DNA of 60,479 nt, taken from positions 1 to 60,479 of the forward strand of contig DVGV01000024.1 in the NCBI GenBank assembly GCA_018712545.1, given 5' to 3'. The notes under the pieces were generated by a model that worked only from the letters and a program-made list of their open reading frames with translations, was not told where the DNA came from and ran no database searches. The stretch is from Candidatus Coprenecus merdigallinarum (lineage in GTDB: Bacteria > Bacteroidota > Bacteroidia > Bacteroidales > UBA932). Position 1 is the first letter of the stretch; the number at the start of each line of letters is the position of its first letter. The position numbers and the translations under genes are program-made. This document shows positions 1-60,479 of the stretch, one piece after another.

Positions 1-129
1 GCGCACTTTCTCATGGCTCGAGAACTTCAGGAGACTGACCATTGACTATGAATACAGGGCCGATACGCACGAAGCCATGATGCATATCGCTGCCATAAAA
101 TTATTTTTGAATAAAATTTAAACAGTTTC
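1..129 (+). mobile_element. IS5-like insertion sequence, 3' end (truncated by window edge)
   Basis: The window opens inside an AT-rich insertion sequence. A transposase tail is followed directly by a terminal inverted repeat at about 112-129, which read outward-in on the minus strand is GAAACTGTTTAAATTTTATT. It matches the left terminal repeat of the second IS at 60333 (GAATCTGTTTAAATTTATTT), so the two elements are the same or closely related and point the same way. The element should end at about 129. The rest lies outside the window. Confidence 0.8.
2..121 (+). CDS. IS5-family transposase, C-terminal fragment
   Basis: An open frame enters from the left edge and stops with TAA at 119-121, giving 39 residues. 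It contains RTFSWLENFRRLTIDYE, typical of the end of IS5-type DDE transposases just after the catalytic glutamate, which would lie outside the window. The tail reads ADTHEAMMHIAAIKLFLNKI. The stop codon lies inside the terminal inverted repeat, as is common in compact IS5 elements. Family placement rests on this short conserved stretch. The subgroup cannot be decided. Confidence 0.8.
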   Translation, partial: RTFSWLENFRRLTIDYEYRADTHEAMMHIAAIKLFLNKI

Positions 130-497
130 TAAGTATCTGCTTTAAGTTGTATATAATTTATCACATTAATCAAGCTACTCACCATCTTATGGTTTCAGGC
201 CTACTGAATGCCACTGGCAAATACGCAACAGGTTCAACGGATTTTACCGGAATGCGTCTGCAAGTTAAAAAAAAAAGCCCAACCTCCAAATTCCAGAAGA
301 TTTTATATGAGTTTTTATGAGGCATCCTCTTAGGTTTATGTGCTCCGCAGTCCCGGAAGGTGGGGACGATTACGCCGATCCATCACCACCTTCCGGAGGA
401 GCGAGGCAGCCAGTACTGGAGGGAAGGAAGGGGCAGCCGCCTGGAATGGAGAGACTGCCGTCCGGAGGTAGAGACAACATTCCGGGAGGTGAAACCG
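130..497. other. Intergenic region between IS and DAHP synthase gene
   Basis: I see no convincing gene here; a 67-codon open frame from 317 has no recognisable composition or homology. The first half is AT-rich and the second GC-rich, so the IS junction is followed by ordinary chromosomal sequence. It holds a perfect 11-bp inverted repeat, CCGGAAGGTGG at 353-363 and CCACCTTCCGG at 386-396. This resembles the CACCTTCCGAAGGTG palindromes near 25.2 kb. No T-tract follows, so it is not an obvious terminator. Confidence 0.5.
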
Positions 498-529
498 TTT
501 GTTATTTTCGCAATCTTTGAATACTTTTG
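498..529 (+). promoter_or_regulatory. Bacteroidota-type promoter of the DAHP synthase gene
   Basis: TTTG at 498-501, a 20-base spacer, then TACTTTTG at 522-529 fits the Bacteroidota housekeeping consensus TTTG-N19/20-TAnnTTTG. Transcription would begin near 535, leaving only about 5 bases before the ATG at 541. This argues against the in-frame upstream TTG at 499, which lies inside the promoter. Confidence 0.75.
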
Positions 530-540
530 CTGAGTCTTAT

Positions 541-1683
541 ATGAGCGATTTTTGTCAAATACGAATACAGGACTGGGAGCTTTTCTCCGGCAGCAGGCGG
601 CCTAATGAAGAAAACGGGCCGGGCGACGTGATCGCAGGTCAGTGCTGCGTGATCGCAGGGCCGTGCAGCGTGGAGAGCAGGGAAAGTCTCATCCAGGAGG
701 CCCTCACCCTTAAGAAAATAGGGATCAATGTCCTCCGCGGCGGCCTGTGGAAGCCCCGCACCCACCCCGGCAGTTTCGAGGGCGTAGGGGAAAAAGGGGC
801 ACAATGGCTGCGGGAAGCCGGCACGGCCACAGGCATGAAGACCGTCACGGAAGTGGCAAACGCCCGGCATGTGGAAGTCATCCTGAAAAATGGGATAGAC
901 GCCGTCTGGATCGGGGCCCGCACCACCGGCAACCCGTTCCTGGTGCAGGAGATAGCCGAAGCCCTGCGCGGCACAGGGCTTCCAGTATTTGTCAAGAACC
1001 CTCTCGTCCCTGACCCTGAGCTCTGGAGCGGAGCCATCGAACGGTTCGTCCGCTGCGGTACGCAATGCATCTGCGCCGTACACCGCGGCTTCCACTCCTA
1101 CGGGGAGAGCCTCTACCGCAATCCTCCATTCTGGCAGATACCTGTAGAGCTGCACCGCCGCTTCCCCGATCTCCCGACGCTCTGCGACCCGAGCCATATC
1201 ACCGGCCGCCGCGACTTAGTGGAGGACATTTCGCGTCAGGCATTGATCCTGGGATTCGACGGACTGATGGTGGAGGTACATCCCGACCCGGACCAGGCCC
1301 TGAGCGATGCCGCCCAACAGATTACCCCGGGGGCCCTCAGAGATATGCTCGGCCGCCTGAGGATACGCAGCAGCTCCACCCCGGACGCAGAGGCCGCAGC
1401 CGCCATAGACGACCTTCGCACCGGCATTGACCGGATAGACGCCTCCCTCATCGACCTGCTGTCAGAGCGCATGAGCATCTCCGAGGCCATCGGCCGCATC
1501 AAGGAGCGCAGCGGCCTGACCGTCCTGCAGACCGGCCGCTGGAACGCCGTTCTGGAGAAAGTCCGCGCCATGGCAAAAGAAAAAGACCTCGATGAAGACT
1601 TTATCACCGAGATTTTTACAACTATCCACCGCGCATCCATAGAACGGCAGCTGGGAAGCAGTGTTGACCGTCAGAAACGGTAA
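541..1683 (+). CDS. Bifunctional 3-deoxy-7-phosphoheptulonate synthase / chorismate mutase
   Basis: This 380-residue cytoplasmic enzyme joins the first step of the shikimate pathway (PEP plus erythrose 4-phosphate to DAHP) to chorismate mutase, the first committed step to phenylalanine and tyrosine. Residues about 35-285 are a type I-beta DAHP synthase/KDO8P-synthase-like barrel, with GPCSVES, the GLWKPRTHP region, WIGARTTGNP, VKNP and CDPSHITG. Residues about 295-375 are an AroQ-type helical chorismate mutase starting at IDDLRTGIDRIDASLIDLLSERM. Synthase first, mutase at the C-terminus is a known Bacteroidota order; the mutase probably gives feedback control by prephenate. ATG 541 is chosen because the promoter overlaps the upstream TTG. 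The last 13 bases overlap the convergent gene at 1671. Confidence 0.93.
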   Translation: MSDFCQIRIQDWELFSGSRRPNEENGPGDVIAGQCCVIAGPCSVESRESLIQEALTLKKIGINVLRGGLWKPRTHPGSFEGVGEKGAQWLREAGTATGMKTVTEVANARHVEVILKNGIDAVWIGARTTGNPFLVQEIAEALRGTGLPVFVKNPLVPDPELWSGAIERFVRCGTQCICAVHRGFHSYGESLYRNPPFWQIPVELHRRFPDLPTLCDPSHITGRRDLVEDISRQALILGFDGLMVEVHPDPDQALSDAAQQITPGALRDMLGRLRIRSSSTPDAEAAAAIDDLRTGIDRIDASLIDLLSERMSISEAIGRIKERSGLTVLQTGRWNAVLEKVRAMAKEKDLDEDFITEIFTTIHRASIERQLGSSVDRQKR

Positions 1684-2239
1684 CCGACACTTATGCCGGG
1701 GCGGATCAAGGTCAAAGGGAGCGGGCCTCCGAAGTCTCCGTTCTGGTAATAATAAGTCCCTGACAACATAAAATCAATGCTGCAGGACACCGCAACATCT
1801 ATCGCATCACCATTCCTCAGTTTTATTCCCAGGCCTAATTCGGGCTCAAGTTCCGGTCCAATTCCATACGATGCCGATCTATCCGCATCACTTCTGAAAT
1901 TCCACCCGCTCAGATATTCAAAACCGACATCACAGCCAAGATAGCACTCCACTTTCTCCGCATTGACAAAAACCACCGAGGATGAAATCCTATACTATAG
2001 AAGGATCCGTATGGAAAGCCGATGTCGGCGGACAGCGCACCTCCGACAAACCACCTGTCTCCCCCCAGTCTTACACCATGAACTGTCGACAGCCCAACTG
2101 CCACCTCGTAGGAATATGTCAAGGACACACTGCCCTCGTATCTGACTGTATTTTCTATTCCCTGGGCATTTTGACAAAAAAGCATTGAAGGTATCAACAG
2201 GAGCGCAGACAAAACTATAACAATCCGATACTGCTTCAT
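1671..2239 (-). pseudogene. Frameshifted outer-membrane beta-barrel protein
   Basis: Two minus-strand frames read as one roughly 189-residue barrel protein. The first, 2239 to about 1970, begins with a signal peptide (MKQYRIVIVLSALLLIPSMLFC) and reaches GFHPRWFL. The second, from about 1976 to 1671, continues with VNAEKVECYLGCDVGFEYL and ends in ISVGYRF, a terminal aromatic typical of barrels. The switch falls at a run of five T (minus strand GGTTTTTGTC, about 1967-1971), so one inserted or deleted base would explain it. It may be a true pseudogene, a phase-variable tract or a sequencing error. The substrate is unknown. The stop overlaps the end of the DAHP synthase gene by 13 bases. Confidence 0.7.
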
Positions 2240-2343
2240 AACGTATACGTAATTATTCTATAAAAATACTTGTAATTATCTCCACCATGCGACTGTAACT
2301 GAACGCCAAATGACTAAAAATCAAAAATGATTAAAAATTTCCT

Positions 2344-2378
2344 GTTTCACTATGCGGATTCACTCCGCATAGTGAAAC
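2344..2378. repeat. Perfect 15-bp inverted repeat
   Basis: GTTTCACTATGCGGA (2344-2358), a 5-base loop TTCAC, then TCCGCATAGTGAAAC (2364-2378) form a perfect hairpin in the gap between the barrel gene and the lipoprotein operon. No T-tract follows on either strand, so it is not a normal terminator. It could be a REP-type palindrome, a protein-binding dyad or part of a dead mobile element. Confidence 0.8.
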
Positions 2379-2471
2379 TGCAGGAATTCGATGCCAATTC
2401 CACAGAATATGGATATCTCCATGTGAAGTTTTCATAGCGCAAGTTATTTAAAAAAAAAATCATTAAACAAA

Positions 2472-2499
2472 AAAATCCGGAGAAGAGTCCCCGGATTTT
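2472..2499 (-). terminator. Rho-independent terminator of the pyrH-frr-lipoprotein operon
   Basis: On the minus strand AAAATCCGG and CCGGATTTT (2491-2499 with 2472-2480) pair around a 10-base loop. A run of T follows, and the structure lies about 35 bases after the lipoprotein stop codon. Confidence 0.85.
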
Positions 2500-2531
2500 C
2501 ATCTGCCGTATCTGCCTGGTGGTATGAGCGG

Positions 2532-3491
2532 CTACCTTCTGGAGTAGGTCAGCACCATGTTGACGGAGCTGCTGGTAGGCAGAGCCTCTGTCGTAAACTC
2601 TATATCCGTATTGTCCAGGGACATATTGGAGATGATTCTGACCCAGCCCTTGACCAGACCTTCTCCAAGAAGGGCCATCTCATCGCCGGTGAGAGACTCT
2701 CCTCTCCTGTATTTGGAAGCGACACTCAGGCACTCCACACGGTCTGTATCGAGCTGCTCCAGTGTCCTGCCCACGATACTGCCTCCGGCATAGTCGGTTT
2801 CTAGAGTCCTCAGGGCGAAATCAAAAAGCTCAGCGACATACTCATATCCGTCAGTACGGTCAGCGGACACCTCAAACTTCTCGACAATCCGTACCAGACC
2901 GCCGTTCTCGAAAAAGTATGTCAGATCCACTGACGGAACTATATTGGAGATGCCGAGAATAGAACTCGTACCCTCGCCGATATACTCATCCCTCGAGCCA
3001 CGCTTGACCAGTCCCGGCTCACGGTACATCGTGATACCCACGGAATCTCCCCAGAACGAGCTGCGGGCATCGCACCTTACTACATTAAAACGGCCCTCAG
3101 TCGTAGAGACAAGCTCGTCCTCTCCGTAAGGTGCTCCGTCAAAGCGCATATTCACATGCAGGACCACATCCAGTGTTCCTGCATTCATCGGAACGTAGTA
3201 GCATGTATAGCGGCCCCTGCCTCCTGTAAAATCATACGTAGTATAGATGTCCATAATCTCGTTGCCGTTGATAGTCCATACAGGATCTATACTGTAGAGG
3301 CTTCCGCCCACAGGTGTCATGTCCTCTACGGCAAATACCACCTGATGACCCACTCCGATCTTTTCCTGGCTGACCGTAATCTCTCCCAGTTCAGGAGCTA
3401 CGGGCGCAGAAGGTCCCTTATCGCAGCCGGTCAGAGCGGAAAGCAATACGGCGACCACGGGAACCGCAATCCAAATTTTCCTGATATTCAT
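2532..3491 (-). CDS. Secreted lipoprotein of unknown function
   Basis: This 319-residue protein has a lipoprotein signal: a basic start (MNIRKIW), a hydrophobic stretch, and the lipobox LTGC with Cys at about residue 23. A Pro-rich linker (DKGPSAPVAPELG) follows. The body looks beta-rich; its first half (about 35-135) resembles an Ig-like surface-protein domain, but I recognise no named family. No catalytic motif is visible. It begins 4 bases after the frr stop, so it is co-transcribed with pyrH and frr and is followed by a good terminator. Confidence 0.7.
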   Translation of the reverse strand: MNIRKIWIAVPVVAVLLSALTGCDKGPSAPVAPELGEITVSQEKIGVGHQVVFAVEDMTPVGGSLYSIDPVWTINGNEIMDIYTTYDFTGGRGRYTCYYVPMNAGTLDVVLHVNMRFDGAPYGEDELVSTTEGRFNVVRCDARSSFWGDSVGITMYREPGLVKRGSRDEYIGEGTSSILGISNIVPSVDLTYFFENGGLVRIVEKFEVSADRTDGYEYVAELFDFALRTLETDYAGGSIVGRTLEQLDTDRVECLSVASKYRRGESLTGDEMALLGEGLVKGWVRIISNMSLDNTDIEFTTEALPTSSSVNMVLTYSRR

Positions 3492-3495
3492 TTTA

Positions 3496-4059
3496 TTACA
3501 CAGTCATTATTTCCTTCTCCTTGTTGGCAAGGATGGTGTCGATCTTCTTGTTGTAGTTGTCGACCTCCTTCTGCACGTCGTTCTCGGCGTCCTTGGCCAC
3601 ATCCTCGGGCATACCGTCCTTCTGGGCCTTCTTCAGCAGGTCGTTGGCGTCCTTGCGGGCGTTGCGGATGGAGATCTTGGCCGACTCGCCGGCTGCCTTC
3701 GACTTCTTCACCAGTTCCTTGCGGCGGTCCTCAGTGAGGGGCGGAACATTGATGCGGATGTGCTCGCCGTTGTTCTGGGGAGTAAAACCGAGGTTGGCGT
3801 CCATGATGGCCTTCTCGATCTTCGGAATCATATTCTTCTCCCAGGGCTGGATCAGCATCGTGCGGGCATCGGGCACGGTGATGCTGGCCACCTGGGGCAC
3901 GGGGGTAGGATTGCCGTAGTAGTCCACCATTACGCTGTTGAACACAGCGGGGTTGGCCTTTCCGGCCCTGTAAGTCTTGAGGTCCTCTTCCAGATAGTTG
4001 ACGGCCTCGCTCATCTTTTTCACTGCTGAGGCAATGATGTCTTTTGCATTGTCTGCCAT
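3496..4059 (-). CDS. frr: Ribosome recycling factor
   Basis: RRF splits post-termination ribosomes together with EF-G. The 187-residue length is standard. Characteristic stretches are YRAGKANPAVFNSVMVDYYG near residue 30, WEKNMIPKIEKAI, and RINVPPLTEDRRKELVKKSK, the signature of the long three-helix domain. It lies 36 bases downstream of pyrH in the usual pyrH-frr order, and a lipoprotein gene follows after 4 bases. Confidence 0.97.
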   Translation of the reverse strand: MADNAKDIIASAVKKMSEAVNYLEEDLKTYRAGKANPAVFNSVMVDYYGNPTPVPQVASITVPDARTMLIQPWEKNMIPKIEKAIMDANLGFTPQNNGEHIRINVPPLTEDRRKELVKKSKAAGESAKISIRNARKDANDLLKKAQKDGMPEDVAKDAENDVQKEVDNYNKKIDTILANKEKEIMTV

Positions 4060-4095
4060 AATATTGTGATTTAGAAATTATTTCCTCCGTTCTGT

Positions 4096-4821
4096 CTACT
4101 TGTGCACCAGCGTACCGACTTTTCCGCCGGCGAGCAGCTGCTGCAGATTGCCCTCACGGTTCATATCGAAGACCACGATGGGCATGTCATTGTCCTTGCA
4201 GAGGGCAAATGCGGTGCTGTCCATGACCTTCAGCCCGTCCGTCAGGGCCTTGTCAAATGTCAGCTCGTCATACCTTGTGGCCGTCGGGTCCTTTTCCGGG
4301 TCGGCGGTGTAGACCCCGTCCACGCGGGTGCCCTTGAGCAGTGCTCCGGCTCCTATTTCGCAGGCTCTCAGGGCCGCCGCAGAGTCAGTGGTGAAGAAGG
4401 GATTGCCGGTGCCTCCGGCGATGAGGACCACCGCACCGCGCTCCATGGCCGCTACGGCATTGTCCCTGGTATAATATTCGGCGATGGGCTTCATCGGGGT
4501 CGAGGTAAATACCTCCGCGTCCACTCCGGCACTGCGGATGGCCATGGCCAGACCGAGGCTGTTGATCACCGTCGCGAGCATACCCATGCGGTCACCGCCC
4601 ACGCGGTCAAAGCCCTTGCCCGCACCCGAAAGTCCTCTGAAAATGTTGCCGCCGCCCACCACGATAGCGACCTGCACTCCGCTCCTTACGGCCTGAGCCA
4701 CCTCTGCGGCATAGCGGGCCAGCATCCCTTCATCGATGCCGCGTCCCTCATCGCCCCCGAGGCTCTCCCCGCTGAGCTTGAGCAATACCCTTTTATACTT
4801 CATATTTTCCGTGATTTCCAT
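4096..4821 (-). CDS. pyrH: UMP kinase
   Basis: This hexameric enzyme phosphorylates UMP to UDP with ATP in pyrimidine nucleotide synthesis. The amino-acid-kinase fold shows in YKRVLLKLSGESLGG near the start, the glycine loop VVGGGNIFRGL, TGNPFFTTDSAAALRA, and LLKGTRVDGVYTADPEKDP. The total of 241 residues is normal. A second ATG at 4803 (MKYKRVLLKLSG) matches the usual family N-terminus better and may be the real start. A TAAATTTG box at 4848-4841 would put the transcript start near 4835, which permits either. Confidence 0.96.
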   Translation of the reverse strand: MEITENMKYKRVLLKLSGESLGGDEGRGIDEGMLARYAAEVAQAVRSGVQVAIVVGGGNIFRGLSGAGKGFDRVGGDRMGMLATVINSLGLAMAIRSAGVDAEVFTSTPMKPIAEYYTRDNAVAAMERGAVVLIAGGTGNPFFTTDSAAALRACEIGAGALLKGTRVDGVYTADPEKDPTATRYDELTFDKALTDGLKVMDSTAFALCKDNDMPIVVFDMNREGNLQQLLAGGKVGTLVHK

Positions 4822-4840
4822 TTAACATCCGTTTATCCTG

Positions 4841-4848
4841 CAAATTTA
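4841..4848 (-). promoter_or_regulatory. Probable -7 box of the pyrH promoter
   Basis: On the minus strand TAAATTTG fits the Bacteroidota -7 consensus TAnnTTTG. A clear TTTG at -33 is missing, so confidence is moderate. It lies 20 bases before the first pyrH ATG. Confidence 0.5.
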
Positions 4849-4944
4849 CGGAAAATTTCCTTTCAATCTCGCGTCCCTCCCGCTTTTCACCCGCCGCTGC
4901 GCTAAATTTCCAAACAGCACCGCGCCTTACAAGTTAGCACCGGG

Positions 4945-6543
4945 CTATTTTTCATCAGCGAGGAGGGCATCCACATCGGCCTGGATGGGAGTGCCGGTAG
5001 CGTAGTCCCAGAGGGTGACGGAGCGGATATTGTAGTAGTAGTACCAGTAGTAGTAGAGCTGCTGGACGTAGTCCTGGCGGGCGAGGTCCTTGGCGTCGCG
5101 GGCGTCGTTGAGTTCGAGCACGCTCATGCGGCCGATGAGGAAGGACTCGACGGAGGCCTGGTAGCGGGCGGAGGCGACGCGGTCGGACTCACGGGCGAGG
5201 TCCAGCTGGCCGGCCTGGTTGTTGAACTGTTCGGTGAGCAGAAAGATGTTCTGGTTGAAATTGAGTTCCTCCTGCTGGAGCTGGGAGCGGACCACATCGC
5301 GGTTGCTCTCGGCCACTTTGACCTGCCCTTTGCGCTTGCCCCAGTCGAGAATCGGTATCGACAGGCCTATCGAGACGACCTCCTGGTCGCGGATGTCGTT
5401 GTAGGCCATGGCCAGCTCGCGGTTCACGCCGGAGTAGCCGACGGTCACGTTCAGGTCCACCTGGTAGCGCTGTCCCTTGGCCGTAGCCACACTGTAGTCG
5501 GCCTCGAGCTTGCGGCGCAGGATATTCTGGGCAAATGAGCTGTTGGCCAGGGCCTTGCCCAGAACATCATCGTAATCCAGAGCCGGCAGGGGAATGGCCT
5601 CGGGCAGCACGGCCTCGATGGTGTCCTGCTCGGAGAGGCCGAGGAAGGCCCGGAGGTTGAACATCGCTCCGTTCAGGCTGCTGCGCCGCGCGGTCACATC
5701 GGCCTTGGCCTGCAGGGCGGAAAGGCTCAGCTGCATCAGCTCGGTCTCGGAGATCTGGCCGATCTTGCGGCGTTCCTGGGCGATGGCATAGAGCTTGTCG
5801 GCGTTCTCGAGGTTCTGCTCGGCTATCTTCAGGTTCTCCGTCGCCAGGACATAGTCGAAGAAATACGCGATAGTGTTCATCTTGACCGTCTCCATATCCT
5901 CGGAGTAGGCCGCCCGGGACTCGGCATAGCGCACCGGCTCGATCTTCTTGTCCCAGCGGAAGGGATTGACCGAGAACAGGGGCTGGGTCAGGGTCAGGGC
6001 CACGGGGATGGACATGAACTCGTTGTAGGCATTAGCACCCAGCTGCCGCGTCATGTCCAGGCCGGTGCTCAGCGAGACCGTACCGCCGGTAAACGGAATG
6101 TTCTGGGTCACGGACAGCTCGCCGGTGAGTCCTAACCAGTTGCTGCGCACGTAGCTGTAGGTTCCGTCGGCATTCTGATAGGAATTGTAGTTGTTGTTGA
6201 ACGTGGGCAGCGTCCCGTTGAAAATCAGCTCCGGCAGCCGCTCCGCCTTGTAGGTCCGGAACTGCCAGTACGCGCTCTTGAGCTGGTTCAGCGCCACCGC
6301 CGCATCCACCGACTGCCCGCAGGCCAGGTCCATCGCGCCCTCGAGGGTCAGCTGCATCACGCCGCCCTGCTTCCCATCGGCCTGACCTATACCGGGCTCT
6401 TGCACCCCATCCGGTACATTTCCCATATCCGGCAGAACGCTCTCATCAGCATCCTGGGCTGCCAGCCCCTGCTGTCCTGACACTGCCGCCATCAGCAGCA
6501 CCGCCACCGTCATCATCACCTTTGTTTGAAAAATACGTTTCAT
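4945..6543 (-). CDS. TolC-family outer-membrane efflux protein of the ABC export locus
   Basis: TolC proteins trimerise into an outer-membrane channel with a long periplasmic helical barrel. From ATG 6543 the product has 532 residues with a signal peptide (MKRIFQTKVMMTVAVLLMAA). It then shows alternating helices and strands in two similar halves, including QLTLEGAMDLACGQSVDAAV near the start and SIGLSIPILDWGKRKGQV in the second half, both typical of the family. The frame extends upstream to 6579, but those residues precede a good signal peptide and overlap the inverted repeat, so 6543 is preferred. It is the last gene of the MacB-like array, 433 bases after permease B6, and is the likely exit duct for that array. 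A second TolC gene at 54798 serves the RND pump. Confidence 0.88.
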   Translation of the reverse strand: MKRIFQTKVMMTVAVLLMAAVSGQQGLAAQDADESVLPDMGNVPDGVQEPGIGQADGKQGGVMQLTLEGAMDLACGQSVDAAVALNQLKSAYWQFRTYKAERLPELIFNGTLPTFNNNYNSYQNADGTYSYVRSNWLGLTGELSVTQNIPFTGGTVSLSTGLDMTRQLGANAYNEFMSIPVALTLTQPLFSVNPFRWDKKIEPVRYAESRAAYSEDMETVKMNTIAYFFDYVLATENLKIAEQNLENADKLYAIAQERRKIGQISETELMQLSLSALQAKADVTARRSSLNGAMFNLRAFLGLSEQDTIEAVLPEAIPLPALDYDDVLGKALANSSFAQNILRRKLEADYSVATAKGQRYQVDLNVTVGYSGVNRELAMAYNDIRDQEVVSIGLSIPILDWGKRKGQVKVAESNRDVVRSQLQQEELNFNQNIFLLTEQFNNQAGQLDLARESDRVASARYQASVESFLIGRMSVLELNDARDAKDLARQDYVQQLYYYWYYYYNIRSVTLWDYATGTPIQADVDALLADEK

Positions 6544-6555
6544 TGTTTCTAAATT

Positions 6556-6742
6556 ATTGTCACTATACATTTTCGTCATATCCCAAATATCAATTTATCA
6601 AGCTCTTAGCATCTCCCCAAAATGCTAGATGCCCCATATTTTGCCCCAAAATGCTCATTTTCCCCTGTCCTAACATTTTCTCGATTCAATATCTTATTCA
6701 TTCTCAGCATATTGTCGCACACCTAAAATGTATAGTGACAAT
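6556..6742. repeat. 187-bp segment bounded by a perfect 18-bp inverted repeat
   Basis: ATTGTCACTATACATTTT at 6556-6573 and its exact complement AAAATGTATAGTGACAAT at 6725-6742 face each other across AT-rich DNA just upstream of tolC. Inside, CCCCAAAATGCT occurs twice (6615-6626 and 6644-6655). A related pair of arms lies at 25292-25369 upstream of the first permease gene. It may be a small non-autonomous element or a pair of regulator sites shared by both transcripts. Confidence 0.75.
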
Positions 6743-6756
6743 ATGTATGTTCCGTA

Positions 6757-6818
6757 TTTCCACAACGGCAGGAAAATGCCGGTTCCGCTGCCGTTGTGGC
6801 AAGAGGCGGAGGACCGGG
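6757..6818. repeat. REP-like hairpin repeat, copy 1
   Basis: Perfect 12-bp arms CCACAACGGCAG (6760-6771) and CTGCCGTTGTGG (6788-6799) enclose a loop that can itself fold (CGGCA/TGCCG). A tail ending GGCGGAGGACCGGGG follows. The same unit recurs at 6863-6924 and 12230-12291 with the arms always 28 bases apart. Confidence 0.85.
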
Positions 6819-6862
6819 GAGCCCAGGGAAGTGCCTCCCGCAGGGGTCGGCCAGTTCCGGGG

Positions 6863-6924
6863 CTTCCGCAACGGCAGGAAAATGCCGGTTTCGCTGCCGT
6901 TGTGGCAAGGAGCGGAGGACCAGG
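6863..6924. repeat. REP-like hairpin repeat, copy 2
   Basis: Arms CCGCAACGGCAG (6866-6877) and CTGCCGTTGTGG (6894-6905) differ from copy 1 by one base that still pairs as G-T in RNA. The tail GAGCGGAGGACCAGG follows, and a lone extra tail GGGCGGAGGACCGGGG sits at 6935-6950. Same orientation as copy 1, in the same B6-tolC gap. Confidence 0.85.
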
Positions 6925-6976
6925 GTGCCGCAAAGGGCGGAGGACCGGGGCAATATGGAACGGCGGCACTTCATGT

Positions 6977-8260
6977 TCATTCCTCCCGAAGGGCTTCTGA
7001 GGGCCGCATCCCCGAAACCTTCCATACGGAGACGAGCGCAGCCAGAATATTCATCAGGAACACAGCAGCCGCCACGACAGCAGTGACCATCAGTACGGAC
7101 AGCGGTCCCGAAGTCAGCACCGGCCATGGAGTCAGGGTCTCGGCTGCCGGATAGACACCGAAAAACTCCGCGCCTACGGTGGCCGACTCGCGTCCCAGCA
7201 CCAGATTGACATTGAGCACCAGAACGATTCCGATACCCACCGCTATAGCGGTAGACCTACAGGCCCGGCCCACTGCGCTGAGCCGCAGCCTCGCCGGAGT
7301 GGCGCCCATCGCCTGACGGACACCGTATTCGTCCTGATTCTTCCGCGAGTTCAGCAGCCAGAACGAGAAGGCTCCGAGCACGAGATTGAGGACGAGATAT
7401 ATCAGCCCGACATTGCGGAGGGAGACATCCATGCTGGCCTGCAGCTTGTTCTCCAAGGGCCATGCCGCTGCAGCCCTGAGATTGCCGAATGAGGCCTGCG
7501 ACGAGAGCACCCGGTTGAGCTCGGGAAGGAAGGAGTCCAAGTCGGTACCGTCAGCCACAAGAGCCACCCAGTAGGCACCGCTGGTGGACAGCTCGTCGTA
7601 GTTCACGGCTGCGATATTGGCTATCAGCACCGGGGTCGGGACACCCGTAATCTCGCGCAGCTTCTGGCGGGGAATCACGCCGACGACGACGTTGTTGCCG
7701 CTCTCGGTGGACTCAAATGACTTGCCTATAGGATTTTCCCCGGGAAACAGGAACTCAGCCAGGTCCTCGGAGACCACGACCCTGCCCACAGCATCCTCCG
7801 TCAGGAAAGGACTGCTGTCAGGCAGCACCCATTCGTAACCGAACACTTCCATGAAATCGGAGCCGGTCACCCGGTACAGCATACTGCACTCCATGAAATG
7901 GGTAGAATCCCGGAAAACCCTGCCATACATGTGATTGTCAATACCGGGGAAATACGGACGGCACGGCGCGGCATACTCCACCCCGCTGACCGAGGACAGG
8001 ACCTCCCCCATACGCCGGAAATCCTCCGTCATCCGTTCCCGCTCCATCGCCTCCGGGCGGTAATCGGGGTCGTAGTCCGGCAACACCTCCACCGGCACCA
8101 CCACGACATTCTCATAATCCCAGCCCATGGGAATGAACATACTGCGGTACAGCTTCATTATCTCAGGGTCGGCGAGGAACCAGCCCAGCACGAAGACCAA
8201 AACGGTCTCCACTATCAGCCACATTCCGCTTTTTATCTTCTTATGCGCTTTCATAACCAT
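6977..8260 (-). CDS. MacB/FtsX-type ABC permease, B-type (pair 6)
   Basis: This 427-residue inner-membrane protein has the MacB/LolCE layout: TM1 at about 14-32, a periplasmic domain to about 285, then three helices. The coupling motif is DEYGVRQAMGATPARLRL after TM2. The periplasmic part has the B-type signature VVVSEDLAEFLFPGENPIGK and VVGVIPRQKLREITG. The N-terminus (MVMKAHKKIKSGMWLIVETV) and the end MRPSEALREE match the B half of the fused permease at 9557, not the four other B proteins, so pairs 5 and 6 form one subfamily. It starts one base after the A6 stop (ATG 8254 is an alternative). It would pair with A6 and needs an ATPase encoded elsewhere, presumably at 12325. Confidence 0.85.
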   Translation of the reverse strand: MVMKAHKKIKSGMWLIVETVLVFVLGWFLADPEIMKLYRSMFIPMGWDYENVVVVPVEVLPDYDPDYRPEAMERERMTEDFRRMGEVLSSVSGVEYAAPCRPYFPGIDNHMYGRVFRDSTHFMECSMLYRVTGSDFMEVFGYEWVLPDSSPFLTEDAVGRVVVSEDLAEFLFPGENPIGKSFESTESGNNVVVGVIPRQKLREITGVPTPVLIANIAAVNYDELSTSGAYWVALVADGTDLDSFLPELNRVLSSQASFGNLRAAAAWPLENKLQASMDVSLRNVGLIYLVLNLVLGAFSFWLLNSRKNQDEYGVRQAMGATPARLRLSAVGRACRSTAIAVGIGIVLVLNVNLVLGRESATVGAEFFGVYPAAETLTPWPVLTSGPLSVLMVTAVVAAAVFLMNILAALVSVWKVSGMRPSEALREE

Positions 8261-8261
8261 G

Positions 8262-9554
8262 CTATTTTTTCTCGTTCAACGAATCCGTTACGCTGAACCT
8301 CAGCACCTTCCTCACCGGCAGATACGAGGACAGCAGATTGAGGGCCAGCACACAGACAAACACCAGAAGGTACAGTTCCGGACGGAAGAACACATCCGCA
8401 GGAAACACCAGGTCGGCCTGCATCTCCACGGCATCATACCCGGCCTTGCTCTGTTCCAGTGCATTGGACAGCAGGCCCAGAATTCCCCTGGCGAACACCA
8501 CGCCGAAAAGCCCCCCGATAAGCGTCAGCAGGAAATTCTCCGAAAGCACCTGCCGCACTATGACACCGTCTGGTGCCCCGTATGCCTTGCGCACCCCGAA
8601 CTCCACGATCCGTTCCTCCATGCTCGAAGCCACCATACCGCTCAGATTGACAGCAGGGACAATCATCAGCATCAGCACCATCGCCGTTATGATCGAAAGA
8701 AGCGTTCCCGCTGACACACCGGAAGTCCTGATATAAGTCTCCGGCCGCACATCCGGTGAGATATAGAACTCCTCAGCCGCACCGAACGAGAGATTGTACC
8801 TCGCCGTCACATCGCTTACCCCTGCCCGTACCGCATCAAAGTCCCTGCGGCTCTTGGCCAGAATATACAGATGGCCCGAGCCTAACCACGGCTGTCCGTC
8901 CGCACTGTAGAACCTCGTCCTGTACAGCTGGTACGGCAGCCACACCTCCGCATCTGTCATCATCGCCGTAAGAGGAACATCCCGCACCACCCCGCAGACC
9001 CTGAGCGGAGTACCGCCGTAGAGCACGCTCTGCCCCACCGCCGCGTCACCCGAACCGAAGCACCTGCGGGCAAATGTCTCGGAGACCACCGCCTCCACCA
9101 GCACCGGATTCCATTCCCCCGGAGCCTGCCCGTCCCGGAACTCAAACTGGAACACGTCCCAGAAACCTCCGTCCACATACATCACCGGAGCATTGTGGAC
9201 ATTGCCGTCGGGCGCGGTCAGACTGAGCGAACCGCTTCGGAAAGGCGCAATGACATACGACATGCTCTCCACGCCGGGGATATCCGCCTCTTCTATCAGC
9301 TGCGCCAGGCGCTCGCTCACCATGGTACCCATCCGCGGCTCGCCTTTCGCATCATCCAGAATAACATTGGAGAGAACCAGCATACGGCTGCGGTGCTTCT
9401 CCGGATAGATTCCCGAGACACTCATCAGCATGAACATCAGAAAGGCCATCACGAAGGCCATCGACAGCGCCACACCGATGATGTAGATCAGGCTGTACTG
9501 CCGGTCCTTGAGCATTATCTGCCAACTTTGGCGGAGGTATACAGGTAGTTTCAT
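8262..9554 (-). CDS. MacB/FtsX-type ABC permease, A-type (pair 6)
   Basis: This roughly 430-residue permease starts MKLPVYLRQSWQIMLKDRQ, with TM1 at about 20-42, a periplasmic domain to about 290, and three C-terminal helices. The TM2 end NLSGMVASSMEE leads into the coupling segment EFGVRKAYGAPDG. The periplasmic domain carries VVSETFARRCFGSGDAAVGQ and CGVVRDVPL. ATG 9560 overlaps the stop of the preceding gene as ATGA, but ATG 9554 matches the paralogue's start and has better spacing from the purine-rich AAGAGAAGA. Its first 33 residues equal those of the fused permease and the DNA there is nearly identical. Beyond that point the two proteins diverge quickly. Confidence 0.85.
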   Translation of the reverse strand: MKLPVYLRQSWQIMLKDRQYSLIYIIGVALSMAFVMAFLMFMLMSVSGIYPEKHRSRMLVLSNVILDDAKGEPRMGTMVSERLAQLIEEADIPGVESMSYVIAPFRSGSLSLTAPDGNVHNAPVMYVDGGFWDVFQFEFRDGQAPGEWNPVLVEAVVSETFARRCFGSGDAAVGQSVLYGGTPLRVCGVVRDVPLTAMMTDAEVWLPYQLYRTRFYSADGQPWLGSGHLYILAKSRRDFDAVRAGVSDVTARYNLSFGAAEEFYISPDVRPETYIRTSGVSAGTLLSIITAMVLMLMIVPAVNLSGMVASSMEERIVEFGVRKAYGAPDGVIVRQVLSENFLLTLIGGLFGVVFARGILGLLSNALEQSKAGYDAVEMQADLVFPADVFFRPELYLLVFVCVLALNLLSSYLPVRKVLRFSVTDSLNEKK

Positions 9555-9556
9555 AA

Positions 9557-12151
9557 TCATTCTTCTCTTAAAATTTCTGACGGGCGGGTCCGGGAGACTT
9601 TCCACACGGAGACGAGCGCCGCCAGGGCATTTACAACAAATATTACCGCAGCCACGGCCAATGTCACCATCAGCGCGGACAGGAAAGGCGAGGTCAGTAC
9701 CGGCCAGGGAGCCAGGGAACTCTCGGGCAACGCAGGCATATTGACCTGACCTATAAATACTACGTCTCGTCCTCGGAAGAGGATGATATTCAGCACCACA
9801 AACAGTCCGATACCGACCGACAGCGCAGCCTGTCCGAGACCCGCTGCCACTACATCGCGGCGCAGACGTCCCGGAGTCGAGCCCATGGCCGTGCGGACAC
9901 CGAACTCATCGGCCCTGCGGCGGGTTTGAAGGGCATAGTGCGAGAACGCCCCGAGTATCAAGTTCAGCAACAGGTACGAGAGCAGTATGGTCTCCAGTTC
10001 CCTGCCGCCGTAAGAATCCATTACTTCCGTCACCGGATAGGATAGTCCTACCCGAAGATTACCGAATGAAGTCCGGGAAGCCGTCCCGTAATTGATCTGC
10101 TCGATAAATTGGCGCATGTCCGTATCCTGCGACAGCCGCAGCACCCAGAAACACTGCCCTGAGCGGATGTAACCGGCCGGGTAGGAGGCCATATTGACAA
10201 TGACGACGGGCCGGGGATTGTCAGTCATAGTCCGGACCTTCTGCCGCTGAATCACCCCGGCCACCGTCCTCGGAGCAGCAGGAGACGAGTTGTTGGCAAG
10301 GTACAATGTCTGTCCAACCGGATCACTGCCGGGGAAAAGAGCCTCAGCCAGGTCCTCCGAAATAATCACAGTACCAGTTCCCTCATCGGCAGGGCGCACG
10401 CCTCCCTCCGGTACCAGCACGCGGAAACCGAAAACATCCATGAAATCACTGCCCAGCTCCTTGAGGAAACAGGCAGCCTGTATTTTGACAGAAGTATCCG
10501 CATAGACCGTCATGCGCGTCTCACTGTTGTTGCCGGGAATGAACGGTGACGTAGGTGTGAGTGCCTCCACCCCGTCCAAAGCAGCCAGCACCCGGCCAAT
10601 TCTTCGGAAATCCTCCAGCAGTACTCCGTCCTCCGAGGCCTCCGGACTGTATGCCGCATCCGAGGCGGAAAGAGAGGAGACCGGAACACAGACTACCCGG
10701 TCAGGATCCCAGCCGGCAGGTACGGCGTGACGGCGCACCCCGTTGAGCAGCATCGGGTCGGCAAGCAGCCAGCCGATGATGAATACCAAAGCGGCCTCTG
10801 TCACCAGCCAGGCATTCCGGACACGACGTGTCCTGTAATAGGAATTGTCCCTGAGCAGTTCCACCGCCCCCTTGCGCAGCACCTTCATCACCGGCTGCAC
10901 CGAAGCGAAAACAGTCAGCAAGGCCACCGCCGCAAACCCCATCAGGAAAAGACCCGGACGGAAAAATGACTCTGTCGGAAAGAGCAGGTCCGCATCATTG
11001 GAAAAATCGCCCATTACTGCAGAAACCTCCAGGAAATAGCCCGAGAGCATATTCAGCACTCCTATGGACAGGCCGAAGCCTATGACACCCCCTATAAGCG
11101 TCAGCATCAGGTTCTCCGCAAATATCTGCGAGAACATCGCCCGGAACGGAGCCCCGTAGGACTTCCGCGCCCCGAACTCCGTCAGCCTCTCCTGCAGGCT
11201 GGAAGAGACCATCCCGCACAGATTGACAGCCGGTATCAGCAGTATCACGACAATGGTTCCGATCACCAGGGACAGGACAAGCCCCGGAACTCCGCCAAGA
11301 AATGACACCCTGAAAGACAAGGGTTCTGTCTCATACGACATACTGAACTCACTGTCCTCCGACTGCATGGCATTGTAGCTGCCGACAGCTTTTTCCACCG
11401 CCTCCCGGATATCGGAGAAATGCCTGCGGCTCTGTGTCAGGAAGACTATATAGTTCCCGCCTTCCGGCATAGTGGCCCAATCCGCCAGAGTACGCATGCG
11501 CTCCTCCATATCCCTTGTCAGCCATATCTCCGCATCGGCAATACCGGCTGCAAGCGACACGTCCCGGACTACTCCGCAGACAGTCACAGCACGACCGTTT
11601 ACCGTAAGCATACGGCCCACGGCATCTTCATCCCCGAAGCACCTCTGCGCCATAGTAGCGGAGACGACCGCTGCCGGACCGGCCTCCCCTCCCTGACCAT
11701 ACTGTGTATCCTGACCGAAAGGTCTTCCCGCCAGAAAATCGAAATCGAAAACATCCCAGAATCCACCGTCCACATACCTCACATTGGCATAGAAAGCCGC
11801 CCTCTCCCCGGATGAGACCAGGACGTCCGCACAGATGGACGGAGGCCGGATCACCGACATAGCCTCAAGGCCCTCCGGCTCCACCTCCCGGATGAGGCGC
11901 ACCAGGTCATCCGGCACACTCGTAGTACCGAAATACTTGCCGTCTGCGTCATTATAATGCACGCCTGTTAGCAGCATAGTCCGTCCACGGTGATTCTCAG
12001 GGTAGACATTCCCCAGCATCATCACCATAAATATCAGCACAGACGAGACAAGTGCCATCGACAGCGCCACACCGATGATGTAGATCAGGCTGTACTGCCG
12101 GTCCTTGAGCATTATCTGCCAGCTCTGGCGTAGGTATACAGGTAGTTTCAT
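9557..12151 (-). CDS. Fused A+B MacB/FtsX-type ABC permease (pair 5)
   Basis: These 864 residues equal one A-type plus one B-type permease in a single chain, with eight predicted membrane helices. The A half (1 to about 430) has TM1 near 20-42, VVSATMAQRCFGDEDAVGR, CGVVRDVSLAA, and the coupling segment EFGARKSYGAPFR. A short linker (ELLRDNSYYRTRRVRN) leads into the B half, with TM at about 450-470, VIISEDLAEALFPGSDPVGQ, EFGVRTAMGSTPGRL and the end TRPSEILREE. Permeases of about 800 residues with two MacB/FtsX units are common in Bacteroidota; split ones beside a fused one in the same locus are notable. It follows the ATPase gene after 173 bases containing a hairpin repeat and overlaps A6 by ATGA. 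Confidence 0.88.
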   Translation of the reverse strand: MKLPVYLRQSWQIMLKDRQYSLIYIIGVALSMALVSSVLIFMVMMLGNVYPENHRGRTMLLTGVHYNDADGKYFGTTSVPDDLVRLIREVEPEGLEAMSVIRPPSICADVLVSSGERAAFYANVRYVDGGFWDVFDFDFLAGRPFGQDTQYGQGGEAGPAAVVSATMAQRCFGDEDAVGRMLTVNGRAVTVCGVVRDVSLAAGIADAEIWLTRDMEERMRTLADWATMPEGGNYIVFLTQSRRHFSDIREAVEKAVGSYNAMQSEDSEFSMSYETEPLSFRVSFLGGVPGLVLSLVIGTIVVILLIPAVNLCGMVSSSLQERLTEFGARKSYGAPFRAMFSQIFAENLMLTLIGGVIGFGLSIGVLNMLSGYFLEVSAVMGDFSNDADLLFPTESFFRPGLFLMGFAAVALLTVFASVQPVMKVLRKGAVELLRDNSYYRTRRVRNAWLVTEAALVFIIGWLLADPMLLNGVRRHAVPAGWDPDRVVCVPVSSLSASDAAYSPEASEDGVLLEDFRRIGRVLAALDGVEALTPTSPFIPGNNSETRMTVYADTSVKIQAACFLKELGSDFMDVFGFRVLVPEGGVRPADEGTGTVIISEDLAEALFPGSDPVGQTLYLANNSSPAAPRTVAGVIQRQKVRTMTDNPRPVVIVNMASYPAGYIRSGQCFWVLRLSQDTDMRQFIEQINYGTASRTSFGNLRVGLSYPVTEVMDSYGGRELETILLSYLLLNLILGAFSHYALQTRRRADEFGVRTAMGSTPGRLRRDVVAAGLGQAALSVGIGLFVVLNIILFRGRDVVFIGQVNMPALPESSLAPWPVLTSPFLSALMVTLAVAAVIFVVNALAALVSVWKVSRTRPSEILREE

Positions 12152-12229
12152 CTTTTTGGTTTTTCTGTTCTGTTCTGGTTATGGTTCAACGTTTCATTTT
12201 ACTCGGTTTTCGGGTCCTGGTGCCTGGCT

Positions 12230-12291
12230 TTTCCGCAACGGCAGGAAAATGCAGGTTTTGCTGCCGTTGTGGCAAGGGGCGGAGGACCGGG
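12230..12291. repeat. REP-like hairpin repeat, copy 3
   Basis: Arms CCGCAACGGCAG (12233-12244) and CTGCCGTTGTGG (12261-12272), then GGGGCGGAGGACCGGG. It has the same unit, orientation and arm spacing as the two copies beside tolC. It lies in the 173-base gap between the ATPase gene and the fused permease gene, where it may attenuate or process the transcript. Confidence 0.85.
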
Positions 12292-12324
12292 CAGGTCGGG
12301 CAGGCAGAGGCAGGCCTCAGGTCC

Positions 12325-12990
12325 CTACCCGATGATGCGGCCGTCGAGCATACGGATGATGCGGTCGGTCTGCTTGGCCTGGGACTCGTTGTGGGTCACC
12401 ATCAGGATGGTCTTGCCGCGCTGTTTGTTGACCTCGTGCAGGAGCTCCATGACTTCGGCACCCATCTTGGAGTCCAGGTTACCGGTGGGCTCGTCCGCTA
12501 AGATGATGGATGGATCGCCGACTAAGGCGCGGGCGATGGCCACCCTCTGGCACTGACCGCCGGAAAGCTGCGAGGGGAAATGCTTCACCCTGTGGCTCAG
12601 GCCCACGGCCTCGATCATCTTGAGGGCACGTTCCTTACGCTCGGTCGCACCCATCCTGCGGTACAGCAGGGGCATCTGCACGTTGTCCAGGACATTGAGC
12701 GAGGGGATCAGGTGGAAGCTCTGGAAGACAAATCCGAGCTCGGTGTTGCGGAAGCGGGCGGCCTCCCTGGCATTGAGGCCCGAGACGGGCTTGCCGTGCA
12801 GCTCCACGGTACCGGAAGAGGGCTCGTCGAGCAGTCCGGCGATGTTGAGCAGGGTGGACTTGCCGCAGCCGGAGGGGCCCATGATACTTACAAATTCTCC
12901 TTCGCGCACTTCGAGGTTGATGTTGTCGAGAGCCATGGTCTCGATCTCGGAGGTTCTGTAGATTTTGGAAATTTCGATAAGCTTGATCAT
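12325..12990 (-). CDS. MacB/LolD-type ABC transporter ATPase
   Basis: This 221-residue cytoplasmic ATPase powers FtsX-type permeases. It has Walker A GPSGCGKSTLL near residue 40, Q-loop VFQSFHLIP, signature LSGGQCQRVAIARAL (the second Gln of the usual LSGGQQQ is Cys), Walker B IILADEPTGNLDS and H-switch VTHNE. The family name follows from these and from the absence of a fused permease. It is the only ATPase in the 20-kb array, which has six permease pairs, so it probably serves several or all of them. It starts 46 bases after the B4 stop. Confidence 0.92.
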   Translation of the reverse strand: MIKLIEISKIYRTSEIETMALDNINLEVREGEFVSIMGPSGCGKSTLLNIAGLLDEPSSGTVELHGKPVSGLNAREAARFRNTELGFVFQSFHLIPSLNVLDNVQMPLLYRRMGATERKERALKMIEAVGLSHRVKHFPSQLSGGQCQRVAIARALVGDPSIILADEPTGNLDSKMGAEVMELLHEVNKQRGKTILMVTHNESQAKQTDRIIRMLDGRIIG

Positions 12991-13036
12991 AATTCTTAAA
13001 TTTTATTTGTTTATAAATATTTTCAAAAGGTTAAAA

Positions 13037-14332
13037 TTATTCGTCCTTCAGCACATCGGCTGGCGACTCCTGCAGGGCCCCGGCGACAGGGACAATGGTC
13101 GAGAGGGTCACGACCGCCAGCATCACGGCCGCCGCAATCCCGGAAACAGCGAGGAAATGCCGGACAGGATCGAAAAGCACCGGCAGCCTTTCTCTGGTCA
13201 GGTCCAGGAGATATCCGTCATAGAGGGCGGATGCACAGAAGTTCACCTTACCTATGATCAGGATATTCAGGACAATCACCAGTCCCAGCAGCATCGCCGC
13301 GAGCCATAGCATCCATACCTCGGAAAGCTGCTGTATCACCAGAGCACCCCAGGATCCGCCCATAGCCCTGCGCACCCCTATCTCGCCGCGTCTCTCACGG
13401 GTGCGCAGCCATGCGAAGGAGGCCACCCCGATGAGGACGCACAGCAGCACGAATACCAGCAGAGCCTGCCAGATGAAGGTATCGGCCATAGTGTCCTTCT
13501 GACGCTTCTCCATGGAGAAAACCGACCCGGTACGGTAGTTTCCGAAGATCAGGTCCTCCCGCCATGTCATCCTGGCCTTTTGAATGAACTCCTCCTCATC
13601 CACACCCGGAGCGAGACGGAAACACCAGAACGCATCCATATTGTCCTCTTCCCGGACAATATCCGGTGTAGTGAAGAATATCATCGGCCTGTATTCCTTA
13701 TCCTTCTCGACCTTGACGGGAGCTATCACTCCGGATATGGTCCATCCGTACAGACTATGGTCGCTGTAGCGGCCCAGATGTCTGCCCACCGGATTCTCCC
13801 CCGGGAAAAGGGTCTCAGCCACGTCTTCGGTAAGGATGACAGTCCCGGGCACATCCTCTATCGGAGTATCCTCGGGCCATATCTGACGGTAGTCCATCAT
13901 CTTCAGGTCCTCGCCCCCGGCCTCGCGCAGATGGTAGGCATAAGGCAGATATTCACCGGTGACAGTGTCCAGTTCCAGGCCATGATTGTAATTGGAAAGA
14001 GACAGTCCCGGCATAGTGCTGCCAACTGCTGCGGCATACTCTATCTCAGGCATATCCCTGAGGGCCTGGCCTATACGGTGAAAATCCGCCGAACGCTGCT
14101 CCCGGGAATCCATCTCCGGACGGAAACCCGTCTGCCCGTCGTAAAGCCGGCTGATACTCACCGCATACACTCCACGTGCATCATAGCCGTCCGGCAGGGA
14201 CTTCCTGTAGGCACTGGGCCATACAGCATTGACCAGGAACCACGAGGCTGCGGCGATTAGAGTCATCTCTATGAAAAGCCAGGCATTGCCCCGGCGGTAG
14301 TACCACAATTGTTTAAGTATCTGTCTGAACAT
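13037..14332 (-). CDS. MacB/FtsX-type ABC permease, B-type (pair 4)
   Basis: A 431-residue inner-membrane permease opening MFRQILKQLWYYRRGNAWLF, with TM1 at about 18-38. The periplasmic domain carries VILTEDVAETLFPGENPVGR. After TM2 comes the coupling segment GEIGVRRAMGGSWGALV, and the chain ends ALQESPADVLKDE. The ATG lies 7 bases after the A4 stop and the ATPase gene follows. It belongs to the larger subfamily (pairs 1-4). The periplasmic region shares little with other B proteins beyond the signature, suggesting a different ligand or partner surface. Confidence 0.85.
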   Translation of the reverse strand: MFRQILKQLWYYRRGNAWLFIEMTLIAAASWFLVNAVWPSAYRKSLPDGYDARGVYAVSISRLYDGQTGFRPEMDSREQRSADFHRIGQALRDMPEIEYAAAVGSTMPGLSLSNYNHGLELDTVTGEYLPYAYHLREAGGEDLKMMDYRQIWPEDTPIEDVPGTVILTEDVAETLFPGENPVGRHLGRYSDHSLYGWTISGVIAPVKVEKDKEYRPMIFFTTPDIVREEDNMDAFWCFRLAPGVDEEEFIQKARMTWREDLIFGNYRTGSVFSMEKRQKDTMADTFIWQALLVFVLLCVLIGVASFAWLRTRERRGEIGVRRAMGGSWGALVIQQLSEVWMLWLAAMLLGLVIVLNILIIGKVNFCASALYDGYLLDLTRERLPVLFDPVRHFLAVSGIAAAVMLAVVTLSTIVPVAGALQESPADVLKDE

Positions 14333-14339
14333 ATCGGAT

Positions 14340-15656
14340 TTACTTTACAGAGTTCAACGATTCCGTGATGGGTCTGCGCATCACCTTCATGACAGGCAGC
14401 AGAGCCGAGATAATATTGAGGACCAGCACTATGGCCAGCAGCAGAAGATACAGTTTCAGCTTGAAGAAATCCCTTACCGAGAATACCGCCGCATCTATAT
14501 CCTCCATCGAGAACGTCATTCCCAGAGTCTCTGTCGGCAGCATCCCGTTGAACTGCTCCGAGAACACGGCCAGCAGCACATACGAGAGGACCAGTCCGAG
14601 CACACCCCCGAGCAGGGTCAGCAGCAGGTTCTCCCCGGCAATCTGTCCGAGTATATCCCCCCTCCAGGCTCCGAAAGACTTGCGCACTCCGAACTCGCCC
14701 ATACGGGCATCCATACGGGAACCGACCATGCCAGAGAGGTTGATCATCGGTATGAGCAGGATGAAGAACATGACTCCTATTCCTATCCATGTAAATGATG
14801 CGGAAGTCAGCCCGCTCCAGGTGAAGGCGTTCTCCCTGACGGTAGGAATGCCCTTGCAGAAAGACAGCTTGTACTCGGCCTCCGCACTGTTGTTGTACGT
14901 CTCGACACGATCCTCCAACGTCTGCCGTATGGAGGCGAAACCGCTCCGGTCCTCAGCCAGCAGCACGGCGAAATAGTCGCCCAGCATACTGTCGTGCCCC
15001 AGCCATTCAAACACTGAGGCAGCCCGTATATCCTTGTCCAGGTCCGGAATCCACAGCTGTGCGAAGGCTATCGACGCTGTCTGAGGCACATCCCGGACCA
15101 CTCCGCTCACCCGGAACTCCCGGTCCTTGAAAAACAGCCTCTCTCCAGCGATATCACTGCGGCCAAAAAGGGCCCTGGCCAGAGACTCGCAGACCACAAC
15201 CTCCGGCACCGCCTGATTGAGACTGGACTCCGTCAGGGCATGTCCGTCCAGAAAGTCCATCCCGAAGACAGTCCAGAAAGCTTCATCCACCACACCGGCC
15301 ACCGTTCCTATCGCCTCGCCTCTGTCATTGGCCACCGTCACATCCTCGTATGTAATGGCAGATACCGCCTCCACTCCCCCGATGGGATCCTGCCGGAGAA
15401 AACGGTCGATAAACTTCAGGCTGAGCATCGCCGATGAGTTGCCGCCGCCCTCATAGCTTTCCGCCAGTGCCGGGATTATCAGCATCCTGTCCCTGTTCAC
15501 CTCCGGATAGGAGTTGTCGAAGTGCATCGACTGCACCGTCAGCCAGGCCATCACCAGCGCCAGCGAGAAGCCCGTACCTACGATATAGACCGCGCCGTAC
15601 ACCCTGTCCTTGCGCAGGTTGTACCACGATTCTTTCAGATACATTCCAAGTTTCAT
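14340..15656 (-). CDS. MacB/FtsX-type ABC permease, A-type (pair 4)
   Basis: This 438-residue partner of B4 begins MKLGMYLKESWYNLRKDRVY, with TM1 at about 20-42. VVCESLARALFGRSDIAGE, SGVVRDVPQTASIAFAQLW and the coupling segment GEFGVRKSFGAWRGDIL follow, and it ends RRPITESLNSVK. The last 150 residues closely resemble A3 (both have the RKSFGAWRG block), whereas the periplasmic halves differ. It lies 18 bases downstream of B3. Confidence 0.85.
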   Translation of the reverse strand: MKLGMYLKESWYNLRKDRVYGAVYIVGTGFSLALVMAWLTVQSMHFDNSYPEVNRDRMLIIPALAESYEGGGNSSAMLSLKFIDRFLRQDPIGGVEAVSAITYEDVTVANDRGEAIGTVAGVVDEAFWTVFGMDFLDGHALTESSLNQAVPEVVVCESLARALFGRSDIAGERLFFKDREFRVSGVVRDVPQTASIAFAQLWIPDLDKDIRAASVFEWLGHDSMLGDYFAVLLAEDRSGFASIRQTLEDRVETYNNSAEAEYKLSFCKGIPTVRENAFTWSGLTSASFTWIGIGVMFFILLIPMINLSGMVGSRMDARMGEFGVRKSFGAWRGDILGQIAGENLLLTLLGGVLGLVLSYVLLAVFSEQFNGMLPTETLGMTFSMEDIDAAVFSVRDFFKLKLYLLLLAIVLVLNIISALLPVMKVMRRPITESLNSVK

Positions 15657-15674
15657 ATATTGTACTTCTAAATA

Positions 15675-16973
15675 TTATTCGTCCTTTAAAATATCGGCCG
15701 TCCGCTCCCTCAGGGCCTTGCCGAGGGGAATGATGGCCGCGAGGGTCACCGCCGCCAGCAGCACCGCCGTCACTATCCCCGCCACCGCGAGGAAATGCAC
15801 CGTCGGATCGTAGAGCAGCGGCAGGCTGTCGCGCACCGACTGCAGGGTCATCGAGGAGCCGCCGGTAATGCTGATTTTAGCGATCAATATGATATTGGCC
15901 GTCAGAATCCAGCCGAGGACCGCCGCAGCGGCATAGACTATCCAGGCCTCCCCCAGCTGCTGCAGGGCAATCCCCCAGGCCGTCGAGCCCATGGCCCGCC
16001 GCACTCCTATTTCGGGGCGCCGCATCCTCAGCCTGAGCCAGCTGAAGGAAGCCGCGGCGATGAGCACATTGACCACCAGGAACACCCACAGGGCCTTCCA
16101 CTTGAAGTTGTCCAGGAAAATGTATTTCTGCATAAACTCCGGCATCGGGGTCACGGCGGACACCCGCCAGTTGCCGTAGGGCATCTCCCGCTCCCAGGTC
16201 CGGCCGGCCTGTTCTGTGAAGCTGTCCGCATCCACTCCCGGACGGAGGCGGAATATAAAGCAGGGCGGGGCGTAAGGGGCTTGAAGCATATTGGGATAGG
16301 CATACAGTACCATCGGGCGGGGCTCCTCGGTAAGGCTGTGCTTGATAGGCTCCACCACCCCGGATATCACCCAACTGTACTGGCTTACGGCATCGGGAGA
16401 GGTCGAGGCATCTGAAAAACGGCGGCCTACGGGATTCTCTCCGGGGAAAAGCAGCTGCGCCAGGTCGGAGGATATCACGCAGGTTCCGGGCGCATCCTCT
16501 ATCGGGGCATTCTCAGGCAATACCTGACGGTAGCCCATGAGCTCCATGTCCGGCTCCCCTGCCTGACGGGAATGAAAAGTAAATTCAATATACGCTCCGG
16601 CAGTGTCCATGGGATACTGCATATTGGCGGTATAGGTACCGAGGCCGGGAAGGGACATGCCCGTAACGGCGCACGCGCTCACCTCCGGCATCTGCAGGAT
16701 GGTCTGCCCGAAGCGGGCAAAGGCCGCGGCACTGGCCTCGTATGTATCGTTATCGGCTGCGTAGCCGGGCTGGCCGTCACTCAGCGGTTCCAACTCGGCG
16801 ATATACACCCCTTCATAATCATATCCGTATGGCGTGGAATGCGCACGGTAATGTGCGGTCCATATCTCGTTGACCAGGAACCACGAGGTTATGAATATCA
16901 CTACGAGCTCGCACAGCAGCCACAGACTGCTGCGGCGGTAGTACCATATCTGTGATAGTATCTGTCCAAGCAT
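15675..16973 (-). CDS. MacB/FtsX-type ABC permease, B-type (pair 3)
   Basis: A 432-residue permease opening MLGQILSQIWYYRRSSLWLL. The signature CVISSDLAQLLFPGENPVGR, coupling segment PEIGVRRAMGSTAWGIAL and end LRERTADILKDE identify the B type. In place of the usual RRGEIGVRRAMGG it has RRPEIGVRRAMGS, a small change at the helix expected to touch the ATPase. It starts 6 bases after the A3 stop. Confidence 0.85.
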   Translation of the reverse strand: MLGQILSQIWYYRRSSLWLLCELVVIFITSWFLVNEIWTAHYRAHSTPYGYDYEGVYIAELEPLSDGQPGYAADNDTYEASAAAFARFGQTILQMPEVSACAVTGMSLPGLGTYTANMQYPMDTAGAYIEFTFHSRQAGEPDMELMGYRQVLPENAPIEDAPGTCVISSDLAQLLFPGENPVGRRFSDASTSPDAVSQYSWVISGVVEPIKHSLTEEPRPMVLYAYPNMLQAPYAPPCFIFRLRPGVDADSFTEQAGRTWEREMPYGNWRVSAVTPMPEFMQKYIFLDNFKWKALWVFLVVNVLIAAASFSWLRLRMRRPEIGVRRAMGSTAWGIALQQLGEAWIVYAAAAVLGWILTANIILIAKISITGGSSMTLQSVRDSLPLLYDPTVHFLAVAGIVTAVLLAAVTLAAIIPLGKALRERTADILKDE

Positions 16974-16979
16974 AGCGGA

Positions 16980-18296
16980 TTATCTTTGAGAGTTCAACGA
17001 TTCGGTGATGGGACGGCGGATAACCTTGGATGCGGGCACAAGGGCCGAAAGCAGGTTGACCACCAGCACAAGCGCCAGCAGCAGAAGATACAGGCTGACT
17101 TTGAAGAAGCTCCGGAAGGTAAATGCAGGAGCTGGGATAAATTCGAAAAATCCGAATTCGACCATGGAGTTCAGCGGCAGCAGGTCGTACAGCTGGTCCT
17201 GCAGCAGGTACAGAAAAAGGTAGGACAGCAGCAGGCCGACCGCTCCCCCGATAAGGGTCAGCAGCAGATTCTCCCCGACGATCTGCCGGACTATCGCTCC
17301 GCGCCAGGCTCCGAACGACTTGCGGACTCCGAACTCGGCCATGCGGGCCTCCATTCCGGAGCCGGTCATCCCCGAGAGATTGAACACCGGAACGAGGAGC
17401 ACCAGCAGCACCACTCCCACTCCTATCCAGGTATAGGCCGCGGCACTGTCATACATGAATATCCTCTCCCTCACCGTCGGCATACCGTACGCCAGGGAGA
17501 GTTTCCATGAGGAGACACCGGACTGATTGTACCTGTCTATCCGCTCCTGCATCTCCGAGCGGATGGCGGAGAAGTCCCGACGACTGCCGGCCAGCAGCTC
17601 TATCTCGTATGGGCCGATCATGACATTATTGTCATTAGCCATGGCCCACTCCCTCAACTGCACATCCATCAGCGTAGGCTCAGTGTCGGGAACCCATATC
17701 TGTGCGAATGCGTAAGTGGCCGTCTGGGGTACGTCCCTCACCACTCCGCATATACGGTACTCCTTGTTATTGAAGAAGATGCTCTCTCCCACCACGTCCT
17801 TGCGTCCGAGCAGAGCGGCTGCCGCGGACTCGGCCATCAGCACATCGGGCACATTGCGCAGCGCTCCGTCTGCGGTAATCGGCCCGCCGTAAAGCACCTC
17901 CAGCGGAAATATATCCGTAAAACTGCTGTCGATGAACTCCACTACCATCTTCAGGGGCTCACCCGCAGAGTTATAGACCTTGAATTCCTCCGTTTTCACG
18001 GCTGTCCACGCCTCCACTCCCGGCAGCGGCTCGGACAGGAACTGAGCGATGAAATCCTTGCTCACAGACTGTTCCATTGAGCTAGTCGTACCGAGTTCCA
18101 GATAGATCAGCGGTATCGAGAGCATCCGGTCCCGGTGCGTCTCTGGATAGCTGTTCTGAGTGCGCATGGCCACCACAGTGAGGTAGGTCATGACCATTGC
18201 CAGCGAGAAGGCCACGGCGATGATGTAGACCAGCGTGTAGAGCTTGTCCGAGCGGATGTTGTGCCACGACTCCCTGAAATATACTCCCAGCTTCAT
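16980..18296 (-). CDS. MacB/FtsX-type ABC permease, A-type (pair 3)
   Basis: A 438-residue permease beginning MKLGVYFRESWHNIRSDKLY, with TM1 at about 20-42. It has LMAESAAAALLGRKDVVGE, CGVVRDVPQTATYAFAQIW, the coupling segment AEFGVRKSFGAWRGAIV and the end RRPITESLNSQR. Its start is only 3 bases after the adaptor stop, so translation is probably coupled to the adaptor. Confidence 0.85.
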   Translation of the reverse strand: MKLGVYFRESWHNIRSDKLYTLVYIIAVAFSLAMVMTYLTVVAMRTQNSYPETHRDRMLSIPLIYLELGTTSSMEQSVSKDFIAQFLSEPLPGVEAWTAVKTEEFKVYNSAGEPLKMVVEFIDSSFTDIFPLEVLYGGPITADGALRNVPDVLMAESAAAALLGRKDVVGESIFFNNKEYRICGVVRDVPQTATYAFAQIWVPDTEPTLMDVQLREWAMANDNNVMIGPYEIELLAGSRRDFSAIRSEMQERIDRYNQSGVSSWKLSLAYGMPTVRERIFMYDSAAAYTWIGVGVVLLVLLVPVFNLSGMTGSGMEARMAEFGVRKSFGAWRGAIVRQIVGENLLLTLIGGAVGLLLSYLFLYLLQDQLYDLLPLNSMVEFGFFEFIPAPAFTFRSFFKVSLYLLLLALVLVVNLLSALVPASKVIRRPITESLNSQR

Positions 18297-18299
18297 AAC

Positions 18300-19559
18300 T
18301 TATCTCTTTTTAGAGGGTTTGATCTTCAGCTCAGGCTGCTTGGCGTAGTCCTGCATGTCGGAGATGACCACCTGTTCGCCGGGCTCGATGCCGGAGATAA
18401 CCTCCACGTAGTCGTAGTTGGCCTCGCCGAGGGCCACGCGGCGGCGCACCAGGCGGTCGCCCTCGCGGACGAAGAGGTCGTAGTTGCCCTCACCTTTATA
18501 ATATGTGCCGGAGGGCAGGCGGAGGACATTCTCGCGGTAGGCGTAGACCACGTAGATGTCGCATTTCAGGCCCGAGCGCAGGCCCGGGGCAGACTCGTCG
18601 TCAAGCTGTACGGTAAAGGATATCAGGCCGTCGGTGGACATCGGGGAGAGTACCGACACCATGCCGGTGAGGGTGTCCCGTCCGGCCAGCACTGTAGTCC
18701 GGTAGCCCTCGGCTATCTTGCCGGCCTGCATGTCGCCCAGCTCGCCCTCCACCTTGAAACGGGTGAGGTCGGCCAGCATCGCCAGCTTCTCGCCCTGCCC
18801 CACCTGGGCGCCTATCTCGCTGTTGATGAATGTGAGGGTCGCAGCGTAGGGAGCGCGGACACCCGCGTCATAGAGACGGCGGCGGGTCTGCTCCTTGTTC
18901 TTGCGGAAGATCGAGAGCTCCAGCTCGGCCACGGCCTCATCGGCGGCGGCCAGGTCCCGCTGGTTCTGGAGCTTGCGGCGGTTGTCCTCCAGCTTGAGGC
19001 TCGACACCGTGTAGTCCAGCTCAGCCTCGCGCACCTTGTCCGGAGTACCCGCTCCGAGCGAGTCCAGATACTTCTCGTTGCGCAGGGCGGCGGCCTTGCG
19101 GTCCAGCTCCATCTCCTGAATGTCGATATTCATCTCCATCTCCGTTATATTGTTGCGGTTGGTAATCCGCAGTTTTTCCAGCTGCAGCTCCTTCATCCGC
19201 TCCTCGTCCAGCATATTGTCATACTCGGTCTGTACTGCCGCGAGATCCAGGCGAAGCAGGGGCTCACCCGCCTGCACCACCTCTCCGGCCCGTTTATAGA
19301 CCTCCACTACACGGGAGGAAATAGGGGAGTTGATGACCTCCTCGTAGCCCGGCACCACCTTTCCGGTAGCCGATACCGCAAACTCTATAGAACCGGTATC
19401 CACCGTAGCCAGCCGCAGGCTGTTTTCCCGCACCGAAGGCTGGATCAACACTGCCAGCAGCACCACCGCCACTACCGCCGCTCCTGTTCCGAGGCCCCAG
19501 CGGATGATGACCTTGCGGCGGTCCTGCCATTTTTCCTTGTTCGTCAATTCTCTATCCAT
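18300..19559 (-). CDS. HlyD/MacA-like periplasmic adaptor protein
   Basis: This membrane-anchored adaptor bridges ABC permeases and TolC. From ATG 19559 it has 419 residues: a cytoplasmic start (MDRELTNKEKWQDRRKVIIR), one TM at about 20-40, a first lipoyl half-motif around GKVVPGYEEVINSPISSRV, a helical hairpin at about 105-220, and a second lipoyl half near GVRAPYAATLTFINSEIGAQ. A beta-barrel region and a membrane-proximal domain ending in KIKPSKKR follow. The frame extends two codons upstream to a TTG at 19565, which is less likely. It is the only adaptor in the array, placed between pairs 2 and 3. Confidence 0.9.
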   Translation of the reverse strand: MDRELTNKEKWQDRRKVIIRWGLGTGAAVVAVVLLAVLIQPSVRENSLRLATVDTGSIEFAVSATGKVVPGYEEVINSPISSRVVEVYKRAGEVVQAGEPLLRLDLAAVQTEYDNMLDEERMKELQLEKLRITNRNNITEMEMNIDIQEMELDRKAAALRNEKYLDSLGAGTPDKVREAELDYTVSSLKLEDNRRKLQNQRDLAAADEAVAELELSIFRKNKEQTRRRLYDAGVRAPYAATLTFINSEIGAQVGQGEKLAMLADLTRFKVEGELGDMQAGKIAEGYRTTVLAGRDTLTGMVSVLSPMSTDGLISFTVQLDDESAPGLRSGLKCDIYVVYAYRENVLRLPSGTYYKGEGNYDLFVREGDRLVRRRVALGEANYDYVEVISGIEPGEQVVISDMQDYAKQPELKIKPSKKR

Positions 19560-19592
19560 ATTCAAATCACTTGTTTATTATCTCTAAAAAAT

Positions 19593-20918
19593 CTATTCGT
19601 CCCTAAGACCTTCGACGGGAAGCTGGCGCAGTGCCAGCAGCACCGGCACAGCAACTGCCACCGTCACCATTACGAAGAGCAGTCCCAGGACAATACCCTC
19701 CACCATCAGAAAATGCAGTACCGGGTCAAATAACAGCGGATACAGTTCTCTGGTCACCGGCAGCATGAACAGGTCTGTCTCCCCTACGATATTCATCTTT
19801 CCCATCACAATAATATTGATCACCACCACACAGGCAATAAGGGCAGCCGCTGCGGTCACGGCCCATATCTCTCCGATGTTCTGAGCGAGGATCCTCCATC
19901 CGGAGCCTCCCATCGCCCGGCGGACGCTGATCTCCCCGCGCCGTTCTTCCATCCTCAGCCAGCTGATGGACACTACCGCCAGAAGTACATTGATGATGAG
20001 GAATATCCTGAGGGCTTTCCAAAGGAACAGCCGGTCCATGCTGCCGGACAGTATCCTGTCCTCCACCATCTCCCTGTAAGACACTACCTCCCTCACTCTG
20101 TAATTGCCCAGGCCTCCGCCGCTCTCAAGTTTCCGGCCCAACTCTGCCGCAAACTCCTCCGCATCCACCCCCGGCACAGTCCGGAAAGCGTATTTGTACT
20201 CTTCACTAAAGACAATATCCTCAAAGTACTCCAGCTTACTGGTATTGTCTATCAACATCGGAATATTCTCAGCATCCGGGCTCATACGGACATTGGCGAT
20301 GACTCCGGTTATCTTCCGGTTATCATAATCCGAAGTGTAACCCGGTCTGGAGTCATCCAGTGCATCTCCTAGAGTCTTTCCCAGCGGGTTTTCCCCATGG
20401 AACAGCGTCATCGCCAGGTCTTCAGAAATAATAAAGGTATTCGGTTCATCCACCAGTTCTCCGCTCTCAGGCTGCAGCAGCCTGAATCCGAGCAGCCGGA
20501 AATCCTCCGCCCCGGAAATTCTACGCATCACAGCCGTATTTACACTTGTAACGCTATCCACCAATATTGTCATCAGATTCTTGCTGCCAAGGCACGGCGT
20601 CATATTGATCGGGGCCTGACTCTGTATCTGGGGCATCTGACGCAGCATGTCACCTACCCGGAAAAAGTTCTCCATACGGGCCTCGTCCGTATCGTAGGTG
20701 CTGTCGTAGCCATACTGGCCCGGATACAGTTCTTCTAGAGAAAGCACGTACACCCCGTCATAGTCTATGCCGTCGGGTATGGCGTGAATCCTGTACTGGA
20801 CATTCCATATCCGGTTGACTACAAACCACGACACGACAGCGATCACAAGAAGCTCCGCAAACAGCCAGGCACTGCCCCGGCGGTAAAACCATATCTGCTT
20901 GAATATCTGCCTTATCAT
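19593..20918 (-). CDS. MacB/FtsX-type ABC permease, B-type (pair 2)
   Basis: A 441-residue permease opening MIRQIFKQIWFYRRGSAWLF, with TM1 at about 18-36. The signature is FIISEDLAMTLFHGENPLGK, where His replaces the usual Pro in FPGENP. The coupling segment is GEISVRRAMGGSGWRIL, with Ser for Gly in EIGVRR. It ends ALRQLPVEGLRDE. It starts 6 bases after the A2 stop and is followed by the adaptor. Confidence 0.85.
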   Translation of the reverse strand: MIRQIFKQIWFYRRGSAWLFAELLVIAVVSWFVVNRIWNVQYRIHAIPDGIDYDGVYVLSLEELYPGQYGYDSTYDTDEARMENFFRVGDMLRQMPQIQSQAPINMTPCLGSKNLMTILVDSVTSVNTAVMRRISGAEDFRLLGFRLLQPESGELVDEPNTFIISEDLAMTLFHGENPLGKTLGDALDDSRPGYTSDYDNRKITGVIANVRMSPDAENIPMLIDNTSKLEYFEDIVFSEEYKYAFRTVPGVDAEEFAAELGRKLESGGGLGNYRVREVVSYREMVEDRILSGSMDRLFLWKALRIFLIINVLLAVVSISWLRMEERRGEISVRRAMGGSGWRILAQNIGEIWAVTAAAALIACVVVINIIVMGKMNIVGETDLFMLPVTRELYPLLFDPVLHFLMVEGIVLGLLFVMVTVAVAVPVLLALRQLPVEGLRDE

Positions 20919-20924
20919 AGTACG

Positions 20925-22262
20925 CTATTTTTTATAGTTCAACGATTCGGTTATCGGATGCCGGATGACTCTGCGGGCAGGAAGTAGGGCCGACAGTACA
21001 TTGAGCACCACTATGATAAGAAGCAGTGCAGTCCCCAGGTATATGTTGTAGAAATCTCTGAAATCAAAATACCCGGCCTCAGGAGTCCCGTAGCCCGGCA
21101 TCCATTCGCCGGTCGGAACCAACATGCTGAGCTGACGGGAGAACACCTCCAGCAGCAGCCATGACAGCACCAGCCCCAGCACTCCGCCGATAAGTGTCAG
21201 CAGCAGATTCTCCCAGGTTATCTGCGAGAGGATGGAACCACCACAGGCACCGAAGGCCTTACGGGTACCGAACTCGGTCAGACGTGCCTCCATCCTGGAA
21301 GTCACCATGCCGGAGAGATTGAAAAGCGGCACCAGCAGGATAAGCAGGAGCACTCCGACACTCATCCAAATATAGGGCGTAATAGGCTGACTGTTGCCAT
21401 GAATATCAAACTGCGCGAACACACTTTCCACATACGACGGTACTCCCCGGGGCAGGCTCAGTTCCGTTCCGCTGTCATCGGTATGGTTGAATATCTCCAG
21501 GCGGTCCTCAATCCCCGACCTGATTTTACGGAACGAGGCCCTGTCGTCAGCCAGAATATATATGAATCCGTCCCCCAGAAAACTGCTCTTGCCGGAGAAC
21601 ATCCGTCCGAGCCACGACATGTTGATGTCGTACTCCTCCAAAGGCATCCAAGCCTCGGCAAAAGCCGCAGACGCGCTTATGGGCACATCCCTGACCACTC
21701 CGCATATCCGGAACAACTGGCCGTCCCAGTACACCTCCTTACCCACCGCATCCGACTTTCCGGCAAGACGGCGTGCTATCGATTCGGAGACCACCAGCTC
21801 GGCTGCACTGCCGTGCATACCGCTTTCCGACAAAGGTCTGCCCGCGATAAACTGAAAATCAAAGACCCTCCAGAAGTTCCGGTCCACGAAACGGGTAAAT
21901 GCCTTGCAGCTTATACCGGCGGCATCCCTCAATGTGAGCGGACCTTCCATAAAACTCTTAGGAGCCGTTGCTGTCCAGCACTCCACTCCGGGCAGACTGT
22001 CCAGGAAACGCTTTCCGAACTCAGCCGACACTCCGAAGCCCAGCGTTCCCATATCTCCCTTATATAACAGATAGCTGACACTCAGCATCCTGTCCCGGTG
22101 CGTCTCCGGCACGGTATTGACCACCCTGGAAGAAAGCACGGTCAGGAAAGCCATCACCAGTGCGACCGACACCGCCGTTCCGGCGATGAACACCGCGCTG
22201 TACACCCGGTTCACCCGGAGGTTGTACCATGCCTGCTTGAAATATAAACCTACTTTCATCAT
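20925..22262 (-). CDS. MacB/FtsX-type ABC permease, A-type (pair 2)
   Basis: A 445-residue permease opening MMKVGLYFKQAWYNLRVNRV (ATG 22262, with a second ATG at 22259). It shows VVSESIARRLAGKSDAVGKE, CGVVRDVPISASAAFAEAW, the coupling segment TEFGTRKAFGACGGSIL and the end RHPITESLNYKK. Its first 30 codons are almost the same DNA as A1, including a tract of about 55 identical bases within 22191-22260, while the periplasmic domain is very different. Confidence 0.85.
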   Translation of the reverse strand: MMKVGLYFKQAWYNLRVNRVYSAVFIAGTAVSVALVMAFLTVLSSRVVNTVPETHRDRMLSVSYLLYKGDMGTLGFGVSAEFGKRFLDSLPGVECWTATAPKSFMEGPLTLRDAAGISCKAFTRFVDRNFWRVFDFQFIAGRPLSESGMHGSAAELVVSESIARRLAGKSDAVGKEVYWDGQLFRICGVVRDVPISASAAFAEAWMPLEEYDINMSWLGRMFSGKSSFLGDGFIYILADDRASFRKIRSGIEDRLEIFNHTDDSGTELSLPRGVPSYVESVFAQFDIHGNSQPITPYIWMSVGVLLLILLVPLFNLSGMVTSRMEARLTEFGTRKAFGACGGSILSQITWENLLLTLIGGVLGLVLSWLLLEVFSRQLSMLVPTGEWMPGYGTPEAGYFDFRDFYNIYLGTALLLIIVVLNVLSALLPARRVIRHPITESLNYKK

Positions 22263-22279
22263 GTACAGTTTTATCGTTA

Positions 22280-23584
22280 TTATTCATCTCTAAGGGCCTC
22301 GACCGGGGGAAGGCGGAGCGCTCCGGCAGCGGGGATGAGGATGGCCGCAGTCACTGCCAGGAGCAGGAGGCCGAGGACAATGCCCTCCACCGCGAGGAAG
22401 TGCGTCACGGGATCGAAGAGCAGGGGGAAGTCAGCGGCATTGAGGGGCATCATGCCGTGCTGATTATCCGGAGCCACGATATTTATTTTGCCTATGAGGA
22501 TGATGTTGACCGTTATCAGAATACCGATGACGGCGGCCGCAGCGAAGGTCACCCAGACCTCCTGCATATAGTGCAGCAGGATGCGGCGGGGCGAGCCTCC
22601 CATGGCCCTGCGGACTCCGATCTCCCCGCGTCTCTCCTCCATCCGGAGCCACCCTGTAGAGGCCACAGCCAGCAGAACATTGACTATCATGAACAACCAG
22701 AGGGCCTTCCAGATAAAGAGCTTGTCCAGCACCTCGATTCTGACCACAGAGTCCACCCTGTCCTCGAAGGAGTACACGTCCTGTACGCGGTAGTTGCCGA
22801 ACTGCAGAGTCTTCCTCCATTCCCTGGAAGCCTTCTCGAGGAAGCGGTCTCCGTCCACACCGGGCTTGAGGCGGAAAGCGTACATCTGGTCTCCGCCGTT
22901 GTCACCCACCATGTCAGCGACATTCTGTAACACGTACGGTATGTCATCCGAGTACCCGGCACCGCGCATACTGCCTATCACTCCGGCTATGGGTTCAGTA
23001 TAATTCATATTAGTCAATTTCTCCGAGTCGCTGAGTGTCCTGCCCACAGGATTCTGCCCCGGGAAGAGGTAATCGGCCATATCCTTGGTGATGATGATAG
23101 AGCCGGGTGTATCCTCCATCTGTCCGTCCGCAGGGTAGATCAGTCCGTACCTTAACACCTCAAAATCATCTGAGCCGGACTCCCGCTCAAAGGTCGTGAA
23201 CATCATCGTAGTCACACTGTCAATGTTGACCATCGCCATGGAATGTACGCCGTCTCCGGGATGGCCTGTGCTTATGGGCGAGGCGCACAATACTTCCGGC
23301 ATAGCTCTGAGAGCGTCCCCGAAACGGCGGAGATTCTCCCTCTGCGCCTTCAGGGAAGCAGCCTCAGGGTCATATCCGTTGCGGTCGGATGTCAAGTCCG
23401 TGAGATACACACAGTACACTCCCTCAGGGTCATATCCGTCCGGGACGTTCCCGATACGGTATGTGGAAGTCCACGTCTCGTTGACGATGAACCAGGAGAC
23501 TGCGATGATGACCACCAGTTCGATGAACAGCCAGGCATTGCTCCTGCGGTAGAACCACAGCTGTTTGAATATCTGTCTAAGCAT
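22280..23584 (-). CDS. MacB/FtsX-type ABC permease, B-type (pair 1)
   Basis: A 434-residue permease opening MLRQIFKQLWFYRRSNAWLF. It has the B signature IIITKDMADYLFPGQNPVGR, the coupling segment GEIGVRRAMGGSPRRIL and the end LRLPPVEALRDE. It starts 6 bases after the A1 stop, matching the spacing seen in pairs 2 and 3. Confidence 0.85.
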   Translation of the reverse strand: MLRQIFKQLWFYRRSNAWLFIELVVIIAVSWFIVNETWTSTYRIGNVPDGYDPEGVYCVYLTDLTSDRNGYDPEAASLKAQRENLRRFGDALRAMPEVLCASPISTGHPGDGVHSMAMVNIDSVTTMMFTTFERESGSDDFEVLRYGLIYPADGQMEDTPGSIIITKDMADYLFPGQNPVGRTLSDSEKLTNMNYTEPIAGVIGSMRGAGYSDDIPYVLQNVADMVGDNGGDQMYAFRLKPGVDGDRFLEKASREWRKTLQFGNYRVQDVYSFEDRVDSVVRIEVLDKLFIWKALWLFMIVNVLLAVASTGWLRMEERRGEIGVRRAMGGSPRRILLHYMQEVWVTFAAAAVIGILITVNIILIGKINIVAPDNQHGMMPLNAADFPLLFDPVTHFLAVEGIVLGLLLLAVTAAILIPAAGALRLPPVEALRDE

Positions 23585-23590
23585 ATCTTG

Positions 23591-24901
23591 TCATTTTTTA
23601 CAGTTCAACGATTCAGTGATGGGACGGCGGATGACCTTGACTGCCGGGATGACTGCCGATATCATGTTGAGTACGGCCAGGATTACCAGCAGGACGGCGT
23701 ACAGCCCGATATTGAAGAAGTCCCGGAAGTCGAAGAAGCCGCCGGACTCAGGCACCTTGTAGGTGTAGGACTCCACCAGTACGCTGCCCGGCACCATGGC
23801 GTTCATCTGCTGCGAGAACAGCACGATGATCAGCCATGCCACCAGCAGACCTACGACTCCGCCCATCAGGGTCATCAGCAGATTCTCCCCGGCTATCTGT
23901 GCGAGAATAGAGCGAGGTCCGGCTCCGAAAGACTTGCGGGTGCCGAACTCGGTCAGGCGGGCCTCCATTCTGGAATTGACCATGCCCGAAAGGTTAAGCA
24001 GCGGCACCAGCAGGATCAGCAGCACCACTCCCGCTCCCAGCCATGCGTATGCAGAGGAACCTAAGTCGCTCCCCGAGAAGATGTACTGGCGCTGCGAGTC
24101 TATGCCGCTGACGGTCATCTTATATTCGGATTTCTCGATATTGTTGTACTGTTCCACGCGGTCCAGCACAGCCTGTTTTACTGCCGGAATATCCTTGCCG
24201 TCCCTGAGCAGCACTATTATCTCATTGCCGTTCATATACTTTGCCAAAGCACTGGATTCAGGGCCCAGGGTTTTATCTCCTATCGTAGACGGCAGCCATA
24301 TCTCGGAAAAAGCCAGCGTCGCGCTCATCGGTACGTCCCTGACCACTCCGCAGACAGTCAGCGTATATCCGTCCATGTACACCTTCTCTCCCACAGCGTC
24401 TGCCCGTCCTGTCAGGGAGCGGGCCAGTGACTCGGTCACCACTGCCTCGGGCATATTGAGGTCCATACCGCTCTCCGATATCGGCCTGCCGTACAGGAAG
24501 TCCAGACTGAATATCTTCCAGAAATTCCTGTCCACCATCCGGGCGTATGCGTAGGAGACCTCATCCGACGTATTTTCCAAAGCAGCGAACGTATTGTAAT
24601 ACGTATAGACAGCCGACCAGCACTCCACTTCCGGCATGTCCTTGAGGAAATCTCTGGCGAACCGGTAATTGGGAGCCGCGCCGAACATTATGGTCTCGCT
24701 TCGCAGCTCGATTCTGGAAATCACCATCGTCCTGTCCCTGTGCATCTCCGGCACTGTATTCACCACCCTGGCCGACAGCACCGTCAGGAACGCCATCACC
24801 AGAGCCAGCGAAAGAGCCGTTCCGGCGATGAACACCGCGCTGTACACCCGGTTCACCCGGAGGTTGTACCACGCCTGCCTGAAGTATAATCCTAATTTCA
24901 T
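23591..24901 (-). CDS. MacB/FtsX-type ABC permease, A-type (pair 1), first gene of the array
   Basis: A 436-residue permease opening MKLGLYFRQAWYNLRVNRVY, with TM1 at about 20-44. The periplasmic domain spans about 45-285 with VVTESLARSLTGRADAVGEK and CGVVRDVPMSATLAFSEIW. TM2 ends NLSGMVNSRMEA, followed by the coupling segment TEFGTRKSFGAGPRSIL and the end RRPITESLNCKK. It is the first gene of the transcript, about 135 bases downstream of the likely start from the sigma-54-like promoter at 25046-25061. Confidence 0.87.
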   Translation of the reverse strand: MKLGLYFRQAWYNLRVNRVYSAVFIAGTALSLALVMAFLTVLSARVVNTVPEMHRDRTMVISRIELRSETIMFGAAPNYRFARDFLKDMPEVECWSAVYTYYNTFAALENTSDEVSYAYARMVDRNFWKIFSLDFLYGRPISESGMDLNMPEAVVTESLARSLTGRADAVGEKVYMDGYTLTVCGVVRDVPMSATLAFSEIWLPSTIGDKTLGPESSALAKYMNGNEIIVLLRDGKDIPAVKQAVLDRVEQYNNIEKSEYKMTVSGIDSQRQYIFSGSDLGSSAYAWLGAGVVLLILLVPLLNLSGMVNSRMEARLTEFGTRKSFGAGPRSILAQIAGENLLMTLMGGVVGLLVAWLIIVLFSQQMNAMVPGSVLVESYTYKVPESGGFFDFRDFFNIGLYAVLLVILAVLNMISAVIPAVKVIRRPITESLNCKK

Positions 24902-25045
24902 ATCTGCTGTGTTTTTCTATTTTCGTTAATTTCTTCTCTTTGGGCCTTGTGCTGTCCGCTCACGTCGCCCGTTCCATCGTCCGTTCCCATGCACTTTCAT
25001 GATCACTCTCCATTCAGCGGACACTTTTCTCCCCGAACAGCCCGT

Positions 25046-25061
25046 CACAACCGCCGTGCCA
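25046..25061 (-). promoter_or_regulatory. Sigma-54-like promoter of the ABC permease array
   Basis: On the minus strand TGGCACGGCGGTTGTG compares with the sigma-54 consensus TGGCAC-N5-TTGCA. The -24 element is perfect and the spacing exact; the -12 element is TTGTG rather than TTGCA. The predicted start is near 25035, about 135 bases before the first ATG. Palindromic candidate activator sites lie upstream at the distance normal for sigma-54 enhancers. No TTTG/TAnnTTTG promoter is evident here. Confidence 0.55.
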
Positions 25062-25104
25062 AAAACACAACACACTGATAACGCGCATGTTGCACTTTTT
25101 CAAA

Positions 25105-25139
25105 GTGTCCGATATCGGACACCTGTCCGTTTTCGGACA
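25105..25139. promoter_or_regulatory. Candidate enhancer sites: two TGTCCG palindromes
   Basis: GTGTCCGATATCGGACAC (25105-25122) is a perfect 18-bp palindrome. TGTCCGTTTTCGGACA (25124-25139) is a near-identical second site 18 bases away centre to centre. Half sites CGGACAC follow at 25148-25154 and 25018-25024. Paired dyads about 50-75 bases upstream of a -24 element are typical of sigma-54 activator sites. The protein that binds is not in the window. Confidence 0.65.
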
Positions 25140-25186
25140 CCCTCGGGCGGACACTTTCATTATGACCGTACACTTTCCCTTCTACC

Positions 25187-25240
25187 CACCTTCCGAAGGT
25201 GAGCTGTTTCCCCGCGTTTTCGTCCCACCTTCCGAAGGTG
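25187..25240. repeat. Two CACCTTCCGAAGGTG palindromes
   Basis: Identical 15-base palindromes lie at 25187-25201 and 25226-25240, both within CCACCTTCCGAAGGTGAG. Arms of the same sequence type occur at 353-396. Role unknown; they may be extra binding sites or short intergenic repeats. Confidence 0.7.
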
Positions 25241-25291
25241 AGCCGTTTACACCTCATGGAGCGAATTTCAGCCAAAACAAGCATTTTTGTC

Positions 25292-25369
25292 GTCACCTTA
25301 CATTTTTTGCAAAATGCAATACCCTATCAATCAAACACTTGTGATATAACTAAAATGCAAAGTGACAAT
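25292..25369. repeat. Inverted arms related to the tolC-upstream repeat
   Basis: GTCACCTTACATTTT (25292-25306) matches 13 of 15 bases, and AAAATGCAAAGTGACAAT (25352-25369) 16 of 18 bases, of the arms at 6556-6573 and 6725-6742, in the same inward-facing arrangement. The spacing is 78 rather than 187 bases overall. Confidence 0.55.
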
Positions 25370-25433
25370 ATCGACCGGATAGTCCTTTTGCGGATGACCA
25401 TTCTCGAAAACGACACACAGCTCCCCTCCACTC

Positions 25434-25607
25434 AACGATATTTTATCGGGCTGGAAACACTTCAACAAACCTTCTATCAATCAGCTATTTAACCTCTCTG
25501 CATCCCGCCGTAACCGCTTTGAAACGACCTACGGCAGAACCTCAAAACTACAACTTTTTGAATTTCAAAAACTTAACAGGCACCTTCCTCCCCGACAATA
25601 TTTAGTT
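25434..25607. mobile_element. 174-bp inverted-repeat element, copy 1 (MITE-like)
   Basis: The ends are AACGATATTTTATCGGG (25434-25450) and CCCGACAATATTTAGTT (25591-25607), imperfect inverted repeats (13 of 17). The middle (25507-25535) begins GCCGTA and ends TACGGC. A second copy at 29399-29572 has the same total length and the same 17-56-29-55-17 layout. It codes for nothing evident. Confidence 0.65.
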
Positions 25608-25672
25608 CACATCCCTTCGACTCGAGAGCGCCATTACTTTCGGTAGGAGTAGGGAAAATGTGCACTTGAGGC

Positions 25673-25807
25673 ACTCCTTCGGAAGGAGTTCGGAGGTGGA
25701 ACACGGGCAGAATGGACGTACAGAGTGCCGTGGCGAGGATTCACGGAATTTACCCCTTCGGAAGGAGTGGCAGAAGAGGGCATTTTGCTTACTCCTTCCA
25801 AAGGGGT
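25673..25807. repeat. Three CCTTCGGAAGG-type palindromes
   Basis: ACTCCTTCGGAAGGAGT (25673-25689), CCCCTTCGGAAGGAGT (25753-25768) and ACTCCTTCCAAAGGGGT (25791-25807) lie downstream of hemW, and a decayed fourth is near 25636-25650. They resemble the CACCTTCCGAAGGTG pair at 25.2 kb. None has a T-tract. Confidence 0.6.
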
Positions 25808-25897
25808 TAAGAAGAAGCGGTTGTCATGAGAAGTGTTGGACGTCACCACTGCTGTTCGCGGATAAGATGTGACTGTCAGGGGGAGGACGGGACGGTG

Positions 25898-27517
25898 CTA
25901 CAGCAGCTCGCGGATGATGGAGTCGCTGATGAAGAGGCGGGAGGGGGGAATGGACAGGCGGTCGTCGCGGAGGATGAGGGAGCCGGTGGCCAGAAGGCGG
26001 TCGACAGAGGTCCGCAGAGGGTGTGGAAGTTGAGAAAGAAGGGATTGGCACGAGTTTTCTGCGGCTCCGGAACGACTATCGGGCACGGTAGACGATGACG
26101 GCTGAGCGAAGCCCGAACGACTATCGGGCACGGAAGACGACGACGGTCGGCACATGGCAACTAGGACGTCTAAGGGCAGGCCGTCCACGGTGCGAAGACC
26201 GAGCATAATGGTCTCGGTGAGGACGTCCTCGTCGGTAAGGATCTCTTCTGACACCACAGATGACACGGCACAATCACGGTAAGCGGAAGTAGAAAAATCA
26301 CCAGTAATGGGAACAGCGCTGGAAGCGGAACCACAACTCGAAGCAGGGAGGTCTTCACCAAAAGCCGGGGTAGAAGCCGGGGCAACATCGGAGGCAAGGG
26401 CATCGCCCGAAGCGGAAACTCCACCGGAAGCAGAAAAACCGCCCGAAGCGGAACCCACGCCGAACGCAGCAATATACCGGTCGAGATCCGGAACATTCCA
26501 GCAGCGGCGGCGGTCCCCGTCGAAGGAGTGGGCACCCGGCCCGAGGCCAATGTAGGGGCTGCGGTCCCAGTAGCCGCTGTTGTGCAGGGCGCGGCGGCCG
26601 GGGAGGGAGAAATTGGAGACCTCGTACTGGAGGTAGCCGGCGGCGGTGAGGCGCTGCTGCAGGAGGGCGTACTGGGCTGCGCACAGCTCGTCGGAGGGTT
26701 CCCGGTAGCGGCCGGCGGCGGCCATCTCTCCGAGGACGCTGCCCTCCTCGATACCCATCTGGTAGGCGGAAATATGCTCCGGCCGCAGCCGCAGCACGGC
26801 ATCCAGGTCGTCACTCCACAACTGCATCAGTTCTTCATCCGAAGAGGAGCCGCTCCCCCAAGCCACCGGATCATACCCGAAAATCAAGTCCAGCGAGATA
26901 TTGTCGAACCCGGCGGAGCGCAGCACCCGGAAGGCCTCCACCGCCCCATCAGAACTGTGCCGCCGGGCCATCCACCGCAGGCTGCGGTCGCTGAAGGACT
27001 GCACGCCCATACTGACGCGGTTCACTCCGAGCCGCCGCAGGGCCCTGGCGTAGGCCTCCATGACATCGTCCGGATTGACCTCAACGGTAAATTCCGCGAA
27101 GATCCCGACATTCCCCCGGCCATCCCATGTTCCCGGGACAGCTCTGCCGCCCCCTCCCGGAGCACCGCAGAGACCACCGCGACCGCCTCCCCCAGCTGTT
27201 CCACCGGCCAGAGCGAGGGTGTCCCGCCCCCGACGTAGAGCACCGCAGGGACGTCCGTAGTCCGCTGCCCCCTCCCGGAGTGCCGCAGAGATAGCCGCGA
27301 CCGCCTCCCCAAGCTGCTCCACCGGCCAGAGCGAGGGTGTCCCGCCCCCGACGTAGAGCGTTGCAGGCGAGGTGCATTGGCATAAAAAAGCCTTCCGCAG
27401 GGAGATTTCCCGCAGAAGGCTCTGTGTGTATTGTGCTATCCTGTCCTTTTCCCTGACCGAATAGAAGTCGCAGTAGGTGCAGAACGACTTGCAGAAGGGG
27501 AAGTGGATGTATATCAT
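25898..27517 (-). CDS. hemW: HemW-like radical SAM protein (heme chaperone), enlarged by internal repeats
   Basis: HemW belongs to the coproporphyrinogen III oxidase-like radical SAM family and acts in heme delivery. The N-terminus IHFPFCKSFCTYCDFYS has the CX3CX2C iron-sulfur motif. GGGTPSLW, FTVEVNPDDV, GVNRVSMGVQSF, ISLDLIFGYD and ISAYQMGIEEGS follow in family order. At 539 residues it is well above the usual 375-390. The excess lies in a Gly-rich segment at about 83-135 from an out-of-frame 118-bp duplication, a Ser/Ala/Gly-rich segment at about 350-415, and a 45-bp in-frame tandem repeat at 26071-26160 (VPDSRSG twice). Core motifs are kept, so it may still work, but a frame problem near 27.15-27.37 kb is possible. 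It lies 28 bases downstream of the coiled-coil gene. Confidence 0.8.
   Translation of the reverse strand: MIYIHFPFCKSFCTYCDFYSVREKDRIAQYTQSLLREISLRKAFLCQCTSPATLYVGGGTPSLWPVEQLGEAVAAISAALREGAADYGRPCGALRRGRDTLALAGGTAGGGGRGGLCGAPGGGGRAVPGTWDGRGNVGIFAEFTVEVNPDDVMEAYARALRRLGVNRVSMGVQSFSDRSLRWMARRHSSDGAVEAFRVLRSAGFDNISLDLIFGYDPVAWGSGSSSDEELMQLWSDDLDAVLRLRPEHISAYQMGIEEGSVLGEMAAAGRYREPSDELCAAQYALLQQRLTAAGYLQYEVSNFSLPGRRALHNSGYWDRSPYIGLGPGAHSFDGDRRRCWNVPDLDRYIAAFGVGSASGGFSASGGVSASGDALASDVAPASTPAFGEDLPASSCGSASSAVPITGDFSTSAYRDCAVSSVVSEEILTDEDVLTETIMLGLRTVDGLPLDVLVAMCRPSSSSVPDSRSGFAQPSSSTVPDSRSGAAENSCQSLLSQLPHPLRTSVDRLLATGSLILRDDRLSIPPSRLFISDSIIRELL
27145..27371. repeat. 118-bp imperfect tandem duplication inside hemW
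   Basis: The stretch holding CGACGTAGAG (27231 and 27349) back to CTCCCGGAG (27154 and 27272) occurs twice at a constant offset of 118 bases with about 10 percent difference. Because 118 is not a multiple of three, the second copy is read in another frame and yields Gly/Arg-rich sequence; in its own frame it again encodes LYVGGGTPSLWPVEQLGEAV. Confidence 0.85.
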
Positions 27518-27545
27518 CGCAGGATGCCGTGGACGCTGACTGACG

Positions 27546-28478
27546 CTACCTCAGCAGTATGTCGCCGGTGCCCAGCAGACCGGAGGAGGTGTAGGCCTCG
27601 ACGGTGTAGACGCCCTTGGTGAACTGCTCGGATGCGAAGTAGATGCATACCTCCACCTCGGCGCCCTGGTAGTCTACCTCACGCGACTCAGAGTAGACGA
27701 GCTGCTCGCCGTTCATCTCGAAGATGCGCTGCTGGTCGGAGGTCATCAGGATGCCGTCCGGTCCCTTGACGCGGATGTACACGCGCATGGGGCCTTTGGG
27801 AGCGATGGAGTTCTCAATCAGAGAGAGGCAGGTGCGGAGCTTCTTGATACGGCTGCTGCGGTCGGTCTCCTTGTTGGAGGCGTTGATGCCGACGATGTTG
27901 ATGCCGCGGCCCTTGATCTCGGAGCCCTGCTCCACGAGCTTGGCGTACTCGTCGGTGGTCTTGCTCAGCTCCTGGTAGCGCTCGGCTGACTTGGCGGCCT
28001 CGGCACGGGCCAGCTCGGCGTCCTTGCGGAGGGCGATGTTCAGGGTATTGAGAGAGTCGATCTGGAAGATATAGTGCTTCATGATCGAGCGGAGGGTACC
28101 GAGCTCCTTCTCATACTGACGGATCTTGCTGCGGTTGGCGGCGTCAGTCTGCTTGATGCGCTCCAGCAGCTGGTCCACCTTCTCACGCTCGCGGTCAAGC
28201 TGTACATTGAGGCTGTCATTGTCACTTGACAGAAGCGAATACTCTCCCTGGAGCTCGATAAGCTGAGACGTCAGGTTCTCCTTGTCAATCGTCAGGTCAT
28301 CGATCATCTTCTGCCTGTCTATCCATACATAGACAAAGACCGCCGCCAGCACGACTGCCACTGCCGCCAGGACTATTGTCGTGATTTTAAGAATCTTATT
28401 TTTGTCATTCTGATCGTTGTTCTGAGGGTTCCAGCCCGATGCCGTACCACCGACTACAGGTTTGTTTGTCTCTTCCAT
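27546..28478 (-). CDS. Membrane-anchored coiled-coil protein, conserved hypothetical
   Basis: This 310-residue protein has a polar N-terminus, one TM at about 31-53 (TTIVLAAVAVVLAAVFVYVW), a long coiled coil at about 55-185 rich in Glu, Lys, Gln and Leu, and a compact C-terminal beta domain (about 215-310) ending in SSGLLGTGDILLR. The layout suggests a type II inner-membrane protein reaching into the periplasm. I do not recognise a named family and no catalytic motif is visible. It is the first gene before hemW and divergent from the gene at 28562; the AT-rich gap contains TAnnTTTG-like boxes on both strands. Confidence 0.7.
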   Translation of the reverse strand: MEETNKPVVGGTASGWNPQNNDQNDKNKILKITTIVLAAVAVVLAAVFVYVWIDRQKMIDDLTIDKENLTSQLIELQGEYSLLSSDNDSLNVQLDREREKVDQLLERIKQTDAANRSKIRQYEKELGTLRSIMKHYIFQIDSLNTLNIALRKDAELARAEAAKSAERYQELSKTTDEYAKLVEQGSEIKGRGINIVGINASNKETDRSSRIKKLRTCLSLIENSIAPKGPMRVYIRVKGPDGILMTSDQQRIFEMNGEQLVYSESREVDYQGAEVEVCIYFASEQFTKGVYTVEAYTSSGLLGTGDILLR

Positions 28479-28561
28479 TTCTTAATCTACTTATTAATTA
28501 GGGCAAAAATAATACGATTTGCTATATTTGCAGCAAATTTAATCAAAAACAGCGAAAAATC

Positions 28562-29140
28562 ATGAATCCAAAAGCCCAAAGGGTCGTCAGATCCGTCAAA
28601 TACTTCTTCGTTTTCATCATCCTGGGCTGTCTTGCACTTGCCCTGGTTACCCTCATCACACCAGGAGCACATCTGTCAGACCTGCTCAAGCCTGCAGATG
28701 AGGGCGGGCTGCTCAAGGAAGGCGCATGGTGGCAGATGCTGCTGATCTTCGGGGCCATCGCCGCCGTCTATCCGGGCCTGACCTTCGTCAAGAAAGAAGT
28801 TATGATCGAAGGCGATTTCGAAGACCACAGGGACACTGTCATCAATTCTTTCGAAAGTCTCGGCTACGAAAAGACAGATGAGGATACGGAAAAGCTCACA
28901 TTCCGTCTGCGCAACCACTTTACCCGCTTCATGAGGGCCTACGAGGACAGAGTCACCATCACCAAGGGCACAGCGCCTCTCATACTCAGCGGCAACCGCA
29001 AGGACATCCTCCGTCTGGCCAGTCATATCTCTTACGCCCTGCGCGAGGATATCGGGAACAATGCCCCCAGGCACGATGACCCATATGATTTCGGCGACAG
29101 CGGAACCGGCGACGGCAATACAGACAACAGCAAGGCATAA
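28562..29140 (+). CDS. Conserved hypothetical membrane protein
   Basis: A 192-residue protein with TM segments at about 14-36 (FFVFIILGCLALALVTLIT) and 58-76 (MLLIFGAIAAVYPGLTFV), followed by a cytoplasmic alpha/beta domain (about 80-165) and an Asp/Gly-rich tail. I recognise no family name. TATATTTG about 30 bases upstream may be its -7 box. The DUF2007 gene follows after 31 bases, so the two are probably co-transcribed. Confidence 0.7.
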   Translation: MNPKAQRVVRSVKYFFVFIILGCLALALVTLITPGAHLSDLLKPADEGGLLKEGAWWQMLLIFGAIAAVYPGLTFVKKEVMIEGDFEDHRDTVINSFESLGYEKTDEDTEKLTFRLRNHFTRFMRAYEDRVTITKGTAPLILSGNRKDILRLASHISYALREDIGNNAPRHDDPYDFGDSGTGDGNTDNSKA

Positions 29141-29171
29141 GGCAGCGAAACAACAGTCAACCAACAGCATT

Positions 29172-29393
29172 ATGAAAGTAGTTCAGAAATTCAACAATGC
29201 CATATCTGCAAACATCTGCAAGGGCGTTCTAGAGGAGAACGGCGTCCCTGCCTTCGTTCTCGGCGAGAACCTCATCTGGTCTACCGGTGCGGTCAACACC
29301 GACCTCGTGTCAATCGAGGTAGTGGTCGACGACCCCCTCTACGACCGCGCCATGGAAATTCTCAGTTCCAAGCCGACAGAACCGGTAGAATAA
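29172..29393 (+). CDS. DUF2007-type small protein (putative signal-transducing protein)
   Basis: A 73-residue protein starting MKVVQKFNNAISANICKGVL and including EENGVPAFVLGENL and VDDPLYDRAMEIL. This fits the DUF2007 family, small ferredoxin-like-fold proteins of unclear function. The frame is open further upstream, but ATG 29172 gives the family N-terminus and normal spacing from the preceding gene. Confidence 0.75.
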   Translation: MKVVQKFNNAISANICKGVLEENGVPAFVLGENLIWSTGAVNTDLVSIEVVVDDPLYDRAMEILSSKPTEPVE

Positions 29394-29398
29394 TCCAC

Positions 29399-29572
29399 AA
29401 CGAAATAATGCCGGGCACACAACACACTTGTTAACCGCAAGACATCCAGCGCATTAACATTTTGCAGCTCCGCCGTAATGCTTTTCAAAAGGCTTACGGC
29501 GGAGCTGTTAAATGACATATCACTGATTATTTGGCACTTAGAAATAGCTCCTCAGCCCGACAAAATCTAGTT
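29399..29572. mobile_element. 174-bp inverted-repeat element, copy 2 (MITE-like)
   Basis: The ends are AACGAAATAATGCCGGG (29399-29415) and CCCGACAAAATCTAGTT (29556-29572). The centre is a strong hairpin, CAGCTCCGCCGTAA (29465-29478) with TTACGGCGGAGCTG (29494-29507), a perfect 14-bp stem. Its length and internal spacing equal copy 1 at 25434-25607. The hairpin could end transcription of the preceding genes but lacks a T-tract. Confidence 0.7.
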
Positions 29573-29668
29573 ACAAAACCCGGGCCGGAGGGGTCGAAGA
29601 GGCCGGCGGGGCCGGAAGTGCCGGAAGAGCGGTCAGAACCGGGAAAAATCAAAATTTTTTAAAAAAAA

Positions 29669-29699
29669 TTTGGAGGGAAGGAATTTTTGCCTACTTTTG
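29669..29699 (+). promoter_or_regulatory. Promoter of the YtrA-type ABC operon
   Basis: TTTG at 29669-29672, a spacer of 19 bases, and TACTTTTG at 29692-29699 match the Bacteroidota consensus exactly. The start point would be near 29706, leaving a leader of about 133 bases. Confidence 0.85.
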
Positions 29700-29701
29700 C
29701 G

Positions 29702-29723
29702 GTGTACTAGAAAACTAATACAC
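29702..29723. promoter_or_regulatory. Likely YtrA/GntR operator over the transcription start
   Basis: GTGTACTAG-AAAA-CTAATACAC is an inverted repeat with 8 of 9 pairs matched, directly after the -7 box. It resembles the AGTGTA/TACACT half sites known for Bacillus YtrA. A repressor bound here would block the start, and the third gene of the operon encodes such a repressor. Confidence 0.7.
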
Positions 29724-29838
29724 TAAAAAGGTAAACAACGCTAAGCAGCCTATCAGTAACATTTAACTGAATAAAGCGACTAATGAGAGGATAGTAAGCA
29801 ACAGAAAAGACAAACAATCATAGACAAAAGTATAAGTT

Positions 29839-30681
29839 ATGGACAGCAAAAACCCGATCGTAAAGATTGAACACCTGAAGTTCAACTACAAGAAACACAT
29901 CGTGTTCGAGGATCTGAGCCTCGAGCTGGAGCCGGGCCGCATCTACGGGCTGCTCGGTGAGAACGGCGTCGGCAAGACCACTCTGCTGCGCATCATCTGC
30001 GGCCTGCTGCGCACAAAAGGGGGCAGCTGCACTGTAGACGGCATCGCCTCGGAGAAGCGCAATCCGGAAATGCTCAACGACATCTACTACGTGCCGGAGA
30101 TATTCTTCGCTCCGGCCATCAGCGTCAACACATTCGCCAAGAGCAATTCCCTGCTCTACCCCCGCTGGGACGCCGGTCAGTTTCAGAAACTCTGCCTGAC
30201 CTTCGAAGTCGATCCCTCCTACCGGTTCGACAAGCTCTCCCACGGCCAGCAGAAAAAGGCCCTGATAGCTTTTGCCCTGGCCCTGAACACCCGCATCCTG
30301 CTGATGGACGAGCCTTCCAACGGTCTGGACATTCCCTCGAAGACCACCCTCCGCAAGGTCATCTCCGAGTGCGCTACTGAAGACAAGCTCATTGCCATCT
30401 CAACCCATCAGGTACGCGACCTCGAGAACCTTATCGACCCGGTCATCATACTCGACCGCAGCGGTCTGATCATCAACGCCTCCATTGAGCGTATCAGCGA
30501 GAAACTGTTCTTCACCATGAGCCAGAACCTCGATCCGGAAGCCTACTGGAGCGAAAGCAGCCTCAGCGGTTACTACCAGGTCGTTCCCAACCGCGAGGGC
30601 ATGCCTTCCAGAGTAAACCTCGAAGCCCTCTTCAACGCCGCCCTCAGAAACAAGGAAACATTCAAGGCACTGTTCAGATAA
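29839..30681 (+). CDS. ABC transporter ATPase (YtrB-like)
   Basis: A 280-residue ATPase with Walker A GLLGENGVGKTTLLR near residue 35, signature LSHGQQKKALIAFAL, Walker B ILLMDEPSNGLD and the switch His in STHQVRDL. His replaces Gly in the usual LSGGQ. The C-terminal 60 residues resemble the regulatory tail common in ATPases paired with GntR-controlled permeases. It begins an operon with a permease, a GntR repressor and an outer-membrane protein. Such systems respond to cell-wall antibiotics in Firmicutes; the ligand here is unknown. Confidence 0.9.
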   Translation: MDSKNPIVKIEHLKFNYKKHIVFEDLSLELEPGRIYGLLGENGVGKTTLLRIICGLLRTKGGSCTVDGIASEKRNPEMLNDIYYVPEIFFAPAISVNTFAKSNSLLYPRWDAGQFQKLCLTFEVDPSYRFDKLSHGQQKKALIAFALALNTRILLMDEPSNGLDIPSKTTLRKVISECATEDKLIAISTHQVRDLENLIDPVIILDRSGLIINASIERISEKLFFTMSQNLDPEAYWSESSLSGYYQVVPNREGMPSRVNLEALFNAALRNKETFKALFR

Positions 30682-30711
30682 CAAATCATTCAAATCAAAC
30701 TTACCACTGAC

Positions 30712-31551
30712 ATGAACGCAACATTCAACATACGCAGATTCGGGCTCAACATCTATAAGGAGCTCCTCGAAAAATACAGGATCATCCTCGGCTTCTGGGC
30801 CGTTATAGTACTGGTATACCTGATGTTCTGGGGCATGACGCTCCTTCTTGGAAGCAACGTGGGAGAATACACCCGCGGGACTGTCGCCATCACCATGCTG
30901 CAACTCTACTGCTGCCTCATTCCCTTCCTGATCTACAAAAACGAGAACCGCCATATCGAGGGTACATTCTACGGCATCGCCCCGGCATCCACACTCGAGA
31001 AGACCCTGACCATCTTCGTAATAGTCACCCTCCTCTTCCCCACCCTGACCACCGTCCTGATGCTGTCGCTTGACTCTCTGCTCTCCGTGATGCCCACTCA
31101 GAGCGGTTTCAGCGGACACATCTGGAACACTGTTTTCTCATCCGACCGGTTCCTGAGCGGACTGGAGAATTCGATGTCCACAGAAGAGGGCAGAAACATG
31201 CTGGACACACTTTTCTTTGAAATTCCCAATATCTTCTTCAACCCCTTCCTGGGCCTGATTCTCAGCCAGTCCTCAGTCATCTTCTTCGCCATGCTCTTCC
31301 GCAGCCACAAGATAGGCAAGACCCTCCTGTTATTCTGCGGCATAGGATTCCTGGTGTCGATAGGCGCCACTTGGCCAATAGTTGCCACCGTAAAACATCT
31401 CGAGGCCGAGTCCCTCAGCGCCATGGATGCAGAAATCATGGTGAGATGGATGAAGAATTTCGTCAAGACAGTCATGGTCTTCACCTGTTACATTCTCCCT
31501 GTCATATTCTGGGTTCTGACCTACTTCCGTATCCGCCGGATACAGTACTGA
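30712..31551 (+). CDS. ABC transporter permease, ABC-2-like
   Basis: A 279-residue inner-membrane protein with about six hydrophobic segments, near residues 22-42, 57-77, 95-120, 180-200, 205-225 and 250-272. It is neither an FtsX-type nor a classical importer permease. It starts 30 bases after the ATPase stop and is its obvious partner. Sequence conservation in this class is low and the substrate cannot be read. Confidence 0.8.
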   Translation: MNATFNIRRFGLNIYKELLEKYRIILGFWAVIVLVYLMFWGMTLLLGSNVGEYTRGTVAITMLQLYCCLIPFLIYKNENRHIEGTFYGIAPASTLEKTLTIFVIVTLLFPTLTTVLMLSLDSLLSVMPTQSGFSGHIWNTVFSSDRFLSGLENSMSTEEGRNMLDTLFFEIPNIFFNPFLGLILSQSSVIFFAMLFRSHKIGKTLLLFCGIGFLVSIGATWPIVATVKHLEAESLSAMDAEIMVRWMKNFVKTVMVFTCYILPVIFWVLTYFRIRRIQY

Positions 31552-31563
31552 CATATCCTTAAA

Positions 31564-31959
31564 ATGCAAGCAACCATGGAATTCGACCAGCATAAACCCA
31601 TCTACCTGCAGATAGCCGACGCAATATGCGAGCGGATTCTGACAGGCACGTGGCCCGAGGGTGACCGCATACCGTCAGTAAGGGAATGCGGAGTCTCCCT
31701 CGAGGTCAATCCCAACACCGTCGCCCGCTCCTACGACGAGCTCTCCTCCGAGGGCATAATCCACAACAAGCGCGGCATCGGGTACTTCGTCAGCCCGGGG
31801 GCCAAGACCGTCATCCGCGAGAAACAGCGCAGCAGCTTCATCTCCGGTGACCTGAAGGAGGTCTTCAGGAAAATGGAAATCCTCGGTATCTCCATTGAGG
31901 ACATCACCTCCCTCTACCAAAAATACATTTCCAAGGACAAAATCAACCAAGTACAATGA
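31564..31959 (+). CDS. GntR-family repressor, YtrA subfamily
   Basis: A 131-residue regulator with the GntR winged helix at about 12-75 (KPIYLQIADAICERILTGTW, then GDRIPSVRECGVSLEVNPNT and KRGIGYFV). A short helical tail follows with no large effector domain, which defines the YtrA subfamily. It probably represses its own operon through the dyad at 29702-29723. Its stop overlaps the start of the next gene as ATGA. Confidence 0.9.
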   Translation: MQATMEFDQHKPIYLQIADAICERILTGTWPEGDRIPSVRECGVSLEVNPNTVARSYDELSSEGIIHNKRGIGYFVSPGAKTVIREKQRSSFISGDLKEVFRKMEILGISIEDITSLYQKYISKDKINQVQ

Positions 31960-34448
31960 AATACAGCACAATAAGGGCAGCGGCGGTCATCACCGCCCTG
32001 CTCCTGTGGGCTGTCTGCGCCTCCGCCCGCCAGCAGAACGTACGCAGCATCTCCGGCACGGTCATAGACGCAGCTACCGAAAAACCCATAGAGTTCGCCA
32101 CTGTCGCCCTCATAGCCCCCGACAGCACCATCGTCAACGGCACGACCACCGACTCCGCGGGACACTTTACAATCGAGCGGATTCCCTCCGGAGAATACAA
32201 GCTGATGGCAGCCTTCATCGGATACACCAGTTTAATAACAGATCTGAACGCAGTACCCGCCCGGGGAGCCGTCCTCGCCCTCGAACCCGACGCCGAGATG
32301 CTTGAAGAGGCTGTGGTAACCGCCCGCCGCCCGGTCATAGAGCAGAAGCTGGACAAACTGGTGATGAACATCTCCGACGCCGTCTCCACCGAAGGCAGCA
32401 ACGGCACCGACCTGCTCCGCAAGGCCCCCGGCGTGACGATAGACTTCGACGGCAATGTCAAGCTCAACGGCTCAGCAGTGGCGGTATGGATCGACGGCCG
32501 TCCCTCCAACCTCTCCGGCAAGGAACTGGAAGTCCTGCTCCAGTCCACCGACGGCACGACCATCGACCGCATCGAGATCATGGCCCATCCCTCGGCCAAG
32601 TATGACGCGGCAGGCGGAGGCGGCATCATCAACATCGTCACCAAGAAGAATTTCATGCAGGGATTCAACGGCTCGGTCAACATCGGCTACGGCGGCATGT
32701 ACTTCGACCGCTGGGACCAGAGCGGTGACGGCTCGGTCAACCTCAACTACCGCGGCCGCAAGACCAACACCTTCCTGACCTACAGCGCCCGCTACGATGA
32801 CATGACGGCGGAGCTGCTCTCCAAGTCCCTCTACGGCGCAGCCAACGAATACACCATGTCCAACTCCTCGCAGCTGCTCATGCGCAACTTCAACCAGATG
32901 TTCCGGGCCGGCAACGACTGGTACATCTCCGACAAGGACGTCCTCGGCGCCATAGTCACCGGCACATTCCGCAACAGCAGCACCGACACCTACGGGAACA
33001 ACTTCACTGAGCATCTGCTCGGAGAGGACATCCTCGGCCGCCTGAACAGCGAGATTACCAACACTGACGACTTCAACGGAGTATCCGCGAACCTCAACTA
33101 CACCCATACTTTCGACCCTGCGAAGATGCAGGAACTGACCCTCAACGCCGACTACTCCTGGTACGACATCGGCAACACCAGCCGGCAGAGCGACATTCCC
33201 GACCCGATGATCACTGCCCTGATCCCGCTCGACTCCACCATATTCCGCCAGGATGCCGCCCAGAGGCTCCAGATCTGGTCCGCCAAGGCCGACTATCAGC
33301 AGCTCTTCTGGCAGACCGGACTGCTCGAGGCCGGCCTCAAGTGGTCCCGCACCGTCACCGACAACAACTCCGTCCGCGAGGACTTCTACAACAACATCTG
33401 GAACTACAACTCCAACCTCTCCAACATCTTCCTCTACGACGAGCAGATAGCCGCCGCCTACATCTCCGCAGCCAAGAGTTTCGGCACCAAATGGTCCGTC
33501 AAGATAGGCCTGCGCGGCGAGTACACCTGGGCCCGCGGAGACTGGCGCAGCGCCGGGGAGAAGAGCACCAAGAGCTACTTCAACATCTTCCCCACCGCCT
33601 TCGTCAGCTACATGCCCACAGAGAAATGGCGCCTGGCCGCCTCCTACACCCGCCGTATCAGCCGCCCCGGATACAGCCAGCTCAACCCCTTCCGCACCTA
33701 CATGTCGGCCAACTCCTACACCGAGGGTGACCCGGACCTCAACCCCCAGTTCTCCGACCAGGTATCCCTGACCGTCGGCTACGGCCAGCACCTCAACCTG
33801 AGCCTGCTCTACCAGCACAACTCCAACCTGATCATGCAGCACCCCGAAGTCAACCCCGACAACGGTGAGCAGCGCATCATCTGGGAGAACTTCGGCACCC
33901 AGTCCCTGGCCGGCGCGGCCCTGTCAGTATCCGAGCTGCCCATAACCAAGTGGCTCAACCTCTCGGCCAACTACTTCGCCGCCTACAACAGCAACATCAG
34001 CACCTCCGACGACAGCTACTCCGACGGTTCCTTCCTCCAGAGCTTCTACGGCAGCCTCAACTTCCTGCTGCCCAAGGAATGGAAAATAGAGGTCGGAGGC
34101 TTCGGCTCCGGCAACATGACCATGGGCTACATGGACATCCGCCCGATGTACATGCTCTTCGGCGGCATCAAGAAGAACCTCTGGGACGGCCGCGGCACCA
34201 TCGCCCTCAACGTTCAGGACCTGCTCCGCTCCTTCCGGACCAGCATCACCTCCTACACCGGCGACGTGCTGACCTACAGCATCGACCAACGCATCAACAT
34301 GCAGAAAATCACCATCTCGTTCAGCTACCGCTTCGGTACCGCATCCAACCTCCGCAGACGCAACGTCGGCAACGTGGAGGAATCCTCCCGCGTAGGCGGC
34401 TCAGGCGGCATCAGCACGGGACAGAGCGGCGGTGGAATAGGCAGATAA
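31956..34448 (+). CDS. TonB-receptor-like outer-membrane beta-barrel protein
   Basis: An 830-residue outer-membrane protein with a signal peptide (to about residue 25), a carboxypeptidase-regulatory-like domain at about 30-115 (ISGTVIDAATEKPIEFATV), a plug-like domain at about 125-235 (KAPGVTIDFDGNVKLNG, AAGGGGIINIVTKKN), and a long barrel to the end. This fits the OMP_b-brl_3 group of TonB-dependent-receptor relatives. The C-terminus is a Gly/Ser-rich tail (GGSGGISTGQSGGGIGR) rather than a terminal aromatic. Translation is coupled to the GntR gene (ATGA), so the barrel belongs to the same regulon as the ABC transporter. Substrate unknown. Confidence 0.85.
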   Translation: MKYSTIRAAAVITALLLWAVCASARQQNVRSISGTVIDAATEKPIEFATVALIAPDSTIVNGTTTDSAGHFTIERIPSGEYKLMAAFIGYTSLITDLNAVPARGAVLALEPDAEMLEEAVVTARRPVIEQKLDKLVMNISDAVSTEGSNGTDLLRKAPGVTIDFDGNVKLNGSAVAVWIDGRPSNLSGKELEVLLQSTDGTTIDRIEIMAHPSAKYDAAGGGGIINIVTKKNFMQGFNGSVNIGYGGMYFDRWDQSGDGSVNLNYRGRKTNTFLTYSARYDDMTAELLSKSLYGAANEYTMSNSSQLLMRNFNQMFRAGNDWYISDKDVLGAIVTGTFRNSSTDTYGNNFTEHLLGEDILGRLNSEITNTDDFNGVSANLNYTHTFDPAKMQELTLNADYSWYDIGNTSRQSDIPDPMITALIPLDSTIFRQDAAQRLQIWSAKADYQQLFWQTGLLEAGLKWSRTVTDNNSVREDFYNNIWNYNSNLSNIFLYDEQIAAAYISAAKSFGTKWSVKIGLRGEYTWARGDWRSAGEKSTKSYFNIFPTAFVSYMPTEKWRLAASYTRRISRPGYSQLNPFRTYMSANSYTEGDPDLNPQFSDQVSLTVGYGQHLNLSLLYQHNSNLIMQHPEVNPDNGEQRIIWENFGTQSLAGAALSVSELPITKWLNLSANYFAAYNSNISTSDDSYSDGSFLQSFYGSLNFLLPKEWKIEVGGFGSGNMTMGYMDIRPMYMLFGGIKKNLWDGRGTIALNVQDLLRSFRTSITSYTGDVLTYSIDQRINMQKITISFSYRFGTASNLRRRNVGNVEESSRVGGSGGISTGQSGGGIGR

Positions 34449-34461
34449 CCCCTCAGAAGCT

Positions 34462-35217
34462 ATGGGAAGTCCGTATTTCAGATTCAAACAGTTCACCGTA
34501 TGGCACGACCGGTGCGCGATGAAGGTGGGAACCGACGGGGTCCTGCTGGGAGCGTGGGCCGGTCCGGGCCGTCCGGGAGAAATATCCGGAGGAAGCCCCC
34601 AGACAATTCTGGACATCGGCACCGGCAGCGGCCTGGTCGCCCTGATGCTGGCCCAGCGTTTCCCCGAAGCGCAGGTAACGGGCATCGACAGCGATGCGGA
34701 GGCAGCGGCCCAGGCCCGGGAAAATTTCACAGGCTCCCCTTGGCCGCAGAGGCTCAGGGCCGCCCACATCTCCCTCCAGGAATTCTGCCGCGGTACCGCT
34801 GCCACAGCTGCCGCCCGCCGCTTCGACCTGATAGTCTCCAACCCGCCGTTCTACGACACCACCCTCACCAGCCCGGACCCGCTCCGGACTGCCGCCCGCC
34901 ATACCGGCGGTCTCACCCACGAAGAACTGCTGCTGCTCTCCGCCGGCCTCCTTTCCGACACGGGGGTCTTCAGTCTGATCGTTCCCTCCGAGTCAGAGAA
35001 ATCCATCCTGCGGCTGGCGGACAGAAGCAGACTCCATCTGCACCGGCTCACCCGCGTCTATTCCAAACCGTCCTCCCGGCCCCGGCGCATCCTGGCCTCC
35101 TTCGGCAGACAGCAACTTCCGCAGCCATTGGAAGATTCCCTTACGCTGACCGATACCGACGGCACACGCAGCCCGGAGCACATCCGGCTCACACGCGATT
35201 TTTACCTTGAATACTAA
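34462..35217 (+). CDS. trmN6: tRNA1(Val) (adenine(37)-N6)-methyltransferase
   Basis: A 251-residue SAM-dependent enzyme predicted to methylate A37 of tRNA-Val. FKQFTVWHDRCAMKVGTDGV near the start is typical of this family, ILDIGTGSGLVALML is the SAM motif, and VSNPPFYD is the NPPF/Y motif of N6-adenine methylases. It lies 13 bases after the receptor gene on the same strand, but the relation is probably only positional. Without tRNA data the exact target is inferred. Confidence 0.85.
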   Translation: MGSPYFRFKQFTVWHDRCAMKVGTDGVLLGAWAGPGRPGEISGGSPQTILDIGTGSGLVALMLAQRFPEAQVTGIDSDAEAAAQARENFTGSPWPQRLRAAHISLQEFCRGTAATAAARRFDLIVSNPPFYDTTLTSPDPLRTAARHTGGLTHEELLLLSAGLLSDTGVFSLIVPSESEKSILRLADRSRLHLHRLTRVYSKPSSRPRRILASFGRQQLPQPLEDSLTLTDTDGTRSPEHIRLTRDFYLEY

Positions 35218-35230
35218 CCCCAAAAACATA

Positions 35231-35821
35231 ATGACAATGAAAAGAGCAACGATTCTTACCGCCACCCTCGCCCTCCTTTTCCTCACCTGCACCGGCGCCA
35301 AGGCTTCAGCGCAGAACGACACTACTGCCGCACAGACCGCTGCGGTCACAGGGGCTCCGAAAGCATGGTTCTCATTCCTGACCGAGATCAGAATGGGGAG
35401 CGACATACTCGACTACCCTAAGTTCATGACATACGACTGGAACATCGCCCCGGGAGTATCTTTCCGGAACGGTCTCTCCCTCAGGATTCCGGTCGAGGCC
35501 GTCTTCGGCATGACAAAAGAAAGCTACAATGACTATGACGGCCTATACAGCTCCAACGGAACACTCGGTCTCAACCTGGGTTACGACTTCCTCAACAAGA
35601 ATGACAGGATGCGCCTGGAGCTCAATGCCTCCGGAGGCTCCACCTACCTCAAGACCCCCTACCGGTTCGCCTACGCCGACCTGAACCTGAAGTTCGGCTC
35701 CAAGCACCTCGGAGCCTACAACCTGTACGTCGGCCTGGGCCTCCGCTACCTCAGTCCCTACAACCCGGACATGACCCAGAAACTCCTGTTCAACTTTACT
35801 GTCGGCTTCTGGGCTCTCTAA
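35231..35821 (+). CDS. Predicted outer-membrane beta-barrel protein
   Basis: A 196-residue protein with a signal peptide (MTMKRATILTATLALLFLTC and ASA cleavage) and beta-strand-rich sequence such as NGTLGLNLGYDFLNKNDRMR and YNLYVGLGLRYLSPYN. It ends FTVGFWAL. This looks like a small porin-like barrel of Bacteroidota, not further identified. ATG 35237 is an alternative start. Its last 26 bases overlap the convergent gene at 35796. Confidence 0.7.
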   Translation: MTMKRATILTATLALLFLTCTGAKASAQNDTTAAQTAAVTGAPKAWFSFLTEIRMGSDILDYPKFMTYDWNIAPGVSFRNGLSLRIPVEAVFGMTKESYNDYDGLYSSNGTLGLNLGYDFLNKNDRMRLELNASGGSTYLKTPYRFAYADLNLKFGSKHLGAYNLYVGLGLRYLSPYNPDMTQKLLFNFTVGFWAL

Positions 35822-36395
35822 ACTGCTCATACGCAGCCTCCAGTGCTGCATAGAACTCTTCACCGAAGGCATCCGTCAGGGGCTTCTGCAGGAAACGGAA
35901 GACCGGGATGCCTTCCTTTTTGCCCTTGGCGAAGGCGCAGGAGCAGATGTTCCAGCGGTGGAGGTTGAGGGCGGTCATGCCGTTGGAGAGCCTGGAGACC
36001 CGGATCGGGTAGAGGCGGCAGGAGATGGGCTTGACAAAGTCCGATCCGCCGCGGCACCAGGACCGCTCGATGGTGCAGAACCAGCTGCCCTCCGCATCGC
36101 AGGCCGCGTATGCGCATTCCTCCCGGCCCGGGACCAGCGGAGTGACCATGTCCCCGTCCGAGTCTATCTCGAAAAATCCCTTCTCCGCCACTACCGCCCG
36201 GCCCTCGGGTGACATCAGCGGGGAGAACCTGCCGTAATTGGCCTCTATCCGCTCCGGCTCGTCCTCCTCCATCGGAGCTCCGCTGTCCCCGATGACGCAG
36301 CACACCCCGCCGCAGACTCCGTAGTCGCAGGCGAAGCGTTCGGTGAATATTTCAGGGGAAATGATCTTATCCCCGATGACTACCATTGTATCCAT
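35796..36395 (-). CDS. DUF3109 family cysteine-rich protein
   Basis: A 199-residue protein with conserved Cys clusters: FACDYGVCGGVCCVIGDSGA near residue 25, CAYAACDAEGSWFCTIERSW in the middle, and PISCRLYPIRV and WNICSCAFAKG later. This is the DUF3109 pattern, related to YkgJ-type proteins thought to bind zinc or an iron-sulfur cluster. Function unknown. It starts 18 bases after the M16-like gene stop, so it is co-transcribed with it. Confidence 0.85.
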   Translation of the reverse strand: MDTMVVIGDKIISPEIFTERFACDYGVCGGVCCVIGDSGAPMEEDEPERIEANYGRFSPLMSPEGRAVVAEKGFFEIDSDGDMVTPLVPGREECAYAACDAEGSWFCTIERSWCRGGSDFVKPISCRLYPIRVSRLSNGMTALNLHRWNICSCAFAKGKKEGIPVFRFLQKPLTDAFGEEFYAALEAAYEQFREPRSRQ

Positions 36396-36413
36396 ATTCC
36401 ATTATTATTTTTC

Positions 36414-39191
36414 CTATTGTTCCTGCTCCTCCGGGACCACCGACAGCAGGGATATGCGTCCCCTGTCCAGTACCTGTCTCAGAGCCATGCAGACCTGATC
36501 GGCAGTAACAGCTTCCAATGCAGATTTACGCCTCGTGTAAAAGTCCTTACGGTCGATATACCGGCTGCGCATCACTCTCGTCCAGTAATCATAGTCTACC
36601 TTCTCCATCAGGGCATCGCTGAGCAGGATGTTGCGCCGCACTCCGTCCACCTCATTGGAGCTCACTCCCCTCTCCGCCAGGTCATCCAGGATGTCGGTGA
36701 AAATACTTCCCATATCAGGGATATCCTCATAAGTGGTGAAATGAAAATCTATCGTCAGCACCTCCTCGGGATAACGGTAAAAACGCTGCTGCGCATCAGC
36801 CAGGATACCGCGGAGGGAAAGACGGCGTATAACTTCCCGCTCTATCACCCTCGCCGTAATCTCAGAAAGCACACGGTCATCCATACTGAGGGCCGAGGGA
36901 ATAGTCAGTCTGCAGCTGTGCAGCCTCCGGGGGAATTCCATGGGTACTGAAACCACCTCCTCGTCATCATAGGAGGCAATGAAAAATGTCCTGTTTTCCT
37001 CCTGACGCTGATTTACACTGCGGCCGGGAAGCACTGCCAGCGTACTGTAGGCTGCCTCCAGCAGGGCCTGCTCATCAAAATCGCCCACGAAGATAAACGA
37101 GAACTCGCCCGGATTGGAGAAAAGGCTGTTGACAAAATCCAGGGCGGAGGTATAGTCCAGCGAGTCTATCGGAGGCACCTCCGTCCTGCTTCCATAGCCG
37201 GAACGCACATCCCTCATATGCAGGTTTTCGAACACACGCTCCGGAGAGCGCATCGAATACGGTCTGCATCCGCTGACCATCCTGCGGTATTTGCCAAAAG
37301 TCTCCGCATCTGGCTCAGAACCGCGGAAATACATGGATACCAGCTCAAGAAACTGCATTTCAGACCCCGCGGGAAAAGAACCCGCTATACGTCTCTCTCC
37401 TACCGATATGTTTCTGGACAGTTCCAGCTGGAGGATGTCCGCCAGTTTGTTCCTGTCGTACATATCCATCCCCCCCACCACCGACATATCAGCCACATCG
37501 TTGACATAGTGACGCAGCACATCCAGCCCGTCCTCCGCCAGCGACACCCCGCCGCGGGCGACAGCCTCGAAGTACACCCGTCCGGGATCCTGGGTCATCC
37601 TGCGGTATGCCAGCACCGCTCCGTTGGGAAGCCGGCGCGATGTCACCCCGGTAGAAGGATTGACGAACTTCCTGTGCGGAATATCCCGCAGTTCCTCCCT
37701 TTTCAGCGGCAGGTCCGCGACAGCCGCGCTGAACACAGTGTCCTGCATCACCGGTAAAGGATCAACCGTAAAATACTCCAGTCCCGCTGTCTTGACGGGC
37801 GAGGTACAGACCACCGTCCTGCAGTCCCTGTCCGAAAGGACTGAGGCCAGGAACTGATACACGTCAGTGCTGTCCATCTTCTCCATCGCCGCCTCGATAT
37901 AGCTCTTTTTCAGCTCCACTCCCGCCATCAGGTAGCCATCGGCGAAGTTGGCGCGGCACAGGTCCGAATAATATCTGTTGTCCAGCCACGAACGGCGGCG
38001 GTAAGTCCTGTCGAGAGTCATCAGGTAGTCGCCGCTGCTGCGACGGTACTCATAGTCCGAGATCCCGTAACGAAGCAGGCGTTCCACCTCCGTCAGGATA
38101 TACTCGTAGGCCCGCACATAATCCTCGGGCGCACATTCCACCGAGAATCTCAGGGAGCTGCTGCTGAGAAAAGGCTCTATCCCGACCTCAACGCTGCGGG
38201 CATAGAACGGAGCATCGTCCAGGGCATCATAAAAACGGCGGCGCATGATGTCAACACCGACAGAGGAGAGATACTCGTAAATAAAAGGTATGGCTGTCCT
38301 CCTGAGCGTCTTGTCTATGGGTCTGAGCATATAGTCGAAGGTCACGCGGGCACAGTCCGCCTCCAGGTCCTGAAAATAGAAGAAACCGCCTCCGACCGCA
38401 TTCAGCAGAGAGTCCGGGAACTCCGGGGCAGGCTCCGTCGGCCGGGGAACCAACTGAAAGAGAGTACGTATCTTGGATTCCACCGCCGCCGGATCTATAT
38501 CACCGGCAATCACCACCGCCTGGAGATCAGGGCGGCAGCGGGTACGGTAGAACTCACGCACATCCCCGGTAGTGTAGCCGTTCACAGCCTTGAATATCTT
38601 GTCAAAACGGGCGGGAGCCAGGGAAGTCCCGGAAAAATAATACCGCGCCAGCGAGTCCCTTACCCTCTGCTCAAGTGTCTCGGCGGCGGAGAACACATTG
38701 CGGAAAAAATTCTTGCCGCGGGTCACCGACCGGTCGTCCACAATCAGGGCCGAGGACATATTGTATATGGCCAGCAGCATTGAGTCGACCATAAACTCGT
38801 TTTTCTTGACCGGCACATCGCTGAACCTGTAGGTAGTGTAATAGTCGCCTCCGTCTATGACCAGTCCCTCGGCACGGTCCAGTCCCATATTGTCTATGAA
38901 TGTGAATATCTCTCCGTCAGGAAAGTTGGAGGTCTCCGTCAGCGCCATGCACTCCATCAGGTAAGTCATGCCCCGCGTAGTGCTGTCCTCCATCGCTATA
39001 CCGGTCTTGCGGATAAAGGTAAAATCAGCATATCCCTCTATCGAAGAATTATTTACAAGATAATACGAAAGGCCGTTGGGCAGAGTCCCCGCCACTATCC
39101 TCTCATCGTCCTCAAGCTCTCCCACCATCTGGGAGAAGGCTGTTGCAGAGTGGAACAAAAAAGTTGCGAACAGTAAAATTTTTAATTTCAT
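36414..39191 (-). CDS. M16 (insulinase-like) family protein with degenerate zinc site
   Basis: A 925-residue secreted protein with a signal peptide (MKLKILLFATFLFHSATAFS) and the two-half M16 fold: a first half from LPNGLSYYLVNN and a second from SRRLPNGAVLAYRRM near residue 515. Active M16 enzymes carry HFLEH; here the equivalent segment is TRGMTYLMECMAL, with the two histidines replaced by Tyr and Cys and the glutamate kept. The later helical segments look intact. It is therefore probably a non-catalytic chaperone-like or scaffold member. A TACTTTTG box at 39203-39196 ends only 4 bases before the ATG, so the transcript may be leaderless. Confidence 0.85.
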   Translation of the reverse strand: MKLKILLFATFLFHSATAFSQMVGELEDDERIVAGTLPNGLSYYLVNNSSIEGYADFTFIRKTGIAMEDSTTRGMTYLMECMALTETSNFPDGEIFTFIDNMGLDRAEGLVIDGGDYYTTYRFSDVPVKKNEFMVDSMLLAIYNMSSALIVDDRSVTRGKNFFRNVFSAAETLEQRVRDSLARYYFSGTSLAPARFDKIFKAVNGYTTGDVREFYRTRCRPDLQAVVIAGDIDPAAVESKIRTLFQLVPRPTEPAPEFPDSLLNAVGGGFFYFQDLEADCARVTFDYMLRPIDKTLRRTAIPFIYEYLSSVGVDIMRRRFYDALDDAPFYARSVEVGIEPFLSSSSLRFSVECAPEDYVRAYEYILTEVERLLRYGISDYEYRRSSGDYLMTLDRTYRRRSWLDNRYYSDLCRANFADGYLMAGVELKKSYIEAAMEKMDSTDVYQFLASVLSDRDCRTVVCTSPVKTAGLEYFTVDPLPVMQDTVFSAAVADLPLKREELRDIPHRKFVNPSTGVTSRRLPNGAVLAYRRMTQDPGRVYFEAVARGGVSLAEDGLDVLRHYVNDVADMSVVGGMDMYDRNKLADILQLELSRNISVGERRIAGSFPAGSEMQFLELVSMYFRGSEPDAETFGKYRRMVSGCRPYSMRSPERVFENLHMRDVRSGYGSRTEVPPIDSLDYTSALDFVNSLFSNPGEFSFIFVGDFDEQALLEAAYSTLAVLPGRSVNQRQEENRTFFIASYDDEEVVSVPMEFPRRLHSCRLTIPSALSMDDRVLSEITARVIEREVIRRLSLRGILADAQQRFYRYPEEVLTIDFHFTTYEDIPDMGSIFTDILDDLAERGVSSNEVDGVRRNILLSDALMEKVDYDYWTRVMRSRYIDRKDFYTRRKSALEAVTADQVCMALRQVLDRGRISLLSVVPEEQEQ

Positions 39192-39195
39192 AAGA

Positions 39196-39223
39196 CAAAA
39201 GTATGAAAATATGAGTATATTTG
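39196..39223. promoter_or_regulatory. Divergent -7 boxes of the M16-like and TPR genes
   Basis: On the minus strand TACTTTTG (39203-39196) faces the M16-like gene. On the plus strand TATATTTG (39216-39223) faces the TPR gene. Both fit TAnnTTTG; neither has a clear TTTG at -33. Confidence 0.55.
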
Positions 39224-39265
39224 TCAGTTCGAATTAAAATCTGTACACAAACTAATTAAAAAAAT

Positions 39266-40204
39266 ATGAGAAAAATCTTAGCAATTCTGACAATCGCAGC
39301 ACTTTCAGCGACTGCCGCCCTGGCACAGGACATGGAGTCCGCAACCGCCCTTTACAACGAAGGCGCCACAGCTCTCAATGCAGGAGACAAAGAAACCGCA
39401 CTGGGTTATTTTGAGGAAGCACTCTCGCAAGCCGAGCTCATAGGTCCCGAAGCAGAAGAACTTGCATACAACTGCAAGAGGAACATCCCTACTCTGATTT
39501 CCGCCATCGGCAAGGAGCAGGCCGCAGCCAACGAGATTGAAGCCGCTATCGAGACTTTGGGAAAAGCTGTTGAGAAAGCGAACGAATACGGTCAGGAGGA
39601 CATAGCCGAAGAGGCACAGGCACTCATCCCCCAGCTCTACATGCAGCAGGGCAACATTCTCCTCAACCAGAAGGACTACCCCGCCGCCGCAGCAGCATAC
39701 AGGAAAGCTGTCGAGATTAACCCCAATGACGCCAACGCCTATCTCCGTCTCGGACAGGCCGCTGCCCGCGCCAATAACATTGACGAAGCCATGACAGCCC
39801 TCACCAAGGCATCGGAGCTCGGACAGAAGTCCGCCGACAAGGAGATGGCCAACATCTACCTCAGCCAGGCAGCCAATGTCCTCAAGACAAAGGATTATCA
39901 GGGTGCCCTCGACAACGCCAGGAAATCCCTTGAGATCTTCCCCACTCCTACCGCCATGCAGATTGCCGGCACAGCCGCTCTGGGCCTCGGCGACATGGAT
40001 GCAGCCATCGAGAACTTCGAGGGCTTCATCGCAGCCTCTCCCAATGCCAGGAACATCGACCAGATCCGCTATCAGCTGGCTACAGCCTACGAGGCCAAGG
40101 GTGACAAAACCAACGCATGCGTCAACTACAAGGCCATCCTGAACAACCCTCAGTTTGCCGAGTACGCGAAACATAAAGTCAACGTAGAACTCAAATGCCA
40201 GTAG
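39266..40204 (+). CDS. Periplasmic tetratricopeptide-repeat protein
   Basis: A 312-residue protein with a signal peptide (MRKILAILTIAALSATAALA) followed by helix pairs of TPR type, for example ATALYNEGATALNAGDKETA, AAAAYRKAVEINPNDANAYL and YQGALDNARKSLEIFPTPTA. About six or seven repeats fill the chain. It is presumably a periplasmic scaffold; the partner is unknown. Its last 10 bases overlap the start of the U32 gene, so the two are translationally coupled. Confidence 0.85.
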   Translation: MRKILAILTIAALSATAALAQDMESATALYNEGATALNAGDKETALGYFEEALSQAELIGPEAEELAYNCKRNIPTLISAIGKEQAAANEIEAAIETLGKAVEKANEYGQEDIAEEAQALIPQLYMQQGNILLNQKDYPAAAAAYRKAVEINPNDANAYLRLGQAAARANNIDEAMTALTKASELGQKSADKEMANIYLSQAANVLKTKDYQGALDNARKSLEIFPTPTAMQIAGTAALGLGDMDAAIENFEGFIAASPNARNIDQIRYQLATAYEAKGDKTNACVNYKAILNNPQFAEYAKHKVNVELKCQ

Positions 40205-42054
40205 CACTGGAGCTTCTAGCACCGGCTAAGAACAAAGACATCGGCATCGCGGCCATCGACTGCGGTGCCGATGCTGTATATATTGCCGGTCCTGCCTTCG
40301 GAGCGCGGGAGGCGGCGGGCAACTCCTTCGAAGATATCTCGGAGCTGACCGCCTACGCCCACCGTTTCGGGGCAAGGGTATACCTTACCCTCAACACCAT
40401 CATCTTCGAGAACGAGCTGGAGGAGGCCAGGCAATGCGTGTTCCGTGCCGTGGAGGCCGGATGCGACGCACTGATCGTCCAGGACCTGGGCCTGCTCAGA
40501 ATGAGAATCCCCGGCATAGAGCTGCATGCCTCGACCCAATGCAATATCCGCACCCCGGAACAGGCCCGCTGGCTGGCCTCGCTGGGCTTCAGCAGACTGG
40601 TCCTTGCACGCGAGCTGAGCTTGGAGCAGATACGGGAGACCGCCTCTGCCGTACCTGACTGCGGGATAGAGTGTTTCGTCCACGGTGCGCTATGCGTGAG
40701 CTACAGCGGCCAGTGCTATCTCAGCCAATACCTTACAGGCCGCAGCGCCAACAGAGGATGCTGCATACAGGCCTGCCGCTCCCGATACGATGTCCTCGAC
40801 GCCGACGGGAAGCTCCTCCTGAAAGACAAGGCGATACTCTCCCTCAAGGACCTGTCCCTGATGGACCGTCTGCAGCAGCTGGCGGAAGCCGGAGCCACGT
40901 CCTTCAAAATAGAGGGACGTCTAAAGAACATCTCCTACGTAAGGAATATCGTACGGGCATACAGCGATGCACTCGACTCCGTTGTCACCGGAAGCGGAGG
41001 GAAGTACGCCCGCAGCTCCTGGGGCTCTCCGTCCGGAGGATTCACCCCGCATCCTGAAGCTACCTTCAACCGCGGCTACACGCATTACTTCATCGATGGA
41101 GTCCGGGGAAAATGGAACTCGGGAGACTATGCCAAAGGAATAGGTGAGCCTGTTGGGGAAGTCTGCGGAATAAACGGCAGGACCATGAAACTGACGCTGT
41201 ACGACGGCATCAGCACCCCGCTCTCCAACGGGGACGGACTGTGCTTCATCTCCCCGAAAGGAGAAATCTCCGGGATGAGGGCCGACAAAGTCCTGGGCTG
41301 CTCCGTCACCTTCAGCCAGGCAGGCGGACCATCCCCTGCCCCCGGTGCGAAAATATACCGCAGCTACAATCATATACTTGAAAAATCTCTCGAGAACAAT
41401 CCTCCCGTAAGACTGATCCCGGCACAAATACATCTGAGACACAGGGGCAATGACAGATTCATCCTCACTGCATCAGCCGCCGGCTCAGCCACGGCCACAA
41501 TAGAATTCACGGCAGAACCGGCCCTGAACCGGGAGAAAGCCGCCGCCGGGCTGAGAGCATCGCTGTCGAAACGCAGCGGCATCTTCGCATTTGTCCTTGA
41601 CGGGATCCGGGAGGACGGTCCCCTGCCATTTCTGCCCGCTTCGGCAGCCAATGCCCTGCGCCGGGAGCTGGCCTCAAAGCTGGAAGCCGTCACTCACGTT
41701 CCGGAGATGACCGAGCGCATTCCCATCGACAGCCTCGGCACGACAGCTCCCGTACCTCCGGCCCAGCGCTGCCGGCTCAACTGCGCCAACTCCTTGTCCC
41801 GAAGTGTCTACCGGGCCGTAGGCATTGAACCGGATGAGGCCTTTGAGACTGACCCGAGGGCGCGCGTAGAGCTGATGCGCTGCAAATACTGCATACGCTG
41901 GCAGACAGACCGCTGCCCGAAACAACGCCCGGGAGAAAAGGCCTCGCCTATGTTTCTGACAAACAACGGCCGGCGCCTCAAAGTCACCTTCGACTGCGCC
42001 CGCTGCGAGATGGTCATAACTCCGGATGATGGTAACGGCCCTGTGACCGGGTGA
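40195..42054 (+). CDS. U32 family protein, RlhA/TrhP-like (RNA hydroxylation)
   Basis: A 619-residue cytoplasmic protein. The N-terminal barrel (MPVALELLAPAKNKDIGIAA, CGADAVYI) and the Cys-rich U32 signature (ECFVHGALCVSYSGQCYLSQ, GCCIQACR, with FKIEGRLK after it) are clear. Despite the peptidase name, U32 members such as RlhA and TrhP act in prephenate-dependent hydroxylation of rRNA or tRNA and carry an Fe-S cluster. The C-terminus adds a Cys-containing segment (MRCKYCIRWQTDRCPKQ). Which RNA it modifies cannot be read. The last 41 bases overlap the convergent EFR1 gene. Confidence 0.82.
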   Translation: MPVALELLAPAKNKDIGIAAIDCGADAVYIAGPAFGAREAAGNSFEDISELTAYAHRFGARVYLTLNTIIFENELEEARQCVFRAVEAGCDALIVQDLGLLRMRIPGIELHASTQCNIRTPEQARWLASLGFSRLVLARELSLEQIRETASAVPDCGIECFVHGALCVSYSGQCYLSQYLTGRSANRGCCIQACRSRYDVLDADGKLLLKDKAILSLKDLSLMDRLQQLAEAGATSFKIEGRLKNISYVRNIVRAYSDALDSVVTGSGGKYARSSWGSPSGGFTPHPEATFNRGYTHYFIDGVRGKWNSGDYAKGIGEPVGEVCGINGRTMKLTLYDGISTPLSNGDGLCFISPKGEISGMRADKVLGCSVTFSQAGGPSPAPGAKIYRSYNHILEKSLENNPPVRLIPAQIHLRHRGNDRFILTASAAGSATATIEFTAEPALNREKAAAGLRASLSKRSGIFAFVLDGIREDGPLPFLPASAANALRRELASKLEAVTHVPEMTERIPIDSLGTTAPVPPAQRCRLNCANSLSRSVYRAVGIEPDEAFETDPRARVELMRCKYCIRWQTDRCPKQRPGEKASPMFLTNNGRRLKVTFDCARCEMVITPDDGNGPVTG

Positions 42055-42796
42055 TGTCTCCCCAGTCGATGGCACGGACCGGACACCTGTTGATGCATGC
42101 GGTGCACTGCACGCATCCGCGACCCCAGACAGGCCGGCCATCCCGCATGGTGACAGTACCCGTGGGACAGCTGCGCGCGCACAGACCGCATCCGATACAG
42201 GAGTCGCCGACCCTGAACTCAGTCCTGCTGTCCGGTCCGGCCAGGAAACGGCGGAAAAGCGGATTGATGACGCGGCTCTTGAGCCAGGGCCGCGTGCCCA
42301 CGGTGTAGTGGCTGTACTGCCGCTGCCCGCGGATGGCCGCGATTATGGACTCCAGCTCCTGAGGCGCGGTATGCAGCTTGGTCTCGCGCACTTCGTCCGG
42401 ATCGACGCCGAAACCCTTCATCAGGATGTAGTTGTTGGGCATCCGTACCGACCAGCAGGCTGTCAGCGGCAGGCCGCGGTCCCTCAGTGCCTTCCCTATC
42501 ATAGTGTCAGTGAGCCCGCAGGTATCTCCGCAGGTACACACGGCGTAGACAGGCTGTCCGCTGTAGTTCCGGATCCGCAGACGCCGCACGAAGCGCAGCA
42601 TGAGCACCGCCGGTCCCCACGAATGTACCGGGAAGACCAGAATCAGATGCTCCCCGCCCCTGAGTTCATACCCGCATTCACCCGAAGGATTTTTTCTCAA
42701 TTCCTCCGCAACCGGCACCGGTTCCTCACCGAATGCCGCTCCGAGCTGACGGGCCGCCCACAGCGAATTGCCCGTTCCTGTAAAATAGAATATCAT
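42014..42796 (-). CDS. EFR1-family flavodoxin-ferredoxin fusion protein
   Basis: A 260-residue protein joining a flavodoxin-like domain (FYFTGTGNSLWAARQLG at the N-terminus, the FMN loop) to two 4Fe-4S clusters at the C-terminus (CIGCGLCARSCPTG and CVQCTACINRCP). It should carry electrons in the cytoplasm; partners are unknown. It starts 3 bases after the holB stop and probably shares its transcript. Confidence 0.88.
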   Translation of the reverse strand: MIFYFTGTGNSLWAARQLGAAFGEEPVPVAEELRKNPSGECGYELRGGEHLILVFPVHSWGPAVLMLRFVRRLRIRNYSGQPVYAVCTCGDTCGLTDTMIGKALRDRGLPLTACWSVRMPNNYILMKGFGVDPDEVRETKLHTAPQELESIIAAIRGQRQYSHYTVGTRPWLKSRVINPLFRRFLAGPDSRTEFRVGDSCIGCGLCARSCPTGTVTMRDGRPVWGRGCVQCTACINRCPVRAIDWGDITRSQGRYHHPEL

Positions 42797-42799
42797 GTC

Positions 42800-43936
42800 T
42801 CAGAAATTATTTACCGCAAACAGCATATTGGCCAGATTGCAGAAGACCATCTTGGCATTGACATTGGACTCGACGGAAGCTCTCGCCTCCTCCAGCGCCC
42901 TGAAGGCCTTCTCGTAGAACCCGTCCCTGAACACCCCGCTGAACCTGGCCACCGCATCCCTCTCCACCGGAAGCGCATCAGCGATGGAGGACAGCCCCCT
43001 GCCGCTCATCATGACCTTCCGCAGGAAATCCTCAGCGTAAGCGCAGAAATCCTTCTGCTTCTCCCTGCCGAGAGCGAGCACGGCATCATTGCCTTCGAGC
43101 AGGGCTACCAGGTCTCGGCCGGCCACCGCATCCAGCATGTCCGTCACCATCTGCAGATAGAGCGAGGCCGCCGAGCCTTCGGCTGCCATACTGAGAGCCA
43201 GGCCGGGACTTCCGCCGGAGATACGGGCATAGACCTGCGCCTCCTCCTGCGGCAGACCGGTACGGGCAGCGACAAAAGGAGTCAGTTCCGGCACAGGTAC
43301 AGGATACAGGCGTATTATCTGCGACCGGGAGCGGATGGTCGGGATGATTTTCTCCGGAGCGTGCGTGACAAATATGAAATAAGTGTCCGGCATAGGCTCC
43401 TCGACTATCTTGAGCAGACGGTTGGACGCCTCGGCGTTCATCCGCTCCGGAAGCCATATCACCATATACTTGCCCCTGCCCTCGTAAGACTTGAGGCTGA
43501 GAGAGTCCAGGACTTCCCGCGCCTCAGCTACACTGATTGCTCCGGCCTTGCCGTCAATGCCCAGACGTGCGTAGAGGTCTGCCTCCGTGAAATACGGATT
43601 GTCCCTGTAGAGCTGGCGCCAGTCCTCGAGAAAAGAGGCGCTCAGCGGCTTCTTCGAACTGCCCGACTTCGCCGTGACGTTGACCGGGAAGGCAAAATGC
43701 ACGTCAGGATGGAGCATCCCGGCTATCCTGCGGCACGCCGGACACACACCGCACGAGTCTTCCCCGGATTGCCGGTCCGTACAGACCATATACTGAATCA
43801 GGGCCATCGCCAAAGGCAGGGCCCCGTACCCGTCACGCTCCACCAGCATCATGGAGTGTCCGGTACGTCCGCTGTCCACCATACGGACCAGACGGGCCTT
43901 TAAATCTGTGTTTCCTAGTACTTCTTTGAATTGCAT
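42800..43936 (-). CDS. holB: DNA polymerase III delta' subunit
   Basis: From ATG 43936 this 378-residue protein is an AAA+-like clamp-loader subunit. It shows FKEVLGNTDLKARLVRMV, the zinc-binding Cys set around CGVCPACRRI, and the sensor-like SRSQIIRLYPVP after FVTHAPEKIIPTIR. The usual Walker A is degenerate (VERDGYGALPLA), as expected for delta', which does not bind ATP. The frame runs on to a TTG at 43948, but ATG 43936 matches the promoter geometry. Confidence 0.88.
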   Translation of the reverse strand: MQFKEVLGNTDLKARLVRMVDSGRTGHSMMLVERDGYGALPLAMALIQYMVCTDRQSGEDSCGVCPACRRIAGMLHPDVHFAFPVNVTAKSGSSKKPLSASFLEDWRQLYRDNPYFTEADLYARLGIDGKAGAISVAEAREVLDSLSLKSYEGRGKYMVIWLPERMNAEASNRLLKIVEEPMPDTYFIFVTHAPEKIIPTIRSRSQIIRLYPVPVPELTPFVAARTGLPQEEAQVYARISGGSPGLALSMAAEGSAASLYLQMVTDMLDAVAGRDLVALLEGNDAVLALGREKQKDFCAYAEDFLRKVMMSGRGLSSIADALPVERDAVARFSGVFRDGFYEKAFRALEEARASVESNVNAKMVFCNLANMLFAVNNF

Positions 43937-43945
43937 ATCGGATTT

Positions 43946-43967
43946 CAAAGATAATTATTTATCTTTG
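43946..43967. promoter_or_regulatory. Palindromic divergent promoter, holB / ricT
   Basis: CAAAGATAA-TTAT-TTATCTTTG is a perfect inverted repeat whose two arms are the -7 boxes (TATCTTTG) of the divergent genes. Transcripts would start near 43939 (minus) and 43973 (plus), at or next to the two ATG codons. Clear -33 TTTG elements are missing on both sides. Confidence 0.6.
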
Positions 43968-43973
43968 TAGTTT

Positions 43974-45155
43974 ATGGACAAAATGGAAGAATTGAACAAA
44001 ATATACGACAGCTCCCGCGGATGCACGACCGTGAGAGCCGAGAACGGAGAGCTCATCTGCTCCTATTTTCCGGGATGCTGCAAGCTGCATGACTTCAACT
44101 GGCTCATGGGCATCAACGACCCCAAATACAACAACCTCTACGAGGTACGTTTCAAGAACACCCGCAAGGGATTCTATGAGAACACCTCCCGCCAGCTCCT
44201 GAAAATCGGCGATTTCGTCGTGGTGGAGGCTGCCACCGGCCACGATGTCGGCATCATCACCCTCGAAGGCCCCGTCGTAGGCCGTCAGATGCTCCGCAAC
44301 CACTTCGACATGTCGGTCAAGGAGCTCAAGAAAATCTACCGCAAGGCCCGCCCGCTCGACCTGGAAAAATGGCAGGAAGCCATCTCCCGCGAGCACACTA
44401 CCATGATCCGGGCAAGACAGATTGCCTCGGACATGGGGCTGGACATGAAAATAGGCGACGTGGAGTTCCAGGGCGACGGTACAAAGGCGATTTTCTACTA
44501 CATAGCCGACGAGCGGGTGGATTTCCGCCAGCTCATCAAGGTATTCGCAGAGGAGTTCCGCATCAGGATAGAGATGAAGCAGATAGGCGCCCGCCAGGAA
44601 GCCGGCCTCATCGGAGGTCTCGGCGTCTGCGGCCGTTCTCTCTGCTGTTCCAAGTACATCACCAATTTCCAGTCCATATCTACCCAGGCCGCCCGCTGTC
44701 AGGACCTGTCACTCAATCCCCAGAAACTGGCAGGTCAGTGCGGCAAGCTGAAATGCTGCATCAACTACGAGGTCCCCGTATATATGGACGCCCACAACAA
44801 CATCCCCAGTGTCACCGCTCCGCTGGAATTCCAGGACGGACAGGCCAAGCTCGTCAAGACTGACATCCTCAAGGGCCTGATGTGGTTTTCCTACGAGGAC
44901 GGCGATATGTCCAGGACAGCAGCACTGACTATGGACGAGGTGCGCCGCATCATAGCCGCCAACCGCAAGGGCAGCAAACCCGCCACCCTCTTCAAGGACA
45001 GCGGCAAGGAAAGCAGGCCGATAGATTTCGTATCCTCGATCGGAGACGACAGCATAGACCGCTTCGACAACAAGCGCAAAAAACGGAAAAAGAAGAAAAA
45101 AACCGCCAAGAGCGCATCCGAGGGCGGAAACAGCAAAAAACAGGACAAGCAATGA
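43974..45155 (+). CDS. ricT: RicT/PSP1-domain protein
   Basis: A 393-residue cytoplasmic protein with the PSP1 domain at about 60-150 (EVRFKNTRKGFYENTSRQLL) and the conserved region RIEMKQIGARQEAGLIGGLG and CGRSLCCSKY, a Cys-rich patch typical of RicT. Further conserved Cys are in GQCGKLKCCINYE. In Bacillus RicT works with RicA and RicF in RNA maturation; the role in Bacteroidota is uncertain. The tail is very basic (KKRKKKKKTAK). The stop overlaps the gldH start as ATGA. Confidence 0.88.
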   Translation: MDKMEELNKIYDSSRGCTTVRAENGELICSYFPGCCKLHDFNWLMGINDPKYNNLYEVRFKNTRKGFYENTSRQLLKIGDFVVVEAATGHDVGIITLEGPVVGRQMLRNHFDMSVKELKKIYRKARPLDLEKWQEAISREHTTMIRARQIASDMGLDMKIGDVEFQGDGTKAIFYYIADERVDFRQLIKVFAEEFRIRIEMKQIGARQEAGLIGGLGVCGRSLCCSKYITNFQSISTQAARCQDLSLNPQKLAGQCGKLKCCINYEVPVYMDAHNNIPSVTAPLEFQDGQAKLVKTDILKGLMWFSYEDGDMSRTAALTMDEVRRIIAANRKGSKPATLFKDSGKESRPIDFVSSIGDDSIDRFDNKRKKRKKKKKTAKSASEGGNSKKQDKQ

Positions 45156-45649
45156 CTGCTGCCAGGCCGGGATTGATCCGCCTCATGTCCGCCGCCCTGG
45201 CGTGTGCGGCCGCAGTATCGTGCTCGTCAGGCCATGATTCCTGGACATGGTTCCGCACATTTCCCTGCAGGGACGGACAGGAAGTCTCGTTCGACGTGGA
45301 GCTCTCCGACAGCTGCGCCTACTCCATCGACCTGATATCACGTCTGGGCAAGAACGCAAGGATAGATTCCGTCACCTTCTGCATCACATTCGTCTCTCCC
45401 TCCGGTCTCAAGGCCGGCGAGACCGTAACTTACCCTTCGGACTACCCGATGCTCAGGCAGTATCTCAAGGCCCATCCCGAGGACAGACGCATCAGCACCG
45501 CCGCCACAGCCGACTACCGCGACATCAGCTGGAGATACAGGGACAATGTCCGTCCGGCCGAATCCGGCACATGGACCGTCAGCATCTCCATTCCCGACAG
45601 GGGACGCGCCGTCATGGGAGCCGGGCTCACAATCAACACTATGAATTAA
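45152..45649 (+). CDS. gldH: GldH-like lipoprotein
   Basis: A 165-residue lipoprotein with a signal ending in the lipobox AAVSC (Cys at about residue 24) and a beta-rich body including DISWRYRDNVRPAESGTWTV. The position right after ricT is the conserved place of gldH in Bacteroidota, including species that do not glide. In gliding bacteria GldH supports the motility/type IX apparatus; its role here is unknown. ATG 45152 overlaps the ricT stop. Confidence 0.8.
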   Translation: MTAARPGLIRLMSAALACAAAVSCSSGHDSWTWFRTFPCRDGQEVSFDVELSDSCAYSIDLISRLGKNARIDSVTFCITFVSPSGLKAGETVTYPSDYPMLRQYLKAHPEDRRISTAATADYRDISWRYRDNVRPAESGTWTVSISIPDRGRAVMGAGLTINTMN

Positions 45650-45651
45650 TT

Positions 45652-46317
45652 ATGGGAAAAGATAAAATCAGAAAATTCAAGGAAAACGAGACATTCCGCT
45701 GCCTCATCCAGCCCCCCATGGATGAGGTACTGCACAAGGACCATCCTCTAAAAGGACACTGGGGCTCAGAAATCTTCGGCAATGACAGGCCGATAATCCT
45801 CGAACTGGGCTGCGGCAAGGGAGAGTACACCATCGCCCTGGCGGAGCGCTTTCCTCAGAACAACTACATCGGAGTGGACATCAAGGGCGCCCGTCTCTGG
45901 AAAGGCGCCAAATACGCCACTGAGCACGCCATGCCCAACGTAGCCTTCCTACGTACGAGGATAGATTTCATCGACTCGCTCTTCGGACCGGACGAAGTCT
46001 CGGAGATATGGCTGACCTTCTCCGATCCCCAGCCCAAGAAGCCCAACAAGCGGCTCTCCAGCCCCATCTTCCTGGAGCGGTACTCACACTTCCTCAGGCC
46101 CGACGGCATCATGCACCTGAAGACCGACAGCCAGCTCCTGCACGAGTCTACCCTCGAGGTCATACGCGAGGGCGGCCACACCCTGCTGCTGGCCGACAAC
46201 GACATCTACGGCTCAGGCCTCGCCGAGAGGGAACCGCTGCTGTCCATCAAGACCTTCTACGAGTCGATGTTCCTCGCCGAAGGGAAACCGATTACTTATG
46301 TAAGGTGGAGATTATAG
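45652..46317 (+). CDS. trmB: tRNA (guanine-N7-)-methyltransferase
   Basis: A 221-residue SAM enzyme that methylates G46 of tRNAs. LELGCGKGEYTIALAERFP is the SAM-binding motif, YIGVDIKGARLWKGAKYA follows, and WLTFSDPQPKKPNKR is the family signature. ATG 45652 gives the normal N-terminus and starts 2 bases after the gldH stop. The last 6 bases overlap the convergent prenyl synthase gene. Confidence 0.95.
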   Translation: MGKDKIRKFKENETFRCLIQPPMDEVLHKDHPLKGHWGSEIFGNDRPIILELGCGKGEYTIALAERFPQNNYIGVDIKGARLWKGAKYATEHAMPNVAFLRTRIDFIDSLFGPDEVSEIWLTFSDPQPKKPNKRLSSPIFLERYSHFLRPDGIMHLKTDSQLLHESTLEVIREGGHTLLLADNDIYGSGLAEREPLLSIKTFYESMFLAEGKPITYVRWRL

Positions 46318-47304
46318 GCCGCCTACGTACGCGGCTACAGCCATCATGCCGTCCTTCGCCAGGGAAGGCTGAAGCACACTGAGATATTCCTGAGCGCGGG
46401 CCGCATAGTCGCGCAGCACTCCGGTGGCGGACTCGATGCCGCCATGAGAGAGGACGAACGTCCTTATTTCCGAAGCCACTTCCCGGTCCTGATCTTTCTT
46501 CGAGGGATCGCAGGTGATATCACCCATCCGGCGGCGTATGCGCTCCTCCTCCTCAGGAGCATTGCGCATGGCGCAGAGCAGCGGCATGGTGATCTTGCGT
46601 TCCATGATATCGCTGTCACTGTCCTTGCCTGTCTCTGCGGACGAATGGTAGTCCAGGATGTCGTCCCTGACCTGAAAGCTGCATCCCAGCCAGTAGGCAT
46701 ACTGCTCCATGGCCGCGACCACTCCCTCAGATGCTCCCGAAACTATAGCCGGCCCCTTGACCGAGGCCACGAAGAGCGAGGCCGTCTTGCGGCGGATGAC
46801 CTGAATATAGTCCTCCTCCCTTGCGCGGAGACTGTCGGCCAGCTCCATCTGGATGATTTCGCCCTCGGAGAGTTCCTCCAGGGCTTTGGAATAGATGCCG
46901 AGCACCTCGTAGGGGCATCCGTAGGAAATGAGAAGATGTATGGCCCTGGTAAGCCAGTAGTCCCCTATCAGCAGGGATGTTCCGGGCGAGAACAGCTTGC
47001 GTACCGTAGCCCTGCCGCGGCGCTGGTCGCTGTCGTCCACCACATCGTCGTGAAGGAGAGTCGCGGTGTGGATGAGTTCCGAGACGGCGGCGCAGGCTAT
47101 CGCCTTCTGATTAATAGAACCGCTGCAGGCCTTCGCGGTTACGAGGGCCAGCAGCGGTCTGAGCTTTTTGCCGGAGGCATCGAGAAGATAGCCGTTTATC
47201 CTGTTGAGCAGGTCACTCCTGGAGTTCAGCGACTGCGTCAGGAGAGCCTCGAAACTTTCCCACTCAGGGGATACCGTGCGTCTGATGTCTTCGGTCAGTG
47301 TCAT
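46312..47304 (-). CDS. Polyprenyl synthetase (trans-isoprenyl diphosphate synthase)
   Basis: From ATG 47304 this 330-residue enzyme has both aspartate-rich motifs: HDDVVDDSDQRRGRATV (first, about residue 85) and QVRDDILDYH (second, about residue 215). The KKLRPLL substrate motif near residue 46 is also present. It condenses isopentenyl diphosphate into long prenyl chains, probably for menaquinone. Chain length cannot be read safely. The open frame extends upstream of 47304 into the previous gene, but those residues have no family character. Confidence 0.9.
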   Translation of the reverse strand: MTLTEDIRRTVSPEWESFEALLTQSLNSRSDLLNRINGYLLDASGKKLRPLLALVTAKACSGSINQKAIACAAVSELIHTATLLHDDVVDDSDQRRGRATVRKLFSPGTSLLIGDYWLTRAIHLLISYGCPYEVLGIYSKALEELSEGEIIQMELADSLRAREEDYIQVIRRKTASLFVASVKGPAIVSGASEGVVAAMEQYAYWLGCSFQVRDDILDYHSSAETGKDSDSDIMERKITMPLLCAMRNAPEEEERIRRRMGDITCDPSKKDQDREVASEIRTFVLSHGGIESATGVLRDYAARAQEYLSVLQPSLAKDGMMAVAAYVGGL

Positions 47305-47311
47305 CGGTCTG

Positions 47312-47953
47312 CTAGAAGAAGAATGCCAGGGAGAGCTCGCCTCCGTTGAACTTGTTGTCCTCCAGGATAGTGGCCGCCTTGTCTTTCTTGTAGATGGGAT
47401 TGAGATCCCAGTTCCACTTGAAGGATACCTGGAAACGCCATACATATACTCCGGCACCTACGCCGATACCGTACTGGAAACGGCTGATATAATCCTTATA
47501 GTTATCTGCAGACATATCCACACCGAGAACACTTCCCTTGCCGAACAGCACTGCGCCGACATAGGGTGATACCACGACATAGGGCTTGATGAAATCAAAG
47601 AGGCTGATACCCCACCGGACATTGAGGGGCACCCGTATGGAACCGGATGTGTACTTCGTTGTCAGAGGGACACCGAACATTTCTCCGGCATCTCCCTTGA
47701 AACCGGACTGCACGTAGAGCAGCTCGGGGGCAAACTCGAAGCCGAGGGGGAGATTGAAATTGAATACGAGACCGGCATTGAAACCTGTGTAGGTTTTCAG
47801 AAATCCTTCTTCGAAGGCTTCTTCGGGCGCTGACATGTTGGAGAAGTTAAGTCCGGCCTTTACTCCGAGGTGAAAACCCTTGTCCAGCTGGGCGTGTGCC
47901 GGCACCGCTGCGAGCAGCATGGCAAGAGCGAGGATTGAGAAAATCTTTTTCAT
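47312..47953 (-). CDS. Porin-family (PorT-like) outer-membrane beta-barrel protein
   Basis: A 213-residue barrel with a signal peptide (MKKIFSILALAMLLAAVPAHA), FHLGVKAGLNFSNMSAPEEA, the internal block RFQYGIGVGAGVYVWRFQ and a terminal AFFF. It is a paralogue of the protein at 48312, sharing the KPYVVVSPYVG and RFQYGIG(V/I) blocks. The thioredoxin gene sits between the two. Confidence 0.82.
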   Translation of the reverse strand: MKKIFSILALAMLLAAVPAHAQLDKGFHLGVKAGLNFSNMSAPEEAFEEGFLKTYTGFNAGLVFNFNLPLGFEFAPELLYVQSGFKGDAGEMFGVPLTTKYTSGSIRVPLNVRWGISLFDFIKPYVVVSPYVGAVLFGKGSVLGVDMSADNYKDYISRFQYGIGVGAGVYVWRFQVSFKWNWDLNPIYKKDKAATILEDNKFNGGELSLAFFF

Positions 47954-47971
47954 AATAACTGTGTTTTACTT

Positions 47972-48286
47972 TTACTGAATAGAGTTCATCTTGGCGACGA
48001 TGGCGGCCTTGGTAGTGGAGCCCACCATCTTCTCTTTCATCACACCGTCCTTGAAGAACAGCAGGGTGGGGATATTCCTGATGCCGAACTTCATGGGGAT
48101 GTCTGTGGACTCGTCCACGTTGCACTTCGCGATGAGCCATTTGCCCTCATACTCTTGGGACAGCTCCTCCACGATAGGAGAGATCATGCGGCAGGGGCCG
48201 CACCAGGGTGCCCAGAAATCCAGGAGTACTGGAATCCGGGAGTTGATTACCATTTCTTCGAAGTTGGAATCATTGATTGCTAACAT
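47972..48286 (-). CDS. trxA: Thioredoxin
   Basis: A 104-residue protein with the redox motif WAPWCGPCRM at about residues 26-35 and the cis-Pro region NIPTLLFFKDG. It reduces protein disulfides in the cytoplasm, as no signal peptide is seen from ATG 48286. The frame is open to 48340, but those residues lie in the AT-rich leader and are not part of the thioredoxin fold. Confidence 0.93.
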   Translation of the reverse strand: MLAINDSNFEEMVINSRIPVLLDFWAPWCGPCRMISPIVEELSQEYEGKWLIAKCNVDESTDIPMKFGIRNIPTLLFFKDGVMKEKMVGSTTKAAIVAKMNSIQ

Positions 48287-48311
48287 AGTTTTTTGTTTTA
48301 AATTATAATTG

Positions 48312-48974
48312 TTAAAAGAAAAATACCAGATTGACCTCAAGACCGCGGTAGTTGCCCATATGGGCCGGACGGACAGGACTTTCCTGAGAGCCTGTTCCGG
48401 AGATCATGCTGTCCCCGGCATTGTCCTTCAGCAGCTGACCTATATTCCAGTTGTACTTGACCTGAAGCTGAAGCCGCCAGAAATCCACTCCGCCGCCTAT
48501 TCCGACTCCGTACTGGAAACGGTTGAAGTCAGACCACGGCACACGGGCAGGCTCCTTCAGGACTGCATAGCCGATATACGGCGACACCATGACATATGGT
48601 CTGAGCAGGATTAGGTCCAGACCTACCTGCAGGTTGACGGGCACTTCTATGAAATCGGCACGCAGCAGCATTTTGCCGTCGGGACCGCGGTGAGTGGCGC
48701 CTTTGGAGACATAGTTGAGCTCGGGCTGAAGAGTCATGCCCTGCACCGGCATATCTATGCTGAAAGCCACTCCGGCATTGAACCCGGTGTAGCTGCTGAC
48801 CGACTCAGAGATATATCCAAGCTCGAAACGGCTCATGGAAGTGAAGTTGATTCCGCCCTTTACGCCTATCTTAAGGATAGACTCTGCGGCATCCTGGCCA
48901 GCTGCCTTATGCGGTGAGGCGACAAGGAACGCGGCCAGTGCGAGAACTGCTGCTATTTTTCTGAAATGCTTCAT
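48312..48974 (-). CDS. Porin-family (PorT-like) outer-membrane beta-barrel protein
   Basis: A 220-residue barrel with a signal peptide (MKHFRKIAAVLALAAFLVAS), ILKIGVKGGINFTSMSRFEL, RPYVMVSPYIGYAV and RFQYGVGIGGGVDFWRLQLQ, ending NLVFFF. It is a paralogue of the barrel at 47312. It begins 18 bases after the sdaA stop. Confidence 0.82.
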   Translation of the reverse strand: MKHFRKIAAVLALAAFLVASPHKAAGQDAAESILKIGVKGGINFTSMSRFELGYISESVSSYTGFNAGVAFSIDMPVQGMTLQPELNYVSKGATHRGPDGKMLLRADFIEVPVNLQVGLDLILLRPYVMVSPYIGYAVLKEPARVPWSDFNRFQYGVGIGGGVDFWRLQLQVKYNWNIGQLLKDNAGDSMISGTGSQESPVRPAHMGNYRGLEVNLVFFF

Positions 48975-48992
48975 TCCGCGAATATAGTAAAA

Positions 48993-50204
48993 TTATCGCT
49001 TCTTTTTCACTAAGTATGCCAATCCTCCCCGCGCAGTTTCCTTATACAGGCTCGGAAGATCGTGTCCTGTACGCTTCATAGCCTCTATTACAGTGTCAAA
49101 AGGCACTATATGGCTGCCGTCCGACATCAGCGAGTACTGGGTGCAGTCCATCACCCTTGCGGCGGCGAAGGCGTTGCGCTCGATGCAGGGTATCTGAACC
49201 AGGCCGCAGACGGGGTCGCAGGTCAGGCCCAGGAAATGCTCCATGCCCATGGCGGCGGCGCACTCGATCTGGGGAGGGGTACCCCCGAAGAGACGGGTAG
49301 CGGCGGCACAGGTCATGGCGCAGGCGCTGCCCACCTCGCCCTGACAGCCGACCTCGGCCCCGGAGATGGAGGCATTGGCCTTGATGACGGAACCGAAGAG
49401 ACCGGCGGTGGCCATGGCGTTGATTATCTTCTTCTCGGTGACTTTATACTGGGTGTGGATCAGATAGAGCACGGCCGGAAGCACTCCGCAGGAGCCGCAG
49501 GTGGGAGCTGTGACGATGGTGCCGCCGGAGGCATTCTCCTCGGAGACGGCCAGGGCATAGGCGAAGAGCAGGCCGCGGCGTTGCATGGTGTTCTGGTAGC
49601 TCATCGCGTGCTGGTAGTAGGAGTAGGCCTTGCGGCGCACGTTCAGACCGCCGGGCAGGACGCCCTCATGGTCCAGACCGTCCTCGATGGCCTTCTTCAT
49701 CACCACCCAGCGGTCGTAGAGGAAGTCCCAGATGTCGGGGTCCTCGTGCTGGGCGACGTATTCCCAGAAATAGGAGTTGTACTTGTTGCACCATCCCAGG
49801 ATGTCCTTCATCTTGCTGTAGGGATAGATGCTCTTCTCGGGCTGACGGCGTCCGTCCTCACTGATGTCTCCTCCGCCTATACTGAACATGGTCTTCTCCC
49901 CCATCTGGTGCCCCTCGGAGTCGAAGGCCTGGAAATTCATGCCGTTGGGATGCTGGGGCAGGAAGACGTCCGGTTTCCAGATGATGTCCACCCGGGGGCT
50001 CCGCTCGTCCTTGAGGGCCTCGATGAGGGCTACATCGGTCATATGTCCCTTGCCCGTGGCAGCAAGGCTTCCGTACAGCGTAACAATAAACGAAGATGCT
50101 CCCGGGTACAGACCCTTGAACATCTCCGCTGCTTTTTTCGGACCCATCGTATGGCTGCTCGACGGGCCCTTCCCTATCTTGAAAATCTCTTTTATACTCT
50201 CCAT
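48993..50204 (-). CDS. sdaA: L-serine ammonia-lyase, iron-sulfur dependent, single chain
   Basis: A 403-residue enzyme converting L-serine to pyruvate and ammonia through a 4Fe-4S cluster. FKIGKGPSSSHTMGPKKAAE opens the N-terminal domain, VTAPTCGSCGVLPAVLYL lies in the catalytic domain, and GLTCDPVCGLVQIPCIERN carries further cluster cysteines. Alpha and beta domains are fused, as in the usual single-chain form. It heads the minus-strand transcript towards trxA. Confidence 0.95.
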   Translation of the reverse strand: MESIKEIFKIGKGPSSSHTMGPKKAAEMFKGLYPGASSFIVTLYGSLAATGKGHMTDVALIEALKDERSPRVDIIWKPDVFLPQHPNGMNFQAFDSEGHQMGEKTMFSIGGGDISEDGRRQPEKSIYPYSKMKDILGWCNKYNSYFWEYVAQHEDPDIWDFLYDRWVVMKKAIEDGLDHEGVLPGGLNVRRKAYSYYQHAMSYQNTMQRRGLLFAYALAVSEENASGGTIVTAPTCGSCGVLPAVLYLIHTQYKVTEKKIINAMATAGLFGSVIKANASISGAEVGCQGEVGSACAMTCAAATRLFGGTPPQIECAAAMGMEHFLGLTCDPVCGLVQIPCIERNAFAAARVMDCTQYSLMSDGSHIVPFDTVIEAMKRTGHDLPSLYKETARGGLAYLVKKKR

Positions 50205-50232
50205 TGCAGTATGTGGTACTCAAATGAAGGCG

Positions 50233-50265
50233 CAAAGATATACAAAATCAAAAATTGTACTCAAA
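50233..50265 (-). promoter_or_regulatory. Likely promoter of sdaA
   Basis: On the minus strand TTTG (50265-50262), 21 bases, then TATCTTTG (50240-50233) fits the Bacteroidota consensus with a slightly long spacer. It lies about 30-60 bases before the sdaA ATG, within the gap after the PG0541-type gene. Confidence 0.6.
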
Positions 50266-50268
50266 AAA

Positions 50269-50562
50269 TCACACCGTCTGCTCGATATTCCAGACAAAGG
50301 CCCGCACGCCCACCTCGCGGTTGCGGTTATCGAGCTTGCGGACGGTCTGGAGCAGCTCCTCGACGCGGTCGTCCTCGACCACGGTCATCATGGCGGAGTT
50401 CATCTCCGGCCAGGTGTGGGTGCCGCGGCGGGGCTCACCGTCCCTGCTGCCGCGGCCCTGGACCTGCTCGAAGAAGGTGAAGCCGCGGATGCCCAGCTCG
50501 TCGAGCATGTACTCCACCCTCTCGGTATTGGCCTGGTTATATACTATAAAAACGCATTTCAT
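50269..50562 (-). CDS. PG0541-type transporter-associated small protein
   Basis: A 97-residue PII-like protein (MKCVFIVYNQANTERVEYML, GEPRRGTHTWPEMNSAMMTV). Proteins of this type lie beside RND efflux genes in Bacteroidota and are named after PG0541 of Porphyromonas. The biochemical role is unknown; a sensor or allosteric partner of the pump is a fair guess. It starts 2 bases after the RND gene stop. Confidence 0.85.
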   Translation of the reverse strand: MKCVFIVYNQANTERVEYMLDELGIRGFTFFEQVQGRGSRDGEPRRGTHTWPEMNSAMMTVVEDDRVEELLQTVRKLDNRNREVGVRAFVWNIEQTV

Positions 50563-50564
50563 AT

Positions 50565-53500
50565 CTATTGATTTTTACGGTCTTCGGGGTCATCGCCCTC
50601 GGGATTGGGCGAGAGCTGCATGAAAATGAACTGGGAGCGGGTCTTGCGGTCCTTGTCCCTCTCGCCGTGGCGGGAGAGCAGGGCATAGAATACGGGCACC
50701 ACTACGAGGGTCACCACCGTGGCCACGAGGAGACCGCCGATGACGACGATACCCATGGGCTTCCACATCTCGGCACCCTCACCCTGGCTCAGGGCCATGG
50801 GCAGCATGCCGAGGAAGGTGGTGATGGCGGTCATGAGCACGGGACGCAGACGGGAGGCTCCGGAGAGGGCGATGGCCTCGTTGAGCTCGTATCCGCGGTC
50901 GCGCATCAGGTTGGTGTAGTCCACGAGCACGATGGCGTTCTTGGTCGCGATACCCACCAGCATGATGAATCCCAGGGAACCGATCATGTCGAGGGTCGTA
51001 CCCGTTATCCACAGGGCGAGCACCACACCCGAGAGGGCGAAGGGCACTGCGGTCATGATCATCACCGGCTTGACGAAGGACTCGAATTGGGAGGCCAGCA
51101 CGATGTATATCAGCAGGATGATCAGGGCCAGGAGAAGGAGCAGGTCCTGGAAGGTATCCTGCTGGTCCTCGTAGTTACCGGCCAGACGGACAGTGATGCC
51201 GCTGGGCACGCCCATCCGGTTCACGGTCTGCTGGATCCCGGCGGCCAGCTCGCCCATCGAGGTCTCATACGGGGTCACCGAGATGGTCACTATCCTCTGA
51301 CGGCTCTTGCGCTCGATGGTAGGCGGGGCGAAGTACTCCTCTATCGTTCCTAGTTCCTTTATCTTGATCATGGCACCGGTGGCGGTGGGGATGGTCATAT
51401 CCTCGATGTCGGTGATGGAGTTGCGGTCCTCCTCCTGCAGGCGCACCACTATGTCGTATTCGTCGCCGTCCTCCTTGAGGAAGCCGGAGGCCATGCCGTT
51501 TACGCGGTTGCGCACGTAGGTGGAGACAGTGGAGGAGTTGAGGCCGTGATAGGCCAGCTTCTCCTTATCGAGATTGATCTTGATCTCGGGACGGTCCTTC
51601 TCACGGCTGATGTCGATGTCGCGGGCACCGGGCACGTTGTCACGGATGGCGTTGCGGACCTCCTGGGCGAAGGCGTTGGTCTCGTCGAAGCTGTAGCCGT
51701 ATATCTCCACGTCCACTGTGGACGAGGCTCCGCCCATGAAGCTGGACACGTCGCACTGATAGTCGATAATCTCGGGATAGGAGGCCAGCTCCTGACGCAG
51801 CACCTCAGCTATCTCGAAGATGGAGCGCTCGCGCTCGTTCTTCTTGTTGCAGACTACGGTCATGGACATGGTGTTGTTCATGGTCGAGGAGAACATGGCC
51901 GAGACTCCGTCGTCGTCGGTCGTACCGGCGGAGGTGGATATAAGCCTTATCTCGGGCACCAGCTCGTAGAAGCGGCTCTCGATGTGACGGGCCATCTTCG
52001 CTGTCTCCTCGATACGGTAGCCGGTGGCCAGTTCGATGGATACGGACAGGCGGCCGTTGTCGGTCTCCTGGATGAAGTCGGTTCCGATCTTGCCCATCAG
52101 GAAAGGAGTGATGGATGCGAAGAAGAAGAGCACGATGGCGCCGAGGGTGATGGCCTTATGATGCAGGCACCAGCGCAGCAGCCGGGCGTAGGCGCGGTCC
52201 AGAGCATCGAGGATGGGAATGACGAATCTCTGGTAGAAGTTGCGCCTGGGCGGGATGTTCTCGATGACTCCCCTCTCGTTGATGCGCACGGGACGGGCCT
52301 TGAGCAGCTTGGAGCAGAGCATGGGGGTCAGGGTAATGGCCACTACGGTCGAGGTACATACCATGATGGTCACCAGCCAGCCGAGTTCCTTGAACATGAT
52401 GCCGGCCATACCGGTGAGCATGGTCAGAGGCACGAACACCACCACTATCACCAGGGTCGTGGCGATAACCGATACCCACACCTCGTTGGTCGCGTAGATG
52501 GACGCCTCCCTCGGCGACGAACCCCTCTCGATGTGCTTGGTGATGTTCTCGAGCACCACGATGGCGTCGTCCACCACCATACCGATGGCCACGGTCAGGG
52601 AGCTGAGGGATATGATGTTCAGCGAGCTGTCCGCTAACATCAGGTAGATGAAGGCCACAATCAGGGATATGGGGATGGTCAGGGAGATGATCAGGGTCGA
52701 GCGCCACTCTCCGAGGAAGAAGAGCACCACGAGCACCACGAAGAGCAGGGCGTACAGAATCGACTCCTCCAGGGAGCTGATGGAGTTCTGGATGTCCTCC
52801 GAAGAGTCGTAGATGGTCTCTATCTTAATGTCCTTGGGCAGGGTCTTCTCTATCTTGGCCAGCTCTTTCTCTAGGTCCTGACAGATCTGCACGGTGTTGG
52901 CGCCGGTCTGCTTGGTCACCATGAGGCGGACGCTCTCGCGGCCGTTGGTCTTCTCGTCGAGGCTCAGGTCCTTGATGGTGTCGCGCACTGTGGCCAGGTC
53001 CCGCACGAAGACCTGACGGCCCTCGGGGGTGACTGTCACCACGATGTCGTTGATCTCGGAGCTCTCGACGTACTCGCTGCGCACCTCGAGCTGGTACTGC
53101 TCCTTGTTCATCTTGACGGTACCGGAGGATAGGTTGAGGTTGTTGGCGGCTATCGCACTGCCGACGGTCTCGAGAGGGAGGCCGTAGGCATCCAGCTTCT
53201 GCTGGTCGATGTCCACGTACACATAGCGCTCCGGGGAGCCGGAAAGGGTCAGGTTACCGATACCGTTCACCATGCTCAGCTGCGGGATGATCTCGTCGTT
53301 GAGCAGCTTGTCCAGTCCCGGGTAGCTCTCGTCGGCCGTAATCGAGTACTGGAGGATAGGCATGGAGCTGGTGCTGAACTTGAAGATGAACGGGTTGGTA
53401 CAGCCGTCGGGCAGCTCGTCCGTCACCATGTCTATGTACGACCTTACGTCGTTTATGATCTCGTCCAGATCCGTACCCCACTCCAGCTCGAGCATCACCA

Positions 53501-53768
53501 CGGAGATGTTGTCCTTGGTGGTGGAGGTAATCTCCTTGAGGTAGTCGACGGAGTTGAGGTTGTTCTCTATGATCTTCGTAACATTGGTCTCTATCTCGGA
53601 GGCGCTGGCTCCCGGATAGACGGTCAGCACAGAGATGTACGGCGGGTCCATCTCCGGAAACTGGTCGATAGGCAGCCTCAGGAACGAGAACACGCCTATC
53701 ACTATCACGGCGACGAATACCAGGAGGGTCGTCACCGGACGGTTGATCGCTGATTTGTAGATACTCAT
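50565..53768 (-). CDS. RND efflux pump inner-membrane subunit (AcrB/HAE1-like)
   Basis: This 1067-residue transporter has the usual 12-TM, two-half RND layout: TM1 near 10-30, a periplasmic loop to about 335, then TM2-6, and the repeat of the same plan in the second half. The proton-relay pair Asp-Asp is present in VAIGMVVDDAIVVLENITKH. Length and plan fit hydrophobe/amphiphile exporters. The operon order is TetR-TolC-adaptor-pump-PG0541, all on the minus strand with short gaps. Substrates cannot be read. Confidence 0.94.
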   Translation of the reverse strand: MSIYKSAINRPVTTLLVFVAVIVIGVFSFLRLPIDQFPEMDPPYISVLTVYPGASASEIETNVTKIIENNLNSVDYLKEITSTTKDNISVVMLELEWGTDLDEIINDVRSYIDMVTDELPDGCTNPFIFKFSTSSMPILQYSITADESYPGLDKLLNDEIIPQLSMVNGIGNLTLSGSPERYVYVDIDQQKLDAYGLPLETVGSAIAANNLNLSSGTVKMNKEQYQLEVRSEYVESSEINDIVVTVTPEGRQVFVRDLATVRDTIKDLSLDEKTNGRESVRLMVTKQTGANTVQICQDLEKELAKIEKTLPKDIKIETIYDSSEDIQNSISSLEESILYALLFVVLVVLFFLGEWRSTLIISLTIPISLIVAFIYLMLADSSLNIISLSSLTVAIGMVVDDAIVVLENITKHIERGSSPREASIYATNEVWVSVIATTLVIVVVFVPLTMLTGMAGIMFKELGWLVTIMVCTSTVVAITLTPMLCSKLLKARPVRINERGVIENIPPRRNFYQRFVIPILDALDRAYARLLRWCLHHKAITLGAIVLFFFASITPFLMGKIGTDFIQETDNGRLSVSIELATGYRIEETAKMARHIESRFYELVPEIRLISTSAGTTDDDGVSAMFSSTMNNTMSMTVVCNKKNERERSIFEIAEVLRQELASYPEIIDYQCDVSSFMGGASSTVDVEIYGYSFDETNAFAQEVRNAIRDNVPGARDIDISREKDRPEIKINLDKEKLAYHGLNSSTVSTYVRNRVNGMASGFLKEDGDEYDIVVRLQEEDRNSITDIEDMTIPTATGAMIKIKELGTIEEYFAPPTIERKSRQRIVTISVTPYETSMGELAAGIQQTVNRMGVPSGITVRLAGNYEDQQDTFQDLLLLLALIILLIYIVLASQFESFVKPVMIMTAVPFALSGVVLALWITGTTLDMIGSLGFIMLVGIATKNAIVLVDYTNLMRDRGYELNEAIALSGASRLRPVLMTAITTFLGMLPMALSQGEGAEMWKPMGIVVIGGLLVATVVTLVVVPVFYALLSRHGERDKDRKTRSQFIFMQLSPNPEGDDPEDRKNQ

Positions 53769-53780
53769 CGCAGGCGGGGA

Positions 53781-54794
53781 TTATTGTACCACATTGAGTT
53801 TGACTCCGTCCACGAGCTTGGCCTGGCCGGTGGTGACGATGCGGTCGCCAACGCGGAGGCTGTCGCTGGATATCTCGATGGTCTGGTCGTGACGCTCGCC
53901 TATCTCCACGAAGACGCGCTTGGCGACGCCGCCCTCATCCACGAAGACATAGCGGTTGTTGGAGCCGATGAGCCGAAGCACCGCCTGGTAGGGCACCACG
54001 AGGGCCTCGGTCCGGCCCAGGTCCAGCACCGTGCTCACGTACATGCCCGGACGGATGAGCTCGGAGGAGTTCGGAATCCGCAGCTTGAGGGTAAATGTAT
54101 GGGAAGCCGGATCTACGGTGGGATAGACTATCTCGATAGACGCGGGGAAGGCCCGGCCGGGGTAGATGTCCGAGTAGACATTGACCTGCATGCCCTTCTT
54201 GACTAAGGGATAGTAGGTCTCGGGAACATTGACGTAAGCCTTGAGCTCATTGATCTTGGTGAGCTGGAGGATGGGCTGGGCTCCGCTGTAGAGCTCCCCG
54301 TCCTCGTAGGTCTTGGCCGAGATGACACCGTCGAACTGCGCCCTTACGAAGGTGTTCTCCTCCAGGAAGCGGAGAGTCTCCTGCGTCTGGTCGTAGCTCA
54401 GCTTGGTCTGGTCGTAGGTCTGCTGGGAGATGGCCTCGCTCTCGAGGAGCATCTGCACGCGGTTCATCTCTATCTGGAGGTTTGCAAATGCTATGCGGGT
54501 GGTGTTGAGCTGGTTCCGGTCCATCCGCACCAGGGTGTCGCCCTTGCGCACACGGTCGCCCACCTCGACGTAGATCTTCTCGATAAGGCCCGTCAGCGAG
54601 GGAGAGATGTTCATCTGGTCATAGCCCTGCAGGGTGGTCGAGAGCTCTATCTGCCTCGATACCTCCTGATAGGCCAGCGGGGTGGTGCGTACCTGCTCTA
54701 CCCTTTCCTCCGCGACATCCGCGGTCTTGTTGCCGCCGCAGCCGCTGAGCAATGCGGCGCAGGCTGTGATTGTGGCTATTGCTTTGATTTTCAT
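53781..54794 (-). CDS. RND efflux periplasmic adaptor lipoprotein (AcrA-like)
   Basis: A 337-residue adaptor with lipobox LLSGCGG (Cys at about residue 19), a first lipoyl half at SPSLTGLIEKIYVEVGDRVR, a helical hairpin at about 95-135, a second lipoyl half (AQFDGVISAKTYEDGELYSG), and a barrel plus membrane-proximal domain to VVQ. It connects the RND pump to the TolC encoded next to it. Confidence 0.92.
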   Translation of the reverse strand: MKIKAIATITACAALLSGCGGNKTADVAEERVEQVRTTPLAYQEVSRQIELSTTLQGYDQMNISPSLTGLIEKIYVEVGDRVRKGDTLVRMDRNQLNTTRIAFANLQIEMNRVQMLLESEAISQQTYDQTKLSYDQTQETLRFLEENTFVRAQFDGVISAKTYEDGELYSGAQPILQLTKINELKAYVNVPETYYPLVKKGMQVNVYSDIYPGRAFPASIEIVYPTVDPASHTFTLKLRIPNSSELIRPGMYVSTVLDLGRTEALVVPYQAVLRLIGSNNRYVFVDEGGVAKRVFVEIGERHDQTIEISSDSLRVGDRIVTTGQAKLVDGVKLNVVQ

Positions 54795-54797
54795 GGC

Positions 54798-56204
54798 TTA
54801 TTTTTCTTCCTGAGTATATGTATTCTTGTTGAGTAGTTTTTCGAGCTCGATCTGGGCTGTCACATAGTCCAGGGCCGCCTGCACGTAGGTGCTCTGGGCG
54901 GTGATGAGGGTGGTGGCCGAATTGGTCACGTCGAGACTGGAGGCGTGGCCGAACTCGTATTTCTTGCCGATGTTGTCAAACACCTTCTGGGACACCTCCA
55001 CGTTCTTGAGCTGGGTCTGGTAGCGTTCGTAGGCGGAGGAGAGGTTGTACTTGAGCTGGCGGTGCTGGATCTTAAGGGCCATCTCGGTGCTCTCCAGGGT
55101 GTTGAGCTGCTTCTGGTACTCCAGCTTGGCTTTCCTGAAGGTCTCCAGATTCTTTCCTGAGGAGAAAATGGGAATCGACAGGGTCAGTCCCACCATGTTC
55201 GGAGGGGTCATGTTCATGGTCATCTCGTCGGAAAAATACTTCCTGCCCGTGTACTGGTAAAATGCGCTCAGGGTGGGTCCGTAGGTCCATCCGGCGAGGT
55301 TCTTCTGCTGACGGTAGAGGTCCGTGCTCTTGAGGGCCAGCTGGTAGGAGAAGTTGTTCTCCAGGATAAAATCGTCGTAGAGCAGGTCGAGAGAGCGCTC
55401 CACGTCCATCAGCTCATCCAGGGTCTGGGTCAGGACTATCTCCTTGTCGAAGCCGATGTTCATCTGCAGGCGCATGGAGTTGTAGATCATCTCCAGGCCG
55501 CGGCGGGCCTCGTTGATCGAGGTCTCGAGGGCAGCCACCTGCACCAGTATCTGGTCGGCATCCACCTGTTCGGCCACTCCGGCGTCCACGGACTTCTGGG
55601 AGAACTCGTGCAGCCTGCGCACCGTCTCCAGGTTACGGTCCAGCAGTTCCAGGGTCTGGCCGCTCACCAGGGCGGAAAAATACAGGAGGCGCACCTGCTC
55701 GGCGACCTCCTGCTGCGACTGCCGGCGGGTGACGTCCGACATCTCCACGGAGAGCTTGCCTATGAGGGCGCTGACGATCTGCGCCCCGCTGACGGCCATC
55801 GAGGCGTTGACGCCTAACGAGCCGTAGGGGGGCATGGCTATCGACAGGCCTGTCTCACCGAAGGCCATCTCATAGCCCATGTAGTTCGAATAGTCCAGGG
55901 ATCCGCTGACCTGGGGCAGCATACTGGCGATAGCGGCCCAGCGGTCGGCCTCGGCCTGGCGGACGGCCAGGGAGGAGTTCTGGAGATCCCAGTTGTGTTC
56001 CAGGGCATAGCTCATCGCCTCTTCCAGGGTAAAATACAGCACAGAGGAGTCTGTCGGCTCCTGCTGCACCTGCGTCTGCTGTTCCTGAGTCTGCTGCTCC
56101 TGCGGCAGTCCCGCCTGCGACGTCTGCATGGGGTATGCCTCTGCCGTCATGAAGACAGCCGCGGCACAGCACAGAAGGGCTGTTGTCTTGAAGGATTGTC
56201 TCAT
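54798..56204 (-). CDS. TolC-family outer-membrane efflux protein of the RND system
   Basis: A 468-residue TolC protein with a signal peptide (MRQSFKTTALLCCAAAVFMT) and a Gln/Glu/Thr-rich linker (QEQQTQEQQTQVQQEP). Two TolC repeats follow, the first from YFTLEEAMSYALEHNWDLQN and the second around VGLTLSIPIFSSGKNLETF. Its neighbours assign it to the RND pump rather than the ABC array. Confidence 0.92.
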   Translation of the reverse strand: MRQSFKTTALLCCAAAVFMTAEAYPMQTSQAGLPQEQQTQEQQTQVQQEPTDSSVLYFTLEEAMSYALEHNWDLQNSSLAVRQAEADRWAAIASMLPQVSGSLDYSNYMGYEMAFGETGLSIAMPPYGSLGVNASMAVSGAQIVSALIGKLSVEMSDVTRRQSQQEVAEQVRLLYFSALVSGQTLELLDRNLETVRRLHEFSQKSVDAGVAEQVDADQILVQVAALETSINEARRGLEMIYNSMRLQMNIGFDKEIVLTQTLDELMDVERSLDLLYDDFILENNFSYQLALKSTDLYRQQKNLAGWTYGPTLSAFYQYTGRKYFSDEMTMNMTPPNMVGLTLSIPIFSSGKNLETFRKAKLEYQKQLNTLESTEMALKIQHRQLKYNLSSAYERYQTQLKNVEVSQKVFDNIGKKYEFGHASSLDVTNSATTLITAQSTYVQAALDYVTAQIELEKLLNKNTYTQEEK

Positions 56205-56206
56205 TG

Positions 56207-56830
56207 TTATTCTAACATTGATTTATTATTTTCCAGATATCCGTCGATATATGCCCTGCCCTTCTCCGAGGCTATGCCCCTGATTAGAAAGAGCATCAGG
56301 CAGTCTCCGCTGCGGTCGTGCTTTATCTCGAGATAGTTGCGCACCGCCCTGTCGGTCACCGCCACAGAGAGCTCGAAAAGCTGGAGGGAAAGGCTGTGGG
56401 CGTCCAGAACACCGGTGATAAACAGCCCCTCCTTCTGTCCCTGCTCTATGATCCGCTCCAGCAGCTCGCAGTGCCAGCGGTTGACATCCTTGACCACGTT
56501 CAGGAACACCTCCGGGTAATATTTCTTGACCTCCGTGAAGAAATCGTAATAGAAGGTCATGCGCTGGCTGTCCTTGTTCCGGAGTGAATTCATGAACCAC
56601 TCCAGGACATTGCCGGCCTTGGAGAGCTCCTCCTCGGACCTGACCATATTGTCCTTGTGAAGAAGCAGGATACACTCCTGCAGCAGCTTCGCCTTGTCGT
56701 GAAAAAGCTCGTAAAGCGTGCGCTTGGACATACCGTTGGCCGAAGCCACCTCATCCATTGTCAGCGACTTGCATCCACGCTCCAGAAAGAGTGCGGACGT
56801 ACTTCTCAGTATTTGCTCCCTGTTTGTCAT
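56207..56830 (-). CDS. TetR-family repressor of the RND operon
   Basis: A 207-residue regulator with the TetR helix-turn-helix at about 5-50 (LTMDEVASANGMSKRTLYEL) and a ligand-binding C-domain. ATG 56830 is preferred over an upstream TTG. It starts its own operon, and a dyad lies in its promoter spacer, so self-repression released by a pump substrate is likely. Confidence 0.88.
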   Translation of the reverse strand: MTNREQILRSTSALFLERGCKSLTMDEVASANGMSKRTLYELFHDKAKLLQECILLLHKDNMVRSEEELSKAGNVLEWFMNSLRNKDSQRMTFYYDFFTEVKKYYPEVFLNVVKDVNRWHCELLERIIEQGQKEGLFITGVLDAHSLSLQLFELSVAVTDRAVRNYLEIKHDRSGDCLMLFLIRGIASEKGRAYIDGYLENNKSMLE

Positions 56831-56840
56831 AATCAAGGCG

Positions 56841-56871
56841 CAAAACTAAGAAAACTTCCGCAGTTTCCAAA
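56841..56871 (-). promoter_or_regulatory. Promoter of the TetR-RND operon with internal dyad
   Basis: On the minus strand TTTG (56871-56868), 19 bases, then TAGTTTTG (56848-56841) match the Bacteroidota consensus. Within the spacer GGAAACT-GCGGA-AGTTTTC (56868-56850) is an inverted repeat with one mismatch, well placed for the TetR repressor. The start near 56835 leaves a leader of about 5 bases. Confidence 0.75.
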
Positions 56872-56892
56872 TTTTAAGAAAGATTTATGCGG

Positions 56893-57729
56893 CTACATCC
56901 CCCTCCAGTCCAGACTCCACTCCCAGTTTCTGCCCACGCTCACATACAGGATTCCAGGGGCGCAATCGTCTGAATTGACAGAACATTCTATATTGCCGCC
57001 CTTGAAATAATAGTCCCTGCCCGTGTATAGCGGTTCTGCACAAATATGCCGTTTGGCGTCATAACCGTACAGCTTTATAAAGTTCATACTGTATTCCGGC
57101 GCTCCTTCGCCGCGGACTCCGTCTACTCCTATGTATGACTCCACGCGGCCGTCAAACTCGTAAGTCACGGTATTTCTCTCTTCCCAGAAACCTGACTCCA
57201 GGGAAGGCAGATATCCTACGGCATGCAGACCGGTAGTGAACTCCAGGTCTACGTCCGAATATAGAAATGTCTCCTCAAATATATTGCTCTTCAGGAAGTA
57301 CCCCTGGACAGAATAGCGGTTGTCCGAGAGCCTGGTCACAGTCAGGTCATATGTCTCATTGGGATCCGCCCAGGCCTTGTACCATTCCGCGGATATATTC
57401 CATGCGGCATTTTCCTGGCTGAGTGTAAGGCCGCCGGTATTGATTGTATAGCTTGCCCACGGCAGTACAAGATACACCGTATTGCCATCGACTTCCACAT
57501 ACCGGTCACCGCCGAAATATTTTTCGAAAATCTCCTCCTTCGCAGCTTCGCCATCAGCCTCGAGGTACATATTGATCTGAAAAAGATCATCCAGTCCGTC
57601 CACGATACTCTTCGCGGCGCCCTCCACATTTACGGCAAATTCCTGCATCAGTGCGTCATCTGGACGTCCAGACCTGTCGCATGACACGACAGAAAATGCT
57701 GCAAGCAGCAGAAGTGTTACTCGTTTCAT
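56893..57729 (-). CDS. Secreted lipoprotein of unknown function
   Basis: A 278-residue lipoprotein: MKRVTLLLLAAFSVVSC gives the signal and lipobox Cys at residue 17. The rest is beta-rich (WASYTINTGGLTLSQENAAW, FEETFLYSDVDLEFTTGLHA) with no known motif. It stands alone between the RND operon and the divergent kbl gene. Confidence 0.7.
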   Translation of the reverse strand: MKRVTLLLLAAFSVVSCDRSGRPDDALMQEFAVNVEGAAKSIVDGLDDLFQINMYLEADGEAAKEEIFEKYFGGDRYVEVDGNTVYLVLPWASYTINTGGLTLSQENAAWNISAEWYKAWADPNETYDLTVTRLSDNRYSVQGYFLKSNIFEETFLYSDVDLEFTTGLHAVGYLPSLESGFWEERNTVTYEFDGRVESYIGVDGVRGEGAPEYSMNFIKLYGYDAKRHICAEPLYTGRDYYFKGGNIECSVNSDDCAPGILYVSVGRNWEWSLDWRGM

Positions 57730-57815
57730 GATAGTACAATCTTTAAATCGCGGCCAATATATGAATTATTTAGCAAAATAAGACATTCCCCCTGACAAAT
57801 CTGCAGCGATTTTAT

Positions 57816-57823
57816 TATTTTTG
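57816..57823 (+). promoter_or_regulatory. Likely -7 box of kbl
   Basis: TATTTTTG fits TAnnTTTG about 32 bases before the kbl ATG. No clear TTTG at the -33 position. Confidence 0.5.
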
Positions 57824-57854
57824 CACTCAGAAAATACACTAAACACCAATTATT

Positions 57855-59045
57855 ATGTATAAAGATTTTCAAGCCTATCTTCAGAACGAACTGAACAGCA
57901 TCAAGGAAGCCGGCCTGTACAAGGAGGAGCGCGTCATCGTTACTCCCCAGGGTCCCGAAATCACCCTCCAGGACGGCACCAAAGCCCTCAACTTCTGCGC
58001 CAACAACTACCTCGGCCTCGCTGACAGCAAGGAACTGGTAAACGCAGCAAAGGAAGCCCTCGAAACACACGGCTACGGCATGGCCAGCGTGCGTTTCATC
58101 TGCGGTACAGGTGACCTGCAGAAGAAACTGGAGGCCAAGATCGCTGAGTTCTTCGGCACAGAGGACACCATCCTCTATGCTGCATGCTTCGACGCCAACG
58201 GAGGCGTTTTCGAGCCCCTGCTGAACGATCAGGACGCCATCATCTCTGACTCTCTCAACCATGCTTCCATCATCGACGGTGTACGTCTTTGCAAGGCCAA
58301 GAGATACCGCTACGCCAACGCCGATATGGCCGAGCTGGAGAAATGCCTTCAGGAAGCCCAGGCCCAGCGTCACCGTATCATCGTTACCGACGGTGTATTC
58401 TCGATGGACGGCAACGTCTGCCCTCTCGACAAGATCCACGCCCTCGCCGAGAAGTACAATGCCATGGTTATGGTCGATGAGTCGCACTCAGCCGGCGTCG
58501 TAGGCAAGACCGGACGCGGTGTTACCGAGCGCTACAACCTCCGCGGTCAGATCGAGATCATCACCGGTACCCTCGGAAAGGCATTCGGCGGCTCCGTCGG
58601 CGGATTCACCACCGGTAAGAAGGAGATCATCGCCATGCTGCGCCAGAGGTCAAGGCCGTACCTCTTCTCCAACTCGATTCCTCCCATGATTGCCGCTGCA
58701 GGTATCCGCATGTTCGACATGATGCAGGAGTCCAACGAGCTTCAGGACCGTCTGCACGAGAACACCGACTACTTCATCAGCAAGATGAAGGCTGCCGGCT
58801 TCGACATCAAGCCCACCGAGTCAGCTATCTGCGCCGTCATGCTGTACGACGCCAAGCTGTCCCAGCAGATGGCCGCCCGCCTGCAGGACGAAGGTATCTT
58901 CGTAACAGGGTTCTACTATCCTGTAGTGCCTAAAGACCAGGCCCGTATCCGTGTACAGGTATCCGCCGGCCACAAGAAGGAGCACCTCGACAGATGCGTT
59001 GCAGCCTTCACCAAGATCGGCAAGGAGCTCGGCGTGCTGAAGTAA
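57855..59045 (+). CDS. kbl: Glycine C-acetyltransferase (2-amino-3-ketobutyrate CoA ligase)
   Basis: A 396-residue PLP enzyme of the alpha-oxoamine synthase group that interconverts 2-amino-3-oxobutyrate plus CoA with glycine plus acetyl-CoA in threonine breakdown. CANNYLGLADSKELVNAAKE, the Asp in MVMVDESHSAG, and the Schiff-base Lys in TGTLGKAFGG are visible. The related 8-amino-7-oxononanoate synthase and serine palmitoyltransferase are less likely by length and N-terminal match. No tdh gene is adjacent. Confidence 0.9.
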   Translation: MYKDFQAYLQNELNSIKEAGLYKEERVIVTPQGPEITLQDGTKALNFCANNYLGLADSKELVNAAKEALETHGYGMASVRFICGTGDLQKKLEAKIAEFFGTEDTILYAACFDANGGVFEPLLNDQDAIISDSLNHASIIDGVRLCKAKRYRYANADMAELEKCLQEAQAQRHRIIVTDGVFSMDGNVCPLDKIHALAEKYNAMVMVDESHSAGVVGKTGRGVTERYNLRGQIEIITGTLGKAFGGSVGGFTTGKKEIIAMLRQRSRPYLFSNSIPPMIAAAGIRMFDMMQESNELQDRLHENTDYFISKMKAAGFDIKPTESAICAVMLYDAKLSQQMAARLQDEGIFVTGFYYPVVPKDQARIRVQVSAGHKKEHLDRCVAAFTKIGKELGVLK

Positions 59046-59099
59046 CAGCCGCTTTTCGGACACACCGACCGGACATCATCCGGTCCGCGAACTTTCAGA

Positions 59100-59133
59100 C
59101 CCCGGCCCGTCTTCCCGATGAGGCCGGGGTTTT
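59100..59133 (+). terminator. Rho-independent terminator of kbl
   Basis: CCCCGGCC (59100-59107) and GGCCGGGG (59122-59129) pair around a 14-base loop, followed by TTTT. It lies 55 bases after the kbl stop. Confidence 0.88.
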
Positions 59134-59140
59134 CATATCA

Positions 59141-60313
59141 TCACCGTGCCGGCGCCGGGATAATCCCATTCAGGAGTTCAGATATATCGTAACGTATGAG
59201 AAATTCCTGATCGGACACCAGGACGTAAAGGCAACAGCCCGGAATATCGAAGTCGTAGAAAATCGCGCCCCGCGGCAGGGGAATCTCAGCAAGCGGCTCT
59301 CCATCGTAGCTGAACAGGCGGACATACTGCTTCACCTCAGGTTCCCGATACCAGTGCAGGACTGATATGAAATCCGGAAAAGTCTTTGGACGGAGAGCAA
59401 GTCTGGCATCGCTGTCATGTTCCGCGGACGAGACGTCATCCACCCTGTCACCGAAGATGCAGACTGTCCTGGCGTATGTCCCGTCTGCGGAGAATATATT
59501 CATGGTGTTCAGCGTCCGCTCGGCCTCTACTATCAGGCCGCGGCTGATGTCATAGGCATAACTGCCGCTTATGAGATTGAAACCGGGCACGCTGAAGGAC
59601 ACCATGTTGCCTGAGCCGACAACGCTGCCGCTGCCGGATTCCGGTTCCGCCTTCACCGTTGCGCTGTTGAGCCTGTTCAACTGAGGTGTCGTCCTCCTCT
59701 CCCCGCCTGAGGTAAGGATAAAGCGGTTTATGGAATTGCGGTCCGCACCGGCGTGTACTATCAGATACTCCTGCCCCTCAAGAGGTACTGCATCCAGCAA
59801 CCATGGCGAATCCTGCAGTTCAAGACTCCTCGACGTCACCTCCGTCTGCCCGCTCTCCAGGGAGGCCGTCACATCCCATTCTATCAGATTTCCCGCATAA
59901 TCCGTCCAGGATGCCGTCAAATGACCGTTCTCCTTGTGGCTGAACTGCACACTGCTCACGCCATTGAAACTTACTATCTCGCCCGGGCCGCGTCCTATCC
60001 GCAGGAACTTCCCGTAGACAGTCCTGCCGTCCAGACTGAGGACCGTCACCTGCCCGGCATTGTCGTTATTGCTCACTATCAGCAGCGAGTCCTTCACCAC
60101 GAAATCGCTCACCCCCAGCACCGGTAGATCCAGCGTATCCCCCTGGGCCAGCTCCCAAGTCACCGGATACCCGTCCTCCACATACACCACGTCCTCGAAC
60201 GCCAGCGAATTCTCCGGCACCTTCCGCCCGTCACCGCATCCCGTCACCATCAGCATCATGGGCACCCCGGCCGCCGTCATAAACATACATCTGCGAAAAT
60301 TTCCTGCTTTCAT
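59141..60313 (-). CDS. 6-bladed beta-propeller lipoprotein
   Basis: A 390-residue secreted lipoprotein with lipobox MVTGCGDG (Cys at about residue 26) and repeated beta segments (VKDSLLIVSNNDNAGQVTVL, GRTVYGKFLRIGRGPGEIVS), matching the Bacteroidota 6-bladed beta-propeller lipoproteins. Function unknown. The start codon is only about 20 bases from the inverted repeat of the IS at 60333, so its native promoter has been removed or displaced. Confidence 0.82.
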   Translation of the reverse strand: MKAGNFRRCMFMTAAGVPMMLMVTGCGDGRKVPENSLAFEDVVYVEDGYPVTWELAQGDTLDLPVLGVSDFVVKDSLLIVSNNDNAGQVTVLSLDGRTVYGKFLRIGRGPGEIVSFNGVSSVQFSHKENGHLTASWTDYAGNLIEWDVTASLESGQTEVTSRSLELQDSPWLLDAVPLEGQEYLIVHAGADRNSINRFILTSGGERRTTPQLNRLNSATVKAEPESGSGSVVGSGNMVSFSVPGFNLISGSYAYDISRGLIVEAERTLNTMNIFSADGTYARTVCIFGDRVDDVSSAEHDSDARLALRPKTFPDFISVLHWYREPEVKQYVRLFSYDGEPLAEIPLPRGAIFYDFDIPGCCLYVLVSDQEFLIRYDISELLNGIIPAPAR

Positions 60314-60332
60314 AATTATTCAGAATTCAGTT

Positions 60333-60479
60333 GAATCTGTTTAAATTTATTTATAATTAGTTGTAAATCAGTAGGTTAATTGGAATATTTTTCGTAACTT
60401 TATGATTATCAAGACATTAAAGTTATGCATAAATACCCAACCAACCTGACTGATAAACAGTGGCAAGTTATAAAAAATA
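60333..60479 (+). mobile_element. IS5-like insertion sequence, 5' end (truncated by window edge)
   Basis: The left terminal repeat GAATCTGTTTAAATTTATTT begins at 60333 and is the inverted partner of the repeat at 112-129. AT-rich leader sequence runs to the transposase start at 60425. The orientation is the same as the element at 1-129. Confidence 0.8.
60425..60479 (+). CDS. IS5-family transposase, N-terminal fragment
   Basis: Eighteen codons, MHKYPTNLTDKQWQVIKN, then the window ends. The pattern Y-P-x-N-L-T-D-x-Q-W-x-x-I is characteristic of IS5-family transposase N-termini. The remainder is outside the window; together with the fragment at 2-121 it shows both ends of this element type. Confidence 0.85.
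   Translation, partial: MHKYPTNLTDKQWQVIKN

Follow-up and report, generated by a model that had tools for sequence, protein, structure and literature searches.

A cluster of 14 genes in a Coprenecus-type genome of the Bacteroidales encodes six A/B pairs of MacB/FtsX-type permeases, the fifth as a single fused gene, together with a single-copy backbone: a MacA-type adaptor, a MacB/LolD-class ATPase and a TolC-type channel. With a probability of about 0.6, we read this array as belonging to a family of MacB/VarDEF-like type VII ABC exporters in which the shared backbone would serve six alternative pumps, each built around an exchangeable pair of permease cassettes. The parts are already known from other transporters; the multi-pair, cassette-exchanging array is a new arrangement of them.

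All 14 genes lie on the minus strand of the window, the whole 60,479-nucleotide stretch that was analysed, and gene positions and Pfam matches confirm the order given in the original prediction. Slot 1, with A1 (23591..24901) and B1 (22280..23584), is followed by slot 2, with A2 (20925..22262) and B2 (19593..20918), a MacA/HlyD-type periplasmic adaptor with a TTG start (18300..19565; HlyD_3, RND_mfp), slot 3, with A3 (16980..18296) and B3 (15675..16973), slot 4, with A4 (14340..15656) and B4 (13037..14332), the ATPase (12325..12990; ABC_tran), the 864-residue fusion A5B5 of slot 5 (9557..12151), slot 6, with A6 (8262..9554) and B6 (6977..8260), and the TolC-type outer membrane channel (4945..6579; OEP and TolC family models). 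A6 had been listed as 8262-9605 from a GTG start, which overlaps the end of A5B5; homology puts its start at MKLPVY, at 9554. Each B had been said to follow its A after 1-7 bases, which holds for five pairs (6, 6, 6 and 7 bases in pairs 1 to 4, 1 base in pair 6), pair 5 being joined at about residue 435. Reading frames are open in all 12 permease halves of the window. Conserved genes, also on the minus strand, flank the array: a hemW-like gene on the slot 1 side (25898..27517), and pyrH-like (amino acid kinase) and frr genes on the channel side (3496..4821). Because the same layout recurs in relatives, chance can be excluded as its source.

Gaps of 173 and 397 bases on either side of slots 5-6 mean that the genes may form more than one transcript. 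Minus-strand hairpin repeats border the same two slots, with one copy in the interval between ATPase and slot 5 (12230..12276) and two more between slot 6 and the channel gene (6757..6929). A promoter scan of the cluster found no consensus Bacteroidota promoter; terminator-like sites number 13 against 12.2 expected, and sigma-70-like sites 27 against 10.1 expected, a result that we do not trust for this phylum. We considered and rejected a bacteriocin or RiPP operon, because the adjoining radical SAM protein is HemW-like and no clear precursor was seen by eye among the listed small ORFs (at least 20 aa) upstream of A1.

Pfam, hydropathy and a model of B1 together indicate type VII permeases, with coupling helices and four transmembrane (TM) segments, the first two of which enclose an extracytoplasmic domain. 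FtsX exceeds its Pfam cut-off in every A and B protein that is encoded separately (10 of 10) and in one stretch of A5B5, the A half; MacB_PCD does so in every A protein and in two stretches of the fusion (the second at 45.6 bits), lies below cut-off in B2, B3 and B4, and is unreported for B1 and B6. The four-helix MacB/LolCE layout predicted for every A and B is in keeping with the hydropathy scan, in which every one of the 12 halves shows four or more hydrophobic segments, and with the B1 structure predicted by AlphaFold2 (mean pLDDT 86.5), which runs TM1, periplasmic domain, TM2-coupling helix-TM3, TM4 and finds its best fold match in MacB (5gko). MacB chains are also the best PDB sequence matches for both A and B profiles. 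The A5B5 model has a mean pLDDT of 56.3, its B half having failed (mostly below 50), and structure prediction supports the B fold only, the A5B5 model lending no support to A:B packing; a joint alignment of A and B gave no result, the B rows lining up with the A half. Nine of the 12 halves carry the putative ATPase-contact motif in its strict form, E-[FI]-G-x-R-[RK]-x-x-G, and three carry variants (EISVRR in B2, EFGVRT in B5, EYGVRQ in B6); we reject the original description of it as fixed.

Across the genus, the array is found between hemW and pyrH-frr wherever the flanks are visible, with one genome excepted. The number of pairs per genus locus varies from 1 to 6, and a second adaptor or ATPase is never present; among the 80 named loci, none carries a second one on the adaptor's strand within its available stretch, as expected of an array with one energy source and one adaptor. 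In 162 of 165 cases the gene after an A is a B (in the remaining 3, A stands next to A), which agrees with the consistent two-subunit unit originally proposed, and fused homologues of A5B5 are present in 4 named loci. Trees of A and of B, built from sequences of at least 300 aa, yield the same slot groups, with slots 5-6 forming a clade separate from slots 1-4 and distinct slots staying apart at 26-51% identity across species. Beyond the genus, the same design appears in 16 extended arrays with 3 to 7 pairs, and Parabacteroides, Tannerella, Bacteroides and Mediterranea have multi-pair arrays that reach about seven pairs; we therefore reject six pairs as unique or as a maximum. Arrays of other genera contain an ATPase of the same group as that of the Coprenecus array, and where a locus is long enough to show them, the array comes with adaptor and channel genes.

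Comparison of DNA identities along the locus supports duplication, loss and exchange of pairs between species as cassettes. Cassettes can be 91-98% identical between species whose M16/U32 genes, in the same stretch, are 64-76% identical, and the same slot in another relative can carry a cassette only about 60-73% identical. Slots 5-6 match those of locus L078 at 96.7%, ending at 6970 and 12151 with 87% on either side, and the M16 and TPR-U32 genes on the same L078 contig are 66-73% identical; slot 1 matches genome G011 at 96-97%, with 64-71% in the M16/TPR-U32 genes of G011. Slot 4 differs strongly from that of G005 (whose A1 is cut at a contig end), yet identity with G005 is 94-97% over slots 1-3 and the adaptor. 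When slots were assigned from the A and B trees and the adaptor was taken as baseline, 34 of 164 non-independent slot comparisons exceeded the adaptor by more than 5 points, 80 fell more than 12 below it and 50 lay between; because the adaptor is itself divergent between two species groups, we dropped it as sole baseline and used gene-by-gene window profiles. A and B change together, their within-slot identities being correlated at r = 0.976 across 165 non-independent comparisons. Exchange between species is seen outside the array too: over the parts covered, positions 31956-36400 share 93-98% identity with G005 and G002.

Protein divergence is strongest in the periplasmic domains, as had been predicted. 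In alternative A cassettes of one slot these domains are 41-60% identical and the coupling region 81-93%, figures that rest on four comparisons (A4 with G005 and G003, A3 with G002, A1 with G003). The contrast is weaker in B, where B4 and its G005 counterpart share 67% of the coupling region and 59% of the periplasmic domain. Estimates of dN/dS range from 0 to 0.86, mostly 0.04-0.4, many synonymous sites being near saturation, and point to constrained protein change; among the regions tested, with synonymous sites often near saturation, none gave the dN/dS above 1 that would signal diversifying selection.

The array ATPase retains complete Walker A, signature LSGGQ, Walker B and H-loop motifs. 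Within the genus no other array gene is as well conserved: its identity is 95-100% in 11 other genomes and 79% in G010. The claim of only one ATPase and one adaptor is correct for the cluster and not for the genome, where further MacB/LolD-class ATPases and further adaptors exist. Dedicated ATPases for individual pairs elsewhere in the genome, which would have contradicted a shared engine, were looked for among the nearest such ATPases (55, 53, 46 and 42% identical to the array ATPase), and none of these adjoins an array-type pair.

The mechanism that we propose is that each A/B pair would form an A:B heterodimer and dock on a homodimer of the single ATPase, so that six pairs would give six alternative pumps on one engine. 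Substrate would be taken up by the pair on the periplasmic side and leave through the single adaptor and TolC-type channel. Cassettes would be duplicated, lost and swapped between species at one constant place in the chromosome, through homologous recombination, and with change falling mostly in periplasmic domains, a strain could alter what it expels while leaving the engine unaltered. The original idea of a modular exporter with interchangeable heterodimers on one engine is retained as to the shared backbone, the paired units and their exchange, and amended as to motif constancy, which was overstated, and six pairs as an upper limit; heterodimer formation, docking on the shared ATPase, passage of every pair's substrate through adaptor and channel, and pair-specific substrates are inferred.

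The closest tested system is Vibrio cholerae VarACDEF, in which, according to the available part of the report (PMC5595328), a single heterodimer of separate four-helix MacB-like permeases, VarD and VarE, forms a working tripartite pump with a separate ATPase (VarF), adaptor and channel, and functions with TolC in E. coli; it has one pair, and that part of the report describes no array or cassette exchange. E. coli MacAB-TolC shares the MacB periplasmic core and FtsX domains, the MacA-type adaptor and the TolC-type channel, and in the array, as in such tripartite pumps, genes for adaptor and outer membrane factor lie together with those of the transporter. MacB, however, is a homodimer with a built-in ATPase domain (in the portions available of PMC5985334 and PMC8277102), whereas the array has a separate ATPase and two subunit types, and scores against the PRK10535 equivalog, with ATPase and permease in one protein, fall far below cut-off. 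LolCDE likewise sets a heterodimeric LolC/LolE permease on a separate ATPase dimer (PMC8277102, as excerpted), but has one pair and neither adaptor nor TolC-type channel; its equivalogs (TIGR02211, TIGR02212) score below cut-off here (ATPase 257.3 of 307.75 bits, B1 19.2 of 362.45 bits). A5B5 resembles the fused double permeases of ADOP and YbbP, although it reaches 183.4 bits against a TIGR03434 cut-off of 622.3, and the array, unlike these, mixes fused and split pairs with ATPase, adaptor and channel. By analogy and not membership, group II ECF transporters and MsmK also serve several specificity subunits with one energising unit (PMC7755397 and PMC4519317, in the text available), but they are importers of unrelated fold, where the array would encode a type VII exporter equipped with adaptor and outer membrane channel. 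Our literature search found no title or abstract start describing multi-pair arrays, which is weak evidence of absence with subscription journals mostly outside the search.

Some of the pairs might share the ATPase without being tripartite exporters, acting instead in the envelope like LolCDE in lipoprotein release or like YbbAP. The ATPase scores about equally on DarD (257.5 bits) and LolD models, both below cut-off, LolF, LolC and LolE chains are among the matches of the B profiles, and slots 5-6 branch apart; we nevertheless consider this unlikely, given that MacB is the best match for both profiles and for the B1 fold, and that adaptor and channel genes travel with the array in those loci that extend far enough to show them. 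It is more doubtful still that the pairs are neutral or dosage paralogues overlapping in function, the pattern reflecting a recombination hot spot on repeated genes. Exchange beyond the array, hairpins at the borders of slots 5-6 and the lack of dN/dS above 1 in the tested regions would fit such a history, but twelve open halves, constrained protein change, joint change of A and B and the persistence of distinct slots across species argue against it.

A role in sensing, with BceAB-type detection of different envelope-targeting compounds and signalling in place of bulk export, seems very improbable. Of 66 loci in other Bacteroidales, 10 have a member of a sigma-54 response regulator family near the array and 7 a member of a histidine-kinase family, but the scanned neighbours of the Coprenecus array include neither; an adaptor and TolC-type channel are unlike BceAB, and array subunits have four TM segments against the ten per subunit given for BceB in the available part of PMC5985334. 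We give least credence, almost none, to pairs being powered by ATPases encoded elsewhere. A candidate exists at C67, whose MacB/LolD-class ATPase (53% identical) has no permease among its listed neighbours, but the array's own ATPase is complete and the best conserved of its genes, and one of the same group sits inside the arrays of other genera.

More tentatively than the exporter reading itself, and at somewhat under even odds, we suggest that gut Bacteroidales keep one ATPase, adaptor and channel while recombining A/B pairs and pieces of periplasmic domains from a cross-species pool, remodelling export or resistance specificity, a design that would be to efflux what group II ECF transporters are to import. 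If the exporter reading is right, gut Bacteroidales would possess a large and so far nameless class of exporters in which the engine is separate from specificity, which would account for the many MacB-type permeases and few matching ATPases in these genomes. Substrate choice by MacB-type periplasmic domains would become testable, natural cassettes differing mainly there while the ATPase is nearly invariant, and cassette exchange among co-resident species would point to substrates that are important in gut competition or survival.

The array runs on the minus strand from 24,901 to 4,945 as A1-B1-A2-B2-adaptor-A3-B3-A4-B4-ATPase-[A5B5]-A6-B6-channel, A and B being two MacB/FtsX-type permease subunit types that are fused in slot 5. 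Gene order and domain searches agree, confirming the predicted gene content and order with small corrections. All components are members of known families. In Pfam searches the A proteins have both MacB_PCD and FtsX above cut-off, and the separate B proteins have FtsX above cut-off with MacB_PCD below it or without a match. Window paralogues are 30-51% identical among A and 26-46% among B, and solved MacB chains are the best match for both profiles. The predicted B1 model (mean pLDDT 86.5) has MacB 5gko as its top Foldseek match (E 4.8e-15, TM 0.58 by query); because the B half of the A5B5 model is poor, packing of A on B is without structural support here. The adaptor's nearest named relatives (loci L109-L121, 82-99% identity) come from Candidatus Coprenecus genomes and from uncultured Bacteroidales of that type.

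Among 19 genomes of the genus, the window's own included, the adaptor has a match at E < 1e-50 in 16, with none in G001, G004 and G008. The stretches examined hold six pairs in the own genome, four in G007 and G018, three in G003, G009, G011 and G017, two in G012 and one in G010; contig ends intervene in G002 (at least five pairs, over two contigs), G005 (at least four), G013 (at least three), G006 (at least two) and the partial arrays of G014, G015 and G016. No second adaptor or second ATPase was found in any stretch examined in the genus. Exactly one match to the array ATPase at E < 1e-90 is present in 13 of the 19 genomes; it is 95-100% identical in 11 genomes (own and G010 apart) and 79% in G010. 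The other six genomes are the three that lack an adaptor match together with G005, G014 and G016, whose array contigs stop before the ATPase position. Wherever the stretch includes flanks, the array is bordered by hemW beyond slot 1 and by pyrH-frr beyond the channel gene. Both flanks are present in G003, G007 and G009 and a single one in several other genomes; neither was seen in the G010 stretch. Short palindromic repeats cluster between hemW and A1 (25106-25141, 25180-25248, 25673-25807), and the HemW-like protein at 25898-27517 (539 aa) has long Ser/Ala/Gly-rich inserts, with homologues of varying open-frame length among relatives.

Judged from sequence, A/B pairs are transferred between species as units. 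Slot groups are identical in the A tree (52 rows) and the B tree (50 rows), and within-slot A identity follows B identity with r = 0.976 (165 comparisons). Slots 5-6 are 96.7% identical at the DNA level to G018 over 6970-12151, from the B6 end to the A5 start codon, against 87% on either side, a pattern repeated in G017 and G012. Against G011, identity is 96.5% over 22281-24927 (slot 1) and only 82% in the adaptor stretch of that alignment; the window's version of slot 4 also occurs in G011, at 94%. In G005, identity is 94-97% for slots 1-3 and the adaptor but 73% for slot 4, with local windows falling to 54-84%. Background DNA identity across eight genomes is lower, at 64-72% for the M16 gene and 71-76% for the TPR-U32 genes; at the protein level, identity to G018 is 61% for M16, 69% for U32 and 73% for DAHP synthase, and identity to G005 is 73%, 78% and 91%, respectively. 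The high-identity cassettes may instead reflect chimaeric assembly, but this would need to recur, and mis-binning is disfavoured because the array, M16 and U32 genes share one contig in five genomes (G018, G011, G012, G009 and G007).

Exchange between species also extends beyond the array, since some neighbours are high as well (pyrH-frr 85-95%, up310 75-90%, hemW 71-90%) and 31956-36400, which by its identity appears to be a second exchange island, matches G005 and G002 at up to 93-98% identity over the parts covered. That stretch includes a TonB-dependent-receptor-like gene; the adjoining M16 gene is 66-71% identical. A hairpin repeat lies on both sides of slots 5-6 (12230-12276, 6757-6823, 6864-6929). 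Across the own genome its strict pattern occurs three times, always bordering these slots, and a relaxed pattern occurs in five places, one of them on contig C77 near another MacB-type permease. Two relatives (L078 11109-11290, L082 8450-8630) have a distinct element in the space separating the ATPase from slot 5; read by eye, it is about 120 bases long and ends in inverted repeats.

Alternative cassettes of one slot (window against G005, G003 and G002) differ most in the periplasmic domain between TM1 and TM2: 41-60% identity in A and 45-59% in B, against 81-93% and 67-91% in the coupling region. Window paralogues within one clade are 32-44% identical in periplasmic domains and 44-65% in coupling regions. 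Some exchange junctions are intragenic; in G003 slot 4, the B4 end is 94-98% identical and the B4 periplasmic part 55-63%. With dN/dS below 1 in every region tested (0 to 0.86), the data demonstrate constraint but do not demonstrate positive selection.

In the own genome (2.2 Mb in 88 contigs, the 60,479-base window being C88) the nearest other ATPases are those on C8 (55% identical to the array ATPase, accompanied by permeases of fused length and a separate adaptor), C67 (53%, its listed neighbours including no permease), C16 (46%, adjoining its own 407-aa permease) and C74 (42%). Judged by position, which is not proof of partnership, none is dedicated to the array pairs, in line with the original prediction of one shared ATPase. 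MacB_PCD has 17 further matches outside the window contig, ten of them open frames of 778-798 aa (on C8, C10, C24, C49, C59, C61, C67, C77 and C86), and many permeases are without an adjacent ATPase because the genome has few ATPases of the MacB/LolD class.

Confirmed loci in named genomes number 331, of which the best 80 comprise 14 Coprenecus-type and 66 other Bacteroidales loci. In none of the 80 does the examined stretch contain a second adaptor or a second ATPase on the same strand as the adaptor; 15 have no ATPase on that strand, among them some loci truncated by contig ends and L151, whose ATPase is on the opposite strand. At least two pairs occur in 53 of the 80, and A precedes B in 162 of 165 cases. 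Sixteen arrays traced over longer stretches hold three to seven pairs each, the largest in uncultured Bacteroides: seven in L174 (one A split in two frames, the last B cut) and six in L168, where the contig ends in an additional A. In the 66 other Bacteroidales loci, genes close to the array or within it encode a DUF2807 (head GIN domain) protein (11 loci, e.g. L167 17872-18546), a sigma-54 response regulator (10 loci) and a histidine kinase (seven loci).

The comparative evidence strengthens the proposed modular reading of the array. By analogy with VarACDEF, in which VarD and VarE together with their ATPase VarF form a pump that functions with TolC (PMC5595328), and with MacB family reviews (PMC5985334, PMC8277102), the array most likely works by each A:B pair docking on a shared ATPase dimer. 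Each pair would bind substrate at the periplasmic side, and the common adaptor and channel would carry substrate from every pair. Shared-ATPase importers served by MsmK (PMC4519317) and ECF modules (PMC7755397) follow the same logic. Possible substrates are peptides, siderophores, envelope-active compounds and lipoproteins. We found no description of a multi-pair, cassette-exchanging array in the literature searched; it is a new form of a known kind of transporter, widespread in Bacteroidales, in which exchange of a whole pair, or of just its periplasmic portion, would alter the substrate and leave the engine unchanged.
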